From contig CACYNO010000006.1 of NCBI GenBank assembly GCA_902775895.1, positions 24,330 to 88,329 on the forward strand: DNA of 64,000 bases. The letters are read 5' to 3'. Below are positions 1 to 64,000 of the stretch, in pieces; the stretch's first letter is position 1, and every line of letters starts with the position of its first letter. This stretch comes from an uncultured Lachnospiraceae bacterium (GTDB taxonomy: Bacteria > Bacillota > Clostridia > Lachnospirales > Lachnospiraceae). The translations under genes and the position numbers were made by a program. The notes under the pieces were generated by a model. That model had not been told where the DNA came from. It ran no database searches and saw only the letters and a list, made by a program, of their open reading frames with translations.

Positions 1-93
1 GCCCGACTTTTGAGAAAACAGGGCATCCAGACATTTCATAAGCTTTTCTTTTCTGTTATACGTCACTACAACAGCAACTATATTGTTATTCAT
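1..93 (-). CDS. Family 2 glycosyltransferase, N-terminal fragment (cut by window edge)
   Basis: The minus strand opens at an ATG at 91-93, preceded by GAGG five bases upstream. It reads MNNNIVAVVVTYNRKEKL and continues without a stop for 31 codons to the window edge. The pattern hydrophobic beta strand, then VTYNR, then a basic helix is the usual start of GT-A fold family 2 glycosyltransferases, in which this strand begins the nucleotide-sugar pocket. The start lies 11 bases after the ilvE stop, so it probably shares that transcript. The acceptor and sugar cannot be judged from 31 residues. It is too short to call a subfamily, though rhamnosyltransferase-like proteins often start this way. 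Confidence 0.7.
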   Translation of the reverse strand, partial: MNNNIVAVVVTYNRKEKLMKCLDALFSQKSG

Positions 94-104
94 ATTTTCC
101 TCAC

Positions 105-1130
105 TTATTCAACCGGATATATCCAGCCTTCAGGCGCTTCGATCTCGCCCAGCTGGATCCCCGTCAGGGTGTCACGGAGCTTTCCGCAAATCTGCCCCAT
201 TGACTCCATACCGCTCTCAAAGCATATCTCACGTCCGTGATCGTTCACTTTGCCAACCGGTGATATCACGGCTGCAGTGCCGCAGAGACCGCACTCCGCA
301 AACTCTTCTATCTCGGAAAAGAGAACTTCTCTCTCTATGACCTCAAGACCGAGATAATCCTTTGCCACCGTAAGGAGAGACCTTTTCGTGATGGAAGGAA
401 GTATACTGTCAGACTTTGGAGTAACTATTTTTTTATCCTTTGTCACAAAGATAAAGTTGGCTCCTCCCGTTTCCTCCACTTTTGTACGCGTAGCCGCATC
501 CAGATACATATTTTCCGCAAAACCTTCCTCGTGTGCCACAACGATGGGGTGAAGGCTCATGGCATAGTTCAGACCCGCCTTGATATCTCCCGTTCCTCTC
601 GGAGCCGCTCTGTCAAAATCAGATACTTTTATGGTAAGGGGTTTTACACCGCCTTTGAAATACGGTCCAACAGGTGTAGTAAAGATCCTGAACTGGTATT
701 CGTCAGCAGGCTTTACACCTATCACCGCATTTGACCCGAACATATAGGGCCTGACATAAAGAGTGGCTCCGGAGCCATAAGGAGGCACCCATGCTTCATT
801 TGCTTTGATCGTTGCAAGGACTGCCTCTATAAAACGCTCCTTGGGAAACACCGGCATCTCCAGACGCTTTGCGGAGTTTTCCAGCCTCTCGCCGTTTAAG
901 TCCGGGCGGAATGTCACTATCTTTCCTGACTTTGTAGTATAAGCTTTCAAACCTTCAAAGATGGTCTGGGCATACTGCAGCACTCCGGCACACTCGTTCA
1001 ATACGATATTCTCATCTTCGATCAACCGGCCCTCGTCCCACTTCCCGTCCTTAAAGTCAGACACGAACCTTTTGTCCGTCTTAATATATCCGAAACCGAG
1101 ATCCCCCCAGTCGATATCTTTCTTATCCAT
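105..1130 (-). CDS. ilvE: Branched-chain amino acid aminotransferase
   Basis: PLP-dependent fold type IV transaminase interconverting Leu, Ile and Val with their 2-oxo acids, using glutamate/2-oxoglutarate in the cytosol. The 341 residues are full length for the longer bacterial/eukaryotic-type BCAT. Visible signatures are YVRPYMFG (about 125-132) and GTGDIKAGLNYA, whose Lys (about 184) is the expected Schiff-base lysine, followed by an ETGGANF-type phosphate-binding region. I chose the ATG at 1130 because GGAGG lies just upstream of it. A longer reading from 1151 would place that Shine-Dalgarno sequence inside the gene. It is followed by a glycosyltransferase and has its own extended -10 promoter. 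The leader is short, with no room for an attenuator or T-box. Confidence 0.95.
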   Translation of the reverse strand: MDKKDIDWGDLGFGYIKTDKRFVSDFKDGKWDEGRLIEDENIVLNECAGVLQYAQTIFEGLKAYTTKSGKIVTFRPDLNGERLENSAKRLEMPVFPKERFIEAVLATIKANEAWVPPYGSGATLYVRPYMFGSNAVIGVKPADEYQFRIFTTPVGPYFKGGVKPLTIKVSDFDRAAPRGTGDIKAGLNYAMSLHPIVVAHEEGFAENMYLDAATRTKVEETGGANFIFVTKDKKIVTPKSDSILPSITKRSLLTVAKDYLGLEVIEREVLFSEIEEFAECGLCGTAAVISPVGKVNDHGREICFESGMESMGQICGKLRDTLTGIQLGEIEAPEGWIYPVE

Positions 1131-1168
1131 ATATTGCCTCCGTGACAGCATTCATATTTCAATCCCGC

Positions 1169-1177
1169 ATTATACCA
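1169..1177 (-). promoter_or_regulatory. Extended -10 promoter of ilvE
   Basis: Read on the minus strand this is TGGTATAAT, a consensus extended -10 ending about 38 bases before the ilvE ATG. A weak TTCACA lies 16 bases upstream. The position fits a leader of about 32 nt. Confidence 0.6.
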
Positions 1178-1210
1178 TAAATGTTGGTGTTGTGAAATAT
1201 ATATTCCACA

Positions 1211-1462
1211 ATTTTGACGGCAGTATGTAGCGGGAATCCAAAACCGACTCGTTTTAATATTTCAAACATTAAAGAAAACGGTCCAAATAATTAAGACCGA
1301 TGAAATCGTTATACAGATGCCGGCCGTAGCTGCGAAGCAGCATTTACGGACGGTATCTGTGTTTATAACGATCATCGGTCTTTAAATTATTTAGGGCCGT
1401 TTTCTTAGTTTGAAATATTAAATACGAGTCGGTCAAGATTCCCGCATATCAGTCGTCAAAAT
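1211..1462. repeat. Large quasi-palindrome, family copy 1
   Basis: A 252-bp imperfect inverted repeat closing on the GCTGC-GAA-GCAGC hairpin near 1329-1341. The left (beta) arm holds CAAACATTA (1263-1271), GTCC (1281-1284), AATTAAGACCG (1289-1299) and CGTTATACAGAT (1307-1318). The right (alpha) arm, in plus-strand order, holds ATCTGTGTTTATAACG (1355-1370), CGGTCTTTAAATT (1376-1388) and AGGGCC (about 1393-1398). The two arms pair except at conserved bulges: 4 nt beside CGTTATA, 2 nt in AATT(TA)AAGA, and GCCCT against GTCC. The foot of the stem enters the last codons of the 78-residue gene: ATTTTGACG is present at 1212-1220 and inverted at 1454-1462. Confidence 0.9.
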
Positions 1463-1685
1463 CCACCTTGTTGTACTCGTAGTCGTCTGTCGTAAGATCA
1501 TCCCACTTCTCTTCAGATTCCGCGCAGATAACCTCCCAGGAATCTCTCTCCGGCTGGCTGTTGGAGTGGCTTCTGTAGTACTCCTCATCCTGTGCCGCAA
1601 ACTTTGCCTCATCAAGGGTATCATACTTCTCACAGTTCTTGATGCTGCCGTCATTTACATTTTTACGAAAAACATAATAAAACAT
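1449..1685 (-). CDS. Conserved-looking small acidic protein of unknown function
   Basis: I do not recognise this 78-residue protein. It begins MFYYVFRKNVNDG, is rich in Asp, Glu, Tyr and Ser, and ends in the acidic YNKVDFDD. It has no Cys pair motif, membrane segment or signal peptide. The aromatic start followed by a DTLDEAKFAA helix resembles small intracellular proteins with a beta-beta-alpha opening, but this is only an impression. I chose the ATG at 1685 because GGAGG sits 8 bases before it. An upstream in-frame ATG at 1700 has no ribosome site and contains that GGAGG. It has its own promoter after proS. Its stop codon lies inside the foot of palindrome copy 1. Confidence 0.75.
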   Translation of the reverse strand: MFYYVFRKNVNDGSIKNCEKYDTLDEAKFAAQDEEYYRSHSNSQPERDSWEVICAESEEKWDDLTTDDYEYNKVDFDD

Positions 1686-1722
1686 TTTTGATTCCTCCAT
1701 ATAGTTAGTTTAGTTGTCTTGT

Positions 1723-1731
1723 ATTATAACA
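1723..1731 (-). promoter_or_regulatory. Extended -10 promoter of the 78-residue gene
   Basis: Minus-strand TGTTATAAT, a perfect extended -10, lies five bases after the proS stop codon. This suggests the small gene is transcribed separately from the proS operon. No good -35 hexamer is visible at the usual spacing. Confidence 0.55.
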
Positions 1732-1735
1732 CATA

Positions 1736-3175
1736 TCAGTAAGCTTTTCCCCAATATACCAATTTTTTTGCAGGTTTTCCGCAACATACGCATACATCGG
1801 AGATACTTTCCTGCTCAAAAGGCATACATCGTGAGGTGGCTGTAGTTTCTTCTTTTATCTTGTCTTCACAGGCCATATCTCCGCACCACATGGCTTTTAC
1901 AAAGCCGGGCTTGTTCTCGATGGTATCCTTGAACGCCTCATAGTCACGGGCTTCGAAGGTGTTTTGATCCCTGTGCGCCTTTGCCCTGTTAAACATATCG
2001 GTCTGGATAGTATCTAACAGGTTCTTTACCTCATTTACCACTCCGTTTAAGCCCGTCTTTATCTTGTCCCTTGTGTCACGTCTTACCAGCACGCAGGCAT
2101 TTTCCTCTAAGTCTCTGGGGCCTATCTCAATACGGACGGGAATACCGCGCATCTCAGCCTCTGAGAATTTCCATCCGGGACTCTTGTCGGAGTCGTCTGT
2201 CTTTACGGATATACCGGCTTCTTTTAAAGCATTTTCCACTTCACGGCATTTATCAAGTACGCCTTCCTTTTGCTGCTGCACCGGGATGATACACACCTGT
2301 ACGGGTGCGATGCGCGGCGGAAGCACCAGACCTTCGTTATCGCCGTGTACCATGATCACGGCACCTATCATACGGGTGGTGACTCCCCATGATGTCTGGT
2401 TTACATACTGCAGGTTGTTATCCTTGTCCGTATATTGTATACCGAAAGCCCTTGCAAAACCGTCCCCGAAGTTGTGGCTGGTCCCGCTCTGGAGTGCCTT
2501 TCCGTCATGCATAAGAGCCTCGATCGTATATGTGGCTTCGGCTCCCGCAAATTTTTCCTTTTCTGTCTTCTGACCCTTTATAACGGGAATGGCAAGGACT
2601 TCCTCTGCAAACTCGGCATAAAGGTTCAGCATCTGAAGAGTACGCTCCTGTGCTTCCTCGTAGGTAGCATGGGCAGTGTGTCCCTCCTGCCAGAGAAACT
2701 CTCTTGAGCGAAGGAAAGGTCTTGTCTCCTTTTCCCACCTTACAACGGAACACCACTGGTTATAGACTTTGGGCAGGTCCCTGTAAGACTCGATCTCCTT
2801 GCTGTAAAAGTCACAGAACAATGTTTCCGATGTAGGACGTACACATAAGTTCTCTGCAAGAGGATCAAGTCCTCCTTTTGTGACCCAGGCCACCTCAGGA
2901 GCAAAGCCCTCCACATGATCCTTTTCCTTTTCAAGAAGGCTCTCCGGGATCATAAGAGGCATATATACATTCTCCACTCCCGTATCCTTGAACCTCTTAT
3001 CCAGCTGCTTCTGGATAGCCTCCCAGATGGCGTATCCTGCAGGCTTCAGTATCATAAATCCTTTTACGGATGAATAGGCCATAAGCTCGGCCTTTTTTAC
3101 GATGTCCGTATACCATTGTGCGAAGTCATCCTCCATGGATGTGATAGCTTCTACAAGTTTTTTATCTCCTGCCAT
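1736..3175 (-). CDS. proS: Prolyl-tRNA synthetase, archaeal/eukaryotic type
   Basis: Class IIa aminoacyl-tRNA synthetase charging tRNA-Pro with proline in the cytosol. At 479 residues it matches the short archaeal-like ProRS without the bacterial editing insertion. The early block [20 protein letters not shown], the motif 2 region [20 protein letters not shown] (about 146-165) and the motif 3 block [13 protein letters not shown] are clear. The C-terminus carries Cys residues in [10 protein letters not shown] and VCVCCGKP and ends in the KAY tail typical of this type, where a zinc-binding module closes on a terminal Tyr. The ATG overlaps the end of the upstream membrane protein by 25 bases, suggesting translational coupling in the divIC-to-proS operon. 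Confidence 0.96.
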
Positions 3176-3843
3176 GTCCTTTTCACCTTACCTTTTGATC
3201 TGTTTTGTTTTTCCATGTGAGCTTTTGAATAGTCTTTGTACTTCTCCTCGGCTACAGGGTATTTGTATATCTCATCCATATGTGAGAAAGCTTTCGGGAT
3301 AGAGATGTTTGACATTATCTCCGGCTTTAGTCTCTTGCCGTTCCTTATCTCAGTCTTTTCTATAACACCCCTTATCTTGAAGTAACCTCTGGTCTCCTGG
3401 GACTTTCCGCTAAGCTCGACGACTTTATACTCTTCATCTTTTGTGATCAGCTCATCACCCAGCTTCTCGTGAAGGAAGTTCTTATGCCACAAAAAGTAAT
3501 TTTTGCTGAAGATCATATAATCTTTTTTCAACCGGGAAAAACTGTGGTGCTGAACAAAAAAAAGTATGGGTATCCCCGCAATGGAACCCGTGGCCCATAC
3601 ACTTACAAGCCAACCCGTCATAAGGTTTCCCGCTCCCGGTATAACGATCCCGGCAGTCCTGAAAAGTATGATCCCGACTATGTAATAGACGATACCCGGT
3701 ACGCAGCACCAGCGCATTATGCGGTAAGGTTTGCCGTAGTTTTGCTTGTAGTACTCTTTATCAGGTACTCCTTTAATATCCTTTGCGACGTTTATATGAA
3801 TATCCACATCCATATCCGTTTCCGTCTGCATATTTTCTTCCAT
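3151..3843 (-). CDS. Two-span membrane protein of unknown function
   Basis: This 230-residue protein is not one I recognise. An acidic N-terminus ([18 protein letters not shown]) leads to a KPYRIMRW segment, then two hydrophobic spans at about 47-65 and 77-97. A soluble, basic C-terminal half contains [16 protein letters not shown] and a very basic tail ([15 protein letters not shown]). The layout is two central spans with a cytoplasmic C-terminal domain, loosely like YcxB-type proteins such as the one at 15027. AGAGG lies six bases before the ATG. It sits 16 bases after the vanY-type gene and overlaps proS, so it belongs to that operon. Confidence 0.8.
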
Positions 3844-3859
3844 AAAAAACCTCTGTAAA

Positions 3860-4609
3860 TCATTTATACTCGGAAGTTATACCGAGATATTCTTCCAAAC
3901 ACTCGCCGCTGTCCCTGAGATGTCCGGCAAGTTCTTTCCCTACGTAACGCAGATGCCAGGGCTCAAACTCATAGCCCGTGAAATCTTTTTTACCCTCGGG
4001 AAATCTTATTATGAACCCGTACTCATGGGCGTGCTCATCTATCCACACGCCCTCCTTTGTCTCCTCAAAGTTGGTTCCTGCTTCGTTTACATCAAATGAC
4101 AGACCGGTCTGGTGCTCGGAGTACCCCGGACGGGCAGAGTATTCCTCTGCATAATCCGCCCCGTGCTCATTGGCATATCTGTTATACAGTTCCTCCTGCC
4201 TGTCATAAGTACGAAATCCCGACTGCACCCAGAGCTTTATTCCTTCTTCCGCTGCAGCCTCCTGCATCTCGTCAAAGGCTTTCTGTGTATCTTCCGTCAG
4301 GTCCCCCGGATTGTAATCTTCAGGGAGGGAATAGGTCTTATTTACTATCAATATCCCGTCAACAAAAGTGACCCCGTCGATATTTTCAATCTTATAACCC
4401 TTTGAAGTAGTGTTCCCGTCTTCCGGCGGTGCCGTCTCCGTCGCAGGTTCCGGTTTTTCAGCAACCGTCTTTCCCTTGTCTTCGGGAGAGGCGGAAGCAG
4501 CCCTTACTATACCTGATATCACGGCAACGGGAATTATTATCGCACATGAACAAATGGCGAAAAGGATAGTAAGTTTTTTCAGTTTTTCATTCTGAATAAG
4601 CGCTCTCAC
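3860..4609 (-). CDS. VanY-type D-Ala-D-Ala / L,D-carboxypeptidase (peptidase M15B)
   Basis: Zinc-dependent peptidoglycan carboxypeptidase that trims stem peptides outside the membrane. A signal anchor covers about residues 11-38. An Ala/Pro/Glu-rich linker follows, then the M15B domain with QSGFRTYDRQEELYNRY, the SEHQTGLSFDV zinc motif (SxHxxGxxxD) and EPWHLRYVG, whose His completes the metal site. It is 249 residues, as usual. Translation seems to start at a GTG three bases after the ftsH stop, with no strong ribosome site, so coupling to ftsH is likely. No VanA/VanX or VanR/VanS genes are nearby, so I read it as housekeeping wall remodelling and not glycopeptide resistance. Confidence 0.9.
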   Translation of the reverse strand: MRALIQNEKLKKLTILFAICSCAIIIPVAVISGIVRAASASPEDKGKTVAEKPEPATETAPPEDGNTTSKGYKIENIDGVTFVDGILIVNKTYSLPEDYNPGDLTEDTQKAFDEMQEAAAEEGIKLWVQSGFRTYDRQEELYNRYANEHGADYAEEYSARPGYSEHQTGLSFDVNEAGTNFEETKEGVWIDEHAHEYGFIIRFPEGKKDFTGYEFEPWHLRYVGKELAGHLRDSGECLEEYLGITSEYK

Positions 4610-4612
4610 TTT

Positions 4613-6430
4613 TTAAACTTCCCGGGTAAATAAACTTTCAAATTCTTCTCTTGTTAATTTCTCTTTTTGTAACAACAGTTCTGATGATCTGTCAAGCACA
4701 TACCTGTACTTCTCTATTATCTGTCTTGCGCTCTTGTGGCATTCGTCAACTATACGCTTAACTTCCGAGTCGATCTGGGTAGCAACGGACTCACTGTAAG
4801 GTCTGCTGTGGCCGATCTCTCTTCCGATGAATACCTCTTCACTTCCGGCCTCGTAGTTGATAGGACCGAGCTTTGAAGAAAATCCGTACTTGGTCACCAT
4901 ATCCTTTGCAAGAGCCGTAGCCTGCTTGATATCCATGGATGCGCCCGTGGTAATATCGTCAAATACGATCTCCTCTGCCACACGTCCTCCCATGGCAACG
5001 ATGATATTCTGGAGCATCTTTCCTCGCGTGTTGAATATCTCATCATTTTCAGGAAGAGGCATGGTGTAGCCTGCAGCTCCCATACCCGTAGGTATGATGG
5101 AAATGGTATGCACGGGGCCCACATCCGGAAGTATGTGGAATAATATAGCGTGTCCGGACTCGTGATAAGCCGTGATCTTCTTTTCTTTTTCCGAGATAAC
5201 ACGGCTCTTCTTTTCTTTTCCGATACCCTCTTTTATGAATGCGTCTTTAACGTCTTCGTTTGTGATGAATTCATGCTTTCTCGTTGCTGCATTTATGGCA
5301 GCTTCGTTTAGCACGTTCTCAAGATCCGCTCCCGTAAATCCGGCTGTGGTCTTTGCCAGGGATTCAAGATCCACATCATCCGCCATAGGCTTATGTGAGG
5401 CGTGGACTTTCAGGATAGCAAGCCTTCCCTTGACATCAGGCTGTCCTACCATGATCTTACGGTCAAATCGTCCGGGCCTTAAGATCGCGGGATCGAGTAT
5501 ATCTATCCTGTTGGTAGCCGCCATAACGATGATGCCTGCATTTGCATCAAAGCCGTCCATCTCTACCAGCATCTGGTTCAGGGTCTGCTCTCTCTCGTCA
5601 TGTCCGCCCCCGAGACCCGACCCTCTCTGTCTTGCCACTGCATCGATCTCGTCGATAAATACGATACATGGTGCGTTCTTCTTTGCTTCCGAGAACATAT
5701 CCCTTACTCTTGAAGCACCCACACCAACGAACATCTCCACAAAGTCTGAACCGGAAATGCTGTAGAAGGGAACTCCCGCCTCTCCGGCAACGGCCTTTGC
5801 AAGAAGGGTCTTACCGGTTCCCGGAGGACCCGTAAGGATAACACCTTTAGGGATACGTGCACCCAGCTTTGTATATTTGGCAGGGTCTTTTAAGAAATCA
5901 ACGATCTCTTCAAGTTCTTCTTTTTCCTCGTCGACTCCGGCCACATCTTTAAACGTAACCTTCTTTCCGCCCTCGTTCATCCTGGCTTTGCTCTTGCCGA
6001 AGCTTGCCATTCTTCCGCCACCGGTGGACCTGGTTATAAACAGGAACATCACTATGATGGCGCCGATCATGATGATCGTGGGAATGATGGTGGTGAGCCA
6101 TGCGCTCTCACGCTTTACGTCTTTTACCTCAAACTCCGTTTTCTTTTCAATAAGGTATTTTTCAACGTCATTTACATCAGATACATAGAGCTGTTCATGC
6201 TTAGTACCGTCTTTTAGTTCAATCTTCAGTACACCCGTAGGTACCTCGGGATTCTGGGTGATATCCACATCCTTTACATTCCCGGCTTCCACATCAGCCT
6301 GAAACTGATAATATGAATAATCATCGGGCTGGCGCACATTGGTCCTGCCTATCACAAAAGCAAGAAATAGACCGGCCAGGATAATGGAATATATGATCAT
6401 TCCGCCCGAGTTTCTTTTTTTGTTGTTCAT
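4613..6430 (-). CDS. ftsH: ATP-dependent zinc metalloprotease FtsH
   Basis: Membrane-anchored AAA+ protease that degrades misassembled membrane proteins and regulators. In its 605 residues there is a first span at about 11-28, an external domain, and a second span at about 111-132. The AAA+ module has Walker A GPPGTGKT at 201-208, Walker [11 protein letters not shown] and [22 protein letters not shown]. The zinc motif HESGH is near 421-425 in the M41 peptidase domain. The ATG overlaps the tilS stop by 4 bases. The divIC-tilS-ftsH order is a familiar Firmicutes arrangement, though hpt is absent here. Confidence 0.97.
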
Positions 6431-7872
6431 AAAATATCTGTCTCCGTTTCTTTTACGGTAATCTTCAGTACCGCGCTGTCTTTATCTGCAAAAGCTTCCG
6501 TCGACTGTCTGACTCCCACTGCCCACAGACAACTGCTACCTTCTGCCATTATCAGGCAATTTTCACGTATCCGCTCCGGGATCTTGCGATCGATAAATTC
6601 TTTTTTTAATTTCTTTTTCGAGCCTTCGGAATCGATGGAGATCATATCTCCGGGAAGTCTTTTTCTAAAGCAGGTATTAGAGGTCATTTTATCATAATTA
6701 AAATATTTCGTATAGTCGGAGTTTGTGTTTTTGGTAAAATCATCGGTGATCTCCAGAATAATGGTGTATCCGTCATACTCAAACCCGGCACTTCCCATGG
6801 TTTCAAGTCTTTCCTTCAGCTCCCCGGTCATGAAAAAAAAAGGCTTAGTCTCAGTTTTTTCTTCTTTCCCGTAAAACTCCGCTTCCCCTCCGGATATCCT
6901 GAGTACAGCTCCTTTCGGCATCTCAATGGTAACACCTTCCGTACCGCCTGACCTTATGCCTTCCACAGCTGCTTCTATCCTCTCACTGCTCAGATCAAGA
7001 CCATCCTTTGATACATGCCGGTATGCCTTCATGACAATGGTCTCAAGAAGGATGTCCGGAAGACTATCCAGGTCTTTTTTTAAAAACACCAGGGAATCCC
7101 TTTTATTTACAATGGCTTTTCCCCTTATAAACTCATCTGCCTGTCCGTCCACATAGGTCTTATATTTACGGGCCGTTTCGGAAAGATTATTTACATGCGC
7201 TATAAAGTTCTTATTTATATTCTCTTCAATAGGTGCGATAACCTCATGACGGATAAAGTTCCTGGTATATGCCGTATCGGAGTTGGTGCTGTCCGTGACA
7301 TATTCCAGATCATTTTCTTCGACATAGTCCTCTATCACTTTCCTTGTAAGGCACATAAGGGGTCTGATGATCCCGTCTCTTTTCGGAGCGATGCCTGTTA
7401 TTCCCGCAAGCCCCGTACCTCTTGCCATATTAAACAGCACGGTCTCTGCAGAATCATTTTTGTGATGCGCCGTTGCTGTCACACCACCATTCAGCTCCTT
7501 TATCTTTTTTCTGAAAAGCTCATATCTGATACGCCGTCCCGCGGTTTCTTCGCTCTCACCCGTCTCTCTTGCTATCGCAGGTATATCCTCTGTTACTGTA
7601 GTTACAGGGACACTGATCTTACCGCAAAATTCTTTTACGAATTCCTCGTCCCTTTTTGCCTCGTCCCCCCGTATGGAGTGGTTCAGATGTACCGCATGAA
7701 GCTTCAGCGAGGAAAAATCCGAAACCTCGTTTTTTAATTTGTTTAAAATAAAAAGAAGGCAAACCGAGTCTGCCCCTCCTGAAAATCCTATGATGATGTT
7801 GTCGCCGGGGGCTGTCATCTCATACTTAAGCATGAAACGCGCCACTCTGCTCTCAACTTCTGAATCTGACAA
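6427..7872 (-). CDS. tilS: tRNA(Ile)-lysidine synthase
   Basis: N-type ATP pyrophosphatase that converts C34 of the CAU anticodon to lysidine, so that the tRNA reads AUA as Ile. The PP-loop SGGADS is at 31-36, followed by LHAVHLNHSIRGDEAKRDEEF and ATAHHKNDSAETVLFNMARG, which are TilS signatures. The C-terminal region (from about 400) has the FRKRLPGDMI and RQSTEAFA blocks of the TilS C-terminal domain. The 481 residues are normal. It starts 3 bases after divIC ends and overlaps ftsH, so it is an internal member of the same operon. Confidence 0.95.
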   Translation of the reverse strand: MSDSEVESRVARFMLKYEMTAPGDNIIIGFSGGADSVCLLFILNKLKNEVSDFSSLKLHAVHLNHSIRGDEAKRDEEFVKEFCGKISVPVTTVTEDIPAIARETGESEETAGRRIRYELFRKKIKELNGGVTATAHHKNDSAETVLFNMARGTGLAGITGIAPKRDGIIRPLMCLTRKVIEDYVEENDLEYVTDSTNSDTAYTRNFIRHEVIAPIEENINKNFIAHVNNLSETARKYKTYVDGQADEFIRGKAIVNKRDSLVFLKKDLDSLPDILLETIVMKAYRHVSKDGLDLSSERIEAAVEGIRSGGTEGVTIEMPKGAVLRISGGEAEFYGKEEKTETKPFFFMTGELKERLETMGSAGFEYDGYTIILEITDDFTKNTNSDYTKYFNYDKMTSNTCFRKRLPGDMISIDSEGSKKKLKKEFIDRKIPERIRENCLIMAEGSSCLWAVGVRQSTEAFADKDSAVLKITVKETETDIL

Positions 7873-7875
7873 TCT

Positions 7876-8202
7876 TTAATCCTCCGCCCGGAATATGATC
7901 TCATCCGGATAGATAAGCCCCAGCTTATTCTTCGCAACTTCTTCCACATACTCCCTGCTCTGGGTGTACTCTTTTCTTTCCTGCAGTTTTTCGGTCCTTT
8001 GTCTCTGGACCTCCATCTCCTGCTGCAATGCAGATAATTTTGCATTAGTTTCTTTGCTCTTTGCACTCAGCCTTATCTGGCCTGAAATGAGCACCACGGC
8101 AAAAACCGCGATAACGCCTATAGTGGCAACAAGTACGGTGATGGTGCGTATCTTGGCGTTCCTTATCCTTTTCTGTTTTTGTCTTCGTGTCTCTAAACGC
8201 AT
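7876..8202 (-). CDS. divIC: Septum formation initiator DivIC/FtsB family
   Basis: Small bitopic division protein of the FtsL-DivIB-DivIC complex. The 108 residues show a very basic cytoplasmic start (RLETRRQKQKRIRNAK), one span at about 21-42, and a coiled coil at about 46-85 with heptad-like Leu and Gln. The end, VEEVAKNKLGLIYPDEIIF, is the typical FtsB/DivIC closing motif. It is the first gene of the operon running through tilS, ftsH, the carboxypeptidase and proS. It has its own consensus promoter 40-70 bases upstream. Confidence 0.92.
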   Translation of the reverse strand: MRLETRRQKQKRIRNAKIRTITVLVATIGVIAVFAVVLISGQIRLSAKSKETNAKLSALQQEMEVQRQRTEKLQERKEYTQSREYVEEVAKNKLGLIYPDEIIFRAED

Positions 8203-8245
8203 ATTTTAAGCCCCTTTGGACGCTTGTTAATGTTCATACAAAGCC

Positions 8246-8274
8246 AATATAACACCCGTAAAGGGCAATTTCAA
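8246..8274 (-). promoter_or_regulatory. Sigma-A promoter of the divIC-tilS-ftsH-proS operon
   Basis: On the minus strand TTGAAA (8269-8274) is followed after exactly 17 bases by TATATT (8246-8251). The predicted start is about 40 bases before divIC. This is one of the clearest sigma-70-type promoters in the window. Confidence 0.75.
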
Positions 8275-8282
8275 GCCTTTTA

Positions 8283-8525
8283 TCACAAAAATTCCACCAT
8301 CTCCGCAGCATCTTCTTTATGTATCGTCTCTTTTACATCTTTGATACGCGCCTTTACGGTCTTATTCCCGAAGGTGATCTCTATTATGTCCCCTGCTTTT
8401 ACATCAGCAGACGCTCTTGCAACTTTATCGTTAAGCTTTACTCTTCCCGCATCACAGGCTTCGTTTGCTATGGTCCTTCTCTTTATCAGTCTTGAAACCT
8501 TTAAAAATTTATCCAGCCTCATCAT
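8283..8525 (-). CDS. rqcP: S4-domain ribosome quality-control factor RqcP (YabO/HslR family)
   Basis: A minimal 80-residue S4 protein: MRLDKFLKVSRLIKRRTIAN, then GRVKLNDKVARASADVKAGD, then a small beta hairpin. In Bacillus the family binds stalled 50S subunits and helps RqcH add alanine tails. Divergent HslR members act in heat shock. It overlaps the upstream ThyX-like gene by 4 bases. Two ATGs in tandem (8525 and 8522) both fit the GAGG upstream. In many Firmicutes the gene sits near divIC, as here. Confidence 0.88.
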   Translation of the reverse strand: MMRLDKFLKVSRLIKRRTIANEACDAGRVKLNDKVARASADVKAGDIIEITFGNKTVKARIKDVKETIHKEDAAEMVEFL

Positions 8526-9142
8526 TTTTCCTCATCAAAAAATATATCCTTAAAATACGGCAGTTCCAGTGCCCAGTCGCAAAAGTCATGCCATTCATCC
8601 AGCTTATGTGATTTCCTGGAACTGTACATGCCGATGAGATTTTCGTAGTTCATGGTACAGGTACGCATCTGATGATACCCTTCGGGCAAAAGCTGGATCA
8701 TGCTGTACCATAAAGTTTTATCCTTTGTCTTCACATATTCCTGCCTGATCTTTTCAAGCCCGTCTATTGTCACTTTTAACATATCAAGGGCTTCCGGAGT
8801 CAGGTGATCGTGACTGAAATCATCAAGTTCAAAGGGCTTGGAGTGGATCTTGTGCATGGTACTTGTGGAATTTGCCACAGTCCCCACCTTGTAAGTGTCG
8901 TACTCTTTCCACCAGTAGATGGGAGCGGTTATATCTACGGAGACAAATATCTGCCTGACAAATTTGCGGTGATCACTTCCCGACTGTGCAAGACGTCTCG
9001 CAAGACCCAGGTCATTTTCCCCAAAGATAAAATCACCATTTTCCATACGGCTGTCGGAGCGCTCCCAGCTGTTTAAGGGATTCCTTGCGCCTCTCATGGC
9101 GTTTTCAAAATTCATAACACTTACTCTTTCAAACTTTATCAT
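8522..9142 (-). CDS. Divergent ThyX-like (Thy1 superfamily) protein without the ThyX motif
   Basis: The 206 residues resemble a group often filed with FAD-dependent thymidylate synthases. The core reads SDHRKFVRQIFVSVDITA, then PIYWWKEYDTYKVG, then VANSTSTMHKI. The classical ThyX signature RHRxxSxNExSxR is not present: only the spacing of an Arg-rich helix and a Ser/Thr loop is recalled. The C-terminal RTCTMNYENLIGMY then HKLDEWHDFC is well formed, so this is not a broken gene. I chose the ATG at 9142 (GGGAG seven bases upstream) over a TTG at 9160. Catalysis of dTMP synthesis is uncertain, and an altered FAD/nucleotide role is equally possible. Confidence 0.65.
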   Translation of the reverse strand: MIKFERVSVMNFENAMRGARNPLNSWERSDSRMENGDFIFGENDLGLARRLAQSGSDHRKFVRQIFVSVDITAPIYWWKEYDTYKVGTVANSTSTMHKIHSKPFELDDFSHDHLTPEALDMLKVTIDGLEKIRQEYVKTKDKTLWYSMIQLLPEGYHQMRTCTMNYENLIGMYSSRKSHKLDEWHDFCDWALELPYFKDIFFDEEK

Positions 9143-9143
9143 C

Positions 9144-10109
9144 TTAATTCTCCCTGTCAAAAAACTTTTTTGCAGCTACTGTGGAATTAACTACCATATC
9201 CCGTACCGCCGGTTCCGTGTAGAACGCCATGTGTGGAAGCACGATCACATTGGGATAACCGTTCAAAATACTGAAATCTTTGTTTGTTAATATCCTGTCC
9301 TCATGATCAAAATAATACATACCCTTTTCATTCTCGATCACATCAAGCCCTGCAAAACCTATCTTTCCGCTCTCTATTGCATCAATCATGGCTTTCGTAT
9401 CGATCAGAAGGCCTCTCGCGGTATTTATGATCATCACACCGTCCTTCATCATGGAAAACTCTTTTTCTCCTATGATGTGGAAATTCTCCGGTGTTCCGGA
9501 GAGATGAAGGGATATGATATCACTCTCTGAAAGCAGTATGTCACGGTCAACGTACTCCGCATACCCGGAAGTTTCCTCATCCGGATGCCTGTCACATATG
9601 AGGATCCTGCAGCCGAAACCCGAAAGCTGCCTTGCCACGGTCTTCCCTATGTCTCCCCCACCATAAAGACCCACCGTACATTCTCTTAATTCCTTACCAA
9701 GCCTTCCGTAAAGACCGTAATCCCTGCCTATGGTGCGAAGCTGTATATATTTGAGCCTGCGGCACCCCATGAGCATTAGCATAATGGCATAATCTGCCAC
9801 CGCATTGGGACTGTAGCTTATACCCATAACGGGTATCCCGTATCTTGCCGCCGCATCTTTGTCTATATGGTCGGTGCCTACGGTACGGCTCATGATAAGC
9901 TTCACCCCTGCTTCTTTTAAAGCTTTTATCCTTTCCTCGTCTATGGGACAGGTTATGATGTTTATCACATCAAAGCCTTCTGCAAGACCGATGTTTTCAG
10001 GAGTGGGAACATCGGGTGTGGAATCGTATTCTATCCCCAGTTCACCGCAGATATTATCAAAAAAACGCCTTTCATCATATTCACGAAGGCTGTAAACGAA
10101 CATTTTCAT
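9144..10109 (-). CDS. D-2-hydroxyacid dehydrogenase, D-lactate dehydrogenase-like
   Basis: NAD-dependent enzyme expected to reduce pyruvate (or another 2-oxo acid) to the D-hydroxy acid. There are 321 residues. The catalytic domain halves flank a Rossmann fold with VGLYGGGDIGKTVARQL, in which the usual GxGxxG is GGGDIG. Catalytic elements are NTARGLLID (Arg), an ENEKG Glu region and LPHMAFYTEPA (His). SRTVGTDHIDKDAAARYGI is typical of the D-LDH/VanH branch. There is no VanA-type ligase nearby, so fermentation or wall precursor supply are both possible. ATG at 10109 follows AGAGG by eight bases. The ThyX-like gene starts one base after its stop codon. Confidence 0.88.
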   Translation of the reverse strand: MKMFVYSLREYDERRFFDNICGELGIEYDSTPDVPTPENIGLAEGFDVINIITCPIDEERIKALKEAGVKLIMSRTVGTDHIDKDAAARYGIPVMGISYSPNAVADYAIMLMLMGCRRLKYIQLRTIGRDYGLYGRLGKELRECTVGLYGGGDIGKTVARQLSGFGCRILICDRHPDEETSGYAEYVDRDILLSESDIISLHLSGTPENFHIIGEKEFSMMKDGVMIINTARGLLIDTKAMIDAIESGKIGFAGLDVIENEKGMYYFDHEDRILTNKDFSILNGYPNVIVLPHMAFYTEPAVRDMVVNSTVAAKKFFDREN

Positions 10110-10128
10110 CTCTTTAACCTCTCGGGGT

Positions 10129-10137
10129 ATTGTAACA
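10129..10137 (-). promoter_or_regulatory. Extended -10 promoter of the D-hydroxyacid dehydrogenase gene
   Basis: Minus-strand TGTTACAAT. The predicted start is only about 13 bases before the ATG, so the leader would be little more than the ribosome site. Confidence 0.4.
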
Positions 10138-10173
10138 TATTTTTATTAATTTGCATTTATCCCCTTCTTCTTT

Positions 10174-10182
10174 TGTGGTATA
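10174..10182 (+). promoter_or_regulatory. Extended -10 promoter of the acyltransferase gene
   Basis: TGGTATAAT, a perfect extended -10 in a T-rich stretch, lies 37 bases before the ATG at 10219. It is divergent to the dehydrogenase promoter. Confidence 0.55.
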
Positions 10183-10218
10183 ATAAACCAAATTTTTCGT
10201 ATACACAGAGCTAATAAC

Positions 10219-11355
10219 ATGAGCAACCCACTTGCCGTAAAACAGAATACAAGAAACATATCACTGGACATCATAAGATGTGTGGCGATACTTTTTGTCG
10301 TACTTAATCATTCGGTTGAGTCTTATTTTAATTTTTTAGACAAAGACACATTATTATCCACAGACTCATTACGGGATTCCGGAAGTCTTATTCTTTATAC
10401 TTTCGGACGTTTAGGCGTTCCGTTATTTTTATTTATTACCGGTTATCTTCTGCTTCACAGAGATTTTGATAAACCCGGTGCCATAAAGCATTTCTGGATC
10501 CATAACCTTTTATCCCTTATCGTGACCTGGGAAATATGGCTCATTCTTTATAATTATTTCCTGGCATACATGAATGATACGGTTTTTGATGTAAATATGT
10601 GGGTACGTCAGATGCTCTTTGTTGATGAGATAAAAATTACCCACAACTGGTATATAACCATGATAATAGCGGTTTATTTCTTTTTACCGTTTATAGCAAA
10701 GGGTATAAAAAATGTGGCAAAGCCGTATCTTTACATAATGCTCGGAGTTTGTCTGGCAACTTTATTTGTTGTACCTAGTATTAATATTTTCTTTTCGACC
10801 TTTGAAATTGATACATTAAACCTGCGGGCAACTCCCGTGTTCATTGCCACATTTCCTGTTACTTTTATACTCGCCGGACACCTGTTTTATTTGAACAAAG
10901 ATAAAAAATATATTCCCATCGGATTAAGAATACTGATCGACACCGTGGTCTTTGCCGTATCCTTCGCACTAACCGTATACTTTCAGGTTTATTTTCATAA
11001 AAACGGGAACGCTTATATGCTTTGGTATACATTTTTTGCTCTGTTTCCGGCATCGTGGTGTGCCTTTGACCTGCTTCATATGATCCCGTTCAAAAAGAAC
11101 ATATGGTTAATAAAACGTATCAGCATATGTTCTTTCGGAATATATCTTACCCACAGACCGATACAGATGTACCTGGAGCAAAAAGTATCATTCTTTTATC
11201 AGACAAACGTGATCCCTTTCAATTATGAAAAAATGTGGATCTTGTTTGCGGCGTCTTTTGCATTAAGTTACGGTCTTTCCGAAGGATTGGCAGCTATCCC
11301 CATAGTCGGAGAACTTCTGGTCCGAGTCAGAAAAAAGAAAATACATTTGTTTTAA
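10219..11355 (+). CDS. Acyltransferase 3 family membrane protein (OafA/YiaH-like)
   Basis: A 378-residue polytopic protein with about ten hydrophobic spans. The start ISLDIIRCVAILFVVLNHSV carries the R-x10-H pattern of acyltransferase 3 proteins, which O-acetylate or O-acylate surface sugars using acyl-CoA. FGRLGVPLFLFITGYLL and a late GIYLTHRPIQMYL also fit the family. The target could be peptidoglycan, a teichoic acid or an exopolysaccharide. The next gene, 20 bases downstream, encodes a secreted wall-binding peptidase, so a cell-surface role is likely. Codon use is more A/T-rich than in neighbouring operons, which may mean later acquisition. The ribosome site (AGAGC) is weak. Confidence 0.87.
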   Translation: MSNPLAVKQNTRNISLDIIRCVAILFVVLNHSVESYFNFLDKDTLLSTDSLRDSGSLILYTFGRLGVPLFLFITGYLLLHRDFDKPGAIKHFWIHNLLSLIVTWEIWLILYNYFLAYMNDTVFDVNMWVRQMLFVDEIKITHNWYITMIIAVYFFLPFIAKGIKNVAKPYLYIMLGVCLATLFVVPSINIFFSTFEIDTLNLRATPVFIATFPVTFILAGHLFYLNKDKKYIPIGLRILIDTVVFAVSFALTVYFQVYFHKNGNAYMLWYTFFALFPASWCAFDLLHMIPFKKNIWLIKRISICSFGIYLTHRPIQMYLEQKVSFFYQTNVIPFNYEKMWILFAASFALSYGLSEGLAAIPIVGELLVRVRKKKIHLF

Positions 11356-11375
11356 GTTTTAAGGAGTTGGTATTA

Positions 11376-12980
11376 ATGAAATTAAGAAAGTTGATTGTTC
11401 CCCTGTCAATACTGTCGATCTCGATCCCAACCTGTGGGGTCACATGCCTGCCTGTTGCGGCCGAGACAAAGCAGACAGACTCTGCTAAAACTGCTGTTGA
11501 AAAAGCAGGTGATACCAAAACTGACAGTTCCGGGGCAAAAAAGACAGCTACAGACAATAAAACCGATAATGGATTTACCGGAGAAAAAAAAGAAAACGGC
11601 GTTGTCTGTTACTACGAAAACGGTAAAAAGTTCACCGGCGAGAGAACGATCGACAAAGTGGTATATTACTACAAAAACGGACTCAAATACACCGGTGATC
11701 TTAAAGTTGACGGCGTAGTATACTATTATAAAGACGGACTGAGATATACCGGAGACAAAACCATCAACAAAGTAAAATACTACTTTACAGACGGTTTAAA
11801 AACCGACATTTACATTAAAGTCGAAGGCGTGGATGTCCACGTTCCCATAAAGGGAAATAAATGGGTAAACGTTAATGGGGCCTGGCATTTTGTAAAAAAT
11901 ACTGAAGTGATCAAGGGCTGGTACCGTCTCACAAAAAATGACGGAGAAAAAACAGAGCACTGGTCTTACTTTGATAAAAAAACCGGCAGGATTTACACTA
12001 ACTGGCGTAAGATGGGCAGGACAGAAGGAGAAAAGACAGAGCACTGGTCATATTTCGGTGCAAACGGTTGGTTGCGCACCGGATGGGTTCAGTTGGGAAA
12101 AGGAACCTCAGACCCCGACGGAAATGTTGCAAAACATTGGAGCTATTTCGGAGGAAACGGATGGCTGCGTACCGGATGGGTACAGTTAGGAAAAGGAACC
12201 GGTGAACCCGACGGTAATTCAGCAAAACATTGGAGTTATTTCGGACCCAACGGGTGGCTTCGTACGGGTTGGCAGAGAATGGGAACCGCAAGCAACCCTG
12301 ACGGAAAAAATAAAGCACACTGGTCTTACTTCGGTGGCAACGGATGGCTTGCCACAAGCACTGCAAAAGCTAACGGGATGACACTTTATTTCACATCCAC
12401 AGGCTGGTTAAATAAATATGAAACCCTTACCCCTCATTACAGCCAGTATAAGTATGGCTTCTATACGGGCTGTGGCGGGACTAATCTGCTTATGGCACTC
12501 CAATATAAAGGGCATCTGAAAGACTGGAACCTTACAAAATTCATGGGAACCATGCCATATACAAAAGACGGTAATCCCAATAACGGTTTCGTGGGCAGTC
12601 CGAAGACTTTTCTTGTATCCGATAAAAACCGTTGTATTTACCCCAAAGCTCTTGCAAAATGGGGTTCAAGATACGGAAAGGTAGAGGATATTTCGGGAAA
12701 AGATCTGAATGCTGTTGCTGACGAAGTAAGAAACGGAAACCCCGTACTTATACTGGCCACTTATAACCTTAAGGCATTCCCTGTTAATAAATATTCCTGG
12801 GGACTTTTCCGGCCATTAAATCACCATTTCTTTTTGCTTGTAGGTTATGATTATAATACAGATAAATATAAAGTTATGGATCCATTGCTTACTTCCGGAA
12901 ACGGAAGCAAATGGGTAAACGGCTCACAGCTGCGTTATGTATATAACCAGATCAAAGGAGCGGTTGTTGTACGCGGATAG
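11376..12980 (+). CDS. Secreted C39-type cysteine peptidase with cell-wall-binding repeats
   Basis: A 534-residue exported protein. ATG at 11376 follows AAGGAG and opens a signal peptide (KLRKLIVPLSILSISIPTCG). Next are an Ala/Lys/Thr linker and four copies of a roughly 20-residue unit of the form TGxxxxxxVxYYYKNGLKY (about 70-150). About five glucan/choline-binding-like repeats with HWSYFGxNGWLRTGW follow (about 200-345). The C-terminal domain (about 355-534) has GCGGTNLLMAL with the candidate catalytic Cys, PLNHHFFLLVGYD (His) and MDPL (Asp), as in C39-like YvpB peptidases. It may cleave surface peptides. It probably shares a transcript with the acyltransferase. Confidence 0.85.
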   Translation: MKLRKLIVPLSILSISIPTCGVTCLPVAAETKQTDSAKTAVEKAGDTKTDSSGAKKTATDNKTDNGFTGEKKENGVVCYYENGKKFTGERTIDKVVYYYKNGLKYTGDLKVDGVVYYYKDGLRYTGDKTINKVKYYFTDGLKTDIYIKVEGVDVHVPIKGNKWVNVNGAWHFVKNTEVIKGWYRLTKNDGEKTEHWSYFDKKTGRIYTNWRKMGRTEGEKTEHWSYFGANGWLRTGWVQLGKGTSDPDGNVAKHWSYFGGNGWLRTGWVQLGKGTGEPDGNSAKHWSYFGPNGWLRTGWQRMGTASNPDGKNKAHWSYFGGNGWLATSTAKANGMTLYFTSTGWLNKYETLTPHYSQYKYGFYTGCGGTNLLMALQYKGHLKDWNLTKFMGTMPYTKDGNPNNGFVGSPKTFLVSDKNRCIYPKALAKWGSRYGKVEDISGKDLNAVADEVRNGNPVLILATYNLKAFPVNKYSWGLFRPLNHHFFLLVGYDYNTDKYKVMDPLLTSGNGSKWVNGSQLRYVYNQIKGAVVVRG

Positions 12981-12995
12981 TAATACGTATATGTT

Positions 12996-14123
12996 TTAAA
13001 CATAATCAGCCAACACGAAATTGCTCACATCAATCCCCCGGTCGGTAAGCGCAAAACCATCGGGGGTCTTTTTTAATGTTTTCTCGCGCATCTGTTTATT
13101 AATAACTTCACCGAATACATCCTCAATATCTGCCCGGAACAATTTCCTGAAGTCAGACACCCTGATCCCGTCAGTCTTACGAAGCCCCAAAAACATAAAT
13201 TCCCCCATCAACTCACGCTGATCCGGGGTGTGTATATCTTCCCGCAGCTTTTTTACATCCTCTGCCGACATATATTTTCCTATGTCCTTCGTATTTGAGA
13301 AACGCTTTCCTTTTAAGAAAGAAGCTGCACCGATCCCGAATCCCCGGTAATCCTTTAACTCCCAGTATTTCAGGTTATGCCGGCATTCATAACCCTTTTT
13401 TGCGAAGTTTGATATCTCATACCTGTGAAAACCTTTATCTTCCAGTGCTTTTACGGTTCCATGATATATTTTCCTCTCTTCATCCTCATTCGGCAGAGGA
13501 TCAAAATTTTCTATGTTTTTTTCAAGGGGTGTTCCTTCTTCCAGTATCAGACTGTACACGGATATATGCTCGGGATCAAATTTCGTCACTTTATCCAGGG
13601 TTTCACTGAAAATTTTAAAGTCCTGTCCCGGCAATCCCATCATAAGATCAATATTTATATTCTCAAATCCTGCTTCTCTGGCCGCACTGAAACACTCCGT
13701 AAAATCCTTAAAGTCATGTATCCTTCCAAGCACTTTCAATTCGTCTTCCCGTGCTGACTGAAGTCCTATGCTTATCCTGTTAAATCCGGCTTTTTTGTAA
13801 GCCGTAAGTTTTTCTTTATCTGCTGTTTTCGGGTTGCATTCCGTGGTAATTTCCGCATCCGGGGTGACCTTGAATTTCTCCCTTATCTTCTCCATTATTT
13901 TAAGTGTAAGTTCCGTGGGAAGCACCGTGGGCGTTCCCCCGCCGAAAAATACGGTATCCACGCTCTGTCCCTCACACTCGCACTCATCTGTCTCCCTGAT
14001 CAGAGCATCTGCATACTTTTCCTTTTCCCTGTCATCTGCGCTAAAAGAAAGGAAGTCGCAATAACGGCACTTCCTTTCACAAAACGGTATATGTATGTAT
14101 ATTCCTAAACTATTATCTGTCAA
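12996..14123 (-). CDS. hemW: HemW-type radical SAM protein (formerly HemN-like)
   Basis: Radical SAM protein of the HemW branch, now seen as a haem chaperone and not a coproporphyrinogen oxidase. The 375 residues contain the cluster motif Cys15-x3-Cys19-x2-Cys22 in PFCERKCRYCDF, then FFGGGTPTVLP, ISIGLQSAREDELKVLGR and a C-terminal HemN-type domain with LGLRKTDGIRV. Translation starts at a TTG (14123) with GGAG six bases upstream. This start overlaps the zinc-ribbon gene by 11 bases. No haem biosynthesis genes lie in the window, but a tetrapyrrole-handling operon lies 10 kb away. Confidence 0.93.
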   Translation of the reverse strand: MTDNSLGIYIHIPFCERKCRYCDFLSFSADDREKEKYADALIRETDECECEGQSVDTVFFGGGTPTVLPTELTLKIMEKIREKFKVTPDAEITTECNPKTADKEKLTAYKKAGFNRISIGLQSAREDELKVLGRIHDFKDFTECFSAAREAGFENINIDLMMGLPGQDFKIFSETLDKVTKFDPEHISVYSLILEEGTPLEKNIENFDPLPNEDEERKIYHGTVKALEDKGFHRYEISNFAKKGYECRHNLKYWELKDYRGFGIGAASFLKGKRFSNTKDIGKYMSAEDVKKLREDIHTPDQRELMGEFMFLGLRKTDGIRVSDFRKLFRADIEDVFGEVINKQMREKTLKKTPDGFALTDRGIDVSNFVLADYV

Positions 14124-14601
14124 ATCTTACTCCGCAGGCAGGGCAGGCATCCACGTTCCCTTTTATGATAGCGCCACACTCCGGGCAGGTCATTACCTCT
14201 GCATCTTCATCGTCACACCTGGCTGCTTTCTCCGCCTCTTTTGAAGCTTCCTCGAAATCAGCACCGCACTCCGAGCAGAAATGATCCTCCGCAAGAAGCT
14301 CTTTACCGCAGACCGGACACTTCTTCACGCCCTTAACCCTGTCTATATCTTCCCTGTACTTTTCGATATTATCAAGACAGTCATCTATCTGTCTGATATA
14401 AACCTGAAATTCTTCCGGAGCCTCATCCCTGAAAGACTCCACGAACATCTCTCCTAATTTCCTGTGACATTCATCTATCTTTTTTTTCTCTTCCTTGATC
14501 CGGCCGTTGATCCTTGCGATCTCCGTGTGCTTCTTGGTCTTTTCAACGGCATTTCCCCCCGCCTTTGATAACTTCTTTCCCAGATCGTCAAAAATGGACA
14601 T
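14113..14601 (-). CDS. Coiled-coil protein with two zinc ribbons
   Basis: A 162-residue cytoplasmic protein. The N-terminal half (about 1-95) is a charged helical coiled coil beginning MSIFDDLGKKLSKAGG. It is followed by a four-Cys ribbon (CPVCGKEL, CSECGADF, about 99-119) and a second one near the end (CPECGAII, CPACGVRF, about 142-160). This layout is common in Firmicutes small zinc-ribbon proteins of unknown function. The first part resembles YlxR- or PspA-like helices only superficially. AAGGGG precedes the ATG. It is the upstream partner of hemW, with overlapping reading frames. Confidence 0.85.
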   Translation of the reverse strand: MSIFDDLGKKLSKAGGNAVEKTKKHTEIARINGRIKEEKKKIDECHRKLGEMFVESFRDEAPEEFQVYIRQIDDCLDNIEKYREDIDRVKGVKKCPVCGKELLAEDHFCSECGADFEEASKEAEKAARCDDEDAEVMTCPECGAIIKGNVDACPACGVRFDR

Positions 14602-14635
14602 ATCATCAACCCCTTTGCAATGTTCTATACAAATT

Positions 14636-14644
14636 ATTATATCA
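14636..14644 (-). promoter_or_regulatory. Extended -10 promoter of the zinc-ribbon/hemW operon
   Basis: Minus-strand TGATATAAT, 35 bases before the zinc-ribbon ATG. It is divergent to the promoter of the Cys-rich gene at 14770. Confidence 0.55.
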
Positions 14645-14769
14645 CTTAATCGGGTCGATTATATTATTTTTCCTTAAAATATTTTCTCACTTTCCCCATT
14701 GTGTGAATTGAATATTTTTAAGTCGTGTTATATTGTGTTATCGAAAAAATGAAAAGAGGGGTGATGATA

Positions 14770-14985
14770 ATGGAGGAGAAGGCAGCTGCCGCATCCGGCG
14801 GATGCACTCACAACTGCAGCACATGTGCGCCTGATGCGTGCGGACCCGACTGCAGCACGAGCAAGAAACCGGGGCTTAGCTTTTTCGGAACATTGGGGGC
14901 AATATCCGATCACACGGACAATCTGAATGACGAAGAACTCATGAAGATGCTCCAGGATGCCGTTGATGAGTGGGAGGAAAGCTGA
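14770..14985 (+). CDS. Small Cys-rich protein resembling a detached Mrp/NBP35 N-terminal motif
   Basis: A 71-residue protein. I place the start at the ATG at 14770, eight bases after GAGGGG. The first half is CTHNCSTCAPDACGPDC, six Cys in 17 residues. This looks like the short Fe-S-binding leader of Firmicutes Mrp/ApbC-type ATPases, but no ATPase domain follows. The second half is an acidic helix, NDEELMKMLQDAVDEWEES. It may bind a metal or an Fe-S cluster, but that is inference. It is a single-gene unit between a divergent promoter and a strong bidirectional terminator. TTGAAT (14708) and TATATT/TATTGT (14729-14736) may be its promoter. Confidence 0.75.
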   Translation: MEEKAAAASGGCTHNCSTCAPDACGPDCSTSKKPGLSFFGTLGAISDHTDNLNDEELMKMLQDAVDEWEES

Positions 14986-14990
14986 TCATA

Positions 14991-15023
14991 AAAAAGACAG
15001 AGGAATACGTCCTCTGTCTTTTT
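14991..15023. terminator. Bidirectional intrinsic terminator
   Basis: Perfect stem AAAAAGACAGAGGA / TCCTCTGTCTTTTT with a five-base loop, A-tract on one side and T-tract on the other. It lies between the convergent ends of the Cys-rich gene and the YcxB-like gene. Confidence 0.9.
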
Positions 15024-15026
15024 TGT

Positions 15027-15677
15027 TTATTGCTCAAGTTCCTTCATTTTGTCAAATATGAACACTCTGAATTCCTCAAGGGTTCCCTTTGTGAACCCTT
15101 TCTTATAAACATTCATGGTCTGTCTCTTGTCCATCTTAAGTACGACGAAGTTCTCAGACTCATGGATGCTGGTAATCCTGCTGTAGGGCAGTGACTCCTG
15201 GTGAGTTGTTCCCACGCTTATATCATGCATGGTCATGTAATCCTCACTGAAGGTGATGAACACGTCCATGTTCTTACCGTATTGCTTCCGGTAGCTGCTG
15301 GTCACACTCTTTGAAAGTATGATGGGTTCGATGAACCTGAAACCAAGGACTATACCCAAAAGTATAAGGGAAAGTATAAGAAGGGTTATAAGTCCGTGAT
15401 TTCCCAGGGCGATAAAGATAATATTCATTATGATATTCGCCGTCAGAAGGACGTATATGATAATGGAATTCACCTTTCTCCTCTTATCCCACTTGAGCAT
15501 CCCCTTATAAAGCTCTTTCAGGAGACCTTCCGTATATTCAAATCTGTTCTCAAAGATCGAGTCATCATCTGACTCAAAATCTTCTTCCGTCATGGTGTCG
15601 GTCTCGTATTCCGCCTCTTCTGTGACTGCTTCCGTAACCGTCTCTTCCACGTCGGTCCTGATCTCATCTTCACTCAT
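15027..15677 (-). CDS. YcxB-like two-span membrane protein
   Basis: A 216-residue protein with an acidic N-terminus (about 1-50), two spans at about 70-90 and 94-114, and a C-terminal domain typical of the YcxB group. That domain contains DVFITFSEDYMTMHD, LPYSRITSIHESENFVVL and KKGFTKGTLEEFRVFI. The family's function is unknown. Its C-terminal domain resembles a PH-like or bPH fold, presumably in the cytosol. The ribosome site is weak. It follows the 142-residue gene at 15699 and ends at a bidirectional terminator. Confidence 0.8.
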   Translation of the reverse strand: MSEDEIRTDVEETVTEAVTEEAEYETDTMTEEDFESDDDSIFENRFEYTEGLLKELYKGMLKWDKRRKVNSIIIYVLLTANIIMNIIFIALGNHGLITLLILSLILLGIVLGFRFIEPIILSKSVTSSYRKQYGKNMDVFITFSEDYMTMHDISVGTTHQESLPYSRITSIHESENFVVLKMDKRQTMNVYKKGFTKGTLEEFRVFIFDKMKELEQ

Positions 15678-15698
15678 AAAATCATACCTGCTAAAAAC

Positions 15699-16127
15699 TT
15701 ATCTGTTTGCTTCCTGTCTCTTCTTATAATTGTCGAAGTACTCCTGTGTAGCATAGTAAATGTTATCGCATGCTCCAAGGTAATATACAACTTCTACACT
15801 CTCGATGTTAAGAGGTGATGCCGGGTCTGTCAGCTGTCTCTCTGACTCCTGCATCATACCCTTCTCGATCTCGTCAAGCTGTGCTCTTGCATCTGCCTTG
15901 TCAGCGTCTGAAGAGTTCTTGTCGTTTAAGATATCGTGAAGAAGAAGTCCTTTTCTTCCGATCTTTCTGTTGGTAACGCATCTGTAGTTGTCAGAAGCGG
16001 TGATAACTATCTCGGAAAGGTCTTTTCCCGTAGCTTTGATAGTCTCTCTTACTGCCTCGTCAAAGCTTGCGTATTTTACAAGGTCTCCATCTGCTGTTCT
16101 GCATACAATTATTTCCTGATCTGCCAT
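15699..16127 (-). CDS. Cytoplasmic protein of unknown function
   Basis: A 142-residue soluble protein that I do not recognise. It starts MADQEIIVCRTADGDLVKY and continues with FDEAVRETIKATGKD, TNRKIGRKGLLLHDILND and a C-terminal YYLGACDNIYYATQEYFDNY. Composition is mixed charged, without membrane segments or metal motifs. GAAGGAG lies nine bases before the ATG at 16127, which I prefer to an upstream GTG at 16145 that contains this ribosome site. It probably shares a transcript with the YcxB-like gene 21 bases downstream. Confidence 0.75.
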   Translation of the reverse strand: MADQEIIVCRTADGDLVKYASFDEAVRETIKATGKDLSEIVITASDNYRCVTNRKIGRKGLLLHDILNDKNSSDADKADARAQLDEIEKGMMQESERQLTDPASPLNIESVEVVYYLGACDNIYYATQEYFDNYKKRQEANR

Positions 16128-16191
16128 TTCTTTTTTCTCCTTCACGTTTAAAAATTAACCTTTGGTATTATAACAATTCTGTTCTTTACTT

Positions 16192-17289
16192 TCAATTATT
16201 ATTTAACTTAAGATCACCGTCTTTTACCCATCCGACTTTTCTGAATATCATGTTGATAAGAGGGCATATCACGGCAGGTATACCTATACTTATAAGCCAT
16301 ACCCCTATGTGGTCAAATGCCGTGATCCGCTCCATGGTCCCGGCTGCTATGTCATTTGCCCATCCGGTGTAGACACCGATCTGTCCCACGAGACCGCAGG
16401 TCCCCATTCCCGAAGAAACAGCGGGACCGTCCATCCTTAAATGGAACAGACATGTGGCCAGGGGACCGGTTATGGCAGAGGTTATTATGGGTGCAAGCCA
16501 TATCCTGGGATTTCTTACTATATTTCCCATCTGCAGCATGGAGGTACCTATACCCTGGGAGATAAGACCTCCCCATTTATTTTCCTTAAATGACATCACC
16601 GCAAAGCCAATCATCTGGGCGCAGCACCCTGCAAGCGCCGCTCCGCCCGCAAGTCCCGTCAGGGAAAATGCCGCACATATAGCCGCAGACGATATTGGCA
16701 AGGTAAGGGCTATGCCCACAAGTACCGAAACTATGATACCCATAAAGAAAGGCTGCAGCTCCGTTGCCCACATGATAAACTCTCCCACCTTAAGCGCTCC
16801 GGCACCTATAGGAGGCGCTATCAGCCAGGCAAGTCCCACTCCCACACCTATTGTCACTATGGGAGTGACTATGATATCCACTTTCGTGGCCTTCGATACC
16901 ATCTTTCCTGCCTCCGCAGCAACTATGGCTATGACCAGCACCGCCAGAGGACCTCCCGCTCCGCCCAAGGTGTTCGCAGCAAATCCCGTAGTTATCAGGG
17001 AGAACAGGACTAATGGCGGAGATTTCAGGGCATAACCAATAGCTACCGCCATGGCAGGTCCGCTCATGGCAGACGCCAGTCCTCCAACCGTGTATTCAGT
17101 TCCCGCAAACGTGGCAATGGGGTTTTCCAGAAAAGGTACATGGAAAAATGTACCTATGGTATTTAGTATCGTACCTATAAGAAGTGAAGCAAAAAGCCCC
17201 TGTGCCATGGCTCCAAGGGCGTCAACTCCGTATCTTTTAAGTGAGATCTCTACATCTTTTTTCTTTAAATATTCTTTGAATCCGCTCAT
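16192..17289 (-). CDS. PfoR-type PTS EIIC-like membrane protein (PTS_EIIC_2 family)
   Basis: A 365-residue protein with eight to ten spans and many Gly/Ala-rich helices. Its sequence (LLIGTILNTIGTFFHVPFLE, TGFAANTLGGAGGPLAVLV, FHLRMDGPAVSSGMGTCGLVGQIG) fits the EIIC-like family that includes Clostridium PfoR. These lack attached EIIA/EIIB domains. No sugar-PTS partners are present, so the substrate is unknown and transport may not be sugar-phosphorylating. The start codon shares one base with the stop of the upstream DUF1858 gene, indicating tight coupling of these two unlike proteins. Confidence 0.82.
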   Translation of the reverse strand: MSGFKEYLKKKDVEISLKRYGVDALGAMAQGLFASLLIGTILNTIGTFFHVPFLENPIATFAGTEYTVGGLASAMSGPAMAVAIGYALKSPPLVLFSLITTGFAANTLGGAGGPLAVLVIAIVAAEAGKMVSKATKVDIIVTPIVTIGVGVGLAWLIAPPIGAGALKVGEFIMWATELQPFFMGIIVSVLVGIALTLPISSAAICAAFSLTGLAGGAALAGCCAQMIGFAVMSFKENKWGGLISQGIGTSMLQMGNIVRNPRIWLAPIITSAITGPLATCLFHLRMDGPAVSSGMGTCGLVGQIGVYTGWANDIAAGTMERITAFDHIGVWLISIGIPAVICPLINMIFRKVGWVKDGDLKLNNN

Positions 17290-17498
17290 TATTTGTCCTG
17301 ATACTCGAGATAGTTATTAATGTCTTCCAAGAGATCGTCGCAATCCACACCGTGAACTGCAGCCGCCTGCTCTATGGTCTCATTTGCGCTGAAGTGACAT
17401 CCGAAGCAGTGCATCCCTATGGCACTGAAAAGGTTCACAAGACCCGGATCAGTTGCAAGGGCTTCGCCAATAGTTGTATCTTTTGTAATCTTTGTCAT
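17289..17498 (-). CDS. DUF1858 small protein with CxxC
   Basis: A 69-residue protein starting KITKDTTIGEALATDPGLV, with HCFGCHFSANETIEQAA in the middle. The DUF1858 fold with this CxxC is described as a redox-type disulfide domain and often accompanies hybrid-cluster or sulfur-carrier proteins. The motif Cys pair is at about residues 31 and 34. GGGAGG precedes the ATG. It leads a two-gene unit with the PfoR-type EIIC. Its promoter is TTGACT (17565-17570), 17 bases, TAACAT (17542-17547). Confidence 0.85.
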   Translation of the reverse strand: MTKITKDTTIGEALATDPGLVNLFSAIGMHCFGCHFSANETIEQAAAVHGVDCDDLLEDINNYLEYQDK

Positions 17499-17541
17499 AA
17501 TCCATTACCTCCCGCATGACTGATAAATTTATATTTTTATA

Positions 17542-17570
17542 ATGTTAAGTTGCGACCCCGAAAAAGTCAA
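17542..17570 (-). promoter_or_regulatory. Sigma-A promoter of the DUF1858-EIIC operon
   Basis: Minus-strand TTGACT (17565-17570) and TAACAT (17542-17547) at an exact 17-base spacing, about 44 bases before the ATG. Confidence 0.65.
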
Positions 17571-17600
17571 TATATAAGTGTACATAAATTGTATTTTTCT

Positions 17601-17616
17601 GTTAGCCAAAACTAAC
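17601..17616. promoter_or_regulatory. Dyad GTTAG-N6-CTAAC between divergent genes
   Basis: GTTAGCCAAAACTAAC is a 16-bp inverted repeat between the DUF1858 promoter and the ferredoxin promoter. It lies 31 bases upstream of the DUF1858 -35 and 41 bases upstream of the ferredoxin -35. It looks like a dimeric repressor or activator site. The spacing does not fit a Rex site. It is somewhat reminiscent of DtxR-family boxes. Confidence 0.4.
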
Positions 17617-17657
17617 GTATTCCGCTTGATTTAGGGCTTTACAGGACTTTAAAAACT

Positions 17658-17685
17658 TGTGTGTTTTGCAAAAATATGCTATAAT
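17658..17685 (+). promoter_or_regulatory. Promoter of the ferredoxin gene
   Basis: TTGTGT (17658-17663), a 16-base spacer, and TATAAT (17680-17685) in an extended -10 context, TGCTATAAT. A leader of about 43 nt is predicted. Confidence 0.7.
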
Positions 17686-17733
17686 GAACCCGTAGCAACA
17701 ATTCTATTTATTTATAAAGAGGGAGGTAAGACA

Positions 17734-17904
17734 ATGGCTTACGAAATTAATGACGATTGCGTAAACTGTGGCGCATGCGTACCAGGATGTCCGGTTTCAG
17801 CCATCACGGAGGGAGATGGCAAGATGGTAGTTGATGCTGATCTTTGTGTTGACTGCGGAGCTTGCGCTTCTGTCTGTCCGGTTGGAGCACCTGTTGCCCA
17901 GTAA
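17734..17904 (+). CDS. 2[4Fe-4S] ferredoxin
   Basis: A 56-residue clostridial-type electron carrier with two cluster motifs: CVNCGACVPGCPV (about 8-20) and CVDCGACASVCPV (about 37-49). Each supplies CxxCxxC plus a distal CP. It is exactly the length of classic clostridial ferredoxins, which serve pyruvate:ferredoxin oxidoreductase, hydrogenase and similar enzymes. ATG at 17734 follows GGGAGG. It is monocistronic, bounded by its own promoter and a strong terminator. Confidence 0.97.
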   Translation: MAYEINDDCVNCGACVPGCPVSAITEGDGKMVVDADLCVDCGACASVCPVGAPVAQ

Positions 17905-17923
17905 GTTCCCATTAAATGGAACG

Positions 17924-17955
17924 AGCCCTGTCGCTTAGGCGGCAGGGCTTTTTTA
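17924..17955 (+). terminator. Intrinsic terminator of the ferredoxin gene
   Basis: Stem AGCCCTGTCGC / GCGGCAGGGCT with a TTAG loop and a T6 tract, 20 bases after the stop codon. Confidence 0.92.
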
Positions 17956-17987
17956 TTTCCTTAAACATATATATAACCAATATAAAC

Positions 17988-18259
17988 GGGAAGCTTCTGA
18001 TCTTTTTTAACACAGCTCCCATGATTTGCCTTTCCAAACTGTAGAATACAGCCCTGAAGAATTTAAAGATCGACCCCAATCGTTTGAACACGAATAAAAA
18101 GCATGCAAAGCTGCTTTTAAACTATCGTTTGCATTAATATGCGAGCAGCCATGCTTTTTATTCGTAAACGATTTGAGTCGATCTTAATTCTTCGGACTGT
18201 CTTCTAATGTTCGGAAAAGCAAACAGGTCGCTGTGTTATTAAAAGATCAGACGCTTCCC
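17988..18259. repeat. Large quasi-palindrome, family copy 2
   Basis: A 272-bp imperfect inverted repeat between the ferredoxin terminator and dnaB. Here alpha is the left arm: CAAACTGTA (18035-18043), GCCCT (18051-18055), AATTTAAAGATCG (18060-18072), CGTTTGAACACGAAT (18081-18095). The beta arm on the right reads ATTCGTAAACG (18160-18170), CGATCTTAATTC (18179-18190) and TTCTAATGTTCG (18202-18213). The foot pairs GGGAAGC-TCTGATC (17988 on) with its inverse at 18245-18259, which includes the dnaB stop codon. The apical part differs from copy 1 but again has GCTGC/GCAGC. Outer-stem sequence is nearly identical to copy 3. Confidence 0.9.
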
Positions 18260-19596
18260 TTCCTTAACTCCAGATTCGCAAAACGTGTCTGCTCCGGGAT
18301 CCATGCCAGCTTCACCGTCTTAAGAGGTCCGTTTCTGTGCTTGGCTATATTTATCTCCGCAATACCCTTTTCTTCAGTGTCAGGGTTGTACTTCTCATCA
18401 CGATAGATAAACATTACCACATCCGCATCCTGCTCAATGGCTCCTGATTCCCTGAGGTCGGAAAGCATGGGTCTGTGATCCGATGTTCTGGCTTCCGGGG
18501 CACGGGAAAGCTGAGACAGTGCCACTACAGGAACATCCATCTCTCTTGCAAGGGCTTTAAGTCCTCTTGATATATCCGATACCTCCTGCTGTTTTGAAGG
18601 CACTTTCTTATCCGATTCTATAAGCTGCAGGTAATCGATGATCACAAGCCCCAGATTGTTTTCGGCTTTGTACTTTCTGCATCTTGACCTTATTTCCGAA
18701 ACTGTGATCTCCGGCGAAACGTCTATGATAAGGTTCGCATCCGCAAGGACATCCGTACTGTCTACTATTCTCTCCCAGTCGGTTGTGTTCAGGTTTCCTT
18801 TTCGCATCTTATCGGAATCAACTCCGGATTCAATGGAAAGAAGTCTGTTTGCCAGCTGCATATCCGACATTTCCAAACTGAAAAAAGCCGTGGTTATCCC
18901 TTTTTTCATAGTTACATATTCGGCTATATTTAATACAAATGCTGTCTTTCCCATGGATGGTCTTGCAGCAATAAGTATAAGATCTGACGGCTGCAGCCCG
19001 AGAAGGCATGAGTCAATATCATCATATCCTGTGGGAATACCTGATATGGAGCTCTTGTTTCCGTATATCTCACTGATCTTTTCTATGGACTTGGCAAGTG
19101 CATCTTTTAAGAATATGCCATCCTTGGGACCGCTTTTTTGAATAAGTGAAAAGATCTTTTTTTCAGTATCTTCAAGTATCTCATCCGTGGTCTTTTTTCC
19201 CGCATAGCACTCGTCGGCGATTTTTTCATTTATATCTATGATAGCTCTAAGAAGAGATTTTTCTTTTATTATCTGCGCGTACTGGCCTGCGTTGGCAGCC
19301 GTGGGTACCGCTCTCGCCAGATCTCCCAGAAAGCTTGTGTTACTTATATCCTCAGGCGCACCCTTTGCCTTTAATGCATCCTGAACCGTAACTATGTCCG
19401 TTGCTTTCCCTGCATCCCTGAGTTCAATTATTGCCTCATAGATAAGCCTGTAAGCCTTGTGGTAAAAATCATAGGGTTTAATAATGGTCATGACCTCCGA
19501 AGCCGCATCAGAGTCCACAAACAAAGCCCCTATAAGGGACTGCTCCGCTTCAAGACTGTTGGGCTTAACCCTTGTGATGATCTTTTCTTCTTCCAT
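18247..19596 (-). CDS. dnaB: Replicative DNA helicase DnaB
   Basis: Hexameric RecA-fold helicase that unwinds DNA ahead of the replisome. In 449 residues the N-terminal domain (PNSLEAEQSLIGALFVDSDA) is followed by a linker and the ATPase with Walker A ARPSMGKTAF (about 212-221), the VIIDYLQLI block, SQLSRAPEART and LRESGAIEQDADVV. Length is normal. It starts directly after rplI in the order gdpP-rplI-dnaB, common in Firmicutes. Its stop codon and last three or so codons form one side of the stem foot of palindrome copy 2. Confidence 0.97.
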   Translation of the reverse strand: MEEEKIITRVKPNSLEAEQSLIGALFVDSDAASEVMTIIKPYDFYHKAYRLIYEAIIELRDAGKATDIVTVQDALKAKGAPEDISNTSFLGDLARAVPTAANAGQYAQIIKEKSLLRAIIDINEKIADECYAGKKTTDEILEDTEKKIFSLIQKSGPKDGIFLKDALAKSIEKISEIYGNKSSISGIPTGYDDIDSCLLGLQPSDLILIAARPSMGKTAFVLNIAEYVTMKKGITTAFFSLEMSDMQLANRLLSIESGVDSDKMRKGNLNTTDWERIVDSTDVLADANLIIDVSPEITVSEIRSRCRKYKAENNLGLVIIDYLQLIESDKKVPSKQQEVSDISRGLKALAREMDVPVVALSQLSRAPEARTSDHRPMLSDLRESGAIEQDADVVMFIYRDEKYNPDTEEKGIAEINIAKHRNGPLKTVKLAWIPEQTRFANLELRKGSV

Positions 19597-20043
19597 TTAT
19601 GCTTCCTCTACGCTTACTCTTAAGGTTGCAAGTACATCCTTGTGAAGTTTGATGGGCACATCATAGATACCCACGGACTTTATGCTGTCCTCCAGTTTGA
19701 TCTTCTTTTTGTCCACGGTGATACCCGCCTGTTTTTTTAACTCCTCTGCTATCTCTTTTGATGAAACAGCTCCGAAAAGTTTTCCTTCGGCACCGACTTT
19801 TACGGGAATGGTTATCTTAGTTTCGGAAAGCTTAATGGCTTCTTTTTTTGCCTCGGCAAGCTCCTCAGCGGCTATCCTTCCCTCTTTTGCTTTTGCATCC
19901 TTGAGTTCTGACAGATTGCCTGCCGTTGCTTCCTTTCCTATCTTCTTGGGGATGATAAAGTTTCTGGCATAGCCGTCACTCACTTCAACAACCTCTCCTT
20001 TTTTTCCAAGTGATTTTACATCTTCAAGCAGTATTATCTTCAT
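19597..20043 (-). CDS. rplI: 50S ribosomal protein L9
   Basis: Two-domain ribosomal protein binding 23S rRNA near the L1 stalk. The 148 residues start MKIILLEDVKSLGKKGEVVE, with GYARNFIIPKKIGKEAT, the N-domain signature. A long Ala/Lys/Glu helix (about 40-80) leads to the C-terminal domain with GKLFGAVSSKEIAEELKKQ. It is between gdpP (gap one base) and dnaB (gap none), so the three are almost certainly co-transcribed. Confidence 0.97.
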   Translation of the reverse strand: MKIILLEDVKSLGKKGEVVEVSDGYARNFIIPKKIGKEATAGNLSELKDAKAKEGRIAAEELAEAKKEAIKLSETKITIPVKVGAEGKLFGAVSSKEIAEELKKQAGITVDKKKIKLEDSIKSVGIYDVPIKLHKDVLATLRVSVEEA

Positions 20044-20044
20044 G

Positions 20045-22066
20045 TCAGATTTCTCCTTCCCTGATCATATCATCTATCGTTTCTTTTATCTTCTCTATGG
20101 CAGTTTCCGTGGTGTATCCTTCAAGCTGGGCTCCGGCAGTTCCAAGATGTCCTCCGCCTCCCAGTCTCTCCATGATCAGCTGGACGTTTACCTCGTCGAT
20201 GGACCTTGCGGATATATATATCTTTTCTTTATGCTCCGTCACGACGAACGCTGCCTTGATCCCGGCCACATCGAGAAGGAAATTTGCCGCCTTTGCACAT
20301 CCCACCGTTGGCGATTCAGTATCATCACATTCGTATGCAGACAGGGCATACTCGCCTCTGTAAATCCTGGCATCGTGCACAGCCTGTGCCACCGCTTTAT
20401 ATTCGCCCATATCCGCACGCAGCAGCTTCCTTACACGGGCAACGTCTGCTCCGTTCCTTCTCAGGTACGCAGCCGCCTCAAAGGTTCTCGGACCCGCTTT
20501 GGTATTGAATCCGTCGGTGTCGATGACTATGCCGGCGTAAAGGGCGTCAGCTTCTATACCTTTGAGATTGATATCCATGCTCGCAAACTGCATGATCTCT
20601 GTTATCATCTCTGCGGATGATGAAGCAAAAGTATCCACGTAAGAGAGCACCACTCCTTTTATGGGGTTTTCACCTGTACGATGGTGGTCAAATACTATCT
20701 TTGTCCCCGCTTTTTCAAGTACCTCCGGACAGTCAGTCATTTCCGGCTTGTTCACATCCACTACGATCACTACCGTGGAAGGATCCGTAAGCTCCACCGC
20801 TTTTTCCGATGTGATAAACGTATCCTCCGTATAATCTTCCTTGCCCACAAGACGTTCATAAAACGGTCTTATCCCTGCGGACAGATCGTTTACAATAATA
20901 TAGGTTTCTTTCCCCAGCTCTCTCGAAAAACGATAAAGACCCACTGCGGCTCCGAAGGCATCAATATCCGGAAGCTTATGCCCCATTATTATCACACGTT
21001 CTTTGCTCTCAAGAAGCTTTCTGAGAGCATGTGCCTTGACCCTTACCTTTACACGGGTATTGGTCTCCCCAAGCTGGCTCTTTCCTCCAAAGTAGAACTG
21101 CTTATCATCACTTTTGACAACAGCCTGGTCACCTCCGCGGCCAAGAGCTATCTCCAGAGCATCCTTTGCCGTTTCGTAGCATTTTTCATAGTTTTCAAAG
21201 CCGGTCCCAACACCTATACTTAAAGTAAGGGGCATTTCATTTTTCAGGTCCACGGACTTTACATTTTCAAGGACCTCAAACTTGTCTTTCATGAATCCGA
21301 TAAGGTCAATGTTTCTGAAAACAGCGATGAACCTGTCTTTTTCAAGCCTTCGTACAAAGGAACCGCCGGCTGCGAAATAATCATATATCTTCTTCTCGAT
21401 TATCCCGGAAAAGAAGGACTGGGACAGATCATCTATACTCTCCACCACGTCTTCATAGTTATCTATATCTATGACTGCAACGGCAAAACTGTTGTCCTCC
21501 AGCTTCTTCTCCACACGCGTCACTTCGGTGATATCATAAAGATACAGGGTGACAAAGCTGTTCCCCATTTTGGAGACGTTCTCTATCTCAGCCTTGTAAA
21601 ACCTGTCTTTATGCTGCAGTTTTACCTCAGCCGTCTCATTGGGTCCGGGGAAGACATTTGGGGTGATCTCCTTTAAAACGATTGCAATATTCTTACTGAA
21701 ATCCATCCCCACATCCGTTGTTTCGGACATCGCCCTGTTCATCCACAGAACTTTCCCCTTCTGATCAAGGATACAGTACGGTATGTTCATCTCTTTAAGG
21801 AGCTTGTTCTGCACCTGGGAATACTTAGAGGAAAACTTAAGCATATCATTTAAGACATTTCTCTTTACCGCAGTAATGATATAGATAAAAATGGCGGTAT
21901 ATATACCGAATCCTATAAGTAGCATCCACCAGAAATCGTTTTTGAAAATGAAAAACAGGATAACGAGCGCAGCAAAGATGACCTCGGCTGCTATAGACCA
22001 GTAAACGGCCTTGCCCAGGCTTCCCGTAAGCTTATATTCTTCTTCATTTATGTTCTTTGAGGACAT
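20045..22066 (-). CDS. gdpP: Cyclic-di-AMP phosphodiesterase GdpP
   Basis: Membrane-bound DHH/DHHA1 enzyme hydrolysing c-di-AMP, controlling osmolyte and wall homeostasis. The 673 residues hold two spans (about 16-35 and 39-58), a PAS-like region (about 85-170) and a degenerate GGDEF domain (about 175-310). The DHH domain follows, with GHKLPDIDAFGAAVGLYR, VVDVNKPEMT and FDHHRTGENP, then DHHA1 with GGGGHLGTAGA. The order matches Bacillus GdpP. It is the first gene of gdpP-rplI-dnaB. ATG follows GGAGG, with an extended -10 at 22096-22104 overlapping the end of the exchanger gene's downstream spacer. Confidence 0.96.
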   Translation of the reverse strand: MSSKNINEEEYKLTGSLGKAVYWSIAAEVIFAALVILFFIFKNDFWWMLLIGFGIYTAIFIYIITAVKRNVLNDMLKFSSKYSQVQNKLLKEMNIPYCILDQKGKVLWMNRAMSETTDVGMDFSKNIAIVLKEITPNVFPGPNETAEVKLQHKDRFYKAEIENVSKMGNSFVTLYLYDITEVTRVEKKLEDNSFAVAVIDIDNYEDVVESIDDLSQSFFSGIIEKKIYDYFAAGGSFVRRLEKDRFIAVFRNIDLIGFMKDKFEVLENVKSVDLKNEMPLTLSIGVGTGFENYEKCYETAKDALEIALGRGGDQAVVKSDDKQFYFGGKSQLGETNTRVKVRVKAHALRKLLESKERVIIMGHKLPDIDAFGAAVGLYRFSRELGKETYIIVNDLSAGIRPFYERLVGKEDYTEDTFITSEKAVELTDPSTVVIVVDVNKPEMTDCPEVLEKAGTKIVFDHHRTGENPIKGVVLSYVDTFASSSAEMITEIMQFASMDINLKGIEADALYAGIVIDTDGFNTKAGPRTFEAAAYLRRNGADVARVRKLLRADMGEYKAVAQAVHDARIYRGEYALSAYECDDTESPTVGCAKAANFLLDVAGIKAAFVVTEHKEKIYISARSIDEVNVQLIMERLGGGGHLGTAGAQLEGYTTETAIEKIKETIDDMIREGEI

Positions 22067-22095
22067 ATATACGCCTCCGGTAAAAAATCGTGCAA

Positions 22096-22104
22096 TGTAT
22101 TATA
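22096..22104 (-). promoter_or_regulatory. Extended -10 promoter of gdpP-rplI-dnaB
   Basis: Minus-strand TATAAT at 22099-22104, preceded by TG (TGATATAAT, running to 22107). It begins at the very end of the exchanger gene and lies about 33 bases before the gdpP ATG. Confidence 0.5.
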
Positions 22105-23031
22105 TCACAGCAAAACAAATATAAAATACGCCGCATACCCGGCGAGGAATATGATCCCTGCCCATTTGTACAGTTTTTTCGTTTTAAAACAAAACGCAAG
22201 AAGCGCTGCTGCAGCTACAAAAGAAACCATGAGATCCCATCTGAAGGATACCGTAAAAGGCACGGTGGTGATAAGCGCTGATATACCCACAACGAAGATA
22301 ATGTTAAAGATATTGCTTCCCACCACATTTCCGATAGCTATGTCCGCATTGCCCTTTTTTGCGGCTGTTATTGAGGTCACAAGCTCCGGTAGTGACGTAC
22401 CGAAGGCTACCACTGTAAGCCCGATGAACCTGTCGCTTACACCGAATGCCTTTGCGATCTCCGTGGCCGCATTAACCGTGATCTGGCTGCCGAATATGAT
22501 AAGAGCAACACCTGCTCCGGTCATAATAAGAGCTATGGGGAGCTTTAACTCCTTTTTATTTTCTTCTTCCTGTGATCCCCCACCTGTCCTTGCAAGTCTT
22601 AACAGATAAATAATATATCCCACAAGGAGAGCGATAAAGACCAGACCGTCCAGGAAGCCGATCTTCCCGTCAAGACCCAGAAGAAAAAGCACTGCTGTTA
22701 CTATGAGCAGAAACGGGATCTCAAACTTCACGGTACTCACCGATACCGTAAGCACCGTTATGACGGAAGTAATACCCAGTATGATCAGTATGTTCAGGAT
22801 ATTACTTCCCAGGATATTCCCTATGGTTATATCCGCATTTCCTTTTGCAGCAGCCGATATACTCACCGCAGCCTCAGGGGCGCTCGTCCCCATTGCCACG
22901 ATGGTAAGACCTATAACCAGCTGGGGGATGCCGAAACGTGTGGCTATCCCCACGGCGCCGTCAACAAAAAAGTCGGCACCCTTTATCAACATGGCAAATC
23001 CGACTGCCAGTAAAATCCATTGAAGTACCAT
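22105..23031 (-). CDS. Na+/Ca2+ exchanger-type cation antiporter (CaCA, YrbG family)
   Basis: About ten spans in 308 residues with the two alpha repeats of CaCA exchangers: GTSAPEAAVSISAA followed by GNADITIGNILGSNI, and GTSLPELVTSITAA followed by GNADIAIGNVVGSNI. The conserved acidic residues that bind the cation are present in both. It should exchange Ca2+ (or another divalent ion) for Na+ or H+ at the plasma membrane. ATG at 23031 is chosen because GAGGGGGG lies five bases upstream. A longer in-frame TTG at 23046 contains that site. Confidence 0.93.
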   Translation of the reverse strand: MVLQWILLAVGFAMLIKGADFFVDGAVGIATRFGIPQLVIGLTIVAMGTSAPEAAVSISAAAKGNADITIGNILGSNILNILIILGITSVITVLTVSVSTVKFEIPFLLIVTAVLFLLGLDGKIGFLDGLVFIALLVGYIIYLLRLARTGGGSQEEENKKELKLPIALIMTGAGVALIIFGSQITVNAATEIAKAFGVSDRFIGLTVVAFGTSLPELVTSITAAKKGNADIAIGNVVGSNIFNIIFVVGISALITTVPFTVSFRWDLMVSFVAAAALLAFCFKTKKLYKWAGIIFLAGYAAYFIFVLL

Positions 23032-23050
23032 TAAATCCCCCCTCAAAAAA

Positions 23051-23059
23051 ATTATACCA
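23051..23059 (-). promoter_or_regulatory. Extended -10 promoter of the exchanger gene
   Basis: Minus-strand TGGTATAAT in the short gap after arcC. The leader would be only about 12-15 nt, so either this or read-through from arcC could drive the gene. Confidence 0.45.
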
Positions 23060-23064
23060 AAAAA

Positions 23065-23997
23065 TCAATATTCAATAACGGTTCCCGACTCACCCGTAAG
23101 TGCCATACCGGCATTCTTAAGGGATGAGATAACAGCTTTACCGTTTTTATTGTTCTCAAGAAAACTTATACATGCTTCTATCTTAGGCAGCATGCTTCCC
23201 GGAGCAAACTCACCCTTTGCCATATACTCCTTTGCTTCAGAAACCCTCATCTTTTCTATACATCGCTCACTTTCCGTGTTGTAATCAAGACAAACCCGGT
23301 CCACTGCCGTAAGTATCATGAGCACATCTGCTCCCAGCTCTCCAGCCAGTTCCGCCGCTGACTTGTCCTTGTCTATTACACCGGGAACACCTCTGAGACC
23401 TGATTCCGTCTCCACCACCGGTATTCCGCCACCGCCGACTGCAATTACTATATCGCCGTCATCGCTCAGCTTCTTTACCGTATCTATCTCCACTATCCTT
23501 TTGGGCTCCGGAGATGCTATAACACGGCGGTAGCCTCTTCCCGCATCTTCCTTAAAAGTTCCTTTCCTTTCCGCCTGCAGGGCATCAGCCTCCTCTTTTG
23601 TATAGAAACGCCCCACCGGCTTGGTGGGATTGGTAAATGCGGGATCTTTTTCATCCACTACCACCTGGGTCACTATGGTAGCAACATTTTTTTGTATGTC
23701 TCTTTTCTTTAATTCCCAGCCTATCCCCTGCTGCAGATGATAACCTATATACCCCTGGGACATGGCCCCGCACTCGGGATAAGGCATCTCCGGAATCTTT
23801 TCATCCGTGCCTGCGGCTATGGACATGGCAAGGTTTATCATCCCCACCTGTGGCCCGTTTCCGTGAGCGATCACCACGTCATTTCCCGCCTCTATAATAT
23901 CCACTATCGCCTCCGAAGTGGCCTTTACCAGTTCAAGCTGTTTTTCGGGAGTGCTGCCGAGGGCATTCCCACCTAACGCCAATACTATCTTACTCAA
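23065..23997 (-). CDS. arcC: Carbamate kinase
   Basis: Amino acid kinase-fold enzyme making ATP from carbamoyl phosphate and ADP, the last step of the arginine deiminase or allantoin/agmatine pathways. The 310 residues show ALGGNALGSTPEKQLELV, NGPQVGMINLAM, PKRIVEIDTVKKL and VIAVGGGGIPVVE. Translation starts at TTG (23997) six bases after AAGGTGG. A small hairpin (ATCAGTG-AAA-CACTGAT, 24024-24040) lies just upstream of the ribosome site. No arcA or arcB neighbour is present, so the carbamoyl phosphate source is elsewhere. Confidence 0.95.
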   Translation of the reverse strand: MSKIVLALGGNALGSTPEKQLELVKATSEAIVDIIEAGNDVVIAHGNGPQVGMINLAMSIAAGTDEKIPEMPYPECGAMSQGYIGYHLQQGIGWELKKRDIQKNVATIVTQVVVDEKDPAFTNPTKPVGRFYTKEEADALQAERKGTFKEDAGRGYRRVIASPEPKRIVEIDTVKKLSDDGDIVIAVGGGGIPVVETESGLRGVPGVIDKDKSAAELAGELGADVLMILTAVDRVCLDYNTESERCIEKMRVSEAKEYMAKGEFAPGSMLPKIEACISFLENNKNGKAVISSLKNAGMALTGESGTVIEY

Positions 23998-24120
23998 TAT
24001 GAACCACCTTTTTATATGATAAGATCAGTGAAACACTGATTTAATTCCATGTGCTTCCTTAGTTTTTTTCCAATTAATTATATTAACATATTTCGGAATA
24101 AATTTCCTGCTATTTTCAAA

Positions 24121-24165
24121 CAAAAAGCGGTTCACCCCGATAAACTCAGTGAACCGCATTTTAAA
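24121..24165 (-). terminator. Intrinsic terminator of the chelatase-transport operon
   Basis: Minus strand: stem GCGGTTCAC / GTGAACCGC with a 13-base loop, followed by TTTTTG. It begins just downstream of the stop of the last operon gene (24169). Confidence 0.88.
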
Positions 24166-24168
24166 CTA

Positions 24169-24987
24169 TTAAAGATTGCTCTTCCTTATCAGAACTATTG
24201 TTATAAGCACAACAAATGCCGCTATATACCCCGCAAGTACCACGAAATTATACCACTGGGGCATGCCTCCGTAGGCTATTGCCCTCAGCGCGCTGCTGGC
24301 ATGGGTGAGGGGGAGTACATTTATCACCTCTTTTACCACCGCCGGCATCTTCTCCACCGGAAACATGGTGTTACATAGAAATGTCATTGGTGCTATGACA
24401 AATGTGGAAAATCTCGAAATATCCGCATGGGTCACCGCCAGTATTGCCGCAAGAACCCCCAGGGATGCAAAAACCATTCCGTTCAGCAGTATCACAAGGA
24501 AAAACCAGCCGTTGATATTTATGGTCGCACCGAAGGGTATGGATAAAAGAAGTATAAGCACTCCTGTATAAATACCCCTCAGCGCACCTCCCACCATTTT
24601 TCCGAACACATATGCCGGTATAGGGGTGGGTGATATCAGCACCTGGTCAAATGACCTTTCGTACAGACGCTGGGTACTGAAAGACATGCCCACGGATGTA
24701 AATCCCGCATTCATACTGGAAAGAGCCACTATTCCGGGCACAAGAAAGTCTATATAGGGTCTGTCTCCCGTACTTACCATGCTCCCCAGACCCCAGCCCA
24801 GGGCGATCATGTACATGAGAGGGCTTATGAGCGAGGCTATTGTTATCCTCTTCCATTCATGGCGAAACTCCGCCCACATTTCCCATATGGCCGTCCTTAT
24901 GCCGTAGAGACCCCGGAACACCCTGCTCTGCTTTTCCTCACTTGCTTCTGCAGACGACAGTATTTCTCCTGTTGCCGTTTCTATCAT
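24169..24987 (-). CDS. ABC-2 type exporter permease (DrrB/NodJ-like)
   Basis: A 272-residue membrane protein with six spans of the ABC-2 family: ALGWGLGSMV, DFLVPGIVALSSMNAGFTSV, RSFDQVLISPTPIPAYVFGK, then PMTFLCNTMFPVEKMP and LTHASSALRAIAYGGMPQW near the end. This branch exports small hydrophobic molecules. It overlaps its ATPase gene by 4 bases. Because these two genes close the operon that begins with the chelatase subunits, the exported compound may be a tetrapyrrole or a metal complex, but nothing in the permease itself reveals the substrate. Confidence 0.9.
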   Translation of the reverse strand: MIETATGEILSSAEASEEKQSRVFRGLYGIRTAIWEMWAEFRHEWKRITIASLISPLMYMIALGWGLGSMVSTGDRPYIDFLVPGIVALSSMNAGFTSVGMSFSTQRLYERSFDQVLISPTPIPAYVFGKMVGGALRGIYTGVLILLLSIPFGATININGWFFLVILLNGMVFASLGVLAAILAVTHADISRFSTFVIAPMTFLCNTMFPVEKMPAVVKEVINVLPLTHASSALRAIAYGGMPQWYNFVVLAGYIAAFVVLITIVLIRKSNL

Positions 24988-25838
24988 TTAACTTTTTCTC
25001 CCAATTCCGTTCCCATCCTGTCTAAAAACACATCTTCAAGAGTAGTCTCTCTGAGCTTGGTCTTGCCCGGTATGTCTCCCGCAAAACCGATGGCCTCTTC
25101 CTTTGTGTCAAAGAAATAGCTTTTGGTAGTGATCCCGTCGTAAATATCCACCGTATATGATCCCAGCCGGGATATCATATTGTCAGGGGTATTTACCTCA
25201 GAGGCTCTGCCGTTGCTGATAAGAGCCACTCTGTCGCATATACTCTGTGCTTCTTCAATGTAATGGGTCGTAAGTAATATCGTTATTCCCTTTTGCTTCA
25301 ACATCTCAAGCAGATCCCATATCTTTCTTCTGGAATGGGGATCAAGACCTACCGTAGGCTCATCAAGAACGATGATCTTCGGATTTGTGAGCAGGGCACG
25401 GCATATCATGAGCTTTCTTTGCATACCACCGGAAAGCCCCCGCGCTACCTGCTTTTTCTTTTCGTAAAGTCCGGTAAACTCCAGGATATCTTTTGTCCTT
25501 GCCTTTATCTGCTTTACGGGCATACCGTAGAGCCTTCCCGCAAGCTCCATGACCTCGCTTACGGTCATGTCCCTGCGGATGGAAACATGCTGCGTCACCA
25601 GGGATACCTTTCTTTTAATATCTATCCGGTTCCTTGTGATCATTTCACCGTCAACATACACATTTCCCTCTGTCGGCAGGATAAGTGTGGTGATTATTCC
25701 CATCAGCGTGGTCTTTCCCGCGCCGTTGGGTCCCAGTATCCCGAAAGCCTCACCGGTATTGATCTCTAAAGACACCTTATCCAAAGCATACTTTTCGGCT
25801 TTGGGGTATCTTTTGCTTATGTTGTCGATCTTTATCAA
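24984..25838 (-). CDS. ABC exporter ATP-binding protein (DrrA-like)
   Basis: A 284-residue nucleotide-binding subunit: Walker A GPNGAGKTTLMG (about 37-48), Q-loop region LVTQHVS, signature LSGGMQRKL, Walker B IIVLDEPTVGLD and a switch His in LLTTHYIEEA. The C-terminal extension YFFDTKEEAIGFAGDIPG then LEDVFLDRMG is typical of DrrA/NatA-type exporters. Its partner is the permease at 24169. The start lies 30 bases after the importer ATPase gene, in the same operon. Confidence 0.93.
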   Translation of the reverse strand: MIKIDNISKRYPKAEKYALDKVSLEINTGEAFGILGPNGAGKTTLMGIITTLILPTEGNVYVDGEMITRNRIDIKRKVSLVTQHVSIRRDMTVSEVMELAGRLYGMPVKQIKARTKDILEFTGLYEKKKQVARGLSGGMQRKLMICRALLTNPKIIVLDEPTVGLDPHSRRKIWDLLEMLKQKGITILLTTHYIEEAQSICDRVALISNGRASEVNTPDNMISRLGSYTVDIYDGITTKSYFFDTKEEAIGFAGDIPGKTKLRETTLEDVFLDRMGTELGEKVK

Positions 25839-25868
25839 GTTTTCTTTTCCTTTCGGTTTCTGCCGTTT

Positions 25869-26627
25869 TCAGACAAAGGGGTTTACATACCCGCAATCCT
25901 CTATCTTTGTCTTAACGTCATAAACATCCTTTACCGTCTCCGCCGTGATCACATCACGGGAGCTCCCTTCTTTTACTATGTTGCCGTCCTTCATGATGAC
26001 AACGTAGTCTGCATAGTGCAGTGCCATGTTCAGGTCATGGACTACCATGGCAACACTCTTTCCTTCTTCGTCAACTATCCTTCTTCCCAGGTTCATGATC
26101 TCCAGCTCGTTCTTTATATCAAGGTTGCTGGTAGGCTCGTCAAAAAGATACATCTCGCTTTTTTGCATAAGTGCCCTTGCAACAAGAACCTTCTGCTTCT
26201 GACCTCCGGAAAGTTCTCCGTAATTCTTTTCCGAGAGATCTGATATATGCAGCTTTTCCAACACTTCGGCAACGGCCTGTATATCTTCATCCCTGACGCT
26301 CCAGCCTATGAACTGTCTTCTTCCCAAAAGCACGAACTCCATAACCGTCCCCACCAGTCTCGCATTTGAAAACTGGGGAACGTACCCTATCATCTTCGCG
26401 ATCTCGTGCCTTGAGTATTCATTTATTGACTTATCGTCAAACAGTATGTCTCCGGAGGAAGGTATATTTATCTTGTTAATGCATTTTGCAAGTGTGGTCT
26501 TACCGCAGCCGTTAGGACCCAGTATGGCCGTCATGCTGTTTTCATGAAACTCGCAGTTTATACCGTGCAGGATCTCTCTGCCTTTTTTCCCGTAAGCAAA
26601 ACAAAGGTCTGATATCTTTACTTTCAT
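25869..26627 (-). CDS. Iron-complex/cobalamin-type importer ATP-binding protein (FecE/BtuD-like)
   Basis: A 252-residue ATPase of the FecE/FhuC/BtuD class: Walker A GPNGCGKTTLAK (about 37-48), MIGYVPQFSNARLVG at the Q-loop, signature LSGGQKQKV, Walker B MYLFDEPTSNLD and MVVHDLNMAL with the switch His. It overlaps the permease gene by 4 bases, so the two are surely partners. Such importers carry haem, siderophores, cobalamin or other metal chelates. The chelatase context favours a tetrapyrrole. Confidence 0.94.
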   Translation of the reverse strand: MKVKISDLCFAYGKKGREILHGINCEFHENSMTAILGPNGCGKTTLAKCINKINIPSSGDILFDDKSINEYSRHEIAKMIGYVPQFSNARLVGTVMEFVLLGRRQFIGWSVRDEDIQAVAEVLEKLHISDLSEKNYGELSGGQKQKVLVARALMQKSEMYLFDEPTSNLDIKNELEIMNLGRRIVDEEGKSVAMVVHDLNMALHYADYVVIMKDGNIVKEGSSRDVITAETVKDVYDVKTKIEDCGYVNPFV

Positions 26628-27685
26628 ACGTTTTTGTTCCTCCTGAGTACAAGAAATATGTAAAAAGGAACACCCACCAGAGAGGTTATTATTCCCACGG
26701 GAAGCTCTGCGGGAGCGATCACTATCTTTGCAAGGGTATCCGCCGCAAGGAGCAGCAGTCCTCCGAAAAGGGCCGATACGGGTATGCAGTACCTGTAATC
26801 ATTTCCCACTATCATCCTTGTGATATGGGGTGCCACCAGCCCCACAAAGCCTATTACTCCCGTAAAGGATACGGTCACACCCGTAAGAACTGTAGTCATG
26901 ATAAATGTCACCGTCTGTATCCTTTTGAAGTTCACTCCCAGGGCTGAAGCCTCCTCCCTTCCCAGGGTCATGATATTTAAGTCCCACGCCAGTATAAGAG
27001 ATATGATAAAACATGCCGCCAGAGTCCCTATCATTATATAGACCTCATACCATCTGGTATTGGCTACGCTTCCCATCTGCCAGTACACCAGATCCGGTAA
27101 AGAGTCCGTATGAACGATGTACTTTATAAGAGACACAAGTGAAGCAAACAGATATCCTATGGCAACACCTGTAAGCACAAGGGTCTTTGTGGACTGCCCT
27201 CCGAATTTAGCGATGATAAAAACTATGAGCATGGCCAGTACGGAAAATGCAAAAGCAAGTACCGGAGTCAGTATGGGCTGTATTATCACGGAAGCGATCC
27301 CCGTGCATGATACTATGGCGATACACGCACCGAAGGATGCCGCATTGGATATTCCCAGGGTATAAGGTGATACAAGAGGATTCTGGAATATACCCTGCAT
27401 GAGAAGACCTGACAGAGCGAGAGAAGCTCCCGCCACCATCCCTGCTATAACTCTCGGAACTCTTATATCCAGTGCAATGTACCTTTCGGCAGTTGTTACG
27501 TTCTCACTTCCCGTAAAGAAATCACCTATGGCCTGAAAGACTTTTCCAAGTCCCAGGTCTGACCCTCCTACGGACATGCCCCATATAAATACTCCTGCAA
27601 GTCCCAGAGCTAAAAGTATTATTATCCTTACTTTCTTTCCTGTAAGCTTTCTGTAATCAGCTGCAATCTGTTCTTTATTTTTCAT
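26624..27685 (-). CDS. FecCD/BtuC-type importer permease
   Basis: A 353-residue permease with about ten spans. Family signatures are LDIRVPRVIAGMVAGASLAL, GLLMQGIFQNPLVSPYTLGI, ALGVNFKRIQTV and VSFTGVIGFVGLVAPHITRM. It forms the membrane channel for a binding-protein-dependent metal-chelate importer. The tandem binding protein gene lies 18 bases upstream and the ATPase overlaps downstream. No second permease gene exists, so it should act as a homodimer. Confidence 0.95.
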   Translation of the reverse strand: MKNKEQIAADYRKLTGKKVRIIILLALGLAGVFIWGMSVGGSDLGLGKVFQAIGDFFTGSENVTTAERYIALDIRVPRVIAGMVAGASLALSGLLMQGIFQNPLVSPYTLGISNAASFGACIAIVSCTGIASVIIQPILTPVLAFAFSVLAMLIVFIIAKFGGQSTKTLVLTGVAIGYLFASLVSLIKYIVHTDSLPDLVYWQMGSVANTRWYEVYIMIGTLAACFIISLILAWDLNIMTLGREEASALGVNFKRIQTVTFIMTTVLTGVTVSFTGVIGFVGLVAPHITRMIVGNDYRYCIPVSALFGGLLLLAADTLAKIVIAPAELPVGIITSLVGVPFYIFLVLRRNKNV

Positions 27686-27703
27686 TGTTATCGGGTTTTC
27701 CTT

Positions 27704-30067
27704 TTAATTTAGATTCTGATGTGTATATCTCCAGGTTCCCGTAAGATCCGAACCCCAGTATTTTTTGTAGAAGTTTCTTGTATAAGCGTCTACATCAATG
27801 TCCGCAAACTTCTCAGGATATGCTACCTTTGCCAGCATAAGCGGTGCTACTGCGCATCCGAATGCAGTTGTACCTACTGATGAGTTCAGGATTATCACCT
27901 TGCTGTTCTTCACGGCTGATATCTCACTCCATCCCGGTCTTGCAGCAAGCTCGTTATACTTTGCACTTGCAGCGCTGTAGTTGTTGATGGTCTTTCCTAA
28001 GATATTCTTTGTTCCCGACACCATCTTTACGATAACCTGGGGATCCTTCTGGATTATCCACTCATCGCTGATTGTGGGATATGCACCGCCTGCTGATGAT
28101 GTATATACGTTATAAAGGTTTGCGAGAGATATGATCTCATTACCGCCTGATCCGTCAGACACCGATGTGTAGTCCGTATATCCTTCCCAGTAGCATCTGA
28201 GCTTGGATACGGATCTTGTCCTGCTTGAGATAAGATTCTGGATCTCGTTAAGATCCTTTACATACTCATTTGCCATGCTCTCGTTTCCGAGTATCTTTCC
28301 GAGAGTAACTATCTCTTGTTCTATCTCACTGGGAACATAGAAGTTCAGACTTACAACGGTGATACCTGCTTTGCGGACCTTCTCCATCGCTTCCTGACCG
28401 TAATCGGCATAAGCAAATACCACGTCCGGGTTTGCCTGGATTATGGCTTCGGCGTTTGGCTCGTTCCATTTACCGAAAGTCTTCTTTCCGCTGAGTTCCG
28501 GGAAATCTGCAGATGTGGCAAGGGATTCGGCAACACCTATTACTGTGTTCTGACCACCCATTATCTTTATCATCTCGTATACACTTGAGTTGAATACGAT
28601 ACATGACTTGATACCCGAATTACCGTCCTGCTTATCGACAGTGATCTTTTCTCCTACGGAATCCTTTACCTGTTCTTTGTCTTTTGTGGTAGACACATCA
28701 TTTTGCTTGGCTTCACCTGAATTGGATTTTGTATTTTCTTTGTTTGCCTGAGCAGCGTTATTTGTTGTTCCTCCCACTTTGTTAATGAGATTCAATCTGC
28801 TGTCACCGGCTGAAGCAACTGTACTTCCCGAGGAAGAAACAAGTGAATTTCTGAGAACACTTCCCGTAGGTGTGGAGCTTGTCGAAAGACCTGCTAACAA
28901 TGAGGTTCCTTCACTTCCGCTTGTCAGCGTATTAGCAGCCGCATTCTCCTCGGCTGAAACATCACCTGCATATGCAAGCGAACCTTTGAAGTCGGAACCG
29001 CTCCAGTACTTGTTCAGGAACTCATTTAAATAATTTCCGGGAACCACATCCTGCATCTTGTCGGGATGTGCCATCTTTGCGATATAGAGAGGTGCAAAAG
29101 CGCTTCCCAAAGGAGTGTTCGTGATCCTGTCAGACAGTACGATTATCTTGTTGTCCTTCACTGCAGATACTCCGTCAAGACCGCTTCTCTTTTTGATCTC
29201 CTCCACCATTCCCTCGGCGTCTTTAAGATCTCCTTTTTCAAGAGTAAGTACGTTTTTATCGTAGTCTGTCACCTTTACGATAACTGCCGGATCCTGTCCT
29301 GCGATAAATGCCGCATCCGTCTTAACCTCTGATTCAGTCTTGTCTGAAGTTATGCTCTTTGCCGCAGCCACTTTCAGGATCCTGTTTTCGTTTCCGTCTT
29401 TGTTTACGGAAGTGTATTCATCGTTTTTCTCCCAGTAAACCTTTGTCTCGCCCTCGCCTGCTGTCTTCTCGGCAACCATAGACTTGATATTTTCCATGTC
29501 GGTTACAAACTCATCAGCCTTGTCATATGCATTAAACAAAAGTCCCAGTTTTGCAGTCTCTTCCACTGCGGTATCAGTATTGTTCAAGTCAAGACAGACT
29601 ACCTTGATGCCTGCTTCAGTAAGCTTTGCATAATCATTTGAATCTTTAAATGCAGCGCTTGCGATAACAGCCCCCGGTGCTGCCGCTATGATATTTTCCG
29701 TATCAGGTGCGCTTTCCGTGCCGTATCTTTTCATGTCATTTACTTTTGCGGGATACTTTGTATCATTGCTCACGCCCGTCAGGACACTGTCCTTTCCCAG
29801 AGCCGTAAGCATGTCGGCAGCGTTTTGGTTAAGAGCTATAACGCTGTCTGTATCAAGTGGTATCTCAAACTCGTTTCCTGCTGAGTCCCTGATAGTTTCT
29901 TTTCCTGTGCCCTCGTTTCCTTCTGTCTGTGTTCCTCCTGCGGCCACGGTCTCTGCCACGGTCTTTGAACCATTATTCGCACCCGTTGCCACAAATCCGA
30001 TAAGAAATGCCACCGCTGCCACAAGTGCGATTATGGCAGTCATCATCCCTTTGAATCCTTTGCTCAT
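27704..30067 (-). CDS. Tandem (two-domain) substrate-binding protein of a metal-chelate ABC importer
   Basis: A 787-residue protein with two BtuF/FepB-like binding domains in one chain. Residues about 8-28 are hydrophobic, but there is no lipobox Cys, so it is either membrane-anchored by the uncleaved segment or released. Domain one (about 60-370) starts IRDSAGNEFEIPLDTDSVIA. A low-complexity linker rich in Ser, Thr, Asn and Lys covers about 385-490. Domain two (about 495-785) holds IKIMGGQNTVIGVAES and NAEAIIQANPDVVFAYAD. Both domains repeat the NADML/PDTENIIAAAPG logic of the family. It is about twice the usual length. It could present two ligands, or hand a bulky ligand from one domain to the other. 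Confidence 0.9.
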   Translation of the reverse strand: MSKGFKGMMTAIIALVAAVAFLIGFVATGANNGSKTVAETVAAGGTQTEGNEGTGKETIRDSAGNEFEIPLDTDSVIALNQNAADMLTALGKDSVLTGVSNDTKYPAKVNDMKRYGTESAPDTENIIAAAPGAVIASAAFKDSNDYAKLTEAGIKVVCLDLNNTDTAVEETAKLGLLFNAYDKADEFVTDMENIKSMVAEKTAGEGETKVYWEKNDEYTSVNKDGNENRILKVAAAKSITSDKTESEVKTDAAFIAGQDPAVIVKVTDYDKNVLTLEKGDLKDAEGMVEEIKKRSGLDGVSAVKDNKIIVLSDRITNTPLGSAFAPLYIAKMAHPDKMQDVVPGNYLNEFLNKYWSGSDFKGSLAYAGDVSAEENAAANTLTSGSEGTSLLAGLSTSSTPTGSVLRNSLVSSSGSTVASAGDSRLNLINKVGGTTNNAAQANKENTKSNSGEAKQNDVSTTKDKEQVKDSVGEKITVDKQDGNSGIKSCIVFNSSVYEMIKIMGGQNTVIGVAESLATSADFPELSGKKTFGKWNEPNAEAIIQANPDVVFAYADYGQEAMEKVRKAGITVVSLNFYVPSEIEQEIVTLGKILGNESMANEYVKDLNEIQNLISSRTRSVSKLRCYWEGYTDYTSVSDGSGGNEIISLANLYNVYTSSAGGAYPTISDEWIIQKDPQVIVKMVSGTKNILGKTINNYSAASAKYNELAARPGWSEISAVKNSKVIILNSSVGTTAFGCAVAPLMLAKVAYPEKFADIDVDAYTRNFYKKYWGSDLTGTWRYTHQNLN

Positions 30068-30083
30068 ATTTTTTACCTCTTTT

Positions 30084-33000
30084 CTATTTAAGCATCTGCT
30101 GCATGTGCTTTAAGTGTTCTTTCATTCCGTTTAGTTCTTCTATTCCCTGAACGTCTATGGAACCTCCCTGGAAATCTCCGCTTCCGTCTCCGGAGGTTTC
30201 CTCAAGTATTCCCTCCAGTTCCAGATAACTGTCTTCAAGAAGCTCTTCAAGTCCTTCTGCAGGCTGCCAGAGTCCTCTTTTGTTAGCCTCTATGAGACGT
30301 CTTTCTATCTCTTCCAGAGCCCAGGGGTTATTCTTCTTAAAGAATTCATAATTTTCCGTGTTCTCGATATAAGTCTTTGTTATCTCATCAAACACCCAGT
30401 CGCCCACCTCATCCGTGGTGGCTTCCCAGCCGTATATCCTGCCGATATTCTTGCTTATATCACCGGCGCCCTTGTATCCGTGCTCTTTCATGCCTTCTAT
30501 CCATTTCGGATTGAACAGCTTTGCCTGAGCTACACGGTTTATCTCCTCTGCAAGGGTCCTTACGCCGATATTTCCGGCCTCTCTTGAGTCGCCGTAATAT
30601 GCCTTTACGTCTTTTCCGGAAAGCTCTCTTGCCGCTGCCGTCATGCCTCCCTGGGTACCGAAATATGCACAACACCCCAAAAGATCATGCTCATCTGTCA
30701 TCACCTTGTTATAAGTGATATCCACTGTCTTCAGGCTGTTCTGAAGCCCCTTATAGGCCTCCTTTCCGTAACCGTTTGCACCGTAGGAGTATCCGTTGAA
30801 AAATGTAAAGACATCCACCATTTCCGAACGGTCCTTCCATGCGGAAGCATATACCTGCAGGGACACGCCGTTCAGATAAGTTCCCGGTTTGGCACCGAAT
30901 ATCCTTGCCATGGCTGATTCCTCATCCATGCCTGAGTCTAAATTCTCAAGCATGTGTTTCCTGACATAATTGTCATCGGGTGATTCGTCAAGACGGGCTA
31001 CAGCCCTTACTGCCTTGTCAAGTATATCCATTCGGTCGCTGAAATTATCTCTGAGTATCCCTGAGATCTTTACGGATATATCTATCCTTGGTCTTTTCAA
31101 CTCCTCAAGGGGTATGATCTCAAAACCTTTCACCTTGCCGTTGGCAAGCCACTTAGGTCTTACACCCATGAACCACATGAGCTGTCCCATACCTTCTCCT
31201 CCGCTCCAGAGGATGTCGTTGCTCATCCAGTAGATACCGAAGGTCTCGGGATATCTCTTTTCTTCTTCAATAAACTTATCAATGACCGCATCTGCGAGCC
31301 TCTGTCCCACGACCCAGGCCGCTCTTGTGGGTACCGTGGAAGGATCCAGGGTGTACATGTTGCTTCCCGTGGGGATCACATCGTCCCTTCCTCTTGTCAC
31401 CGCACCTCCGGGTCCCGGTCTTACATAATCTCCGCTTGCCGCTCCCAGGAGGTTTTCGATCTCTGTGGAATCCTCCACCCTTGCGTTCAGATCAAGAACT
31501 CTTTGCCTGAACTCCTCCAGTTCGTTTAAAGCTTCTTCGCTTTCGATCAGGTACTCTCCGGTATCGTCTATAAATGAATCTATAGTCTCTCCTGTTATAA
31601 ACCTTTCCGTTACCGCACGGCCGATGGCGTCCATATCCTCCAGCACCGCCCCTGCCGTCTTTTTATATTTTGAAATAAATATTTTCTGATTTTTTATCAG
31701 GTAGTCAAAGTCCAGTCCGTAAAGCGCGCATACACGCTTTCTCAGACCCGGCTTTTCCAGTCCCTCATATCTTAGTATTCCGTACAACAGATCTGTCCGT
31801 TTTTCACCTGAGGGGATCTCCCCGAATATGTGCATCCCGTTCTGGATCTGTGTATTTCGGATAGTCTCTAAAATACCATGAGTTTCGAAAATAATCCCGT
31901 CAATATTATCATGCCTTATCTCTGTCTTAATCTGATCCTTCAGAGTGCTCCCGTTTATACGGTCAATTATCTGGTGTACGAACTGATGGGCCTGGGCTCC
32001 GTCTGCCAGCTTCGCCGCCTCATACTGCTCAACCAGCTGGTCTATCTGCTCCAGCTCCTCGTAAAGCCCGCTTCCTGTATACACCGCCTGCATATAGTCC
32101 ACTATGGTGGCAAGACCTCTTCTTTTTGCGATGGTCCCCTCCGGTGGATTGTCTGCATTATATGCGTAAAGGAAAGGCACATCTCCCGTACATATATCAG
32201 GAAAACATGATGCTGAAAGCCCTGTTCCTTTACCGGGCAAAAACTCTAAGTTACCGTGAGTTCCCACATGTACTATAAAGTCCGCATTGTATATATGCTC
32301 AAAATATTTATATGTGGCTATGTACTGATGTGTTGGCGGACAGTGGGGATCGTGCAGTATCTTACAGACCGTTCCGTCGCATCTTGCACCGGCACACCCC
32401 CGCTTGGGCTGTACGCATACAAGTGCGTTCCCGTAGGATACTCCCGTGATACATATCTTTCCCTCATGCACCATGGCCGGCGGTATACCGTCCATCTCCT
32501 CACCCGGGGGCTTTCCCCAGTTTTCCGTAACCGACTCTCTTGCATCTTCCGGTATCCTGTTAAAGAAAGACTCATATTCTTCTTTACTCATCTGATAAAG
32601 GGTTCCCCCTTTATCAACGATCTCTCCCACGGTGGTCCAGCGGAAATCCGATATGGCCTTTTTTTCCATTATGGTGTTTATCAGCTCTTCGCCGTTTTCC
32701 GGGATACCTTTAAGGTCAAAGCCTGCCTCGGACATGCGCTTCAGAATACCTGCCACACTCTCGAGAGAATCAAGCTTCGCGCCTCCTCCCACAGTGGCTT
32801 CCACCGAAGCACAGGGGTTGTTATTTAAGACAAAGACACATTTTTTCTCTGAATTAGGCTTCTTGGAAAGCTGTGCCCATTTGATCACCCTTCCGGTGAG
32901 TCTTTCTATCCTGTCGGCTATGGGATATCTGTTCTCATCTTCTCCCTCGCCTTTACCTCCGATAAAGATGGGCTCTATGGCTCCCTCCAGCTCCGGGAGA

Positions 33001-33899
33001 GCTATGCTCCAGCCCACATCTTTGACCGTACCGTCCTTGCTTTCTTCCCATTCTTTTATGGTGGTGTTGTATGAACAGACAGGCTTGAACACGGGACAGT
33101 TAAGTCTTTTTAACAGGTCTTTGGAATCGCTGTCACCCCGTCCGTTTATGAAAAATCCCGTAAGCTTTATCAGGGCATCGGGAATGGCCTTTCCGTTTTT
33201 TTCAAACATGAAGTGTTCTATAGCCCATGCTGCACCCTTTGCACCCAGGGATGGTTCCGGCCAAGAATATGTATAAACCGGAAGCGTATCAAATCCTTTC
33301 TCTTCAATGGATCTTATGATCTCTTTTTCCACAGCCAAGTCGTTGTTTATCTTGCTTCCCCTTGCTATAAGAAGGGCTATCACTCCTTTCCCCGACGGCG
33401 GATGCTCATGGAAATATTCTTCAGGACTTGTATATTCCCGTTCCGGTTCGTCGGGGCGGAATATCCCTTCCCAGGGCGTCTGTACCGGTTCGTCATATTC
33501 TACGGATGTGTCCCCTGCAATATACGCCGTGTACTTTAAAAGGTTTAAAAGATTCTCACTTCCGTTGTATGTGTAATAGTCATTACACTTTGCGGAAAAC
33601 TCAAGAGTCTCCTTGTCCCGTATATATTCAGTGGCATTGGCTCCGATGTAAACCTTCCTGACATCCTTGTCTTCAATATACGAAAACACATCGTCCCATA
33701 TACTGTCTCCGGATGTCACATTCAGCAAAAGGATGTCAGAGGAGTCAATGTCTTTGCAAAGCTCTTCGAAGCTTTCCTTCTCCTCGTCAAGGTCTCTTCC
33801 CGAATAAACCCTGACATTTACTTCACTTTTAAGCTGTCTGCCTGCCGCCCTAAGCCTTGAAGCGGTGGTGTGCCATACTATGGCAGTAATCTTTTTCAT
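30084..33899 (-). CDS. CobN / magnesium-chelatase H-type large chelatase subunit
   Basis: The 1271-residue large subunit binds the tetrapyrrole and carries out metal insertion or, in HmuS-type relatives, removal. The HVGTHGNLEFLPGKGTGLS block (about 540-560) and the CVQPKRGCAGARCDG and GTQGGMTAAARELSGKDVKA regions are CobN/BchH hallmarks. It has no signal peptide or membrane tail. It overlaps chelatase I by 4 bases and precedes the importer genes by 16. No cob/cbi, bch or F430 genes are in the window. Cobaltochelatase, magnesium chelatase or nickel chelatase roles cannot be excluded, but dechelation of imported haem-like compounds fits the context best. Confidence 0.9.
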   Translation of the reverse strand: MKKITAIVWHTTASRLRAAGRQLKSEVNVRVYSGRDLDEEKESFEELCKDIDSSDILLLNVTSGDSIWDDVFSYIEDKDVRKVYIGANATEYIRDKETLEFSAKCNDYYTYNGSENLLNLLKYTAYIAGDTSVEYDEPVQTPWEGIFRPDEPEREYTSPEEYFHEHPPSGKGVIALLIARGSKINNDLAVEKEIIRSIEEKGFDTLPVYTYSWPEPSLGAKGAAWAIEHFMFEKNGKAIPDALIKLTGFFINGRGDSDSKDLLKRLNCPVFKPVCSYNTTIKEWEESKDGTVKDVGWSIALPELEGAIEPIFIGGKGEGEDENRYPIADRIERLTGRVIKWAQLSKKPNSEKKCVFVLNNNPCASVEATVGGGAKLDSLESVAGILKRMSEAGFDLKGIPENGEELINTIMEKKAISDFRWTTVGEIVDKGGTLYQMSKEEYESFFNRIPEDARESVTENWGKPPGEEMDGIPPAMVHEGKICITGVSYGNALVCVQPKRGCAGARCDGTVCKILHDPHCPPTHQYIATYKYFEHIYNADFIVHVGTHGNLEFLPGKGTGLSASCFPDICTGDVPFLYAYNADNPPEGTIAKRRGLATIVDYMQAVYTGSGLYEELEQIDQLVEQYEAAKLADGAQAHQFVHQIIDRINGSTLKDQIKTEIRHDNIDGIIFETHGILETIRNTQIQNGMHIFGEIPSGEKRTDLLYGILRYEGLEKPGLRKRVCALYGLDFDYLIKNQKIFISKYKKTAGAVLEDMDAIGRAVTERFITGETIDSFIDDTGEYLIESEEALNELEEFRQRVLDLNARVEDSTEIENLLGAASGDYVRPGPGGAVTRGRDDVIPTGSNMYTLDPSTVPTRAAWVVGQRLADAVIDKFIEEEKRYPETFGIYWMSNDILWSGGEGMGQLMWFMGVRPKWLANGKVKGFEIIPLEELKRPRIDISVKISGILRDNFSDRMDILDKAVRAVARLDESPDDNYVRKHMLENLDSGMDEESAMARIFGAKPGTYLNGVSLQVYASAWKDRSEMVDVFTFFNGYSYGANGYGKEAYKGLQNSLKTVDITYNKVMTDEHDLLGCCAYFGTQGGMTAAARELSGKDVKAYYGDSREAGNIGVRTLAEEINRVAQAKLFNPKWIEGMKEHGYKGAGDISKNIGRIYGWEATTDEVGDWVFDEITKTYIENTENYEFFKKNNPWALEEIERRLIEANKRGLWQPAEGLEELLEDSYLELEGILEETSGDGSGDFQGGSIDVQGIEELNGMKEHLKHMQQMLK

Positions 33900-34945
33900 T
33901 CACCTGCCACCTCCTTTGCGCCTATGATCTCTCCGATGACAGATGAATCAAATTCCTTTGCCTGCTCGAAAGGAAGACTCCTCATCCTGTGGAGATATAC
34001 CAGGGAAGCTGTCTTTTTTATATCCTCTATATCCACACTTGTCTTTTCGTTGAATGCGGCATAAGCTCTTGCAGCTTTCATAAGGGTTAGGTCACTGCGG
34101 TGTCCTTCTATCTCAAGGGCCACCGATACCTTTGCTATGGAAAGCAGTATCTCATCGCTTATCTCCACATCGTAAAGCCTCTGCCTTGCGCTGACGATCT
34201 TTTTTGCAAGTTCCGCGTCACTATCCTTAAACTTTTCGGAAAACTTTTCGGGATCCGCGTCATATTCATTTCTGTATTTGATTATCTTTACCCTTTCCTG
34301 AGGATCCGTGATACTGCTTATCCTTACGCTGAGACCGAATCTGTCAAGAAGCTGGGGTCTTAGTTCTCCCTCCTCCGGGTTCATGGTTCCCACGAGAATG
34401 AAAGAAGCCGGGTGGGAATAAGATATTCCTTCTCTTTCCACTGTATTAACTCCCATTGCTGCAGAATCAAGAAGAAGATCTACTATGTGATCGTCAAGGA
34501 GATTTACCTCGTCAACGTAGAGTATCCCTCTGTTGGCATCCGCAAGGATACCCGGTTCAAATCTCTTCTTTCCGTTGTGGATAGCCTCTTCCAGATCAAG
34601 GGTTCCCACCACTCTGTCTTCAGTAGCAGATACCGGAAGGTCCACCACCTTCATGCTGCGCTTTTCCGTCTCAAATACTCCGGCACCTGAGAATTTTTCC
34701 TTACACTCCTCGCACATCTTAGACTGATCCTTCGGATCACATCCGTAGCGGCATCCCTTTACCGTGCCGATCTCCGGAAGAAGTCCCGCCATGGCTCTCA
34801 CCGCCGTGGACTTTGCCGTTCCCTTTTCTCCGAATGCAAGTACACCCCCGATCTTTGGATCTATGATATTGAGTATCAGTCCCAGCTTCATGTCCTCCTG
34901 ACCTATGATCGCCGTAAACGGATACGGATAAACTCTCTTGCTCAC
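33896..34945 (-). CDS. Chelatase AAA+ motor subunit (ChlI/BchI-like)
   Basis: A 349-residue AAA+ ATPase that drives the large chelatase subunit. Walker A lies in GEKGTAKSTAVRAMAGLLP (about 38-56). A Cys-rich insert with CRYGC and CEEC (about 61-80) is typical of bacterial ChlI-like proteins and may bind zinc. Walker B GILYVDEVNLLDDHIVDLLL, sensor 1 VGTMNPEEGELRPQLLDRFG and the helical lid follow. It overlaps both neighbours by 4 bases, giving D-I-H order under one promoter. Confidence 0.95.
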   Translation of the reverse strand: MSKRVYPYPFTAIIGQEDMKLGLILNIIDPKIGGVLAFGEKGTAKSTAVRAMAGLLPEIGTVKGCRYGCDPKDQSKMCEECKEKFSGAGVFETEKRSMKVVDLPVSATEDRVVGTLDLEEAIHNGKKRFEPGILADANRGILYVDEVNLLDDHIVDLLLDSAAMGVNTVEREGISYSHPASFILVGTMNPEEGELRPQLLDRFGLSVRISSITDPQERVKIIKYRNEYDADPEKFSEKFKDSDAELAKKIVSARQRLYDVEISDEILLSIAKVSVALEIEGHRSDLTLMKAARAYAAFNEKTSVDIEDIKKTASLVYLHRMRSLPFEQAKEFDSSVIGEIIGAKEVAGE

Positions 34946-36858
34946 TGTGCTTTCTCCCTTCTTACTATCATCTCTATATTGCTTCCCTTAATCTCATCCA
35001 GCCTGTAATACTTGGCTTTCATGGCTGCCGCAAGCTTTCCTGCTATGCCGAAACTTGTCATGGAATTGTTTTCTATGTCTATCACCATGGTCTCAAGCCT
35101 TTTTTCCTTTGACACCATCTCGCCTATATCCATAAGCTCCTGTGCCGGCTTCTTTGAACTGTCTATTGATATGTTCCCTCTTCCGTCTGTAATTACTATC
35201 AGCAAGGGCATGACATCCGGATTTTGACGCAGCTGGTTCTCAATCACCCTTAAGCCCTTTTCTATCCCGGCATTAAGCGGTGTCTTTCCTCCCGTCTTAA
35301 TGTCTTCAAGAAGCCTGTATCCTCTCTCCGTGCTTCTTGTGGGAGGCAGTACCACCTGTGCCCCCTCTCCGGAAAATGTGACCATACCTACCTTGTCTCT
35401 TTTTACATAAGCATCCTTCAGAAGCGAAAGCACTGCTCCCTTGGCTTCCGTCATCCTTTTGACTGCTCCCATTGATCCGCTGGCATCCACCACAAAGACA
35501 AGGAGATTGGAAATCTTTTTTTGCCTCACTTTTTCTCTTATGTCTTCATTCTTAATGACTATCTTCATCCCGTTGTCTTCCCTTTTCTTTTGGAAAGGCG
35601 CTGCCGCTCTTATGGTGGCGTCAAGGGCTAAGTCATTATTTCTTCTGTTCATGGTGGGGAAGATATATCTTCCGCTGGTACTGGTTGTCTTTGTCTGTGT
35701 CCTCCTTCCGCTTCCCTTTCTCGTCTTTCTGTCTTTTTCATGAGAGAAATCCATAACCTGAAATGCCTCACCCGTCTCGAAGGCTTTGGGAATACTTTTA
35801 AACTTCCCCTGGCTGCTGTCAGGTTCGTTATCCGTCTCCTCATCATCCTGAGGTTCATCCTCAGGTTCCTGCTCCTGTTCCTGTTCGTCCTTGCCGGAGC
35901 TTTCATCATCGTTATCTTCCTGCTGCTGCTCGTCCTGCTCCTGCTCCTGTTCCTGATCATCGTCCTGTTCCTCTTCTTCAGGCTGAGGCGGCTCTTCCTC
36001 AGGGGCCGCACCCGGCCGCATCCTGTGAGGAAGGACGAAATAAGCCGCTTCATCGATATCGTCTTCCGTTATCTCCGTCCTTTCATGAAATGCGGCTATG
36101 GCTTTTACGGCTTCTTTCATAACAAGATCTGCCCTGTGCCCTTCTGCATTAGATTTGATGACCTTGTCTACTATGGCCTGCAGGATATCTTCATTTATCT
36201 CAATCTTTTTAAGTCTTTCCTGTGCTTCTTTTATGGACTTTCTCAGACTCTCTGTCTTCTCACTGAGTTCGTCGTCCGCAATACCGCCTGATCTGTCAAA
36301 CTCGTCTCTTATCCGCATTATATCCAATCTGTCCTGCGGGGCGTTCAGCTTTTCAACCTTGGCGTACAGACCGAAATAGTCTGTCATACTCTTTCTGAGA
36401 GGATTTTTCTCGGAGTTCATGGTTCCTATCATAAGGAGCCTGCATTCGCTCAAGTCCGATATACCGTCTCTTTCCAATCTGAGTTCTCCGGTCGAAAGGA
36501 CGGATATTAAAATATCGGTTATGTTGTCGGGAAGCAGTGCCACATCATCTATGAAAAGAATCTCGTTGTCAGCCGATGAAAGCACTCCTTTTTCCAAATG
36601 TGTATTACCGGTCTTCATTGTCTTTTCTATGTCTATGGAACCTGTTAATCTGTCTTCAGATATGTTCAGTGGCAGTTTTACTATTTTTTTATCGGTTATG
36701 TCTCTTAATGACTCGCAGATTACTGATTTTGCACTTCCTCCATAACCGTCAATAAGTACACCGCCTATCTTGGGATTAATAAGATTCAACAATAAAGCTT
36801 CTTTTATGTCGTTTTGTTTAACTATTTCACAAAACGGAAAATAACTTCTCTCTGACAT
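34942..36858 (-). CDS. Chelatase D-type subunit with VWA domain (ChlD/BchD-like)
   Basis: A 638-residue scaffold subunit. The N-terminal AAA+ domain (about 1-285) has a loose Walker A (GYGGSAKSV). A linker of about 290-355 is almost wholly Glu, Asp, Gln and Pro. The C-terminal VWA domain (about 440-638) has the MIDAS motif VFVVDASGSMG and TFSGEGAQVV. The I-D ring couples ATP hydrolysis to the large subunit. It is the first gene of the eight-gene operon, with GAGG before its ATG and a -10 element directly flanked by a strong dyad upstream. Confidence 0.94.
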   Translation of the reverse strand: MSERSYFPFCEIVKQNDIKEALLLNLINPKIGGVLIDGYGGSAKSVICESLRDITDKKIVKLPLNISEDRLTGSIDIEKTMKTGNTHLEKGVLSSADNEILFIDDVALLPDNITDILISVLSTGELRLERDGISDLSECRLLMIGTMNSEKNPLRKSMTDYFGLYAKVEKLNAPQDRLDIMRIRDEFDRSGGIADDELSEKTESLRKSIKEAQERLKKIEINEDILQAIVDKVIKSNAEGHRADLVMKEAVKAIAAFHERTEITEDDIDEAAYFVLPHRMRPGAAPEEEPPQPEEEEQDDDQEQEQEQDEQQQEDNDDESSGKDEQEQEQEPEDEPQDDEETDNEPDSSQGKFKSIPKAFETGEAFQVMDFSHEKDRKTRKGSGRRTQTKTTSTSGRYIFPTMNRRNNDLALDATIRAAAPFQKKREDNGMKIVIKNEDIREKVRQKKISNLLVFVVDASGSMGAVKRMTEAKGAVLSLLKDAYVKRDKVGMVTFSGEGAQVVLPPTRSTERGYRLLEDIKTGGKTPLNAGIEKGLRVIENQLRQNPDVMPLLIVITDGRGNISIDSSKKPAQELMDIGEMVSKEKRLETMVIDIENNSMTSFGIAGKLAAAMKAKYYRLDEIKGSNIEMIVRREKAQ

Positions 36859-36914
36859 ACCAACCTCGGCCGGAAAACAATTTCCGTTCTCTCTTTGAAT
36901 TTTCTCTGAGGGAA

Positions 36915-36920
36915 ATTATA
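36915..36920 (-). promoter_or_regulatory. Putative -10 element of the chelatase-transport operon
   Basis: Minus-strand TATAAT one base from the end of the 38-bp dyad. The -35 region would fall inside the dyad (about 36938-36943, TATTAA, poor). This suggests a regulated promoter whose weak -35 is covered by a protein. The predicted leader of about 50 nt includes a small CGGAAA-TTGT-TTTCCG hairpin. Confidence 0.5.
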
Positions 36921-36921
36921 A

Positions 36922-36959
36922 ATCCCCCCACACGTGGTTAATAACCCGTATGGGGGGAT
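36922..36959. promoter_or_regulatory. 38-bp near-perfect dyad upstream of the chelatase operon
   Basis: Outer arms ATCCCCCCACACG (36922-36934) and CGTATGGGGGGAT (36947-36959) match at 12 of 13 positions. The inner arms GGTT/AACC surround an AAT centre. It lies between the lysR stop (36992) and the operon's -10. The lack of a T-tract argues against an intrinsic terminator. An operator for the LysR protein or a metal/haem sensor is more likely, though lysR attenuation is possible. Confidence 0.65.
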
Positions 36960-36991
36960 GTTTCGTTTTCCATTTTGGAAAATAAGCGCGA

Positions 36992-37897
36992 TTATCCGTC
37001 TATTCTGTTTTTTACACACGACAAAAATTCCTTTGCCATATACGATAAGTCAACAGTATGTCTTTTTATATACCCGAATTCAACATCTGTATATCCCTCT
37101 GCAAAGGGAACACGGGTAACTTTTTCAACCTCAGAAAGTTCATTGAATATATCACATCCTATATAGATCATATCCGTATTTTTCACAATATTCATTGCCG
37201 TATGCAGACTATATGTCAGCATTTTCACGTTAGGTCTTGAGAACATATTCCCATATGAATTCTTTATATATTCCGCTTTAAGGAAATCTGTTCCGTTGAT
37301 CTTTACCTGATCGGTTTTTTCAACATCTGATATTTCCACCCGTCTCAGTGAGGCCAGTCTGTGTTTTGAATTTACAAACATGTATTTTCTTGTTTTTGCT
37401 ATAGGCGTAAAATCCAGCGCATATTCGCTCAATCTCATGTTGATAGCCGTTTTCCTTCTTTCCTCGACGTAGGCAAAACCCATATCAGCTTTTCTCACAT
37501 GCAATGCCTGACACACATTATCAATGGATCTGTTAGACAAATTATAAAAATAGTCATTTTCTTTTTTTTGTTTTATATGATTTAAAAATATGTCATCCAG
37601 ATATACATCCGGCAATCCGAGAATAACAAGGCTTTCTTTACCATTTCTTTCTTTTATAAGTTCAAATTCGTCTATATCTCTGAGAACTTTATTCGCAATA
37701 TTATATAATTTTGCACCTTCACGTGTAAGCAACACGCCACTTTTTTTTCTTTCAAAAAGTACCTGTCCCAGTTCATCTTCAAGCCCCTTTATCATCTTAC
37801 TTATTTGGGAAACAGAAATGTACATTGACTGCGCAGCTTCACTGAAACTTTTTGTATCAGCCACAGCAACAAAACTTTGTATTTGTTTTATATTCAT
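36992..37897 (-). CDS. LysR-family transcriptional regulator
   Basis: A 301-residue regulator. The winged helix (about 1-60) reads MNIKQIQSFVAVADTKSFSEAA then SVSQISKMIKGLEDELGQVL. The remaining residues form a divergent LysR substrate domain. It lies directly upstream of, and in the same direction as, the chelatase-transport operon, with the 38-bp dyad in between. Control of that operon is therefore plausible, although LysR genes are more often divergent from their targets. Base composition is more A/T-rich than its neighbours. The inducer is unknown. Confidence 0.9.
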   Translation of the reverse strand: MNIKQIQSFVAVADTKSFSEAAQSMYISVSQISKMIKGLEDELGQVLFERKKSGVLLTREGAKLYNIANKVLRDIDEFELIKERNGKESLVILGLPDVYLDDIFLNHIKQKKENDYFYNLSNRSIDNVCQALHVRKADMGFAYVEERRKTAINMRLSEYALDFTPIAKTRKYMFVNSKHRLASLRRVEISDVEKTDQVKINGTDFLKAEYIKNSYGNMFSRPNVKMLTYSLHTAMNIVKNTDMIYIGCDIFNELSEVEKVTRVPFAEGYTDVEFGYIKRHTVDLSYMAKEFLSCVKNRIDG

Positions 37898-38255
37898 TTT
37901 CCACCTTCACCTGATTAAATGGATTTTCTCTTTTATCAATACTTTCCTCTCCATAAACATCAATGATTTTGCCGGACAATCCCAGATACGATAAAATCAA
38001 AAAACTCCCTCGCGGGAGCCTTTTAGAAAAAGAAAACTTTTTGTTTTGGTTAATATTACTTACGAAGGTTTGTTTGCAAATAATAAAAAAAGGAGAGAAA
38101 CCTGCAAAACAAGGGAAAGTGTAGAGCTAATTGTAAAACCCATGTCATGCAGGCAACTACAATATAATATTTTCAAAAAAATTGTGTAAGCCCTCTGGGG
38201 GGTTATTTTTTAAAAAATTTTCCAAAAAAGTTTTCTGTAAAAACTGACCGTTAGA
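37898..38255. other. 358-bp A/T-rich gene-free stretch upstream of lysR
   Basis: No convincing reading frame. On the minus strand it carries TTGAAA near 38170 and TTACAAT-like elements near 38135, then a hairpin CTCCC-GCGA-GGGAG followed by TTTTTTG at about 37999-38018, which resembles an intrinsic terminator. A short leader RNA or small RNA ending there, ahead of lysR, is possible. Runs of A and T near 38170-38235 are otherwise featureless. Confidence 0.5.
37997..38018 (-). terminator. Candidate intrinsic terminator ahead of lysR
   Basis: Minus strand: CTCCC / GGGAG stem closed by the tetraloop GCGA and followed by T6. It lies about 100 bases upstream of the lysR ATG and 238 bases after the DUF4198 stop. 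It could end the DUF4198 transcript or attenuate lysR. Confidence 0.65.
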
Positions 38256-39008
38256 TCAATGGTCGTGACCGCCGTGTTCCTTTACTCTGAAGCAGTGTGT
38301 AGCCGTATAGTGAATGTTGTCATAATCATCCGAATCACCGTCAAGCACATATCTTGCGATAAGGCCGTATACCCCGGGTTCCTTCGGCGTAATCTTTAAT
38401 ACACCGTCCTCACCTGTGGAAAGTTTCTCCGTAGTCTTTTCGCCTTCACCTTGAAAAATAAAATCTATATCATCACATGCCTGGGGCTTGCCGTCAGTCT
38501 TCAACACAAATGTAAGCTCATGACCTGCAACAAACTCGGGACTTACCGGAAGCAATGTAGTAAGAAGAGGAGCATCAAACACTTCCCTGTTTTCACCGTG
38601 TCCCACAAAGATGCAGTTAGTGGCACTCTGAACATACCTGTTAACCGCTACCGCATCGGGATTATCCTTTTTGTTTCCTTTTTTCCACTTGTCACCCGGA
38701 TATTCGGCATAGCAGTTATCATACTGGATGGAAAAAATATACATACCTTCCTGGTCTGTCTCTGATGTAAGATCAAGATATTCTTTTCCCGTCTCTTTAA
38801 CCTGAACCTCTTCCTGCGTACCGTCCGGTGCAAATGTCTTAAAGGAAAGTTCCTCGATCCTGGGGAGTCCATCGCATTCCATGTTGTGACCCCATTTAAG
38901 CATGGTCATTATGGAATCTCCCGCATGATAATGGAAAACATAATCCTCAAGCCATCCCTCATGTCCGTATACGAGTTTGTCGGTTGTGTCTTTAATAATA
39001 TTTGTCAT
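38256..39008 (-). CDS. DUF4198-like protein, possible metal-related
   Basis: A 250-residue beta-rich protein matching the outline of DUF4198: an early KWGHNMECD block, LPVSPEFVAGHELTFVLKTDG, GEDGVLKITPKEPGVYGLIA and a His-rich end EHGGHDH. The family is often linked to nickel or cobalt uptake (NikM-like). Unlike most members it has no visible signal peptide, so it may be cytoplasmic. GGAGA precedes the ATG. It lies upstream of lysR and the chelatase-transport operon in the same direction, which hints at a metal or tetrapyrrole link. The assignment is from pattern only. Confidence 0.6.
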   Translation of the reverse strand: MTNIIKDTTDKLVYGHEGWLEDYVFHYHAGDSIMTMLKWGHNMECDGLPRIEELSFKTFAPDGTQEEVQVKETGKEYLDLTSETDQEGMYIFSIQYDNCYAEYPGDKWKKGNKKDNPDAVAVNRYVQSATNCIFVGHGENREVFDAPLLTTLLPVSPEFVAGHELTFVLKTDGKPQACDDIDFIFQGEGEKTTEKLSTGEDGVLKITPKEPGVYGLIARYVLDGDSDDYDNIHYTATHCFRVKEHGGHDH

Positions 39009-39025
39009 AGTTTTTTCTCCTGTGT

Positions 39026-40336
39026 TTAGTCAAAGAATGCTTTGTAGATCGCCTTGATAGCCGTTTCAAAATTCTTGTCGTCAACTCCCACGATGATATT
39101 AAGCTCACTGGATCCCTGATCGATCATCTTTATGCTTATCTTTTCATCTGCAAGGGCTTTGAACACTTTACTTGCCGTACCGGTTTTGTGCTTCATACCA
39201 CGCCCCACTACGGCAATAAGGGACATGTTTGCATCTAGTTCTATGGAGTCGGGATTTACTGCCTGATGGAGCTGGGATATGACCGACTGCTCCTTGGGAA
39301 CAAATTTATCCATACTCACGAACACCGTCATGGTATCTATACCTGAGGGCATATGCTCAAAAGATAATCCGTTGTGTTCAAAAACCTCAAGAACTTTTCT
39401 TCCGAAGCCGATCTCTGAGTTCATCATATCTTTATCTATGTTAACTGCGGCAAAGCCTTTCTTGCCGGCAATACCTGTTATGGTATGCTCCGGAACATGG
39501 ACCGTACTCTCTACGATCATAGTTCCCTCTGCCTCAGGTTCATTTGTATTCCGGATGTTTACGGGAATGCCTTCTTTTCTTACAGGGAATATCGCCGTAT
39601 CATGAAGCACCGATGCACCCATATAGGAAAGCTCACGCAATTCCTTATATGTAATGATGTCTATGGTCTTTGCTCCCTCGACTATCCTGGGATCAGCCGC
39701 CATAAAACCGGATACGTCGGTCCAGTTCTCGTAAACCTCTGCATGTATCGCTCTTGCAAGGATAGACCCGGTGATATCGGATCCGCCTCTTGAAAAGGTC
39801 TTTATGGTTCCGTCGGGCTTTGATCCGTAAAATCCCGGAAGTACTGCTGTCTTCATGTTTGCAAGAGTCTTTTGAAGGGTCTCGTTGGTCTCTTCCGAAA
39901 GAAAGTTTCCGTTCTTATCAAACTTTATCACCCTTGCTGAATCCAGAAATTCATAACCCAGATATTCAGCAAGTATGATACCGTTCAGATATTCTCCTCT
40001 TGACGCTGCGTAATCTGCCTCCGGCTCGGTCTTTAACTTCTCTGCAATGGTCTCAAACTCACTGTCAAGGGAAAGGTCCAGTCCCAGACCCTTGATGATC
40101 TCGTCATACCTCTCCTTTATCTGTGCAAGGGTAGCATTGAAGTCCATATTAACTTTAGCTTCTCCGTAGCATTTGTAGAGAAGATCCGTGACCTTTATAT
40201 CATCCGAAAACCTCTTTCCGGGAGCGGAGGGAACCACATATTTTCTGTCTTCATCGGATCTTATGATGTCTCCGACTTTTTTAAACTGTCCGGCCTCCGC
40301 AAGTGAGCTTCCTCCGAACTTAACTGCTTTTATCAT
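39026..40336 (-). CDS. lysC: Aspartate kinase
   Basis: First enzyme of the Lys/Thr/Met family, phosphorylating aspartate. The 436 residues begin IKAVKFGGSSLAEAGQFKKV (kinase KFGGSS motif) and include GFYGSKPDGTIKTFSRGGSD and ASVLHDTAIFPVRKEGIPVN. The C-terminal part (about 275-436) holds two ACT-type regulatory domains, ending IDQGSSELNIIVGVDD. It belongs to the aspartokinase group without a fused dehydrogenase. AGGAG precedes the ATG, 15 bases after the homoserine dehydrogenase gene, so the two catalyse steps one and three of the pathway from one operon. Confidence 0.95.
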   Translation of the reverse strand: MIKAVKFGGSSLAEAGQFKKVGDIIRSDEDRKYVVPSAPGKRFSDDIKVTDLLYKCYGEAKVNMDFNATLAQIKERYDEIIKGLGLDLSLDSEFETIAEKLKTEPEADYAASRGEYLNGIILAEYLGYEFLDSARVIKFDKNGNFLSEETNETLQKTLANMKTAVLPGFYGSKPDGTIKTFSRGGSDITGSILARAIHAEVYENWTDVSGFMAADPRIVEGAKTIDIITYKELRELSYMGASVLHDTAIFPVRKEGIPVNIRNTNEPEAEGTMIVESTVHVPEHTITGIAGKKGFAAVNIDKDMMNSEIGFGRKVLEVFEHNGLSFEHMPSGIDTMTVFVSMDKFVPKEQSVISQLHQAVNPDSIELDANMSLIAVVGRGMKHKTGTASKVFKALADEKISIKMIDQGSSELNIIVGVDDKNFETAIKAIYKAFFD

Positions 40337-40351
40337 AGTATCTCCTAATCA

Positions 40352-41572
40352 TCAGTCTATATTGGTATCGGGTGTGATCCTGATCATATTGATGATATCA
40401 ACACCGCCTGACTTTTCGTTGTATTCATTTTCGGTCATCACGCCAGTGATAAATGCCGCCTCACCGGATATCCCGTCTGCTTCAATATATTTCACATTTC
40501 CGAATACTTCTTCTGCCTTGTCTTTATCCGCTTCATTTACACGGACAAAGTATCTGAACATATACTCTCCCGCATCCTCGGGGCTGATCTTGTCATCGCT
40601 CCAGAGAAGCTTGTAAACCGTATCCTTATTCTTAACGGCATCAACCACATCTGATGAAACCGCACTTGCCGTTGGGAGCTTACCGGCTCCGGCTCCCTGG
40701 AACACCAGGTCTCCCACAGCGTTTCCGTGGATCCATACGCCGTTGATCACATCGTCAACATTAAAGAGTCTGTTGTCTCCGCTCACAAGGAAAGGCGCTG
40801 TGATTGCTTTAAGTTTTCCGTCTCTGTATGATGCAGAGGACAGAAGCTTGACTTTCATTCCCAGTTTCCCGGCGTATGCAAAATCAGACGCACTTATATT
40901 GCTTATACCTATTGTGGTGATGTCTTCGAAGTCAACGTTCTTTCCCGTTACAAGTGAAGCAAGTATCGCGATCTTTCTGCAGGAATCATGTCCTTCTATA
41001 TCAGCTGCCGGATCTCTTTCCGCAAAACCGTTATCCTGCGCCTGCTTTAATGCATCCTCAAACTCCATGCCCTCAACGGACATCTTTGTAAGTATGTAGT
41101 TGCATGTTCCGTTCAGGATACCTGTAATGAAATCCACTTTGTCTGCTGTAAGCGCATCCTTTATTGGTCTGATAATGGGAATACCTCCGCCCACCGCAGC
41201 CTCAAAAAGAAATCTTACTTTCTTTTCCTTTGCGATCTTTAAGAGCTCGGAGCCGTAAGCCTCCACAAGGTTTTTATTGGATGTGCAAACGCTCTTGCCC
41301 GCTTCAAGTGCACGCTTTACAAATGTGTGTGCAGGCTCGTTTCCGCCCATGGTCTCAACTACCACACTTACTTCGGGGTCGTTTAATATAACTTCCACAT
41401 CATGGACTATTTTTTTCTCAGCAGGATCTCCCGGGAAGTCCCTTAAGTCTAAAACATACTTGATCTCTACAGGCTCTCCTGCGTTTTCAGCTACTGAATC
41501 AGCATTCATGCTGAGAACCTCAAATACTCCGGAGCCTACCGTTCCGTATCCTAATATCGCGATCTTTGCCAT
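40352..41572 (-). CDS. hom: Homoserine dehydrogenase
   Basis: NAD(P)-dependent reduction of aspartate semialdehyde to homoserine. The 406 residues start MAKIAILGYGTVGSGVFEVL (nucleotide-binding GxGxxG), with CTSNKNLVEAYG, FEAAVGGGIPIIRPIKDAL, GILNGTCNYILTKM and ERDPAADIEGHDSCRKIAIL, all strong signatures. A C-terminal ACT-like region (about 325-400) should sense threonine. I chose ATG at 41572 because GGAGG lies five bases upstream. An upstream in-frame TTG at 41584 contains that site. Confidence 0.96.
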   Translation of the reverse strand: MAKIAILGYGTVGSGVFEVLSMNADSVAENAGEPVEIKYVLDLRDFPGDPAEKKIVHDVEVILNDPEVSVVVETMGGNEPAHTFVKRALEAGKSVCTSNKNLVEAYGSELLKIAKEKKVRFLFEAAVGGGIPIIRPIKDALTADKVDFITGILNGTCNYILTKMSVEGMEFEDALKQAQDNGFAERDPAADIEGHDSCRKIAILASLVTGKNVDFEDITTIGISNISASDFAYAGKLGMKVKLLSSASYRDGKLKAITAPFLVSGDNRLFNVDDVINGVWIHGNAVGDLVFQGAGAGKLPTASAVSSDVVDAVKNKDTVYKLLWSDDKISPEDAGEYMFRYFVRVNEADKDKAEEVFGNVKYIEADGISGEAAFITGVMTENEYNEKSGGVDIINMIRITPDTNID

Positions 41573-41586
41573 TGTTTCCTCCAAAT

Positions 41587-42294
41587 TTATATAAAAAATT
41601 TTTGTGCTTCTTCGTTTAAAAGAAGTTTTTGTTTTATTTCTTTTGCTCTGTCTGTTGCATTACCGGAACCGGATTCCCCGAGTTTTTCCAAAACATCAGA
41701 GAGAATCCTCTTTTCTCTTAAGAGATAGTTTTTAAGCGCCGGCTGCTTTTCCTTTAAAGGCTGACTGCCGTAAGAATATATGACCTCACTCTCCTCACGC
41801 TTTTCTCCGTCGTAAACGCAGTGTATGATCGGATAGAAAAATTCCTTATCCCGGATCATCTCTTCATCTTCTGTCCTGAATCCGTTTTTACATAAGAATT
41901 CCCGCAGAACCCTTTCGTCGGAATGGGGCGATATCACAAATTCCGCATCTTTGATGTCTGTGTCTCCTGCGATGGCTTTCTCCAAAATGTGCATTATCAC
42001 ATAACCGCCCATGCCGCAGATAACGTAAGTGTCAGCCCTTTTAACCAGCCCTTCAAGTCCGTCGGAAAGACAAAACCTGATCCTGTCTTCCACACCGGCC
42101 TGCTTAGCATTTCTTCTTGCTTTTTTAAGGGGGTCTTCCCGTATATCTGCCGCGATGATATCTACATCATAATTGTTCAGCAAAAGATACAAGGGCAGAT
42201 ATCCGTGATCCGTACCGATATCTGCCACTGTACTTTTGTTATTGATGTATTTTGCGATGGTCTCAATGCGTTTGGAAAACTTTAGATCAGTCAA
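41587..42294 (-). CDS. trmK: tRNA (adenine(22)-N1)-methyltransferase TrmK
   Basis: SAM-dependent methyltransferase of the TrmK (YqfN) family. The 235 residues begin [20 protein letters not shown], with the SAM motif [16 protein letters not shown], then [17 protein letters not shown] and [15 protein letters not shown]. The C-terminal part is a coiled-coil-like helix. It overlaps the rpoD end by 8 bases; dnaG-rpoD-trmK is the same order as in Bacillus. Confidence 0.94.
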
Positions 42295-43957
42295 GATAAT
42301 CCTGCAGTTTCTTTTTTCTGCTGGGCTGACGAAGCTTTCTTATCGCCTTTGCTTCGATCTGTCTGATCCTTTCTCTTGTTACCTGGAATTCCTTTCCAAC
42401 CTCTTCGAGAGTCCTTGCTCTTCCGTCATCAAGACCAAACCTTAGACGCAGAACCTTTTGCTCTCTTTCGGTAAGGTTCTGGAGTTCCTCATTTATCTGC
42501 TCCTTAAGAAGAGTACGGGCTGCTGCCTCTGAAGGCTGCTCTATATCCTCATCCTGGATAAAGTCTCCCAGATGTGAATCCTCCTCCTCTCCTATGGGAG
42601 TCTCCAACGAAACAGGATCCTGGGAGATCTTCTGGATCTCTCTTACCTTTTCAACGGGAAGATCCATGGCTTCTGCTATCTCTTCAGGTGTGGGTTCTCT
42701 CCCCAGCTCCTGAAGGAGCTGTCTGGATACCCTTACCTGCTTGTTAATAGTCTCAACCATATGCACGGGGATCCTGATGGTCCTTGCCTGGTCGGCTATG
42801 GCTCTTGTGATGGCCTGTCTTATCCACCATGTGGCATAAGTTGAAAACTTGTATCCCTTACGGTAATCAAACTTCTCTACAGCTTTTATAAGACCGAGGT
42901 TTCCTTCCTGTATAAGATCCAAAAACTGCATTCCGCGACCTACGTATCTTTTTGCGATACTTACAACCAGTCGCAGGTTGGCTTCGGCAAGACGGTTTTT
43001 TGCTTCTTCGTCGCCTTTCTCCATCCTCTTTGCATAATCGATCTCCTGCTGGGCAGTAAGAAGCGGAACCTGACCTATCTCTTTAAGATACATCCTTACC
43101 GGATCGTCAACACCTACACCGTCGGGAACGGATATGTCTATTTTCTTTACGTCAATATCCCCTTCTTCATCATCAAGAAGGTCATCGTCGTCGTCATCAT
43201 CCATATCCTCGGATATCTTGATCTCAACATTGTTCTTCTCTAAAAATTCAAATGCCTTTTCAAGATTATCCACCCCGAAATCAGTGTCCTTCATAATGTC
43301 ACTAATCTCATCATAAGTAATGGAGTTGTTGTTCTTCTTAGCCTTGGCAAGAAGCTCAGCATAGATATCGGCAGGTTCGGAAGCAGTATTTTCGGAATCC
43401 TTTTCGGATATATCCTCCTTAAGCTTTTCTTCCGCTTTTACCTTATCTACTTTCTCTTCTTTTTTTCTGTCGGATTTTTTTTCTGACTTTTTATCGGTTT
43501 TTTTTTCCGTCTTTTTTTCAGACTTCTTTTTTGCTGTTGTCTTTTTTGCTGCAGTCTTTTTTGCTGCGGTGGTCTTTTTTGATGCCGCTGGTTTCTTTGC
43601 TGCTGCAGTCTTTTTTGTTGTAGTCTTCTTTGCTAAAGTCTTCTTTGCCACAGTCTTCTTTGCTGCTGTTTTCTTTGCCGCAGTCTTCTTTGCCGCGGTC
43701 TTCTTTGCTGTAGTCTTCTTTGCCGCGGTCTTCTTTGCCGTAGTCTTCTTTGCCGCAGTCTTCTTTGCTGTGGTCTTCTTTGCTGTGGTCTTCTTTGCTG
43801 TGGTCTTCTTTGTCGCAGTCTTCTTTACTGTAGTCTTCTTTGCCGCAGTCTTCTTTGCTGTAGTCTTCTTTGCTGCAGTTTTCTTTGCTGTAGTCTTCTT
43901 TGTCGTGGTCTTCTTTGCTGCTGTCTTCTTTGCTGTGGTCTTCTTTGTAGTTGCCAT
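42287..43957 (-). CDS. rpoD: Principal sigma factor RpoD with a histone H1-like Lys/Ala/Thr repeat N-terminus
   Basis: Sigma-70 group 1 factor directing RNA polymerase to housekeeping promoters. From about residue 195 it is normal: region 1.1 ([12 protein letters not shown]), a short acidic stretch, region 1.2 ([16 protein letters not shown]), region 2 ([20 protein letters not shown] then [20 protein letters not shown]), region 3, and region 4 with [20 protein letters not shown]. The first 150 or so residues are instead a tract of KKTTA and KKTAA units, like histone H1 or chlamydial Hc2 tails, followed by a Lys/Glu/Asp-rich linker. The start ATG is preceded by AAGGAA and the tract is in frame with no stop, so it seems to be genuine coding sequence. 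Confidence 0.95.
43500..43957 (-). repeat. Degenerate short tandem repeat coding the Lys-rich sigma N-terminus
   Basis: An array of 9-15-bp units on the plus strand of the form GTCTTCTTTGC with T/C-rich spacers, giving AAKK-type peptide on the minus strand. Repeat number could vary by slippage or recombination, changing sigma length in steps of whole codons. Confidence 0.85.
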
Positions 43958-43973
43958 TCTTTTTTCCTTCCTT

Positions 43974-45758
43974 TCAATCGGGATTAATATTTATGATTAG
44001 GTTAGATAACTCGTTTTTTTTCTTAAGAAGCTGCGCGAGTTCCTCCGGAGGAGCATTCTCGCACTTTTCATCATGCCTTCGTATGACCATGTTCTTCAGG
44101 GATTCCGATGCGAATCTTGCTTTAGTCCCGGCATCGGAATTGTCATACATATCATTGCAAAATATCCTTCCCACATCGCTTTGTTCTTCATCATCAAAGC
44201 GACTGATAATTTCACCTTCCTGTATAGTACCACCATTATTTATCTTGTCAAATACTATATCGGCAACTTCCTGCAAAATTCCGCTCGAAAAATCCTCCGG
44301 TGAAACAAACTCTTTGACAACAGGGAAGATACCGGGATCTCTCACAAGGGCAAGGAGTACATTTCTCTCATCGGCATGACCGGTATCTACATCCCTTCCT
44401 TTTGCATTTGCAGAGTTTACTCTTCCTGCGGGGGGAGCCTTTGTTCTCTTTATAATACCTCCCTGCCTTAAGGCATCATCTCCTATGCGGTTTACTTCCG
44501 CCGCAAGGAGTTCCCTGTCGATACCGAATCTTTCGGATACGGTTTTGACAAACTCCCTGCGTTGGAATTTGTCATTTAACCCCGCTATCATTTCTGCCGC
44601 TTTCATCTCAAATCCGGCATTTTCCGAAGGGTCATTTCTGTCATACTCTGCCTCCTCACACTCCAGTTCAAAGACAAGAGCATTATCGGAATTCCTTATG
44701 CGCACCTCTACTCCGTCAGCACCCTCCGATCTTATCATCTCATCCGGATCTTTAAAAGGCTTCATACTGACAACATTTACAAAAGCTCCTGCTTCCCTGA
44801 GCAAGGGGATGGCTCTTCTCATAGCCTGTGTTCCCGCGCTGTCAGCATCGTATATAAGATAAACTTTTCTTGCCATCTTTGCAATGATATCTGCCTGCTC
44901 TTTTGTAAGGGCCGTACCCAAAGATGCAACAGTCTCAGGATACCCGGTCTGATGCATGGATATGACATCCATGTATCCTTCCACAAGTATCATTCTCTCT
45001 TTTCTTGCAGCCACTGCCCGCTGTACTCCGTAGAGATTATTCTTTTTGCTGTAGATGATGGTCTCGGGTGAGTTAATATATTTGGGAAGCCTGTCCCACA
45101 TCACCCTTCCGCCGAATGCTATCACCTTTGAAGACCTGTTCATAATGGGAAACATTATCCTGTCTGTAAAGATGTCCCGGGGCTTTCCGCTTTTATAAGA
45201 AAATAGTCCTGACTCCTTCAGTTCCTCATCATTGTAGCCCTTGTCCTTTAACACCTTGTAAAGAGCAGTTCCTTCCCCTGTGGCATAGCCCAGGCCGAAT
45301 GCCACCATGGTATTTTTTGTAATGCCTCTTTTTTTCAGATATTCAAGAGCTTCTTTCCCTTCTTCGGAATGCAGATTTGAAAAGTAAAATTCTGCAGCGG
45401 CCTTGTACATGTCTCTTAGTCTGTTCTTTAACCCGGCTTTTATCCTTCCGGAATCACCGTAGTCGAATTTTTCGGGGATCTCTATCCCGGCGGACTCAGC
45501 AAGTTCTCTTACAGCATCCGGAAAATCCAAATGGTTATAATCGCAAAGAAACTTAAACACGTCACCGCCCTTGTGGCATCCATGGCAGTAATAAAACTGC
45601 CCGTCCTGCATAACAAAAAATGAAGGGGTCTTCTCGTTGTGAAAAGGACAAAGCCCCTTATAGTTTGCACCTGATCTTTTCAGATCCACATATCTGCCGA
45701 TCACATCGACTATATCGCTTTCGGCGCGGACGCGCTCTTTGAATTCTTCGTAATTCAT
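43974..45758 (-). CDS. dnaG: DNA primase
   Basis: Makes RNA primers for replication. The 594 residues contain the CHC2 zinc finger ([13 protein letters not shown] then [12 protein letters not shown], about 38-68) and the primase core with [20 protein letters not shown]. The TOPRIM motifs [15 protein letters not shown] and [18 protein letters not shown] follow, and then a C-terminal helicase-interacting domain. Length is typical. It leads into rpoD after 16 bases, the usual dnaG-rpoD arrangement, and follows the dNTPase gene by eight bases. Confidence 0.97.
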
Positions 45759-45766
45759 AGATCCCT

Positions 45767-46774
45767 TTAATACTCCCAGGCCCTCGGAACAAAAATATCT
45801 TTAAAAACTTTTATGGAATACTGATCGCTCATACTGGCTATGTAATCGCAAATAGCTGTCTCTTCATCTTCTCCCCTGTCGCTTACGATCTTACGATAGT
45901 TTTCCGGAACCTCTTTGTAATTTTTCTTAAAGTACTCAAAGAGTTTTTCTATCATCTTCTTTACTTTGATCTCCTCACTCTTTGCAGCCGGATTGCTGTA
46001 GAGATTTTCGAACATGAACTTTCTTAAGTTCATCATTGTATTTTCCATTGTACCGGGCATGGATATTTCATCTTTTCCCATGCTGTTTTCGACGATTGCG
46101 CGGATCAAAGTATCAAGTCTTTCTCTTGATGAATGACCGAGAGCTTCCGTATACTCTTCCGGTATCATTGACTCTTTGAAAATATTTGCCCTTATGGCAT
46201 CATCAATGTCATGATTTATATAGGCAATTTTATCGGACAGCCTCACCACCTGTCCCTCTAAGGTGGAAGGACGTCCGGAGGTTCTGTGATTGATTATACC
46301 GTCGCAGACTTCCCAAGACAGGTTTAATCCTTCTCCGTCCTTTTCCAGCACGTTGACTACCCTGAGACTCTGGTCGCAATGACTGAAGCCTTTCTTTGAT
46401 ATCTCATTCAAAGTCCTCTCACCTGCATGGCCGAAGGGGGTATGTCCCAGATCGTGGGCAAGGGCTATGGCCTCCGTCAGGTCTTCATTTAATCTCAGTG
46501 ACCTTGCAATACTCCTTGCGATCTGCGCCACTTCCAGTGTATGTGTAAGCCTTGTCCTGTAGTGGTCACCTTCCGGAGCAAGAAAAACCTGTGTCTTATG
46601 TTTTAATCTTCTGAAAGCTTTACAATGAATGACTCTGTCTCTGTCACGCTGGAAACATGTACGCATCTCGTCGTCTTCTTCAGGCTTTATCCTGCCTTTA
46701 CTCTCATCTGAAAAGGTCGCGTACTCAGAAAAAAATTCGTGCTCTATCCTCTGGGTCTCTTCTCTTATCGTCAA
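45767..46774 (-). CDS. HD-domain dNTP triphosphohydrolase (Dgt-like)
   Basis: A 335-residue HD-domain protein of the deoxyguanosinetriphosphatase-like family that removes triphosphate from dNTPs. Motifs are RTRLTHTLEVAQIARSIARS (first His), AIALAHDLGHTPFGHAGERT (HD pair) and DKIAYINHDIDDAIRANI (later Asp). The family is common directly upstream of dnaG in Firmicutes, where it may balance dNTP pools. The start is TTG (46774), eight bases after AAGGGG. Its -10 (TATAAT, 46815-46820) is divergent to the CBS protein promoter. Confidence 0.92.
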   Translation of the reverse strand: MTIREETQRIEHEFFSEYATFSDESKGRIKPEEDDEMRTCFQRDRDRVIHCKAFRRLKHKTQVFLAPEGDHYRTRLTHTLEVAQIARSIARSLRLNEDLTEAIALAHDLGHTPFGHAGERTLNEISKKGFSHCDQSLRVVNVLEKDGEGLNLSWEVCDGIINHRTSGRPSTLEGQVVRLSDKIAYINHDIDDAIRANIFKESMIPEEYTEALGHSSRERLDTLIRAIVENSMGKDEISMPGTMENTMMNLRKFMFENLYSNPAAKSEEIKVKKMIEKLFEYFKKNYKEVPENYRKIVSDRGEDEETAICDYIASMSDQYSIKVFKDIFVPRAWEY

Positions 46775-46814
46775 TTCTTTTTCCCCTTTTTACGAAGCAA
46801 AAAACTTGAAGCTT

Positions 46815-46829
46815 ATTATATGATATAAT
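46815..46829. promoter_or_regulatory. Back-to-back divergent -10 elements
   Basis: Plus-strand TGATATAAT (TATAAT at 46824-46829) serves the CBS/CNNM gene. Minus-strand TATAAT (46815-46820) serves the dNTPase gene. They are three bases apart, so the two polymerases should exclude each other. The plus -10 overlaps the ATG at 46828, ruling out that codon as a translation start. Confidence 0.55.
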
Positions 46830-46857
46830 GGCTTCAAATGAAAGGAGTGTTTTAAAA

Positions 46858-48132
46858 TTGGACCCCTGGGGTGTAGTTCAGATCATCATAATAATCGTGC
46901 TGATAGCGTTGTCGGCTTTTTTTTCTTCCGCCGAAACAGCGTACACGACGGTAAACAAGATAAAGCTGCGCTCTCTTTGTGACAAAGGAAACAAGAGGGC
47001 TGTACAGGTTTCTCATATTCTGGAAAATCCCAGCCGCATGTTGTCCACTATCCTTGTGGGCAACAACATCGTAAACATCGGTGTATCTTCCCTTACCACA
47101 ACCTTTGCCATAAGGTATTTCGGTGGTGCCGCGGCAGGAATATCTACGGCCATACTCACGGTGATCCTTTTGATCATCGGAGAGATCACTCCGAAGACGC
47201 TTGCTTCCACAAAGCCCGAGACCATAGCCATGCTTTATGCTCCCGTTATCAGAGCTGTCATGGTGGTACTTACTCCCGTGGTCTTTGTGATCGACAAGTT
47301 AGCAGGCTGGATACTCAAGCTCTTTAAGATTGACAACACAAAACCCACCGCCACCATCACCGAAGCCGAGCTAAAAGCCCTGGTGGATGTGAGTCACGAA
47401 GAAGGAGTCCTTGAATCAGACGAGAAAAAGATCATCCACAATCTTTTTGAGTTCGGTGACTCCTTCGCAAAGGATGTGATGGTCCCCCGTATAGATATGA
47501 ACTATATATCTGAAGACGCTTCCTTTGATGAAGTCATGGATATCTTCAAAGAAAGTTCTCATTCCCGCATTCCCGTATTCAGGGACAATCCGGACAATAT
47601 CGTAGGCGTTTTGTATAGCAAGGACGTTCTTCTTTCAGGACCTTTCACCGAGAGCTCGAGGAAAAATTCTTTCAGCATAACGAGACTTATGCGAAAGCCT
47701 TACTTTACCTTTGAGATGCAAAACACTTCCGTCCTTTTTAAAGACATGCAAAAAAATGCGACTTCCTCCGCTATTGTTATCGACGAGTACGGATCAGTCG
47801 CAGGCTTTATCACAACACAGGATCTTATAGAGGAGATCATCGGAGAGATCCGTGATGAATACGATCTTGAAGGCGATGAGCCTTTTGTACAGGTGGCTGA
47901 AAACAAGTACCGGGTTGAGGGGGCATATAAGCTGGATGATATAAATCATGCCCTTGGCACACATCTAAGGTCAGAAGACAACGACTCCATCGGCGGACTG
48001 ATCATTGAGCAGCTGGACAGGTTCCCCAGGGCCGGGGATTCCATTGAGCGGGATGGGGTAAAGGCGACTGTGATGAAGGTGAATAATAAGAGGGTAGAGT
48101 CGGTGATGCTGGAACTGCAGGGAGACGGATAA
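46858..48132 (+). CDS. CNNM/HlyC-CorC family transporter-like protein with CBS pair
   Basis: A 424-residue membrane protein: an N-terminal CNNM (DUF21) domain with about four spans (residues about 5-190), a CBS pair (about 200-330; MVPRIDMNYISEDASF and SSAIVIDEYGSVAGFITTQD) and a C-terminal CorC/HlyC domain (about 340-424). Relatives are implicated in Mg2+/Co2+ efflux. I place the start at TTG 46858, ten bases after AAAGGAG, because the ATG at 46828 lies within the promoter. The last ten codons (SVMLELQGDG) are also the foot of palindrome copy 3. Confidence 0.9.
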   Translation: MDPWGVVQIIIIIVLIALSAFFSSAETAYTTVNKIKLRSLCDKGNKRAVQVSHILENPSRMLSTILVGNNIVNIGVSSLTTTFAIRYFGGAAAGISTAILTVILLIIGEITPKTLASTKPETIAMLYAPVIRAVMVVLTPVVFVIDKLAGWILKLFKIDNTKPTATITEAELKALVDVSHEEGVLESDEKKIIHNLFEFGDSFAKDVMVPRIDMNYISEDASFDEVMDIFKESSHSRIPVFRDNPDNIVGVLYSKDVLLSGPFTESSRKNSFSITRLMRKPYFTFEMQNTSVLFKDMQKNATSSAIVIDEYGSVAGFITTQDLIEEIIGEIRDEYDLEGDEPFVQVAENKYRVEGAYKLDDINHALGTHLRSEDNDSIGGLIIEQLDRFPRAGDSIERDGVKATVMKVNNKRVESVMLELQGDG

Positions 48133-48393
48133 TTACGGAAACCTGTTTGTCTTTCCGAACATTAGAAGGCGGTTCGAAGAATTCGGAGAGATGCTCCGGC
48201 ATACGAATGAAAAGCATATTGTTTGAAAAAAATGCGTCAGGATTTCCTGACGCATTTTTTGAGTTTATGCTTTTCTTTCGTGTTTATGCCGGAGCATATC
48301 TCCGGTAATTCTTCAGGGCCGGATTCTACAGTTTGGAAAGGCAAAGCAGGTTGCCGTAAAATTTTCCGTTCCCGGCAGTTCATACATCACCGA
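48100..48393. repeat. Large quasi-palindrome, family copy 3
   Basis: The longest copy, 294 bp. The foot starts in the upstream gene: TCGGTGATG (48100-48108) and GAACTGC (48112-48118) recur inverted at 48374-48393. Beta is the left arm: CGAACATTA (48156-48164) and CATACGAA (48200-48207). Alpha is the right arm: TTCGTGTTTATG (48278-48289), AGGGC (48315-48319), TACAGTTTG (48327-48335). The apex is a perfect hairpin AAAAAATGCGTCAGGA / TCCTGACGCATTTTTT, which resembles a bidirectional terminator. Outer-stem sequence is nearly the same as copy 2, in the reverse orientation. Confidence 0.9.
48226..48260. terminator. Bidirectional terminator-like hairpin at the apex of palindrome copy 3
   Basis: Perfect stem AATGCGTCAGGA / TCCTGACGCATT with a short loop, flanked by an A-tract and a T-tract. 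It can end the CBS/CNNM transcript on the plus strand and thiE on the minus strand. Confidence 0.85.
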
Positions 48394-48421
48394 TAATGTT
48401 AAAACATATTTGAGAAATAAA

Positions 48422-49045
48422 TCACTTCAACAACTCCTCCACTATCCCGCATATATCCGCCTCACCCACTATCCCGGTGACAAGACACACACACTTAGCC
48501 CCGTGATCAAAGACTTCTTTTACGTTTATTTTTTTTATCCCTCCTATGGCAACGAATGGTATGTCGATATTCTCCACTACCCAGTCCAGATAGCCCAGGC
48601 CTACCGGGGCACATACGTTTTTCTTTGTGTGTGTCTCAAATATTGGACCCACACCTATATAGTCGGCCCCTCTTTTAACGGCGTCACGGGCCTGCTCCGG
48701 CGAGTGAGTGGAAAGACCGATGATAAAATCATCTCCCACAAGAGAGCGTACAGCTTCTATAGGCATATCCTCCTGGCCGATATGCACTCCGTCCGCCTCC
48801 ACCGCCGTGGCCAGGTCGGTAAAATCGTCTATTATGAGACGTGCACCGGCCTCTGCCGTCATCTCACGTATCTTTATGCATTGGCGGTACATCTCAAGAC
48901 CGCTTTTTTCCTTTTCCCTGTATTGTATGACTTTTATACCTGCCTTCAGCATATCCGCCACATCGGAAATGTTGTCGTGACTGTAGGATAAGTCCTCTGC
49001 AGTCATACCGTATATAGGGAACTCATATAAAAAATTTTTATCCAA
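48422..49045 (-). CDS. thiE: Thiamine-phosphate synthase
   Basis: TIM-barrel enzyme joining HMP-PP and the thiazole phosphate to make thiamine phosphate. The 207 residues show GIKVIQYREKEKSG, ARLIIDDFTDLATAVEADGV, HIGQEDMPIEAVR and GADYIGVGPIFETHTKKN, all ThiE patterns, and VAIGGIKKINV near the end. Translation starts at TTG (49045) seven bases after GGAGG. No other thiamine genes are adjacent and no TPP riboswitch is visible. It converges with the CBS/CNNM gene, with palindrome copy 3 between. Confidence 0.94.
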   Translation of the reverse strand: MDKNFLYEFPIYGMTAEDLSYSHDNISDVADMLKAGIKVIQYREKEKSGLEMYRQCIKIREMTAEAGARLIIDDFTDLATAVEADGVHIGQEDMPIEAVRSLVGDDFIIGLSTHSPEQARDAVKRGADYIGVGPIFETHTKKNVCAPVGLGYLDWVVENIDIPFVAIGGIKKINVKEVFDHGAKCVCLVTGIVGEADICGIVEELLK

Positions 49046-49149
49046 TCATCTGCCTCCGGTATTTACTCATCTTTTTTTACACATTTTCAAAAACATAGCA
49101 CAGACACCTGATCGGTTGCAACCACAGAAAAAACCCGAAATTTTTTATC

Positions 49150-49179
49150 TTGAAATCTTATGTCATATTGTTGTATAAT
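49150..49179 (+). promoter_or_regulatory. Promoter of tRNA-Pro
   Basis: TTGAAA (49150-49155), an 18-base spacer, and TATAAT (49174-49179), about 19 bases before the mature tRNA 5' end. Confidence 0.75.
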
Positions 49180-49197
49180 AGTTGGGCATGAAATTTT

Positions 49198-49271
49198 CGG
49201 GGTGTGGCGCAGTTTGGTAGCGCGCTTGACTGGGGGTCAAGAGGCCGCAGGTTCAAGTCCTGTCACTCCGA
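49198..49271 (+). tRNA. tRNA-Pro (anticodon GGG)
   Basis: A 74-nt cloverleaf: acceptor CGGGGTG / CACTCCG with one wobble, D-arm GCGC-GCGC, anticodon stem CTTGA / TCAAG with loop CTGGGGG (anticodon GGG), T-arm GCAGG-TTCAAGT-CCTGT and discriminator A. The 3' CCA is not encoded. It is a single-gene unit, with palindrome copy 4 starting 54 bases downstream. A proS gene elsewhere in the window would charge it. Confidence 0.95.
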
Positions 49272-49325
49272 CTATTTTAAAAAGCCGGCTTCCGTGTTTG
49301 TTTTTTCGGACTATATAATAACAAA

Positions 49326-49572
49326 GTCGGTAGCGTATAAAAACGGGAGAGCACCTCAGACATTCGAAAGCAGTATCAGCGAACATTATAAATCTGCCAC
49401 AGAATTAAGACTGCCCTTATCGTTATACGAACCAAAGCATAACCAAATTTTTATGATTTGGTTCGTGTTCATAACGATAAGGGCAGTCTTTAAATTCTGT
49501 AGGCTGAGTTATACAGTTTGCTGAACTGCTTTTCGAATGTCAGGTGCTTTCTCGTTTATCATACGGTCCGTC
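49326..49572. repeat. Large quasi-palindrome, family copy 4
   Basis: A 247-bp imperfect inverted repeat between tRNA-Pro and the response regulator, whose stop codon it abuts. Beta (left): CGAACATTA (49380-49388), AATTAAGACTG (49403-49413), CGTTATACGAACC (49421-49433). Alpha (right): TTCGTGTTCATAACG (49462-49476), CAGTCTTTAAATTC (49484-49497), AGGCTGA (49501 on), TACAGTTTG (49512-49520). The central stem CTGCCCTTATCGTTAT pairs perfectly. Outer arms CATTCGAAAGCAG and CTGCTTTTCGAATG are specific to this copy. The foot pairs GTCGG (49326) with CCGTC (49568). Confidence 0.92.
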
Positions 49573-50262
49573 TCACCCCTTGAAGCGATACCCCACACCC
49601 CAGATAGTCTCAATATACTGGGGCTTCGCCGTATCCGCCTCAATCTTCTCACGGATCTTCTTAATATGCACCGTTACCGTAGCGATATCCCCAACGGAAT
49701 CCATATCCCAGATCTCCCTGAAGAGCTCTTCTTTCGTATATACATGGTTCGGATGCTCCGCAAGGAAAGCAAGGAGATCAAATTCCTTTGTGGTGAAGTT
49801 TTTCTCTTCTCCGTCCACAAACACTCTTCTTGCAGTCTTATCGATCTTAATACCGCGGATCTCTATTATCTCATTCTCAGGCTTGTTATCGGTTATAAGT
49901 CTCTCGTAGCGTGCCAGATGCGCCTTCACCCTTGCAACCAGCTCACTTGGCGAAAACGGCTTCGTAATGTAATCATCCGCACCTATACCAAGTCCTCTGA
50001 TCTTATCAATATCTTCCTTCTTTGCGGATACCATGATGATAGGAACATTCTTAACGGCTCTTACTTCTTTGCATATCTCAAAACCGTCGATACCCGGAAG
50101 CATGATGTCAAGGATGATTATATCAAAATCTTCATTTAAAGCCGCTTCCAGTCCGGAATTCCCGTCGGCTTTTATGGTCACATCAAAACCCGACAACTCA
50201 AGGTAATCACTTTCGATCTCAGCGATGGCTTCTTCATCTTCAACTATAAGTACTTTACTCAC
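49573..50262 (-). CDS. OmpR/PhoB-family response regulator
   Basis: A 229-residue two-component regulator. The receiver domain (about 1-118) has the acidic VEDEEA pocket, phosphoacceptor Asp in DIIILDIMLPGIDG (about 53), MVSAKKED and YITKPFSPSELVARV. The winged-helix effector domain (about 130-228) reads FTTKEFDLLAFLAEHPNHVY then VTVHIKKIREKIEADTAKPQ and GVGYRFKG. It overlaps the sensor kinase gene by 4 bases. The targets are unknown. The adjoining murA does not prove a wall-stress role. Confidence 0.95.
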   Translation of the reverse strand: MSKVLIVEDEEAIAEIESDYLELSGFDVTIKADGNSGLEAALNEDFDIIILDIMLPGIDGFEICKEVRAVKNVPIIMVSAKKEDIDKIRGLGIGADDYITKPFSPSELVARVKAHLARYERLITDNKPENEIIEIRGIKIDKTARRVFVDGEEKNFTTKEFDLLAFLAEHPNHVYTKEELFREIWDMDSVGDIATVTVHIKKIREKIEADTAKPQYIETIWGVGYRFKG

Positions 50263-51848
50263 TTTTTTGCCTCCTTCTGATCCTTTTGATCTTTTTGTTC
50301 CTTTTGCTCTTTTTTCTTTTTCTTCTTTGTCTTCATCTGATTGTCCGGAAGTGACAACTGCATTCCCTCTTTATATCTTAACAGATTTATATGAAAAGTC
50401 GTACCCTCTCCTTCGACGGAATCCACCCAGATCCTTCCTTTATGATCCTCAATGATCTTTTTAACTATGGCAAGCCCTATACCGCTGCCTGACTGGGGAG
50501 AAGTCCTTGACTCGTCGGACCTGTAAAATCTGTCAAATACCCTGGGGATATCTTTCATGCTTATACCTTTGCCGTTATCCGCAAGTTCCACATGAACGTA
50601 ATCTCCTTCATCAAAAACAGATATATCTATCACGCATGGCCTGTCGGGGCTCTTATACTTGACGGAGTTGCTTACGATATTGCTTATAACCCTCTTCAAC
50701 TGGTTGGGGTCTGCCATGATCTCCATGGACTCGTCACCGTGAAAAGCATAATTTAAAGTGATATCCTGGGCTCCCAGATCCATATCCAGTTCCTCAACAC
50801 AATCATCAAAATATCCTTTGACATTTATCTTGACCATGTCATAAGGTATCCTGTTGGTATCAAGTCTTGAGAAAAGCGTAAGCTCATCAATGAGCCTGTC
50901 CATATCCTCAACCTTGTTTGAAATGGTAATGATATACTTTTGCTGCTTCTCAGGGGTGTCGGCTATACCGTCCCTGAGTCCCTCCACATATCCCTTAACG
51001 GCAGTGAGAGGGGTCTTTAGATCATGGGAAATATTTCTGATAAGCTCCTTTTCCTCTTTGTCGGATTTTTCTTTTTCCAAAGATGACTTGTTCAGCCTCA
51101 GCCTCATCTCCTCAAAATCTTTGTAAAGATCTCCGAACTCATCGTTATTTACGGTCTTTATCTCGAAATCAAGATTTCCGTTCTTGATATTTTGTGTGCC
51201 GAGCCTGAGTCTGTCTATGGGCTTTATAACGGACCGGTTTATCCAGAAATACAGGATAAAGCTGGTAAATGCCATGACCTCGATGATTATTATAAAGGCT
51301 TCGATAAGAAGGTTCCTTATCTGGGGAATGATCTGAGTCATGGGAGTAAGTATATATACAGCTCCGTCCCCGCCTTTTCTGTCTTTAAAGCTCACGGCTT
51401 TTACAAGGGTCTGGTATTCCCCGCCTTTATAAAGTCCTGCATTTCCCAGTTTACCTGCAAGCTCCGGATCGGGAAGTATGTCCTTAAGCTGTTCTTTACT
51501 GAGTGACGATGAGGAATATGTGATGCTGTCTCCCTGCATGACCACCATTGACGAAAGCTTTGTGTTCAGCCGGCTGCTCACATCTTCGATGTAACCCGGA
51601 TCCGTAAGTTTATCGGGATCGGTGATCGCAACCTTTTGGATCTCATCATATACACTGTCGGTCATGGTACTTAAGATCGCTCCGGGAGAATAAATGTCAG
51701 AAAATCTGTAATCCCTCTCAATACCGTAAGTGACCTTGATCTCGTTCAATTCACGGTTAATGACTATATAGATGGCAATGGCACCGAGAATAATAGGCAG
51801 TGCCGCCATTATTATAAATGCCACTTTTAACTTAGTCCTTAACTTCAT
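50259..51848 (-). CDS. Sensor histidine kinase with a Lys-rich C-terminal tail
   Basis: A 529-residue kinase, partner of the overlapping response regulator. Span one (about 8-28), an external sensor region (about 30-175), span two (about 180-205), a HAMP domain (about 206-258) and a DHp helix with LIRNISHDLKTPLTAVKGYV (His about 273). The ATPase follows with N-box VISNIVSNSVKYKS, G1 LADNGKGI and G2 GSGIGLAIVKKI. The last 25 or so residues are KKKKKKEQKEQKDQKDQ-like, a highly charged tail not usual for the family. What it senses is not evident from the sequence. Confidence 0.94.
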   Translation of the reverse strand: MKLRTKLKVAFIIMAALPIILGAIAIYIVINRELNEIKVTYGIERDYRFSDIYSPGAILSTMTDSVYDEIQKVAITDPDKLTDPGYIEDVSSRLNTKLSSMVVMQGDSITYSSSSLSKEQLKDILPDPELAGKLGNAGLYKGGEYQTLVKAVSFKDRKGGDGAVYILTPMTQIIPQIRNLLIEAFIIIIEVMAFTSFILYFWINRSVIKPIDRLRLGTQNIKNGNLDFEIKTVNNDEFGDLYKDFEEMRLRLNKSSLEKEKSDKEEKELIRNISHDLKTPLTAVKGYVEGLRDGIADTPEKQQKYIITISNKVEDMDRLIDELTLFSRLDTNRIPYDMVKINVKGYFDDCVEELDMDLGAQDITLNYAFHGDESMEIMADPNQLKRVISNIVSNSVKYKSPDRPCVIDISVFDEGDYVHVELADNGKGISMKDIPRVFDRFYRSDESRTSPQSGSGIGLAIVKKIIEDHKGRIWVDSVEGEGTTFHINLLRYKEGMQLSLPDNQMKTKKKKKKEQKEQKDQKDQKEAKK

Positions 51849-51870
51849 AAGATCCCTCTGTAAAAATAAA

Positions 51871-51896
51871 GCCGATTAAGACGCATCTTAATCGGC
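51871..51896 (-). terminator. Intrinsic terminator downstream of murA
   Basis: Minus strand: GCCGATTAAGA / TCTTAATCGGC stem with loop TGCG and a short T-rich tail (TTTATTTTTA). It separates murA from the two-component genes. Confidence 0.88.
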
Positions 51897-51909
51897 TCGC
51901 CGGGTTTTA

Positions 51910-53205
51910 TTATCCAACCTTTAATTTGAACTTCTGAGCGTCATGCTCATTTGATATGATCTCTATATTGCCTCCGAGACTTCGGATCTTTCCGTCAAAA
52001 TCTTCGTAACCCCTCTGTATCAGGTGGATATCCTCAATCTCAGAAAACCCTTCAGCCGCAAGGGCTGCAAGCACCAAAGCCGCTCCCGCTCTTAAGTCCG
52101 GTGCACAAAGCTCTGCTCCCATCAGCTTCTCAACACCGTCAATGAAAAATATGTTACCTTCAAGATTTCCTTTTCCACCCATCCTGGCAAGCTCATCAAC
52201 ATATCTGAATCTGTTGTCGAACACGCCCTCCGTCACTATACTGGTACCTTCCGCAAGGGAAAGCGCCGCCGCAAACTGTGGCTGCATGTCCGTGGGAAAA
52301 CCCGGGTATGGCAATGTCTTTATATTGGTGGAATGAAGCTTTCCCTTTGAGATAACACGAACACTGTCATCTCCTTCCTCAACCTCGCATCCCATCTCAA
52401 TGAGCTTAGCGGATATTGACTCAAGATGCTTGGGGATAACATCGCATACCGTAATGTCTCCTCCGGTTATCGCCGCCGCAACCATAAATGTCCCTGCTTC
52501 TATCTGGTCGGGAATGATGGGGTATGTCACTGCATGAAGCTTCTTTACACCTTTGATACGGATAACGTCGGTACCTGCACCCTTTATCTTAGCCCCCATG
52601 GCATTAAGGAAGTTAGCCACGTCTACGATGTGAGGCTCCTTTGCCGCATTCTCAAGGATGGTCTCACCCTCTGCCATGCATGCTGCCATCATGAGATTGA
52701 TAGTGGCTCCTACTGAAACCATATCAAAGTAGATATGGGCTCCCGTGAGCTTCTTTGCTCTCGCCCAAACTATACCTCCTCCGATGATATCCACTTCGGC
52801 CCCCAACGCTTTAAAGCCTTTTATGTGCATATCTATGGGGCGGCTTCCGATGTCACACCCTCCCGGAAGCGCCACCTTTGCTTCCTTGTACTTCCCGAGA
52901 AGAGCCCCTATAAGATAATAGGAAGCTCTTATCCTCTTAACCTGATCATACTGTATATCAATGCTGTTTATGGTGCTGCCGTCTATCTCCAGCACGTTCT
53001 TATCCTTGAATGAAACACCGGCACCCACGCTTTTTACAGCCTGGATTATAACATTAGTATCTCTGACCAGCGGCATATTCTCTATGGTCACGTGCTCGTC
53101 AGTCATAACTGCTGCAGCAAGTATACCTAATGCCGCATTCTTCGCTCCGCTTATATGCACTTCACCTTTAAGTGGAACTCCGCCTTTAATAATATACTTT
53201 TCCAT
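51910..53205 (-). CDS. murA: UDP-N-acetylglucosamine 1-carboxyvinyltransferase
   Basis: First committed step of peptidoglycan synthesis, transferring enolpyruvate from PEP to UDP-GlcNAc. The 431 residues start MEKYIIKGGVPLKGEVHISG and carry the loop GGCDIGSRPIDMHIKGFKAL with the fosfomycin-target Cys (about 117). PGFPTDMQPQFAAALSLAEG and APDLRAGAALVLAALAAEG are further signatures. The 'GGCDIG' form is common in the second Firmicutes MurA paralogue. It has its own promoter and terminator, so it is a single-gene unit. Confidence 0.96.
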   Translation of the reverse strand: MEKYIIKGGVPLKGEVHISGAKNAALGILAAAVMTDEHVTIENMPLVRDTNVIIQAVKSVGAGVSFKDKNVLEIDGSTINSIDIQYDQVKRIRASYYLIGALLGKYKEAKVALPGGCDIGSRPIDMHIKGFKALGAEVDIIGGGIVWARAKKLTGAHIYFDMVSVGATINLMMAACMAEGETILENAAKEPHIVDVANFLNAMGAKIKGAGTDVIRIKGVKKLHAVTYPIIPDQIEAGTFMVAAAITGGDITVCDVIPKHLESISAKLIEMGCEVEEGDDSVRVISKGKLHSTNIKTLPYPGFPTDMQPQFAAALSLAEGTSIVTEGVFDNRFRYVDELARMGGKGNLEGNIFFIDGVEKLMGAELCAPDLRAGAALVLAALAAEGFSEIEDIHLIQRGYEDFDGKIRSLGGNIEIISNEHDAQKFKLKVG

Positions 53206-53264
53206 CGTATACAGGTCCTCTTTTTATTTTTATAAAAAATTTATAAACACACTATTTCTGAGCG

Positions 53265-53293
53265 ATTATACCACTATTTTAGGGGTTTTTCAA
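53265..53293 (-). promoter_or_regulatory. Sigma-A promoter of murA
   Basis: Minus-strand TTGAAA (53288-53293), exactly 17 bases, then TATAAT (53265-53270), in the gap after mfd. The leader is about 53 nt. Confidence 0.8.
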
Positions 53294-53309
53294 GGGTTTT
53301 ATGCGTTAA

Positions 53310-56300
53310 TCACGCGCATTTTCCTATGATGAGCATTAATTTTTCAAAAAGATCATCCTCAACAGTCATGACAAATTTCTTCACATCACCCGATCTGTAT
53401 TCCAGTCTCATATCCATATCCGTCCCCCGGCGTGTTCCTTTAACTTTAACAATATCATTTTCATGGGCACGGGATTTGATGAGCGCTATCTTTAGGAGGT
53501 TTTGCGCAGGTTCCGGTATATCACCGAATCTGTCCTTTAGTTCTTTTGCGATATCATCCATGTCATCCTGACCGGTGATGGCTGCTATACGTTTGTAAAA
53601 TTCCAGCTTTTGGGATTCCCTGTTTATGTATCCGTCAGGCAGGAATGCATCAATATCCAGATCGATCTCTGTTTCAAAATATTTGGGTATCTCGATCCCT
53701 TTAAGCTTTGCTACCTCTTCGTTAAGCATCCCGGTATACATGTCAAAACCCACGGCCTCCATGTGGCCGTGCTGTGTCTTTCCCAAAAGATTCCCTGCGC
53801 CCCTTATCTCAAGATCCTTCATGGCCAGCCTGTATCCGGACCCCAGCTCAGTTAAGTCCCTTATGGCAGAGAGCCTCTTATTTGCGATCTCGGTTATGAC
53901 CTTGTCTTTTGTGTACAAGAGAAATGCGTACGCCCTTCTTGCGGAACGCCCTACTCTTCCCCGGAGCTGGTAAAGCTGTGAGAGCCCGAATTTATCAGCA
54001 TTATCTATTATTATGGTATTGACGTTGGGGATATCAAGCCCCGTCTCTATGATGGTAGTGGAAACCAGCACATCGATCTCCCCGTTTATAAAATCTATCA
54101 TAATGCTTTCCATCTGCTTTTTATCCATACGACCGTGAAGTATCTCAAATGCCGCATCGGGAACCAGCTTTTCAAGACCTTCGCGTACCTCTTCGATGTT
54201 GTTTATACGGTTAAATACATAGTAAACCTGACCGCCCCTTTTTATCTCGCGGTTAATGGCTTCTCTTATGATGTAGTCATCTTTTTCAGACACAAAAGTC
54301 TGGACCGGCGTCCTGTCAGACGGCGGCTCTTCAAGGGTGCTCATATCCCTTATCCCCGCAAGACTCATATTCAGGGTCCTCGGGATGGGTGTTGCGCTTA
54401 GCGCCAGAACATCAACGTTTTCCTTGAGTTTTTTGATCTTTTCTTTATGGTTTACACCAAAACGCTGCTCTTCGTCTATTATGAGAAGCCCCAGGTCTTT
54501 GAAGGTTACATCCTTTGAGAGTATCCTGTGGGTTCCGATAACTATATCCGTCAACCCTTCTTTTAATGAACGGGCGCATTTTTTGTTTTCCGTGGTGCTC
54601 CTTAGTCCCGACATAAGCCCCACAGTCACCGGAAACGCCCTCAGTCTTTCCGTAAAGGTATCGTAGTGCTGTCCTGCAAGAATAGTAGTTGGTGTAAGAA
54701 AAGCCACCTGTTTCCCGTCCTGTACGGCTTTAAACGCAGCCCTGAGGGCAACTTCCGTTTTACCGAATCCCACATCGCCGCAGATCAGTCTTTCCATGAT
54801 CCGGGAGCTTTCCATATCTCTCTTTACATCTCTTATGGCATCAAGCTGGTCCGTGGTCTCCTCGTAAGGGAAGCTCTCCTCAAACTCCGTCTGCCATACC
54901 GTATCCGGGGAAAAAGCAAATCCCTTCGTACTCATCCTTGCAGCATAAAGGCGCACCAGATCCCTTGCTATGCTCTCCGCTCCTTCCCTGGCTCTTTTTT
55001 TTGTATTATTCCAGGCTGGAGATCCCAGCTTGTTTATCTTGGGCGGTTTATCCGTATCTGCACAGGCATATCTCTGAAGAACGTCCGTCTGGGTGGCTAC
55101 GATAAACAGTGCGCTGTTTCCGGCATATTCAATCTTTATGTAATCCTTTTCCACGTCCTGGATGGTCTTTTTTTCAATACCCCTGTATATACCTATTCCG
55201 TATGTATCATGAACTACATAGTCTCCGGGAGTAAGAGACAACTCTTCCGTCCTTTTTCTTTTTGTTTTCTTCCTTCCCCTCTTTCTTCCGGAACCCGTGA
55301 AGATATCGTTTTCCGTTATCAGGGCAAACTTACATTCCGGATACACAAAACCGTGACTTATGCCGCCGGCGACTATCATCACGCTTCCTTTTGGGATCTT
55401 TTCATCAAGGTCATCCCCGAAAAATACGTTTATCCCTTCCGCCTCCAGCTCACCCGCCATCCTGTTCCTGCGGGAAAGTGAACCTGTGACAGCTATAGTC
55501 CTGTAACCTTCTTTTTTGTAGCGCTTCAGGTCCTCCACAAGTACGTTAAATGAATTGTTGTAGGCATTTATCCCCGTAGCGCCTGCGTTTACGCTTATGT
55601 CAGCTTTTATCTTTTTATCCGTGATCCCGAAGTTGTTGATACCCGCAAACCTTTTGGACAGGGCTTTTTTAAAGACCTTATCCGGACTCTCTAACATATC
55701 CTGCTGCCCGGGAAGTATATAACCCTTTGAAAAACGAAACTCTCTGCTGTAGTCGTATTCTTCTTTTATTACATAAGCTTTAGCCTTTAACATTGTGGTC
55801 TCGTAAAATGAGATCAGTGAAATATCGTCGGGGAAATAGTCCGTAAGGTTCTCCGGTTTTTTTTCAAAATACAGGAAGCCCTTGTCCGTACCGCCGCTTT
55901 CTATGTCATGAAAGGCTTTTCTTAAACGGTTGCCGGACTCCCTGTCTGATCCCAGTTCTTCCAGGCGGGCATCAAAATCTTTTTTTACTTTTTTTAAGGC
56001 TTTTTCTTTTTCTTCTGCCGAAAAAAGATGTTCCGTGGCAGGAAATACCGTTACCTGATCCGTATCTTCCCTGCTCCTTTGGGATTCCGGATCAAAATAT
56101 CGTATGGAATCTATCTCGTCCCCCCAGTACTCTATACGCACAGGATCATCACAGCCCATGGGAAATATATCTATTATCCCCCCTCTTTCCGAGAAATCCC
56201 CCGGCACTTCCGTAAGAGGCTTTTTTTCATATCCCATATCCACAAGCTTTGAAACAATGGTGTCCATGGGAATCTCTTCACCTTTTGTCACCGTAAATAT

Positions 56301-56723
56301 CCTTTCGGTAAATTTTTCAAAAGGCGTCAGTTTTTCCATAAGAGCACCCACGGTGGTTATCACGGTAAGAGGCGCACCTTTAACTCCGGATAAAACGTCT
56401 GATATTTCTTTTATACAATACAGCCTGTCCCTGCTTATCTGGTTTCCGTGAATGTCGGCGCTGTAAAAGATCATGTCCTTTGCGGGATACACACAGGTCC
56501 TTGCACCAAAAAACCGGCAGTCTCCCTCTATGGAGGCTGTCTTTTTTTCATCGTCTGTCACTATCAGGTTCAGCTTAAAATTCCTGCCAAGGATCGCCTG
56601 TATGTGGGATTTCTGGGAATCGGTGCACCCGTGTACTTCCACTGTCCCCACTGTCTTTTGCAGTATCTCTTCAGCCTGTCCAAGGCCTAAAAGCTCATCC
56701 GTTATATCAAGGTATTCCTTCAT
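53310..56723 (-). CDS. mfd: Transcription-repair coupling factor Mfd
   Basis: Translocase that removes RNA polymerase stalled at DNA lesions and recruits UvrA. The 1137 residues are full length. They comprise UvrB-like domains, the RNA polymerase-interacting domain (TPGDYVVHDTYGIGIYRGIE, about 490-510), and the RecG-like helicase with Walker A LICGDVGFGKTEVALRAA (about 640), the DEEQRFG box, QLRGRVGRS and a C-terminal TRCF domain. It follows pth by eight bases, an arrangement seen in many Firmicutes. Confidence 0.96.
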   Translation of the reverse strand: MKEYLDITDELLGLGQAEEILQKTVGTVEVHGCTDSQKSHIQAILGRNFKLNLIVTDDEKKTASIEGDCRFFGARTCVYPAKDMIFYSADIHGNQISRDRLYCIKEISDVLSGVKGAPLTVITTVGALMEKLTPFEKFTERIFTVTKGEEIPMDTIVSKLVDMGYEKKPLTEVPGDFSERGGIIDIFPMGCDDPVRIEYWGDEIDSIRYFDPESQRSREDTDQVTVFPATEHLFSAEEKEKALKKVKKDFDARLEELGSDRESGNRLRKAFHDIESGGTDKGFLYFEKKPENLTDYFPDDISLISFYETTMLKAKAYVIKEEYDYSREFRFSKGYILPGQQDMLESPDKVFKKALSKRFAGINNFGITDKKIKADISVNAGATGINAYNNSFNVLVEDLKRYKKEGYRTIAVTGSLSRRNRMAGELEAEGINVFFGDDLDEKIPKGSVMIVAGGISHGFVYPECKFALITENDIFTGSGRKRGRKKTKRKRTEELSLTPGDYVVHDTYGIGIYRGIEKKTIQDVEKDYIKIEYAGNSALFIVATQTDVLQRYACADTDKPPKINKLGSPAWNNTKKRAREGAESIARDLVRLYAARMSTKGFAFSPDTVWQTEFEESFPYEETTDQLDAIRDVKRDMESSRIMERLICGDVGFGKTEVALRAAFKAVQDGKQVAFLTPTTILAGQHYDTFTERLRAFPVTVGLMSGLRSTTENKKCARSLKEGLTDIVIGTHRILSKDVTFKDLGLLIIDEEQRFGVNHKEKIKKLKENVDVLALSATPIPRTLNMSLAGIRDMSTLEEPPSDRTPVQTFVSEKDDYIIREAINREIKRGGQVYYVFNRINNIEEVREGLEKLVPDAAFEILHGRMDKKQMESIMIDFINGEIDVLVSTTIIETGLDIPNVNTIIIDNADKFGLSQLYQLRGRVGRSARRAYAFLLYTKDKVITEIANKRLSAIRDLTELGSGYRLAMKDLEIRGAGNLLGKTQHGHMEAVGFDMYTGMLNEEVAKLKGIEIPKYFETEIDLDIDAFLPDGYINRESQKLEFYKRIAAITGQDDMDDIAKELKDRFGDIPEPAQNLLKIALIKSRAHENDIVKVKGTRRGTDMDMRLEYRSGDVKKFVMTVEDDLFEKLMLIIGKCA

Positions 56724-56731
56724 TTATCTCT

Positions 56732-57292
56732 TTATCCGTTAAAACTGGTCATAGCCGCCGGGGTTCCTTCTTTGATCATACACTCCACTGCCTCTGCTGT
56801 CTTTTCAATAGCTTTTTCCATCTCGGTAAGATCTTCTTTTTTGAATCTTCCCAGCACCCAGTCCACAAGGTCAAAATGCGGCGGTTTTTGTCCGACACCT
56901 ATCTTTACCCGGTCAAACTCATCAGTCCCCAGCTCTTCTATTATGTTCTTGATGCCGTTATGCCCGCCTGCGCTCCCCCTTTGCCTTATCCTGATCCTTC
57001 CCGGATCCAGGGAGACATCATCGTATATCACTATGAGACTCTCAACCGGCTCTTTGTAATAATCAAGCAGTGTGCGGATCGCCACTCCCGAAAGGTTCAT
57101 ATAGGTCTGGGGCATGACCAGGAGGACCTTTTCCCCCTGTATCATACCTTTCCCCGTAAGAGCATGCCTTTCAAAGGATACTATGGAGATATCGTTGTCA
57201 TGTGCCAGCTTTTGCAGCGCCATAAATCCCGCATTATGCCTTGTTCCTTCATATTCTTTTCCCGGATTTCCCAATCCCGCTATTATCCGCAT
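56732..57292 (-). CDS. pth: Peptidyl-tRNA hydrolase
   Basis: Releases peptides from prematurely dropped peptidyl-tRNAs. The 186 residues start MRIIAGLGNPGKEYEGTRHN, with the catalytic His in RHNAGF. MPQTYMNLSGVAI, LIVIYDDVSLDPGRIRIR and GSAGGHNGIKNII are Pth signatures. The ribosome site is GGTGA. It is the first gene of pth-mfd, divergent from murC. Confidence 0.96.
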   Translation of the reverse strand: MRIIAGLGNPGKEYEGTRHNAGFMALQKLAHDNDISIVSFERHALTGKGMIQGEKVLLVMPQTYMNLSGVAIRTLLDYYKEPVESLIVIYDDVSLDPGRIRIRQRGSAGGHNGIKNIIEELGTDEFDRVKIGVGQKPPHFDLVDWVLGRFKKEDLTEMEKAIEKTAEAVECMIKEGTPAAMTSFNG

Positions 57293-57372
57293 CTTTTTTC
57301 ACCGTCTTAAAAATATTATGTTTTATATTGTAACACATAAGAAGTATTTTTGTATTTGTGCTTAAAATTCCA

Positions 57373-57402
57373 TTGTTTTTTTATGCGCTTCTGGTCTATA
57401 AT
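57373..57402 (+). promoter_or_regulatory. Promoter of the murC-to-prs gene group
   Basis: TTGTTT (57373-57378), an 18-base spacer, and TATAAT (57397-57402), about 36 bases before the murC ATG. Confidence 0.65.
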
Positions 57403-57438
57403 AACTCTTAAAGATATTTTGGGAGACGGAGGAAAAAA

Positions 57439-58821
57439 ATGGATCATCTTGATTATAACAACCCGGTAAATGTGCATTTTATCGGCATCGGAGGCTCCAG
57501 CATGAGCGGGCTGGCATCTATCCTGATCTCCCGGGGCTTTAAGGTTTCCGGGTCCGATGCGGTACACAACGCTGCCACAAAAGAACTTGAAGAAAAAGGG
57601 GTTCGCATCGGGTATCCCCAGTCTCCCGACAATATCCCGGAGGATACTGATCTTGTGGTATATACCGCAGCGATACATGATGATGACCCGGAACTTTCCG
57701 AGGCAAGAAGACGCGGGATACCCACGGAGACAAGAGCCGTACTCCTGGGTCAGATAATGAAGCAGTATGGACAGTCCGTAAACGTATCGGGAACCCACGG
57801 AAAGACCACTACCACTTCCATCATTACCGATATCCTTATCTCTGCAGGGATGGATCCCACGGTATCCGTGGGTGGCGTAGTTGAGAGCTTCGGCAGCAAT
57901 ATGCGTATCGGAAGTTCGGATGTTTTTGTTACGGAAGCCTGTGAATATACCAACAGCTTTCTGCATTCCTATCCCACTATCGCGGTCATCCTGAATATAG
58001 AAGAAGACCATCTTGACTTCTTCAAAGATATTGACGATATCCGTAAGTCCTTTAAGGCCTTTGCAGACCTTCTTCCCGAAAACGGTACTCTTGTTATCAA
58101 TTCCGACATTGAAGGTTTTGAAGATTTCCGTCCGGAGTCCGGTGCTTCTTTTATCACCTACGGCACAGATCCTGACAAAAGCGACTATCTCGCTGATAAC
58201 GTGTCTTTTGATGAAAAAGGTATGGGATCATATGACCTTTTGATCCGCGGTGAAAAAGTGTGCCGTGTAGAACTTAGCATACCCGGCATGCACAACGTAT
58301 CCAATTCTCTTGCGGCCATCGCTGCCTGCATGGCTGCCGGCGCTACTGCTGAGGATGTGGCAAAAGGATTAAAGAAGTCCACAGGCGCACACAGAAGGCT
58401 TGAGTATAAGGGCGAGTTCAACGGGGTATCCGTGATCGATGATTATGCACATCATCCCGATGAGATAAAAGCTACCCTGGATGCGGTCCGCCTTATGTGC
58501 AAAGGGGATGTCTGGGGAGTATTCCAGCCCCACACCTATTCCAGGACAAGGGATTTTCTTGATGAATTTGCGGACGCCCTGTCCGGCGGTGCCAGCCACA
58601 GCCTTCTGGCTGAAGTCTATAACGACAGAGAGATCGATACATACGGGGTAAGCTCCGCGGATATCGCACGAAAGGTTCGTGAAAAAGGTGGAGACGGCAT
58701 CTTCTTTGATACCTTTGAAGAGATAACCGACTATCTCCGGAAGAACTGCAAGCCGGGAGACGTAGTGGTGACCCTGGGTTCAAAGGACGTTTATAAGATA
58801 GCAGACGAACTTACAAAGTAA
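57439..58821 (+). CDS. murC: UDP-N-acetylmuramate--L-alanine ligase
   Basis: Adds L-Ala to UDP-MurNAc, the first amino acid of the peptidoglycan stem. The 460 residues begin with NPVNVHFIGIGGSSMSGLAS (MurC N-domain). They include the ATP-binding loop SGTHGKTTTTSIITDIL (about 117-133), the VTEACEYTNSFLH region, NIEEDHLDFF, FNGVSVIDDYAHHPDEIKAT and GVFQPHTYSRTRDFLDEFA. GGAGG precedes the ATG. It starts a plus-strand group with the DnaD-like, DnaI-like and prs genes. Confidence 0.96.
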   Translation: MDHLDYNNPVNVHFIGIGGSSMSGLASILISRGFKVSGSDAVHNAATKELEEKGVRIGYPQSPDNIPEDTDLVVYTAAIHDDDPELSEARRRGIPTETRAVLLGQIMKQYGQSVNVSGTHGKTTTTSIITDILISAGMDPTVSVGGVVESFGSNMRIGSSDVFVTEACEYTNSFLHSYPTIAVILNIEEDHLDFFKDIDDIRKSFKAFADLLPENGTLVINSDIEGFEDFRPESGASFITYGTDPDKSDYLADNVSFDEKGMGSYDLLIRGEKVCRVELSIPGMHNVSNSLAAIAACMAAGATAEDVAKGLKKSTGAHRRLEYKGEFNGVSVIDDYAHHPDEIKATLDAVRLMCKGDVWGVFQPHTYSRTRDFLDEFADALSGGASHSLLAEVYNDREIDTYGVSSADIARKVREKGGDGIFFDTFEEITDYLRKNCKPGDVVVTLGSKDVYKIADELTK

Positions 58822-58840
58822 CTTTTTTAAGGTACAAAAC

Positions 58841-59842
58841 ATGAGCAATATCAAACTTACAGCCTCTGAAGGAGGCTTTACACCTGTCCCCAATTTTTTC
58901 ATTGATTCCTGTATGATGCAGGCAAACGGGGAATATATCAAAACCTATCTCTTTCTTTTAAAGAGCTTTTATGCCGGAAACACAGACCTGACCGTTTCCG
59001 GCATTGCCGACTGTCTTGAACAGACGGACAAGGACGTCATACGGGCTCTTAAATACTGGGAAAAGAACAATGTCATCAGGACCGAGATAGACGATGAGGG
59101 GCTTATCACCTGCGTTGATTTTTCAAACAGACGGGAAAATACTACTGTCGCTTCCGTAAGAGCAGCATCTCCTGAGCTTTCCAGGGACTCTGATGAGTTC
59201 CGGGAGCTTGTTCTGTCTGCGGAAAGATATTTCGGAAGGACCCTAAGGGCAACTGATGTGAACATCCTACTGAATATGGTAAACGGACTGAACCTTTCCT
59301 GTGAGCTGATCGACTACCTTTTATGCTATGCCGTGGAAAAAGACAAAAAAAGCATGAGATATGTGGAGGCTACGGGTATTGCATGGCTTGACGAAGGGAT
59401 CACTTCTCCCTCAGATGCCAAGGAATATCTGAAAAGCAATAACGATGTAGTCTCCTGCGTCATGAAATCCTTCGGCCTTCAGAAAAGATGTCCCGCTACA
59501 CAGGAGATGGCTTTTATCCTTAAATGGAGGGATGATTTCGGCTTTAATACGGACATCATCATAGAAGCCTGCAACCGGACCATGGCCGCCCTAAGCAACC
59601 CCAGTTTCCACTACGCTGACAAGATACTGTCCAACTGGCACGATAAGGGGATAAAGAATTTTGATGATATAAAGAAGCTGGATGATGAATTTTCATCTTC
59701 TTTAAAACCTGCTTCTTCCTCAAAAAAGAAGACTGATAAGCCCCTCACAAAATTCCATAATTTTGAACAGCGAGATATCGACTTCGACGACATAGAACGC
59801 CGCATAGCCGAAAACAACACTAAGAAATACGGAGAAAGCTGA
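58841..59842 (+). CDS. DnaD-domain replication initiation protein
   Basis: A 333-residue protein. The N-terminal part (about 10-95) is a winged-helix-like region with TPVPNFFIDSCMMQANGEYI and LTVSGIADCLEQTDKDVIRA. The following DnaD/DnaB_2-type helical domains are seen in SAERYFGRTLRATDVNILLN and FILKWRDDFGFNTDIIIEA, with the KYWxxxxI-type end (ILSNWHDKGIKNFDDI). Such proteins help load DnaB helicase at oriC or restart forks. The DnaI-like ATPase gene follows two bases later, a typical pairing. Confidence 0.88.
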   Translation: MSNIKLTASEGGFTPVPNFFIDSCMMQANGEYIKTYLFLLKSFYAGNTDLTVSGIADCLEQTDKDVIRALKYWEKNNVIRTEIDDEGLITCVDFSNRRENTTVASVRAASPELSRDSDEFRELVLSAERYFGRTLRATDVNILLNMVNGLNLSCELIDYLLCYAVEKDKKSMRYVEATGIAWLDEGITSPSDAKEYLKSNNDVVSCVMKSFGLQKRCPATQEMAFILKWRDDFGFNTDIIIEACNRTMAALSNPSFHYADKILSNWHDKGIKNFDDIKKLDDEFSSSLKPASSSKKKTDKPLTKFHNFEQRDIDFDDIERRIAENNTKKYGES

Positions 59843-59843
59843 T

Positions 59844-60794
59844 ATGCCTCTTACAAGTGTCCAATATGCAACCATAACCCGGGAATATGACCGGATCCGC
59901 TCTGATAATGAACATATCCTTAAAGACCGCATCAAAGAAATAGAGAGTCTCTCTCCGGAGTATGATGCCCTGCAAAAAGAGATAGGAAGTCTTTCCAGGA
60001 AAGCCGCCCTTGCCGCTCTGGAACGGGGGGCAAATGACTCTTCCTCATATAAAACCCGGATAAGAGAACTGGATAAAAAACAAAAAGAGATACTGGAAAG
60101 TCTGGGCAAGCCTGCGGATTATCTTGACCCGATCTATGACTGTCCTCATTGTCATGATACAGGCATAGCCGGCGGGCAGCGCTGCGCCTGTTTCAAAAAA
60201 AAGGCCATAGAACTGATCTATAATGATTCCAACCTTAAGAATATAACCGAAGGCATATCATTTGATTCCTTTGACCTTTCCCTTTACTCTGATGATGTCC
60301 GGGACGACACGGGAAAAAGTCCCCACGCTTACGCCGGGGAAGCTCTTTCAGCTGCAAAAGCATTTGTCCGGGATTTTGACCTCCACCATGATAACATTCT
60401 CATTTACGGAAGCACCGGTGTGGGCAAGACCCTTCTTTCCACCTGCATTGCAGGAGAACTGATAAAAACGAGCCACAGCGTGGTTTATCTTACGGCAGTA
60501 GAGCTTTTTGAAAGGCTGGGTGAAAATGATGATAACTCGCCTCTTCTTGAGTGCGACCTTCTCATAGTCGACGACCTGGGAACGGAACTCACCAATTCCT
60601 TTACCACCTCAAAGCTCTTCTACTGCGTAAATGAGAGACTTTTGAGGCAAAAAAGCACCATAATATCAACTAACTTAAGTCTCGGCGAGATAAGGAACAA
60701 CTACACCGAAAGGATATATTCCAGGATACTGAATTCCTATATGATATTAAAGCTTACCGGTGATGATCAGCGGACTAAAAGACTTTATTCTTGA
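59844..60794 (+). CDS. DnaC/DnaI-like helicase-loader ATPase
   Basis: A 316-residue AAA+ helicase loader. The N-terminal helical part (about 1-100) ends in a zinc-type knuckle: CPHCHDTG and RCACFKK (about 101-118). The ATPase has Walker A YGSTGVGKTLLSTCIAG (about 189-205), Walker B LLIVDDLGTELTN and sensor IISTNLSLGEIRNNYTERIY. It lies two bases after the DnaD-like gene, and presumably both act on the DnaB encoded at 18247. Confidence 0.93.
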   Translation: MPLTSVQYATITREYDRIRSDNEHILKDRIKEIESLSPEYDALQKEIGSLSRKAALAALERGANDSSSYKTRIRELDKKQKEILESLGKPADYLDPIYDCPHCHDTGIAGGQRCACFKKKAIELIYNDSNLKNITEGISFDSFDLSLYSDDVRDDTGKSPHAYAGEALSAAKAFVRDFDLHHDNILIYGSTGVGKTLLSTCIAGELIKTSHSVVYLTAVELFERLGENDDNSPLLECDLLIVDDLGTELTNSFTTSKLFYCVNERLLRQKSTIISTNLSLGEIRNNYTERIYSRILNSYMILKLTGDDQRTKRLYS

Positions 60795-60856
60795 CTATAC
60801 TTCTGTAAAAAGATATATTGAAACCTGACTAAACACATTTTATAAACGGAGGGAAA

Positions 60857-62053
60857 ATGATGCCACGAAACGAACAGCATACCGGTTCCGTACCATTCGG
60901 TACACTGGGTATAATACCCCTTAAGAGTTTTGCCGAAATGGGAAAAAAAATTGATGAATGCCTTGTGAGATGGCGTTCTGAAAGAGAAGGGAATCCCCGT
61001 GTCTTTGAAACAGAGGGCTATAAGAGAGACAGTTACATAGTAAGCGCCGAGACTCCGAGATTCGGTTCCGGTGAAGGAAAGGGAGTCATAAACCAGTCAG
61101 TAAGAGGACACGACCTTTATATCCTTGTTGATGTTTGCAACTACTCTCTTACCTATAAGCTCTGCGGTCAGATAAACCATATGTCCCCGGATGACCACTA
61201 TGCGGACATAAAGAGGATAATCGCTGCTGCTGCAGGAAAAGCAAGAAGGATAAATGTTATCATGCCTTTCCTCTATGAGAGCAGGCAGCACAGAAGGACG
61301 GGACGCGAATCACTTGACTGCGCCCTTGCCCTTCAGGAGCTGACTGATATGGGTGTCGATAATATAGTGACTTTTGATGCCCACGACCCCCGGGTCCATA
61401 ACGCTATCCCTCTCAAAGGCTTTGAGTCCGTATCAGCCACTTACCAGTTCATAAAACACCTTTTACTCAGCGTAGGCGACCTTAAGATCGACTCCGACAA
61501 CATGATGGTCATAAGCCCGGACGAAGGCGGTATGGGAAGAGCCGTTTATTTTGCAAACGTTCTGGGTCTTGATATGGGAATGTTCTATAAGAGGCGTGAT
61601 TATACAAAGATCGTAGACGGACGAAACCCCATCGTTGCTCACGAGTTCCTGGGTACAAGCGTTGAAGGCAAGGATGTGATCGTTATCGACGATATGATCT
61701 CCTCAGGAGACAGTCTTTTAGATGTGGCAAAAGAGCTCAAAAAGCGCAAAGCAAACAGAGTCTTTGCCGCCACCACCTTCGGACTGTTTACCAACGGATT
61801 TGAGAAGTTCGACAAAGCATATGAGGACGGCATCATTTCCAAGATACTTACCACAAACCTTGTATATCAGCCGCCTGAACTCCTTGATAAACCCTGGTAT
61901 ATAAACGTTGATATGAGCAAATACATCGCTCTTATCATTGATACCATTAATCATGACGCTTCAGTTGCTTCACTACTTACACCCATCGACAGGATACACA
62001 AAAAGGTTAAGGAATATAATGAAGCAAAAGGTGCTATTGATATAGACGAATAA
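60857..62053 (+). CDS. prs: Ribose-phosphate pyrophosphokinase, long clostridial form
   Basis: Makes PRPP from ribose 5-phosphate and ATP, for nucleotides, His and Trp. At 398 residues it is about 80 longer than the common enzyme, as in other Clostridia. Signatures are DLYILVDVCNYS, ALALQELTDMGVDNIVTFDA, HDPRVHNAIP and the PRPP loop DVIVIDDMISSGDSLLDVAK. GGAGGG precedes the double ATG. It follows the DnaI-like gene by 62 bases and ends at a bidirectional terminator. Confidence 0.94.
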   Translation: MMPRNEQHTGSVPFGTLGIIPLKSFAEMGKKIDECLVRWRSEREGNPRVFETEGYKRDSYIVSAETPRFGSGEGKGVINQSVRGHDLYILVDVCNYSLTYKLCGQINHMSPDDHYADIKRIIAAAAGKARRINVIMPFLYESRQHRRTGRESLDCALALQELTDMGVDNIVTFDAHDPRVHNAIPLKGFESVSATYQFIKHLLLSVGDLKIDSDNMMVISPDEGGMGRAVYFANVLGLDMGMFYKRRDYTKIVDGRNPIVAHEFLGTSVEGKDVIVIDDMISSGDSLLDVAKELKKRKANRVFAATTFGLFTNGFEKFDKAYEDGIISKILTTNLVYQPPELLDKPWYINVDMSKYIALIIDTINHDASVASLLTPIDRIHKKVKEYNEAKGAIDIDE

Positions 62054-62092
62054 AAAAAAGAAAACCGGGAAACTTCCCGGTTTTCTTTTTTA
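62054..62092. terminator. Bidirectional intrinsic terminator
   Basis: Stem GAAAACCGGGAA / TTCCCGGTTTTC (62060-62085) with a two-base loop, flanked by A- and T-tracts, between the converging prs gene and the 62100 gene. Confidence 0.93.
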
Positions 62093-62099
62093 TTACAGA

Positions 62100-63389
62100 T
62101 CATTTTGTAAGAAGTTCTATCGCTTCCTCATTTGATAAAAAATCTTCTACGTCACACGCAGAATAAACTTCATTGTAATCCGTATCATATACTTCCTGGG
62201 TGCCGCAAACGTTGCACTCATGTACAGAACCTACAAGTTCGTCATCTTCCGTATATAACAACCATGCTCTCGAAGCACAACCGATTTTCTCAAATTCACC
62301 CGCTTTATCTTTACAGTCATCTTCGATACACTCATCTTCGATATCTTCTTCAATATCATCTGCGCATTCAACGTCTTCTTTAATGTTCTCTGAAACGACC
62401 TCAGCTTTTTCTTCAGATTCCTTGTCAGAAGACTCCTGCACCGCAATATCTTTTTTATCCCCGCATGAGCATCTGTAGCCTACAACCACATCTTCATCGT
62501 AAGCTTCTTTATCAACTACCTCTACATCCACTTCATGTCCCACAGGAGCAATTGACGACATTGCTGAAGCCTCTATCGCATCACTGTCACCTTTTGCTTC
62601 AGCTTCATCACGCAATGCCTGCAATGCCGTATTATATTCTTCCTCAGAAACCTCGATCCGATTTATAAAGAAGCCGTAATTCAGATCAACGATCTTCTCA
62701 TCTCCGACTTTATCAATCTCTGTCTTGGAATAATTGTAATAATTAAACTGTTTTCCGTTATAAAAGTATTCTTCACTACGTGAAATCTCATATCCAGTCT
62801 TCACAAACTGCTTCTCAATATGCGTCACCGGTACATGATGAACAGATTCAAATACCGGCTGCCATTCATGCACATGCTTTGCTTCTGCAGTGGTTATCCT
62901 GCCTGTCTTTTTTGCGGAAGCCTTTTTGTCCTTACTTACGCTTTTGCTTTCAGACGCTACAGGCTTGTCAGCCTTAACACTTACCTCTTTTACATTTGAA
63001 ACATCATCCCCGGCAACAGCGGGAACATATACAGTCTCTGATGTATAAGTCACTGAAACATCCCCACCTGCCTCAGTATCTACTGCAGCTTCAGTCTCGT
63101 CAACACTATCGGCACCGGAAATAAGACCATCGACAGACCCCCCATCTGCCTGTTCCTGAACAGATCCCTGTGCTTCGGCTCCGACGGTAAGACCAAGCTG
63201 TGAGCCGGTGACATCCTGTATAACTGCAGAAGCTGCTTCGGTAGTCTGAGCTTCTGCCATGATACCGCTTACGGATACCATACTAACATCTTTAAAACCA
63301 TTTCCCGATGCAACGCCTGCGACGATACACGCCGCTGCCGCAGCACCTGCAACTCCCATTGATATCTTAGCTGCTTTTTTCATATCCAT
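62100..63389 (-). CDS. Secreted or membrane-anchored protein of unknown function with Cys pairs
   Basis: A 429-residue protein that I do not recognise. A signal segment (AAKISMGVAGAAAAACIVAG) is followed by a low-complexity Ala/Glu/Ser/Thr/Val region (about 45-165). A middle part has KHVHEWQPVFESVHHVPVTH, HIEKQFVKTGYEISRSEEYF and YNYSKTEIDKVGDEKIVDLN. The acidic C-terminal third contains CSCGD (about 296) and CNVCGTQEVYD (near 405), which may bind zinc. It has a near-consensus promoter and lies beside an acidic repeat protein of similar composition. Surface or matrix roles are only a guess. ATGs at 63389 and 63383 both fit the ribosome site. Confidence 0.8.
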   Translation of the reverse strand: MDMKKAAKISMGVAGAAAAACIVAGVASGNGFKDVSMVSVSGIMAEAQTTEAASAVIQDVTGSQLGLTVGAEAQGSVQEQADGGSVDGLISGADSVDETEAAVDTEAGGDVSVTYTSETVYVPAVAGDDVSNVKEVSVKADKPVASESKSVSKDKKASAKKTGRITTAEAKHVHEWQPVFESVHHVPVTHIEKQFVKTGYEISRSEEYFYNGKQFNYYNYSKTEIDKVGDEKIVDLNYGFFINRIEVSEEEYNTALQALRDEAEAKGDSDAIEASAMSSIAPVGHEVDVEVVDKEAYDEDVVVGYRCSCGDKKDIAVQESSDKESEEKAEVVSENIKEDVECADDIEEDIEDECIEDDCKDKAGEFEKIGCASRAWLLYTEDDELVGSVHECNVCGTQEVYDTDYNEVYSACDVEDFLSNEEAIELLTK

Positions 63390-63397
63390 CCCCTTCC

Positions 63398-63412
63398 TTG
63401 ATATGATATCAA
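63398..63412. promoter_or_regulatory. 15-bp palindrome in the leader of the secreted-protein gene
   Basis: TTGATATGATATCAA, a perfect odd-length palindrome just upstream of the ribosome site AAGGAAGGGG. It could be an operator or an mRNA hairpin, but chance is possible in A/T-rich DNA. Confidence 0.3.
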
Positions 63413-63446
63413 ATCAGTTTAGTTTGGTTTAGCCTTACTATTTATA

Positions 63447-63474
63447 ATTATACTCTTGTATAAAAGATTGTCAA
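63447..63474 (-). promoter_or_regulatory. Strong promoter of the secreted-protein gene
   Basis: Minus-strand TTGACA (63469-63474), a 16-base spacer, and TATAAT (63447-63452): a full consensus pair, one of the strongest in the window. The leader is about 55 nt. Confidence 0.8.
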
Positions 63475-63492
63475 CTATGTTTATGCTTTATT

Positions 63493-63540
63493 ACATATAA
63501 AGACCGTGCATAACTGCAACGCAGCTTTTATGCACGGTCT
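63493..63540 (-). terminator. Hairpin downstream of the acidic repeat protein gene
   Basis: Stem AAAGACCGTGCATAA / TTATGCACGGTCTTT (15 perfect pairs) with an inner GCTGC-GTT-GCAG hairpin. It is about 80 bases after the acidic repeat protein stop, without a long T-tract. It partly resembles the core of the large quasi-palindromes (AAAGACCG, GCTGC apex). Confidence 0.65.
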
Positions 63541-63621
63541 TTGTGTCCTTAACGATCTGTCAGTCTTAATGTTTTGTCAGTTCAAAAAAGTAAATACCTA
63601 AGCCCGAATACCCGGATATAC

Positions 63622-64000
63622 TCAATGCCGATAATAATACCAGGGATAATACGGATAATACCTGCGACGACGTCTCCTTCTTACACCCGAACTATCGTAA
63701 TAGTACTCGTATTCGTCATCGTCGTCGTCATCATCATGATCATCATCGTCGTCGTCGCGGTCATCATCGTCATCATGACCATGCTCTGCATCCCGATCTT
63801 CGTTATCAGCAGGATCCTGTACTGCGGGCTTCTCTTCCTGATCTTTCTCATCCTCAGGATCTTCTGATGCAGGCTTCTCTTCCTGTTCCTTCTTATCCTC
63901 AGGATCTTCTGCGACAGGCTTTTCTTCCTGCTCTTTCTTGTCCTCGGGATCTTCTGCGACAGGCTTTTCTTCCTGCTCTTTCTTGTCCTCGGGATCTTCT
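63622..64000 (-). CDS. Acidic repeat protein, C-terminal part (start lies beyond the window)
   Basis: A minus-strand frame is open from the window edge to a TGA at 63622-63624, 125 codons. It opens with 15-residue repeats of EDPEDKKEQEEKPVA type (two exact, then two diverged). It continues with a very acidic stretch dominated by Asp with a few His (about residues 68-95), then ends RRRRRR followed by a Tyr/Pro-rich YYPYYPWYYYRH. No start lies in the window. The strongly charged repeats and the basic-aromatic tail suggest an extended surface or matrix protein. No family is recognised. Confidence 0.8.
   Translation of the reverse strand, partial: EDPEDKKEQEEKPVAEDPEDKKEQEEKPVAEDPEDKKEQEEKPASEDPEDEKDQEEKPAVQDPADNEDRDAEHGHDDDDDRDDDDDDHDDDDDDDEYEYYYDSSGVRRRRRRRYYPYYPWYYYRH

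Follow-up and report, generated by a model that had tools for sequence, protein, structure and literature searches.

The window, that is the whole stretch of 64,000 nucleotides analysed, contains four large inverted repeats whose two arms are referred to here as alpha and beta. Copy 1 is read beta arm first on the + strand and has its core at 1253..1427 (extended hairpin 1211-1462; model R2, 159.4 bits; fold z -18.4). Copy 2 is read beta arm first on the - strand; its core at 18020..18223 (extended hairpin 17988-18259; 169.3 bits; z -18.3) lies between a ferredoxin gene (+) and dnaB (18247-19596, -; Pfam DnaB). Copy 3 (core 48146..48350, +; extended hairpin 48100-48393; 149.4 bits; z -19.8) is flanked by a CorC/HlyC-like gene (+) and a thiE-like gene (-), both assigned with Pfam, and its apex is, by eye, a terminator-like hairpin. 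Copy 4 (core 49370..49534, +; extended hairpin 49326-49572; 135.4 bits; z -17.7) is found between a tRNA gene (49198-49271, identified with Rfam) and a response regulator gene (-, Pfam). The training set of R2 includes all four window copies, so their scores of 135-169 bits are no independent test. A shuffle test of the fold gave 0 of 200 shuffles as good for each of the four, and the inverted repeats reported by the first-pass annotation are thus borne out at these coordinates, each folding far better than shuffles (z -17.7 to -19.8). That annotation had described a family of four; the four copies are real, but the genome holds about ten times more, and the window itself has a degenerate fifth (63426..63604, +) in which the apex can still be read, as can part of the 3' arm. 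R2 scored it at 42.3 bits on the + strand (63495-63556, model positions 57-118) and at 25.2 bits on the - strand (63426-63604).

Conserved loops and covarying stems

The conserved blocks can be followed in copy 2. The alpha-arm block CAAACTGTA (18035..18043, +) lies in internal loop 1 opposite the beta-arm block CGAACATTA, which appears on the + strand as TAATGTTCG at 18205..18213; these are conserved columns in alignment A3. As had been claimed, the sequence shows CAAACTGTA and CGAACATTA unchanged in copies 2, 3 and 4, with altered versions in copy 1. On the beta-first strand the GCCCT block (18051..18055, +) corresponds to a U-G pair beside a bulged A, and the AATTTAAAGA block (18060..18069, +) to a two-base bulge on the 3' arm, both assigned from the sequence and A3. 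The GAACACG block (18086..18092, +) becomes CGUGUUC when read beta-first and holds a UGUU-type bulge on the 3' arm, whose first U and G are invariant in 40/40 copies.

The core measures about 165-220 nt in aligned copies and is longer when the arms are included. Over 40 aligned copies, 96.3% of 2353 cells were paired compared to 78.9% in shuffles, and sliding the partner by 1-3 columns reduced pairing to 39-46%. Two-sided changes were found in 51 of 59 pairs, a result reached in 0 of 500 shuffles, which take no account of relatedness among the copies. They occurred in all five multi-pair helices (11/13, 12/16, 10/10, 15/16 and 3/3 pairs). The unpaired blocks and asymmetric loops are conserved across the aligned copies while the stems vary; these are an AUU/ACA loop, the U-G pair beside a bulged A, the two-base bulge and the UGUU bulge, and the extra bases of the bulges sit on the 3' arm of the beta-first strand. 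In an anchored stem-extension test, which slips in register, 13 of 51 copies exceeded the 95th percentile of a null, and in a local version, chosen second, 20 of 51 exceeded the 99th percentile. Overall, the data confirm that stems differ between copies and remain complementary within each, and they support the earlier proposal of selection acting on a structure whose internal loops are fixed, either as RNA or as folded single-stranded DNA.

One strand is preserved as the folded form

Read beta arm first, the 56 pairs with a Watson-Crick majority contain 124 G-U against 18 A-C combinations, and G-U outnumbers A-C in 40/40 copies. One-sided steps between 14 disjoint closest pairs of copies comprise 34 G-U and 3 A-C. 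Since G-U greatly exceeds A-C in this reading, it is the fold of one strand that is preserved, which points to strand-specific selection on the beta-first fold. RNA energies also favour the fold of this strand in 48 of 51 copies, and DNA energies do so in 50 of 51. For states found in a single copy only, the wobble excess was weak (16 G-U against 8 A-C). Ten aligned copies have neighbours that read the alpha-first strand only, and in these the beta-first excess was as strong (51 G-U and 2 A-C).

The alpha-first strand was rejected as the working strand because A-C outnumbers G-U on it (about 27 to 7 by hand count, with the structure predicted on that very strand) and because the beta-first strand folds better. 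The first-pass annotation was therefore right that the element has an orientation, with distinguishable arms and, as it now appears, a strand-specific wobble asymmetry; its alpha-first order has to be reversed, as the preserved strand reads beta arm first. As a check for replication-strand bias, GC skew was calculated and was negative on the beta-first strand in 25 of 38 copies of the genome G000; strand-biased mutation of the element's own strand may be a source of the asymmetry.

Distribution of the family

By hand count the 1.65 Mb genome G000, from a bacterium of the Lachnospiraceae, has 36 strong places of the family and 5 weak ones. A search of related genomes found it also in G006 (12 strong places and 1 weak) and G001 (2 places, likewise by hand count), and found none in the eight other genus members searched, out of 11 in all. 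The three bearers, G000, G006 and G001, are metagenome-assembled genomes (MAGs), 95, 88 and 86% complete.

The earlier reader had not recognised the repeats as a named family, and Rfam gave no gathering-score match for the hairpins: a tRNA was the sole match in the whole window. For copy 2, with E values up to 10 admitted, all matches were far under the gathering score, two of them with an E value of 0.0007. One copy used as a query against plasmids and phages gave no match, a single pattern run against IMG/VR gave one match that R2 did not support, and a literature search returned no recognisable description of this hairpin family.

A contig carrying a further copy (L138), from a MAG named Spirochaetaceae, was considered as a strain comparison and rejected; it resembles contig C11 of G000 over its first 5.6 kb only (about 99.5%) and is probably chimeric. 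The copy on it shows a single-base difference, in a run of A, and hence neither gain nor loss.

Signs of mobility

Two clades, of 12 and 8 copies (support 0.925 and 0.894), contain copies from G000 only. The dnaB and ferredoxin genes are separated by 342 nt in G000, element included, and by 117 nt in G001 and 115 nt in G010, both of which lack it at this site. Copies were also found nested one in another (L044 with L046, and L020 with L023). G000-only clades, empty dnaB-ferredoxin sites and nested copies together suggest mobility, and the copy at the dnaB-ferredoxin site appears to have been gained. The G000-only clades could also be produced by gene conversion between fixed sites.

At this site the end of dnaB (last coding bases, stop codon and first downstream bases; 18245..18259, -) lies within the outer arm of copy 2, and an inverted near-copy of it, identical by eye in 14 of 15 bases, is present on the far side of the element (17988..18002, +). 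The same dnaB-ferredoxin intergenic region of G001 and G010 contains no exact inverted copy of more than 7 bases. The comparison of gene tails leaves out the rows for G003, G008 dnaB and G001 corC, which were in a wrong reading frame. The idea that all copies lie inside the loop of an ordinary terminator was unsupported at dnaB, where by eye the element stands beside a separate terminator-like hairpin.

Target-site duplications were sought as direct repeats of at least 9, which flank 2 of 51 copies compared with 9 of 150 in a null made from flanks of different copies; none was above chance. Such duplications may have been lost from old copies. Both the mobile-element behaviour and the nesting of the element in its own centre had been missed in the first-pass annotation.

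Search for an enzyme and a parent element

No match above cut-off was found in G000, G006 or G001 for the Y1 (HUH) transposase PF01797, present in 4 of 11 genus genomes, or for the reverse transcriptase PF00078 (RVT_1), for which 2 of 11 were positive. The IS110 DEDD transposase PF01548 was above cut-off in 0 of 11 genus genomes; sub-cut-off matches in six genomes all fell in ORFs of 1420-1438 aa. All three families were accordingly set aside as mobilisers, no above-cut-off match being found in the three bearers. A solo-arm search of the MAG for an autonomous copy with a gene returned only known, half or degraded copies and chance matches. The half copies and remnants are at C2:69308, C2:154328, C2:146913 and C2:129904; the last two were judged remnants by eye, and R2 had no match in L168-L170. 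The site C2:159822 was rejected as a copy, as it is without a hairpin partner and looks like chance.

Interpretation as a probable mobile element

We consider it somewhat probable that these hairpins make up a new, clade-restricted family of small mobile elements that are non-autonomous and have a folded form specific to one strand. Each element would be essentially one long hairpin in which selection keeps the fold of the strand read beta arm first, leaving the stem free to change while pairing holds. The fixed loops and bulges would then be likely recognition points of a mobilising protein, and the folded strand, RNA or single-stranded DNA, would be the substrate of transposition by an enzyme acting in trans. 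New copies would land after stop codons, mainly between convergent genes, and would sometimes insert into the middle of a copy already present, which yields concentric hairpins.

A bolder version is possible but doubtful. It holds that the hairpins represent a mobile element of a new class, for which shape and not sequence is decisive: one folded strand, RNA or single-stranded DNA, with its four fixed loops or bulges, would be the unit recognised and moved. The element would enter hairpin centres at gene ends, its own included, and hairpins would therefore grow as concentric shells; the inverted gene-end copies beside it would arise secondarily, from fold-back synthesis as it inserts, and the enzyme would belong to none of the Y1, reverse-transcriptase and IS110 families.

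Alternative explanations

The copies are located after stop codons, and their neighbour genes are convergent in 26 of 49 cases and divergent in 1 of 49; as a baseline, 104 kb of G000 contains 12 convergent and 12 divergent arrangements among 84 ORF pairs. Such a place at gene ends, which is part of the mobile-element reading, would also suit a host RNA element, i.e. a multi-copy 3'-end structure (terminator, RNase III substrate or stability element) homogenised by gene conversion. The terminator-like apices of some copies and a wobble asymmetry appropriate to RNA also agree with it. Six syntenic copy pairs of G000 and G006 share orientation, five of them identified by both flanks and one by a single flank, and the members of L027/L049 and of L014/L069 share their places though they belong to different clades. 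The syntenic pair L013/L043 is old and still folded; such copies would also fit a host function and speak against a mobile element. We nevertheless regard a host RNA as unlikely. The beta-first excess is equally strong where neighbours read only the alpha-first strand, no copy was found in 8 of 11 genus members, and nesting and the empty dnaB-ferredoxin sites speak against it. The dnaB-ferredoxin region of G000 also retains its ordinary terminator-like hairpin, and the seventh G006 copy, L048, has one flank in common with L061, in the same orientation, and the other with L017, in the opposite one.

It is also conceivable that the family is an ordinary MITE-like palindromic repeat whose complementarity comes from template switching during replication, without selection or any special structure. 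Hairpins and compensatory changes can be created and maintained by this mechanism, as outlined in PMC8794818. Among the 14 close pairs there are 54 two-sided Watson-Crick switches against 34 one-sided G-U steps, the inverted gene-end copy on the far flank, for example at dnaB, resembles fold-back synthesis, and in L020 one internal loop is, by eye, almost repaired. Switching alone, however, predicts no excess of G-U over A-C, which in close copies is 34 to 3; the three closest pairs (96-97% identical) show 0 two-sided and 6 one-sided changes; and the asymmetric loops have been conserved although switching would erase them. As a full account it is thus improbable, though it may have had a part in the stem changes.

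An integron-like site, with the folded strand as substrate of a tyrosine recombinase, is very improbable: like attC, the family combines extrahelical (here conserved) bases, a variable apex and freely varying stems, and its wobble asymmetry indicates a strand-specific fold, but it is longer, its copies are dispersed in both orientations with no cassette array, and its motif is another one, the attC boxes RYYYAAC / GTTRRRY not being seen by eye in the consensus.

Comparison with known repeats

The REP palindrome is about 20-40 nt long with a conserved foot tetranucleotide, and the partner of REP/BIME elements, RAYT, is a Y1 transposase. REP/BIME are dispersed intergenic palindromes, often found between convergent genes (PMC1525189). 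The mobile family proposed here is likewise extragenic and often between convergent genes, but its hairpins are several times longer, with fixed internal loops and extensive covariation, and its bearers gave no Y1_Tnp match. With MITE-type repeats (ERIC, RUP, Correia/NEMIS) it has in common that it is short, non-autonomous, palindromic, intergenic and lineage-specific; it differs in that no target duplication above chance and, by solo-arm search, no parent element was found, and in that stem sequence varies freely while structure and loops are kept. IS110 with its bridge RNA offers a structured RNA and insertion into palindromes, whereas here there is a single hairpin in place of guide loops and no above-cut-off transposase match in the genus genomes. 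Covariation and conserved loops are also features of Rfam non-coding RNA families, from which the hairpins differ in having no gathering-score match in the window.

Most known bacterial repeats, MITE-type included, are recognised by shared sequence. In some 40 places of one genome, a shape and a few bulges persist here as the stems drift; the family is hard to spot by sequence identity, and therefore other such families may be missed. It offers an opportunity to test for selection acting on one strand of a mobile element in its folded state, and strand asymmetry reveals which strand is the working one.

CorC-like and murF-like genes, which are convergent neighbours in two relatives, are apart in G000 with a copy at each end; hairpin copies may mark rearrangement points.

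Fold and covariation of the hairpin family

Four long hairpins occupy positions 1211-1462, 17988-18259, 48100-48393 and 49326-49572 of the window (copies 1-4). A sequence check bore out the coordinates given in the first-pass annotation, and the fixed blocks of the four hairpins were as described there. Folded singly, copies 1-4 gave z-scores of -18.4, -18.3, -19.8 and -17.7, and in each case none of 200 shuffles was as good. A degenerate fifth copy, absent from the annotation, was found at 63426-63604. A pattern of the alpha arm matched 12 places in G000, the genome that contains the window (1.65 Mb, 14 contigs, 95% complete). Two models were built, R1 from 13 copies and R2 from 40. With the better-scoring strand taken per place, a hand count for R2 gave 36 places scoring at least 81 bits and five weak ones between 27 and 47 bits. 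E-values of both models are rough, and the training copies match them by construction. The density of the element is uneven: 15 of the 36 strong places are on contig C2 (235 kb) compared with four on C1 (613 kb).

Forty copies (32 from G000 and eight from G006, another bearer) were aligned in the beta-first orientation, that is, on the strand read beta arm first; the 11 others of the 51 then known were short, broken, cut or unusual and were omitted. In the RNAalifold structure of this alignment, at least one two-sided change was present in 51 of 59 pairs, and standard pairs made up 96.3% of 2353 cells (78.9% in shuffles), as expected from the annotation's claim that the stems differ between copies yet remain complementary. 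None of five covariation measures was reached by any of 500 shuffles, a statistic that ignores the relatedness of the copies. Sliding the partner column by 1 to 3 positions reduced pairing to 39-46%, although the structure was derived from the alignment itself and the real register is thereby favoured. Despite both caveats the effect is very large. The unpaired parts, inspected by eye, are conserved. They comprise an AUU/ACA-type loop, a bulged A beside a U-G pair, and bulges of two bases and of UGUU type; the surplus bases lie on the 3′ arm of the beta-first strand. The apical hairpin varies (by eye): some copies have a short GCUGC-GAA-GCAGC, others a longer hairpin, and others a terminator-like form between A and T runs.

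Strand asymmetry

The strands can be distinguished by their mismatches, because A-C in one reads as a G-U pair in its complement. Among 56 Watson-Crick-majority pairs of the beta-first alignment, whose structure was predicted on that strand itself, there were 124 G-U, 18 A-C and 65 other mismatched cells; G-U exceeded A-C in 27 columns and the reverse held in five. Over all 59 pairs G-U exceeded A-C in every one of the 40 copies. An alpha-first alignment, with its structure predicted on the alpha-first strand, contained about 7 G-U versus about 27 A-C (hand count); the wobble bias opposes the alpha-first strand even under its own predicted structure. In 14 disjoint closest copy pairs, one-sided steps ended in G-U 34 times, in A-C three times and in another mismatch 12 times. 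Of the two-sided differences in these pairs, 54 were switches between Watson-Crick pairs and 15 were of other kinds; one further difference linked two non-Watson-Crick states. States unique to one copy showed a weak excess (16 G-U, 8 A-C, 37 other).

The beta-first strand was the more stable in 48 of 51 copies by RNA energies (mean advantage 13.9 kcal/mol) and in 50 of 51 by DNA energies (6.7); since both favour it, energies cannot separate RNA from single-stranded DNA. Ten aligned copies have neighbouring genes that read alpha-first only, and in these the G-U excess was equally strong, 51 to 2. The asymmetry might also come from mutation that is biased with respect to the strand of the element itself.

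Location at gene ends

Crude ORF calls were available on both sides of 49 of the 51 copies. Convergent genes surrounded 26 of these, co-directional genes 22 (14 and 8 by orientation) and divergent genes one. The comparison set, 84 adjacent ORF pairs in 104 kb of G000 that itself contains some copies, consisted of 60 co-directional pairs and 12 each of the convergent and divergent types. REP/BIME elements likewise often lie between convergent genes, according to PMC1525189, whereas our element differs from them in the defining features tested, size and partner enzyme.

Beyond the shared core, 20 of 51 copies had flanks complementary above the 99th percentile of a null made of flanks from different copies. 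In some, the outer arm overlaps the end of a coding sequence, that of dnaB in copy 2 and that of a CorC/HlyC-like gene in copy 3, and the other flank carries an inverted near-copy of the gene end.

At G000:C11 ~22350-23250 (positions 2350-3250 of stretch L151) a full and a half copy in opposite orientations surround a tRNA gene (identified by eye) and have outer arms in common. A separate GGGGACRG...CYGTCCCC palindrome family was seen in genus members (L168, G000:C2:145400-148500; L047, at 887 and 2755; L103, L116 and L133), several at gene ends. One palindrome in L168 directly abuts a half element (by eye), and the copy L037 is enclosed by arms of this type.

Distribution and possible mobility

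R2 detected the element in three of 11 genus genomes. Two proteins place the other bearers, G006 and G001, closest to G000 within the genus: DnaB is 82 and 76% identical (61% in the next member) and the CorC-like protein 85% in both (64% in the next). No copies were found by R1 under stricter filters in 50 genomes outside the genus. A family sample of 397 genomes gave matches in G000 alone, a weak negative because only about six candidates were scored per genome. A scan of 84,980 species genomes, possibly omitting records of the window's own genome, returned 10 stretches with the G000-type pattern; R2 supported two, L140 (G006 contig C48) and L138. The latter is contig G429:C62 of a MAG named Spirochaetaceae (RUG703). 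Its first 5.6 kb are ~99.5% identical to G000:C11 and the remainder has no similarity to it; the contig is probably chimeric. A gene at G000:C11:38597-38816, with repeats of cell-wall-binding-like appearance, differs from G429:C62 near 1206 by ~255 bases of repeats between the assemblies.

A midpoint-rooted FastTree tree of 43 copies contained two purely G000 clades, of 12 (support 0.925) and eight copies (0.894), and a group of three G006 copies (0.984). Six G000/G006 copy pairs are syntenic, five through both flanks and L066/L047 through one, and match directions indicate equal orientation in each. The flanks of a seventh G006 copy, L048, correspond to two different copies, L061 in the same and L017 in the opposite orientation. 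Of the syntenic pairs, L013/L043 are sisters in the tree; L027/L049 and L014/L069 (L069 being divergent, with a long branch) are not, so copies from separate lineages can occupy one place.

In G000, where a copy lies between dnaB and the ferredoxin gene, the gap measures 342 nt; the gaps of G001 and G010, which have no copy there, measure 117 and 115 nt. In G006, G002 and G004 no ferredoxin gene was found within 700 nt of dnaB, and G003, whose gene had been read out of frame, does not enter this comparison. The dnaB end has an exact inverted copy of 11 bases in G000 (14 of 15 allowing one mismatch, by eye), and the gaps of G001 and G010 contain none longer than 7 bases. We infer that the copy at this site was gained. 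The CorC-like gene and one that we take to be murF-like (protein 81 and 79% identical to that of G000) are convergent neighbours in G006 and G001, and the gap between them holds a different hairpin in G006 and a half-element remnant in G001. In G000 the two genes are on different contigs, each with a copy at its end (L032, L028). Nesting also occurs: L044 of G001 is a single ~646-nt palindrome of two concentric copies with halves 87-88% identical, L046 resembles it and is truncated at a contig end, and L020 and L023 of G000 lie beside or inside remains of another copy.

Proposed mechanism

The evidence best supports a non-autonomous mobile element, with an enzyme that would recognise its folded beta-first strand. 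This strand would be the substrate and the bulges putative recognition features. The attC sites of integrons have a strand-specific fold and extrahelical bases. Our element resembles them in both, but has no array and, by eye, no attC motif in its consensus. The first-pass annotation did not recognise it as a named family, and at the gathering score no Rfam family matched it; nor was a recognisable description found in the literature searched, which mostly excluded subscription papers.

Template switching, reported in PMC8794818 to create and maintain hairpins, may have contributed to the stem changes, and the numerous two-sided switches allow for a share. Alone, however, it leaves the wobble asymmetry and the conserved bulges unexplained. 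The inverted gene-end copies could stem from fold-back synthesis during insertion or from later template switching.

No target-site duplication was found at element copies. A search confined to Y1 transposases, reverse transcriptases and IS110 transposases gave none above cut-off in the three bearers (MAGs 95, 88 and 86% complete). Matches to PF01548 below cut-off occurred at G000:C1:269027-269227 and in five genus relatives, in ORFs of 1420-1438 aa; they may correspond to the RuvC region of a Cas9-like protein.
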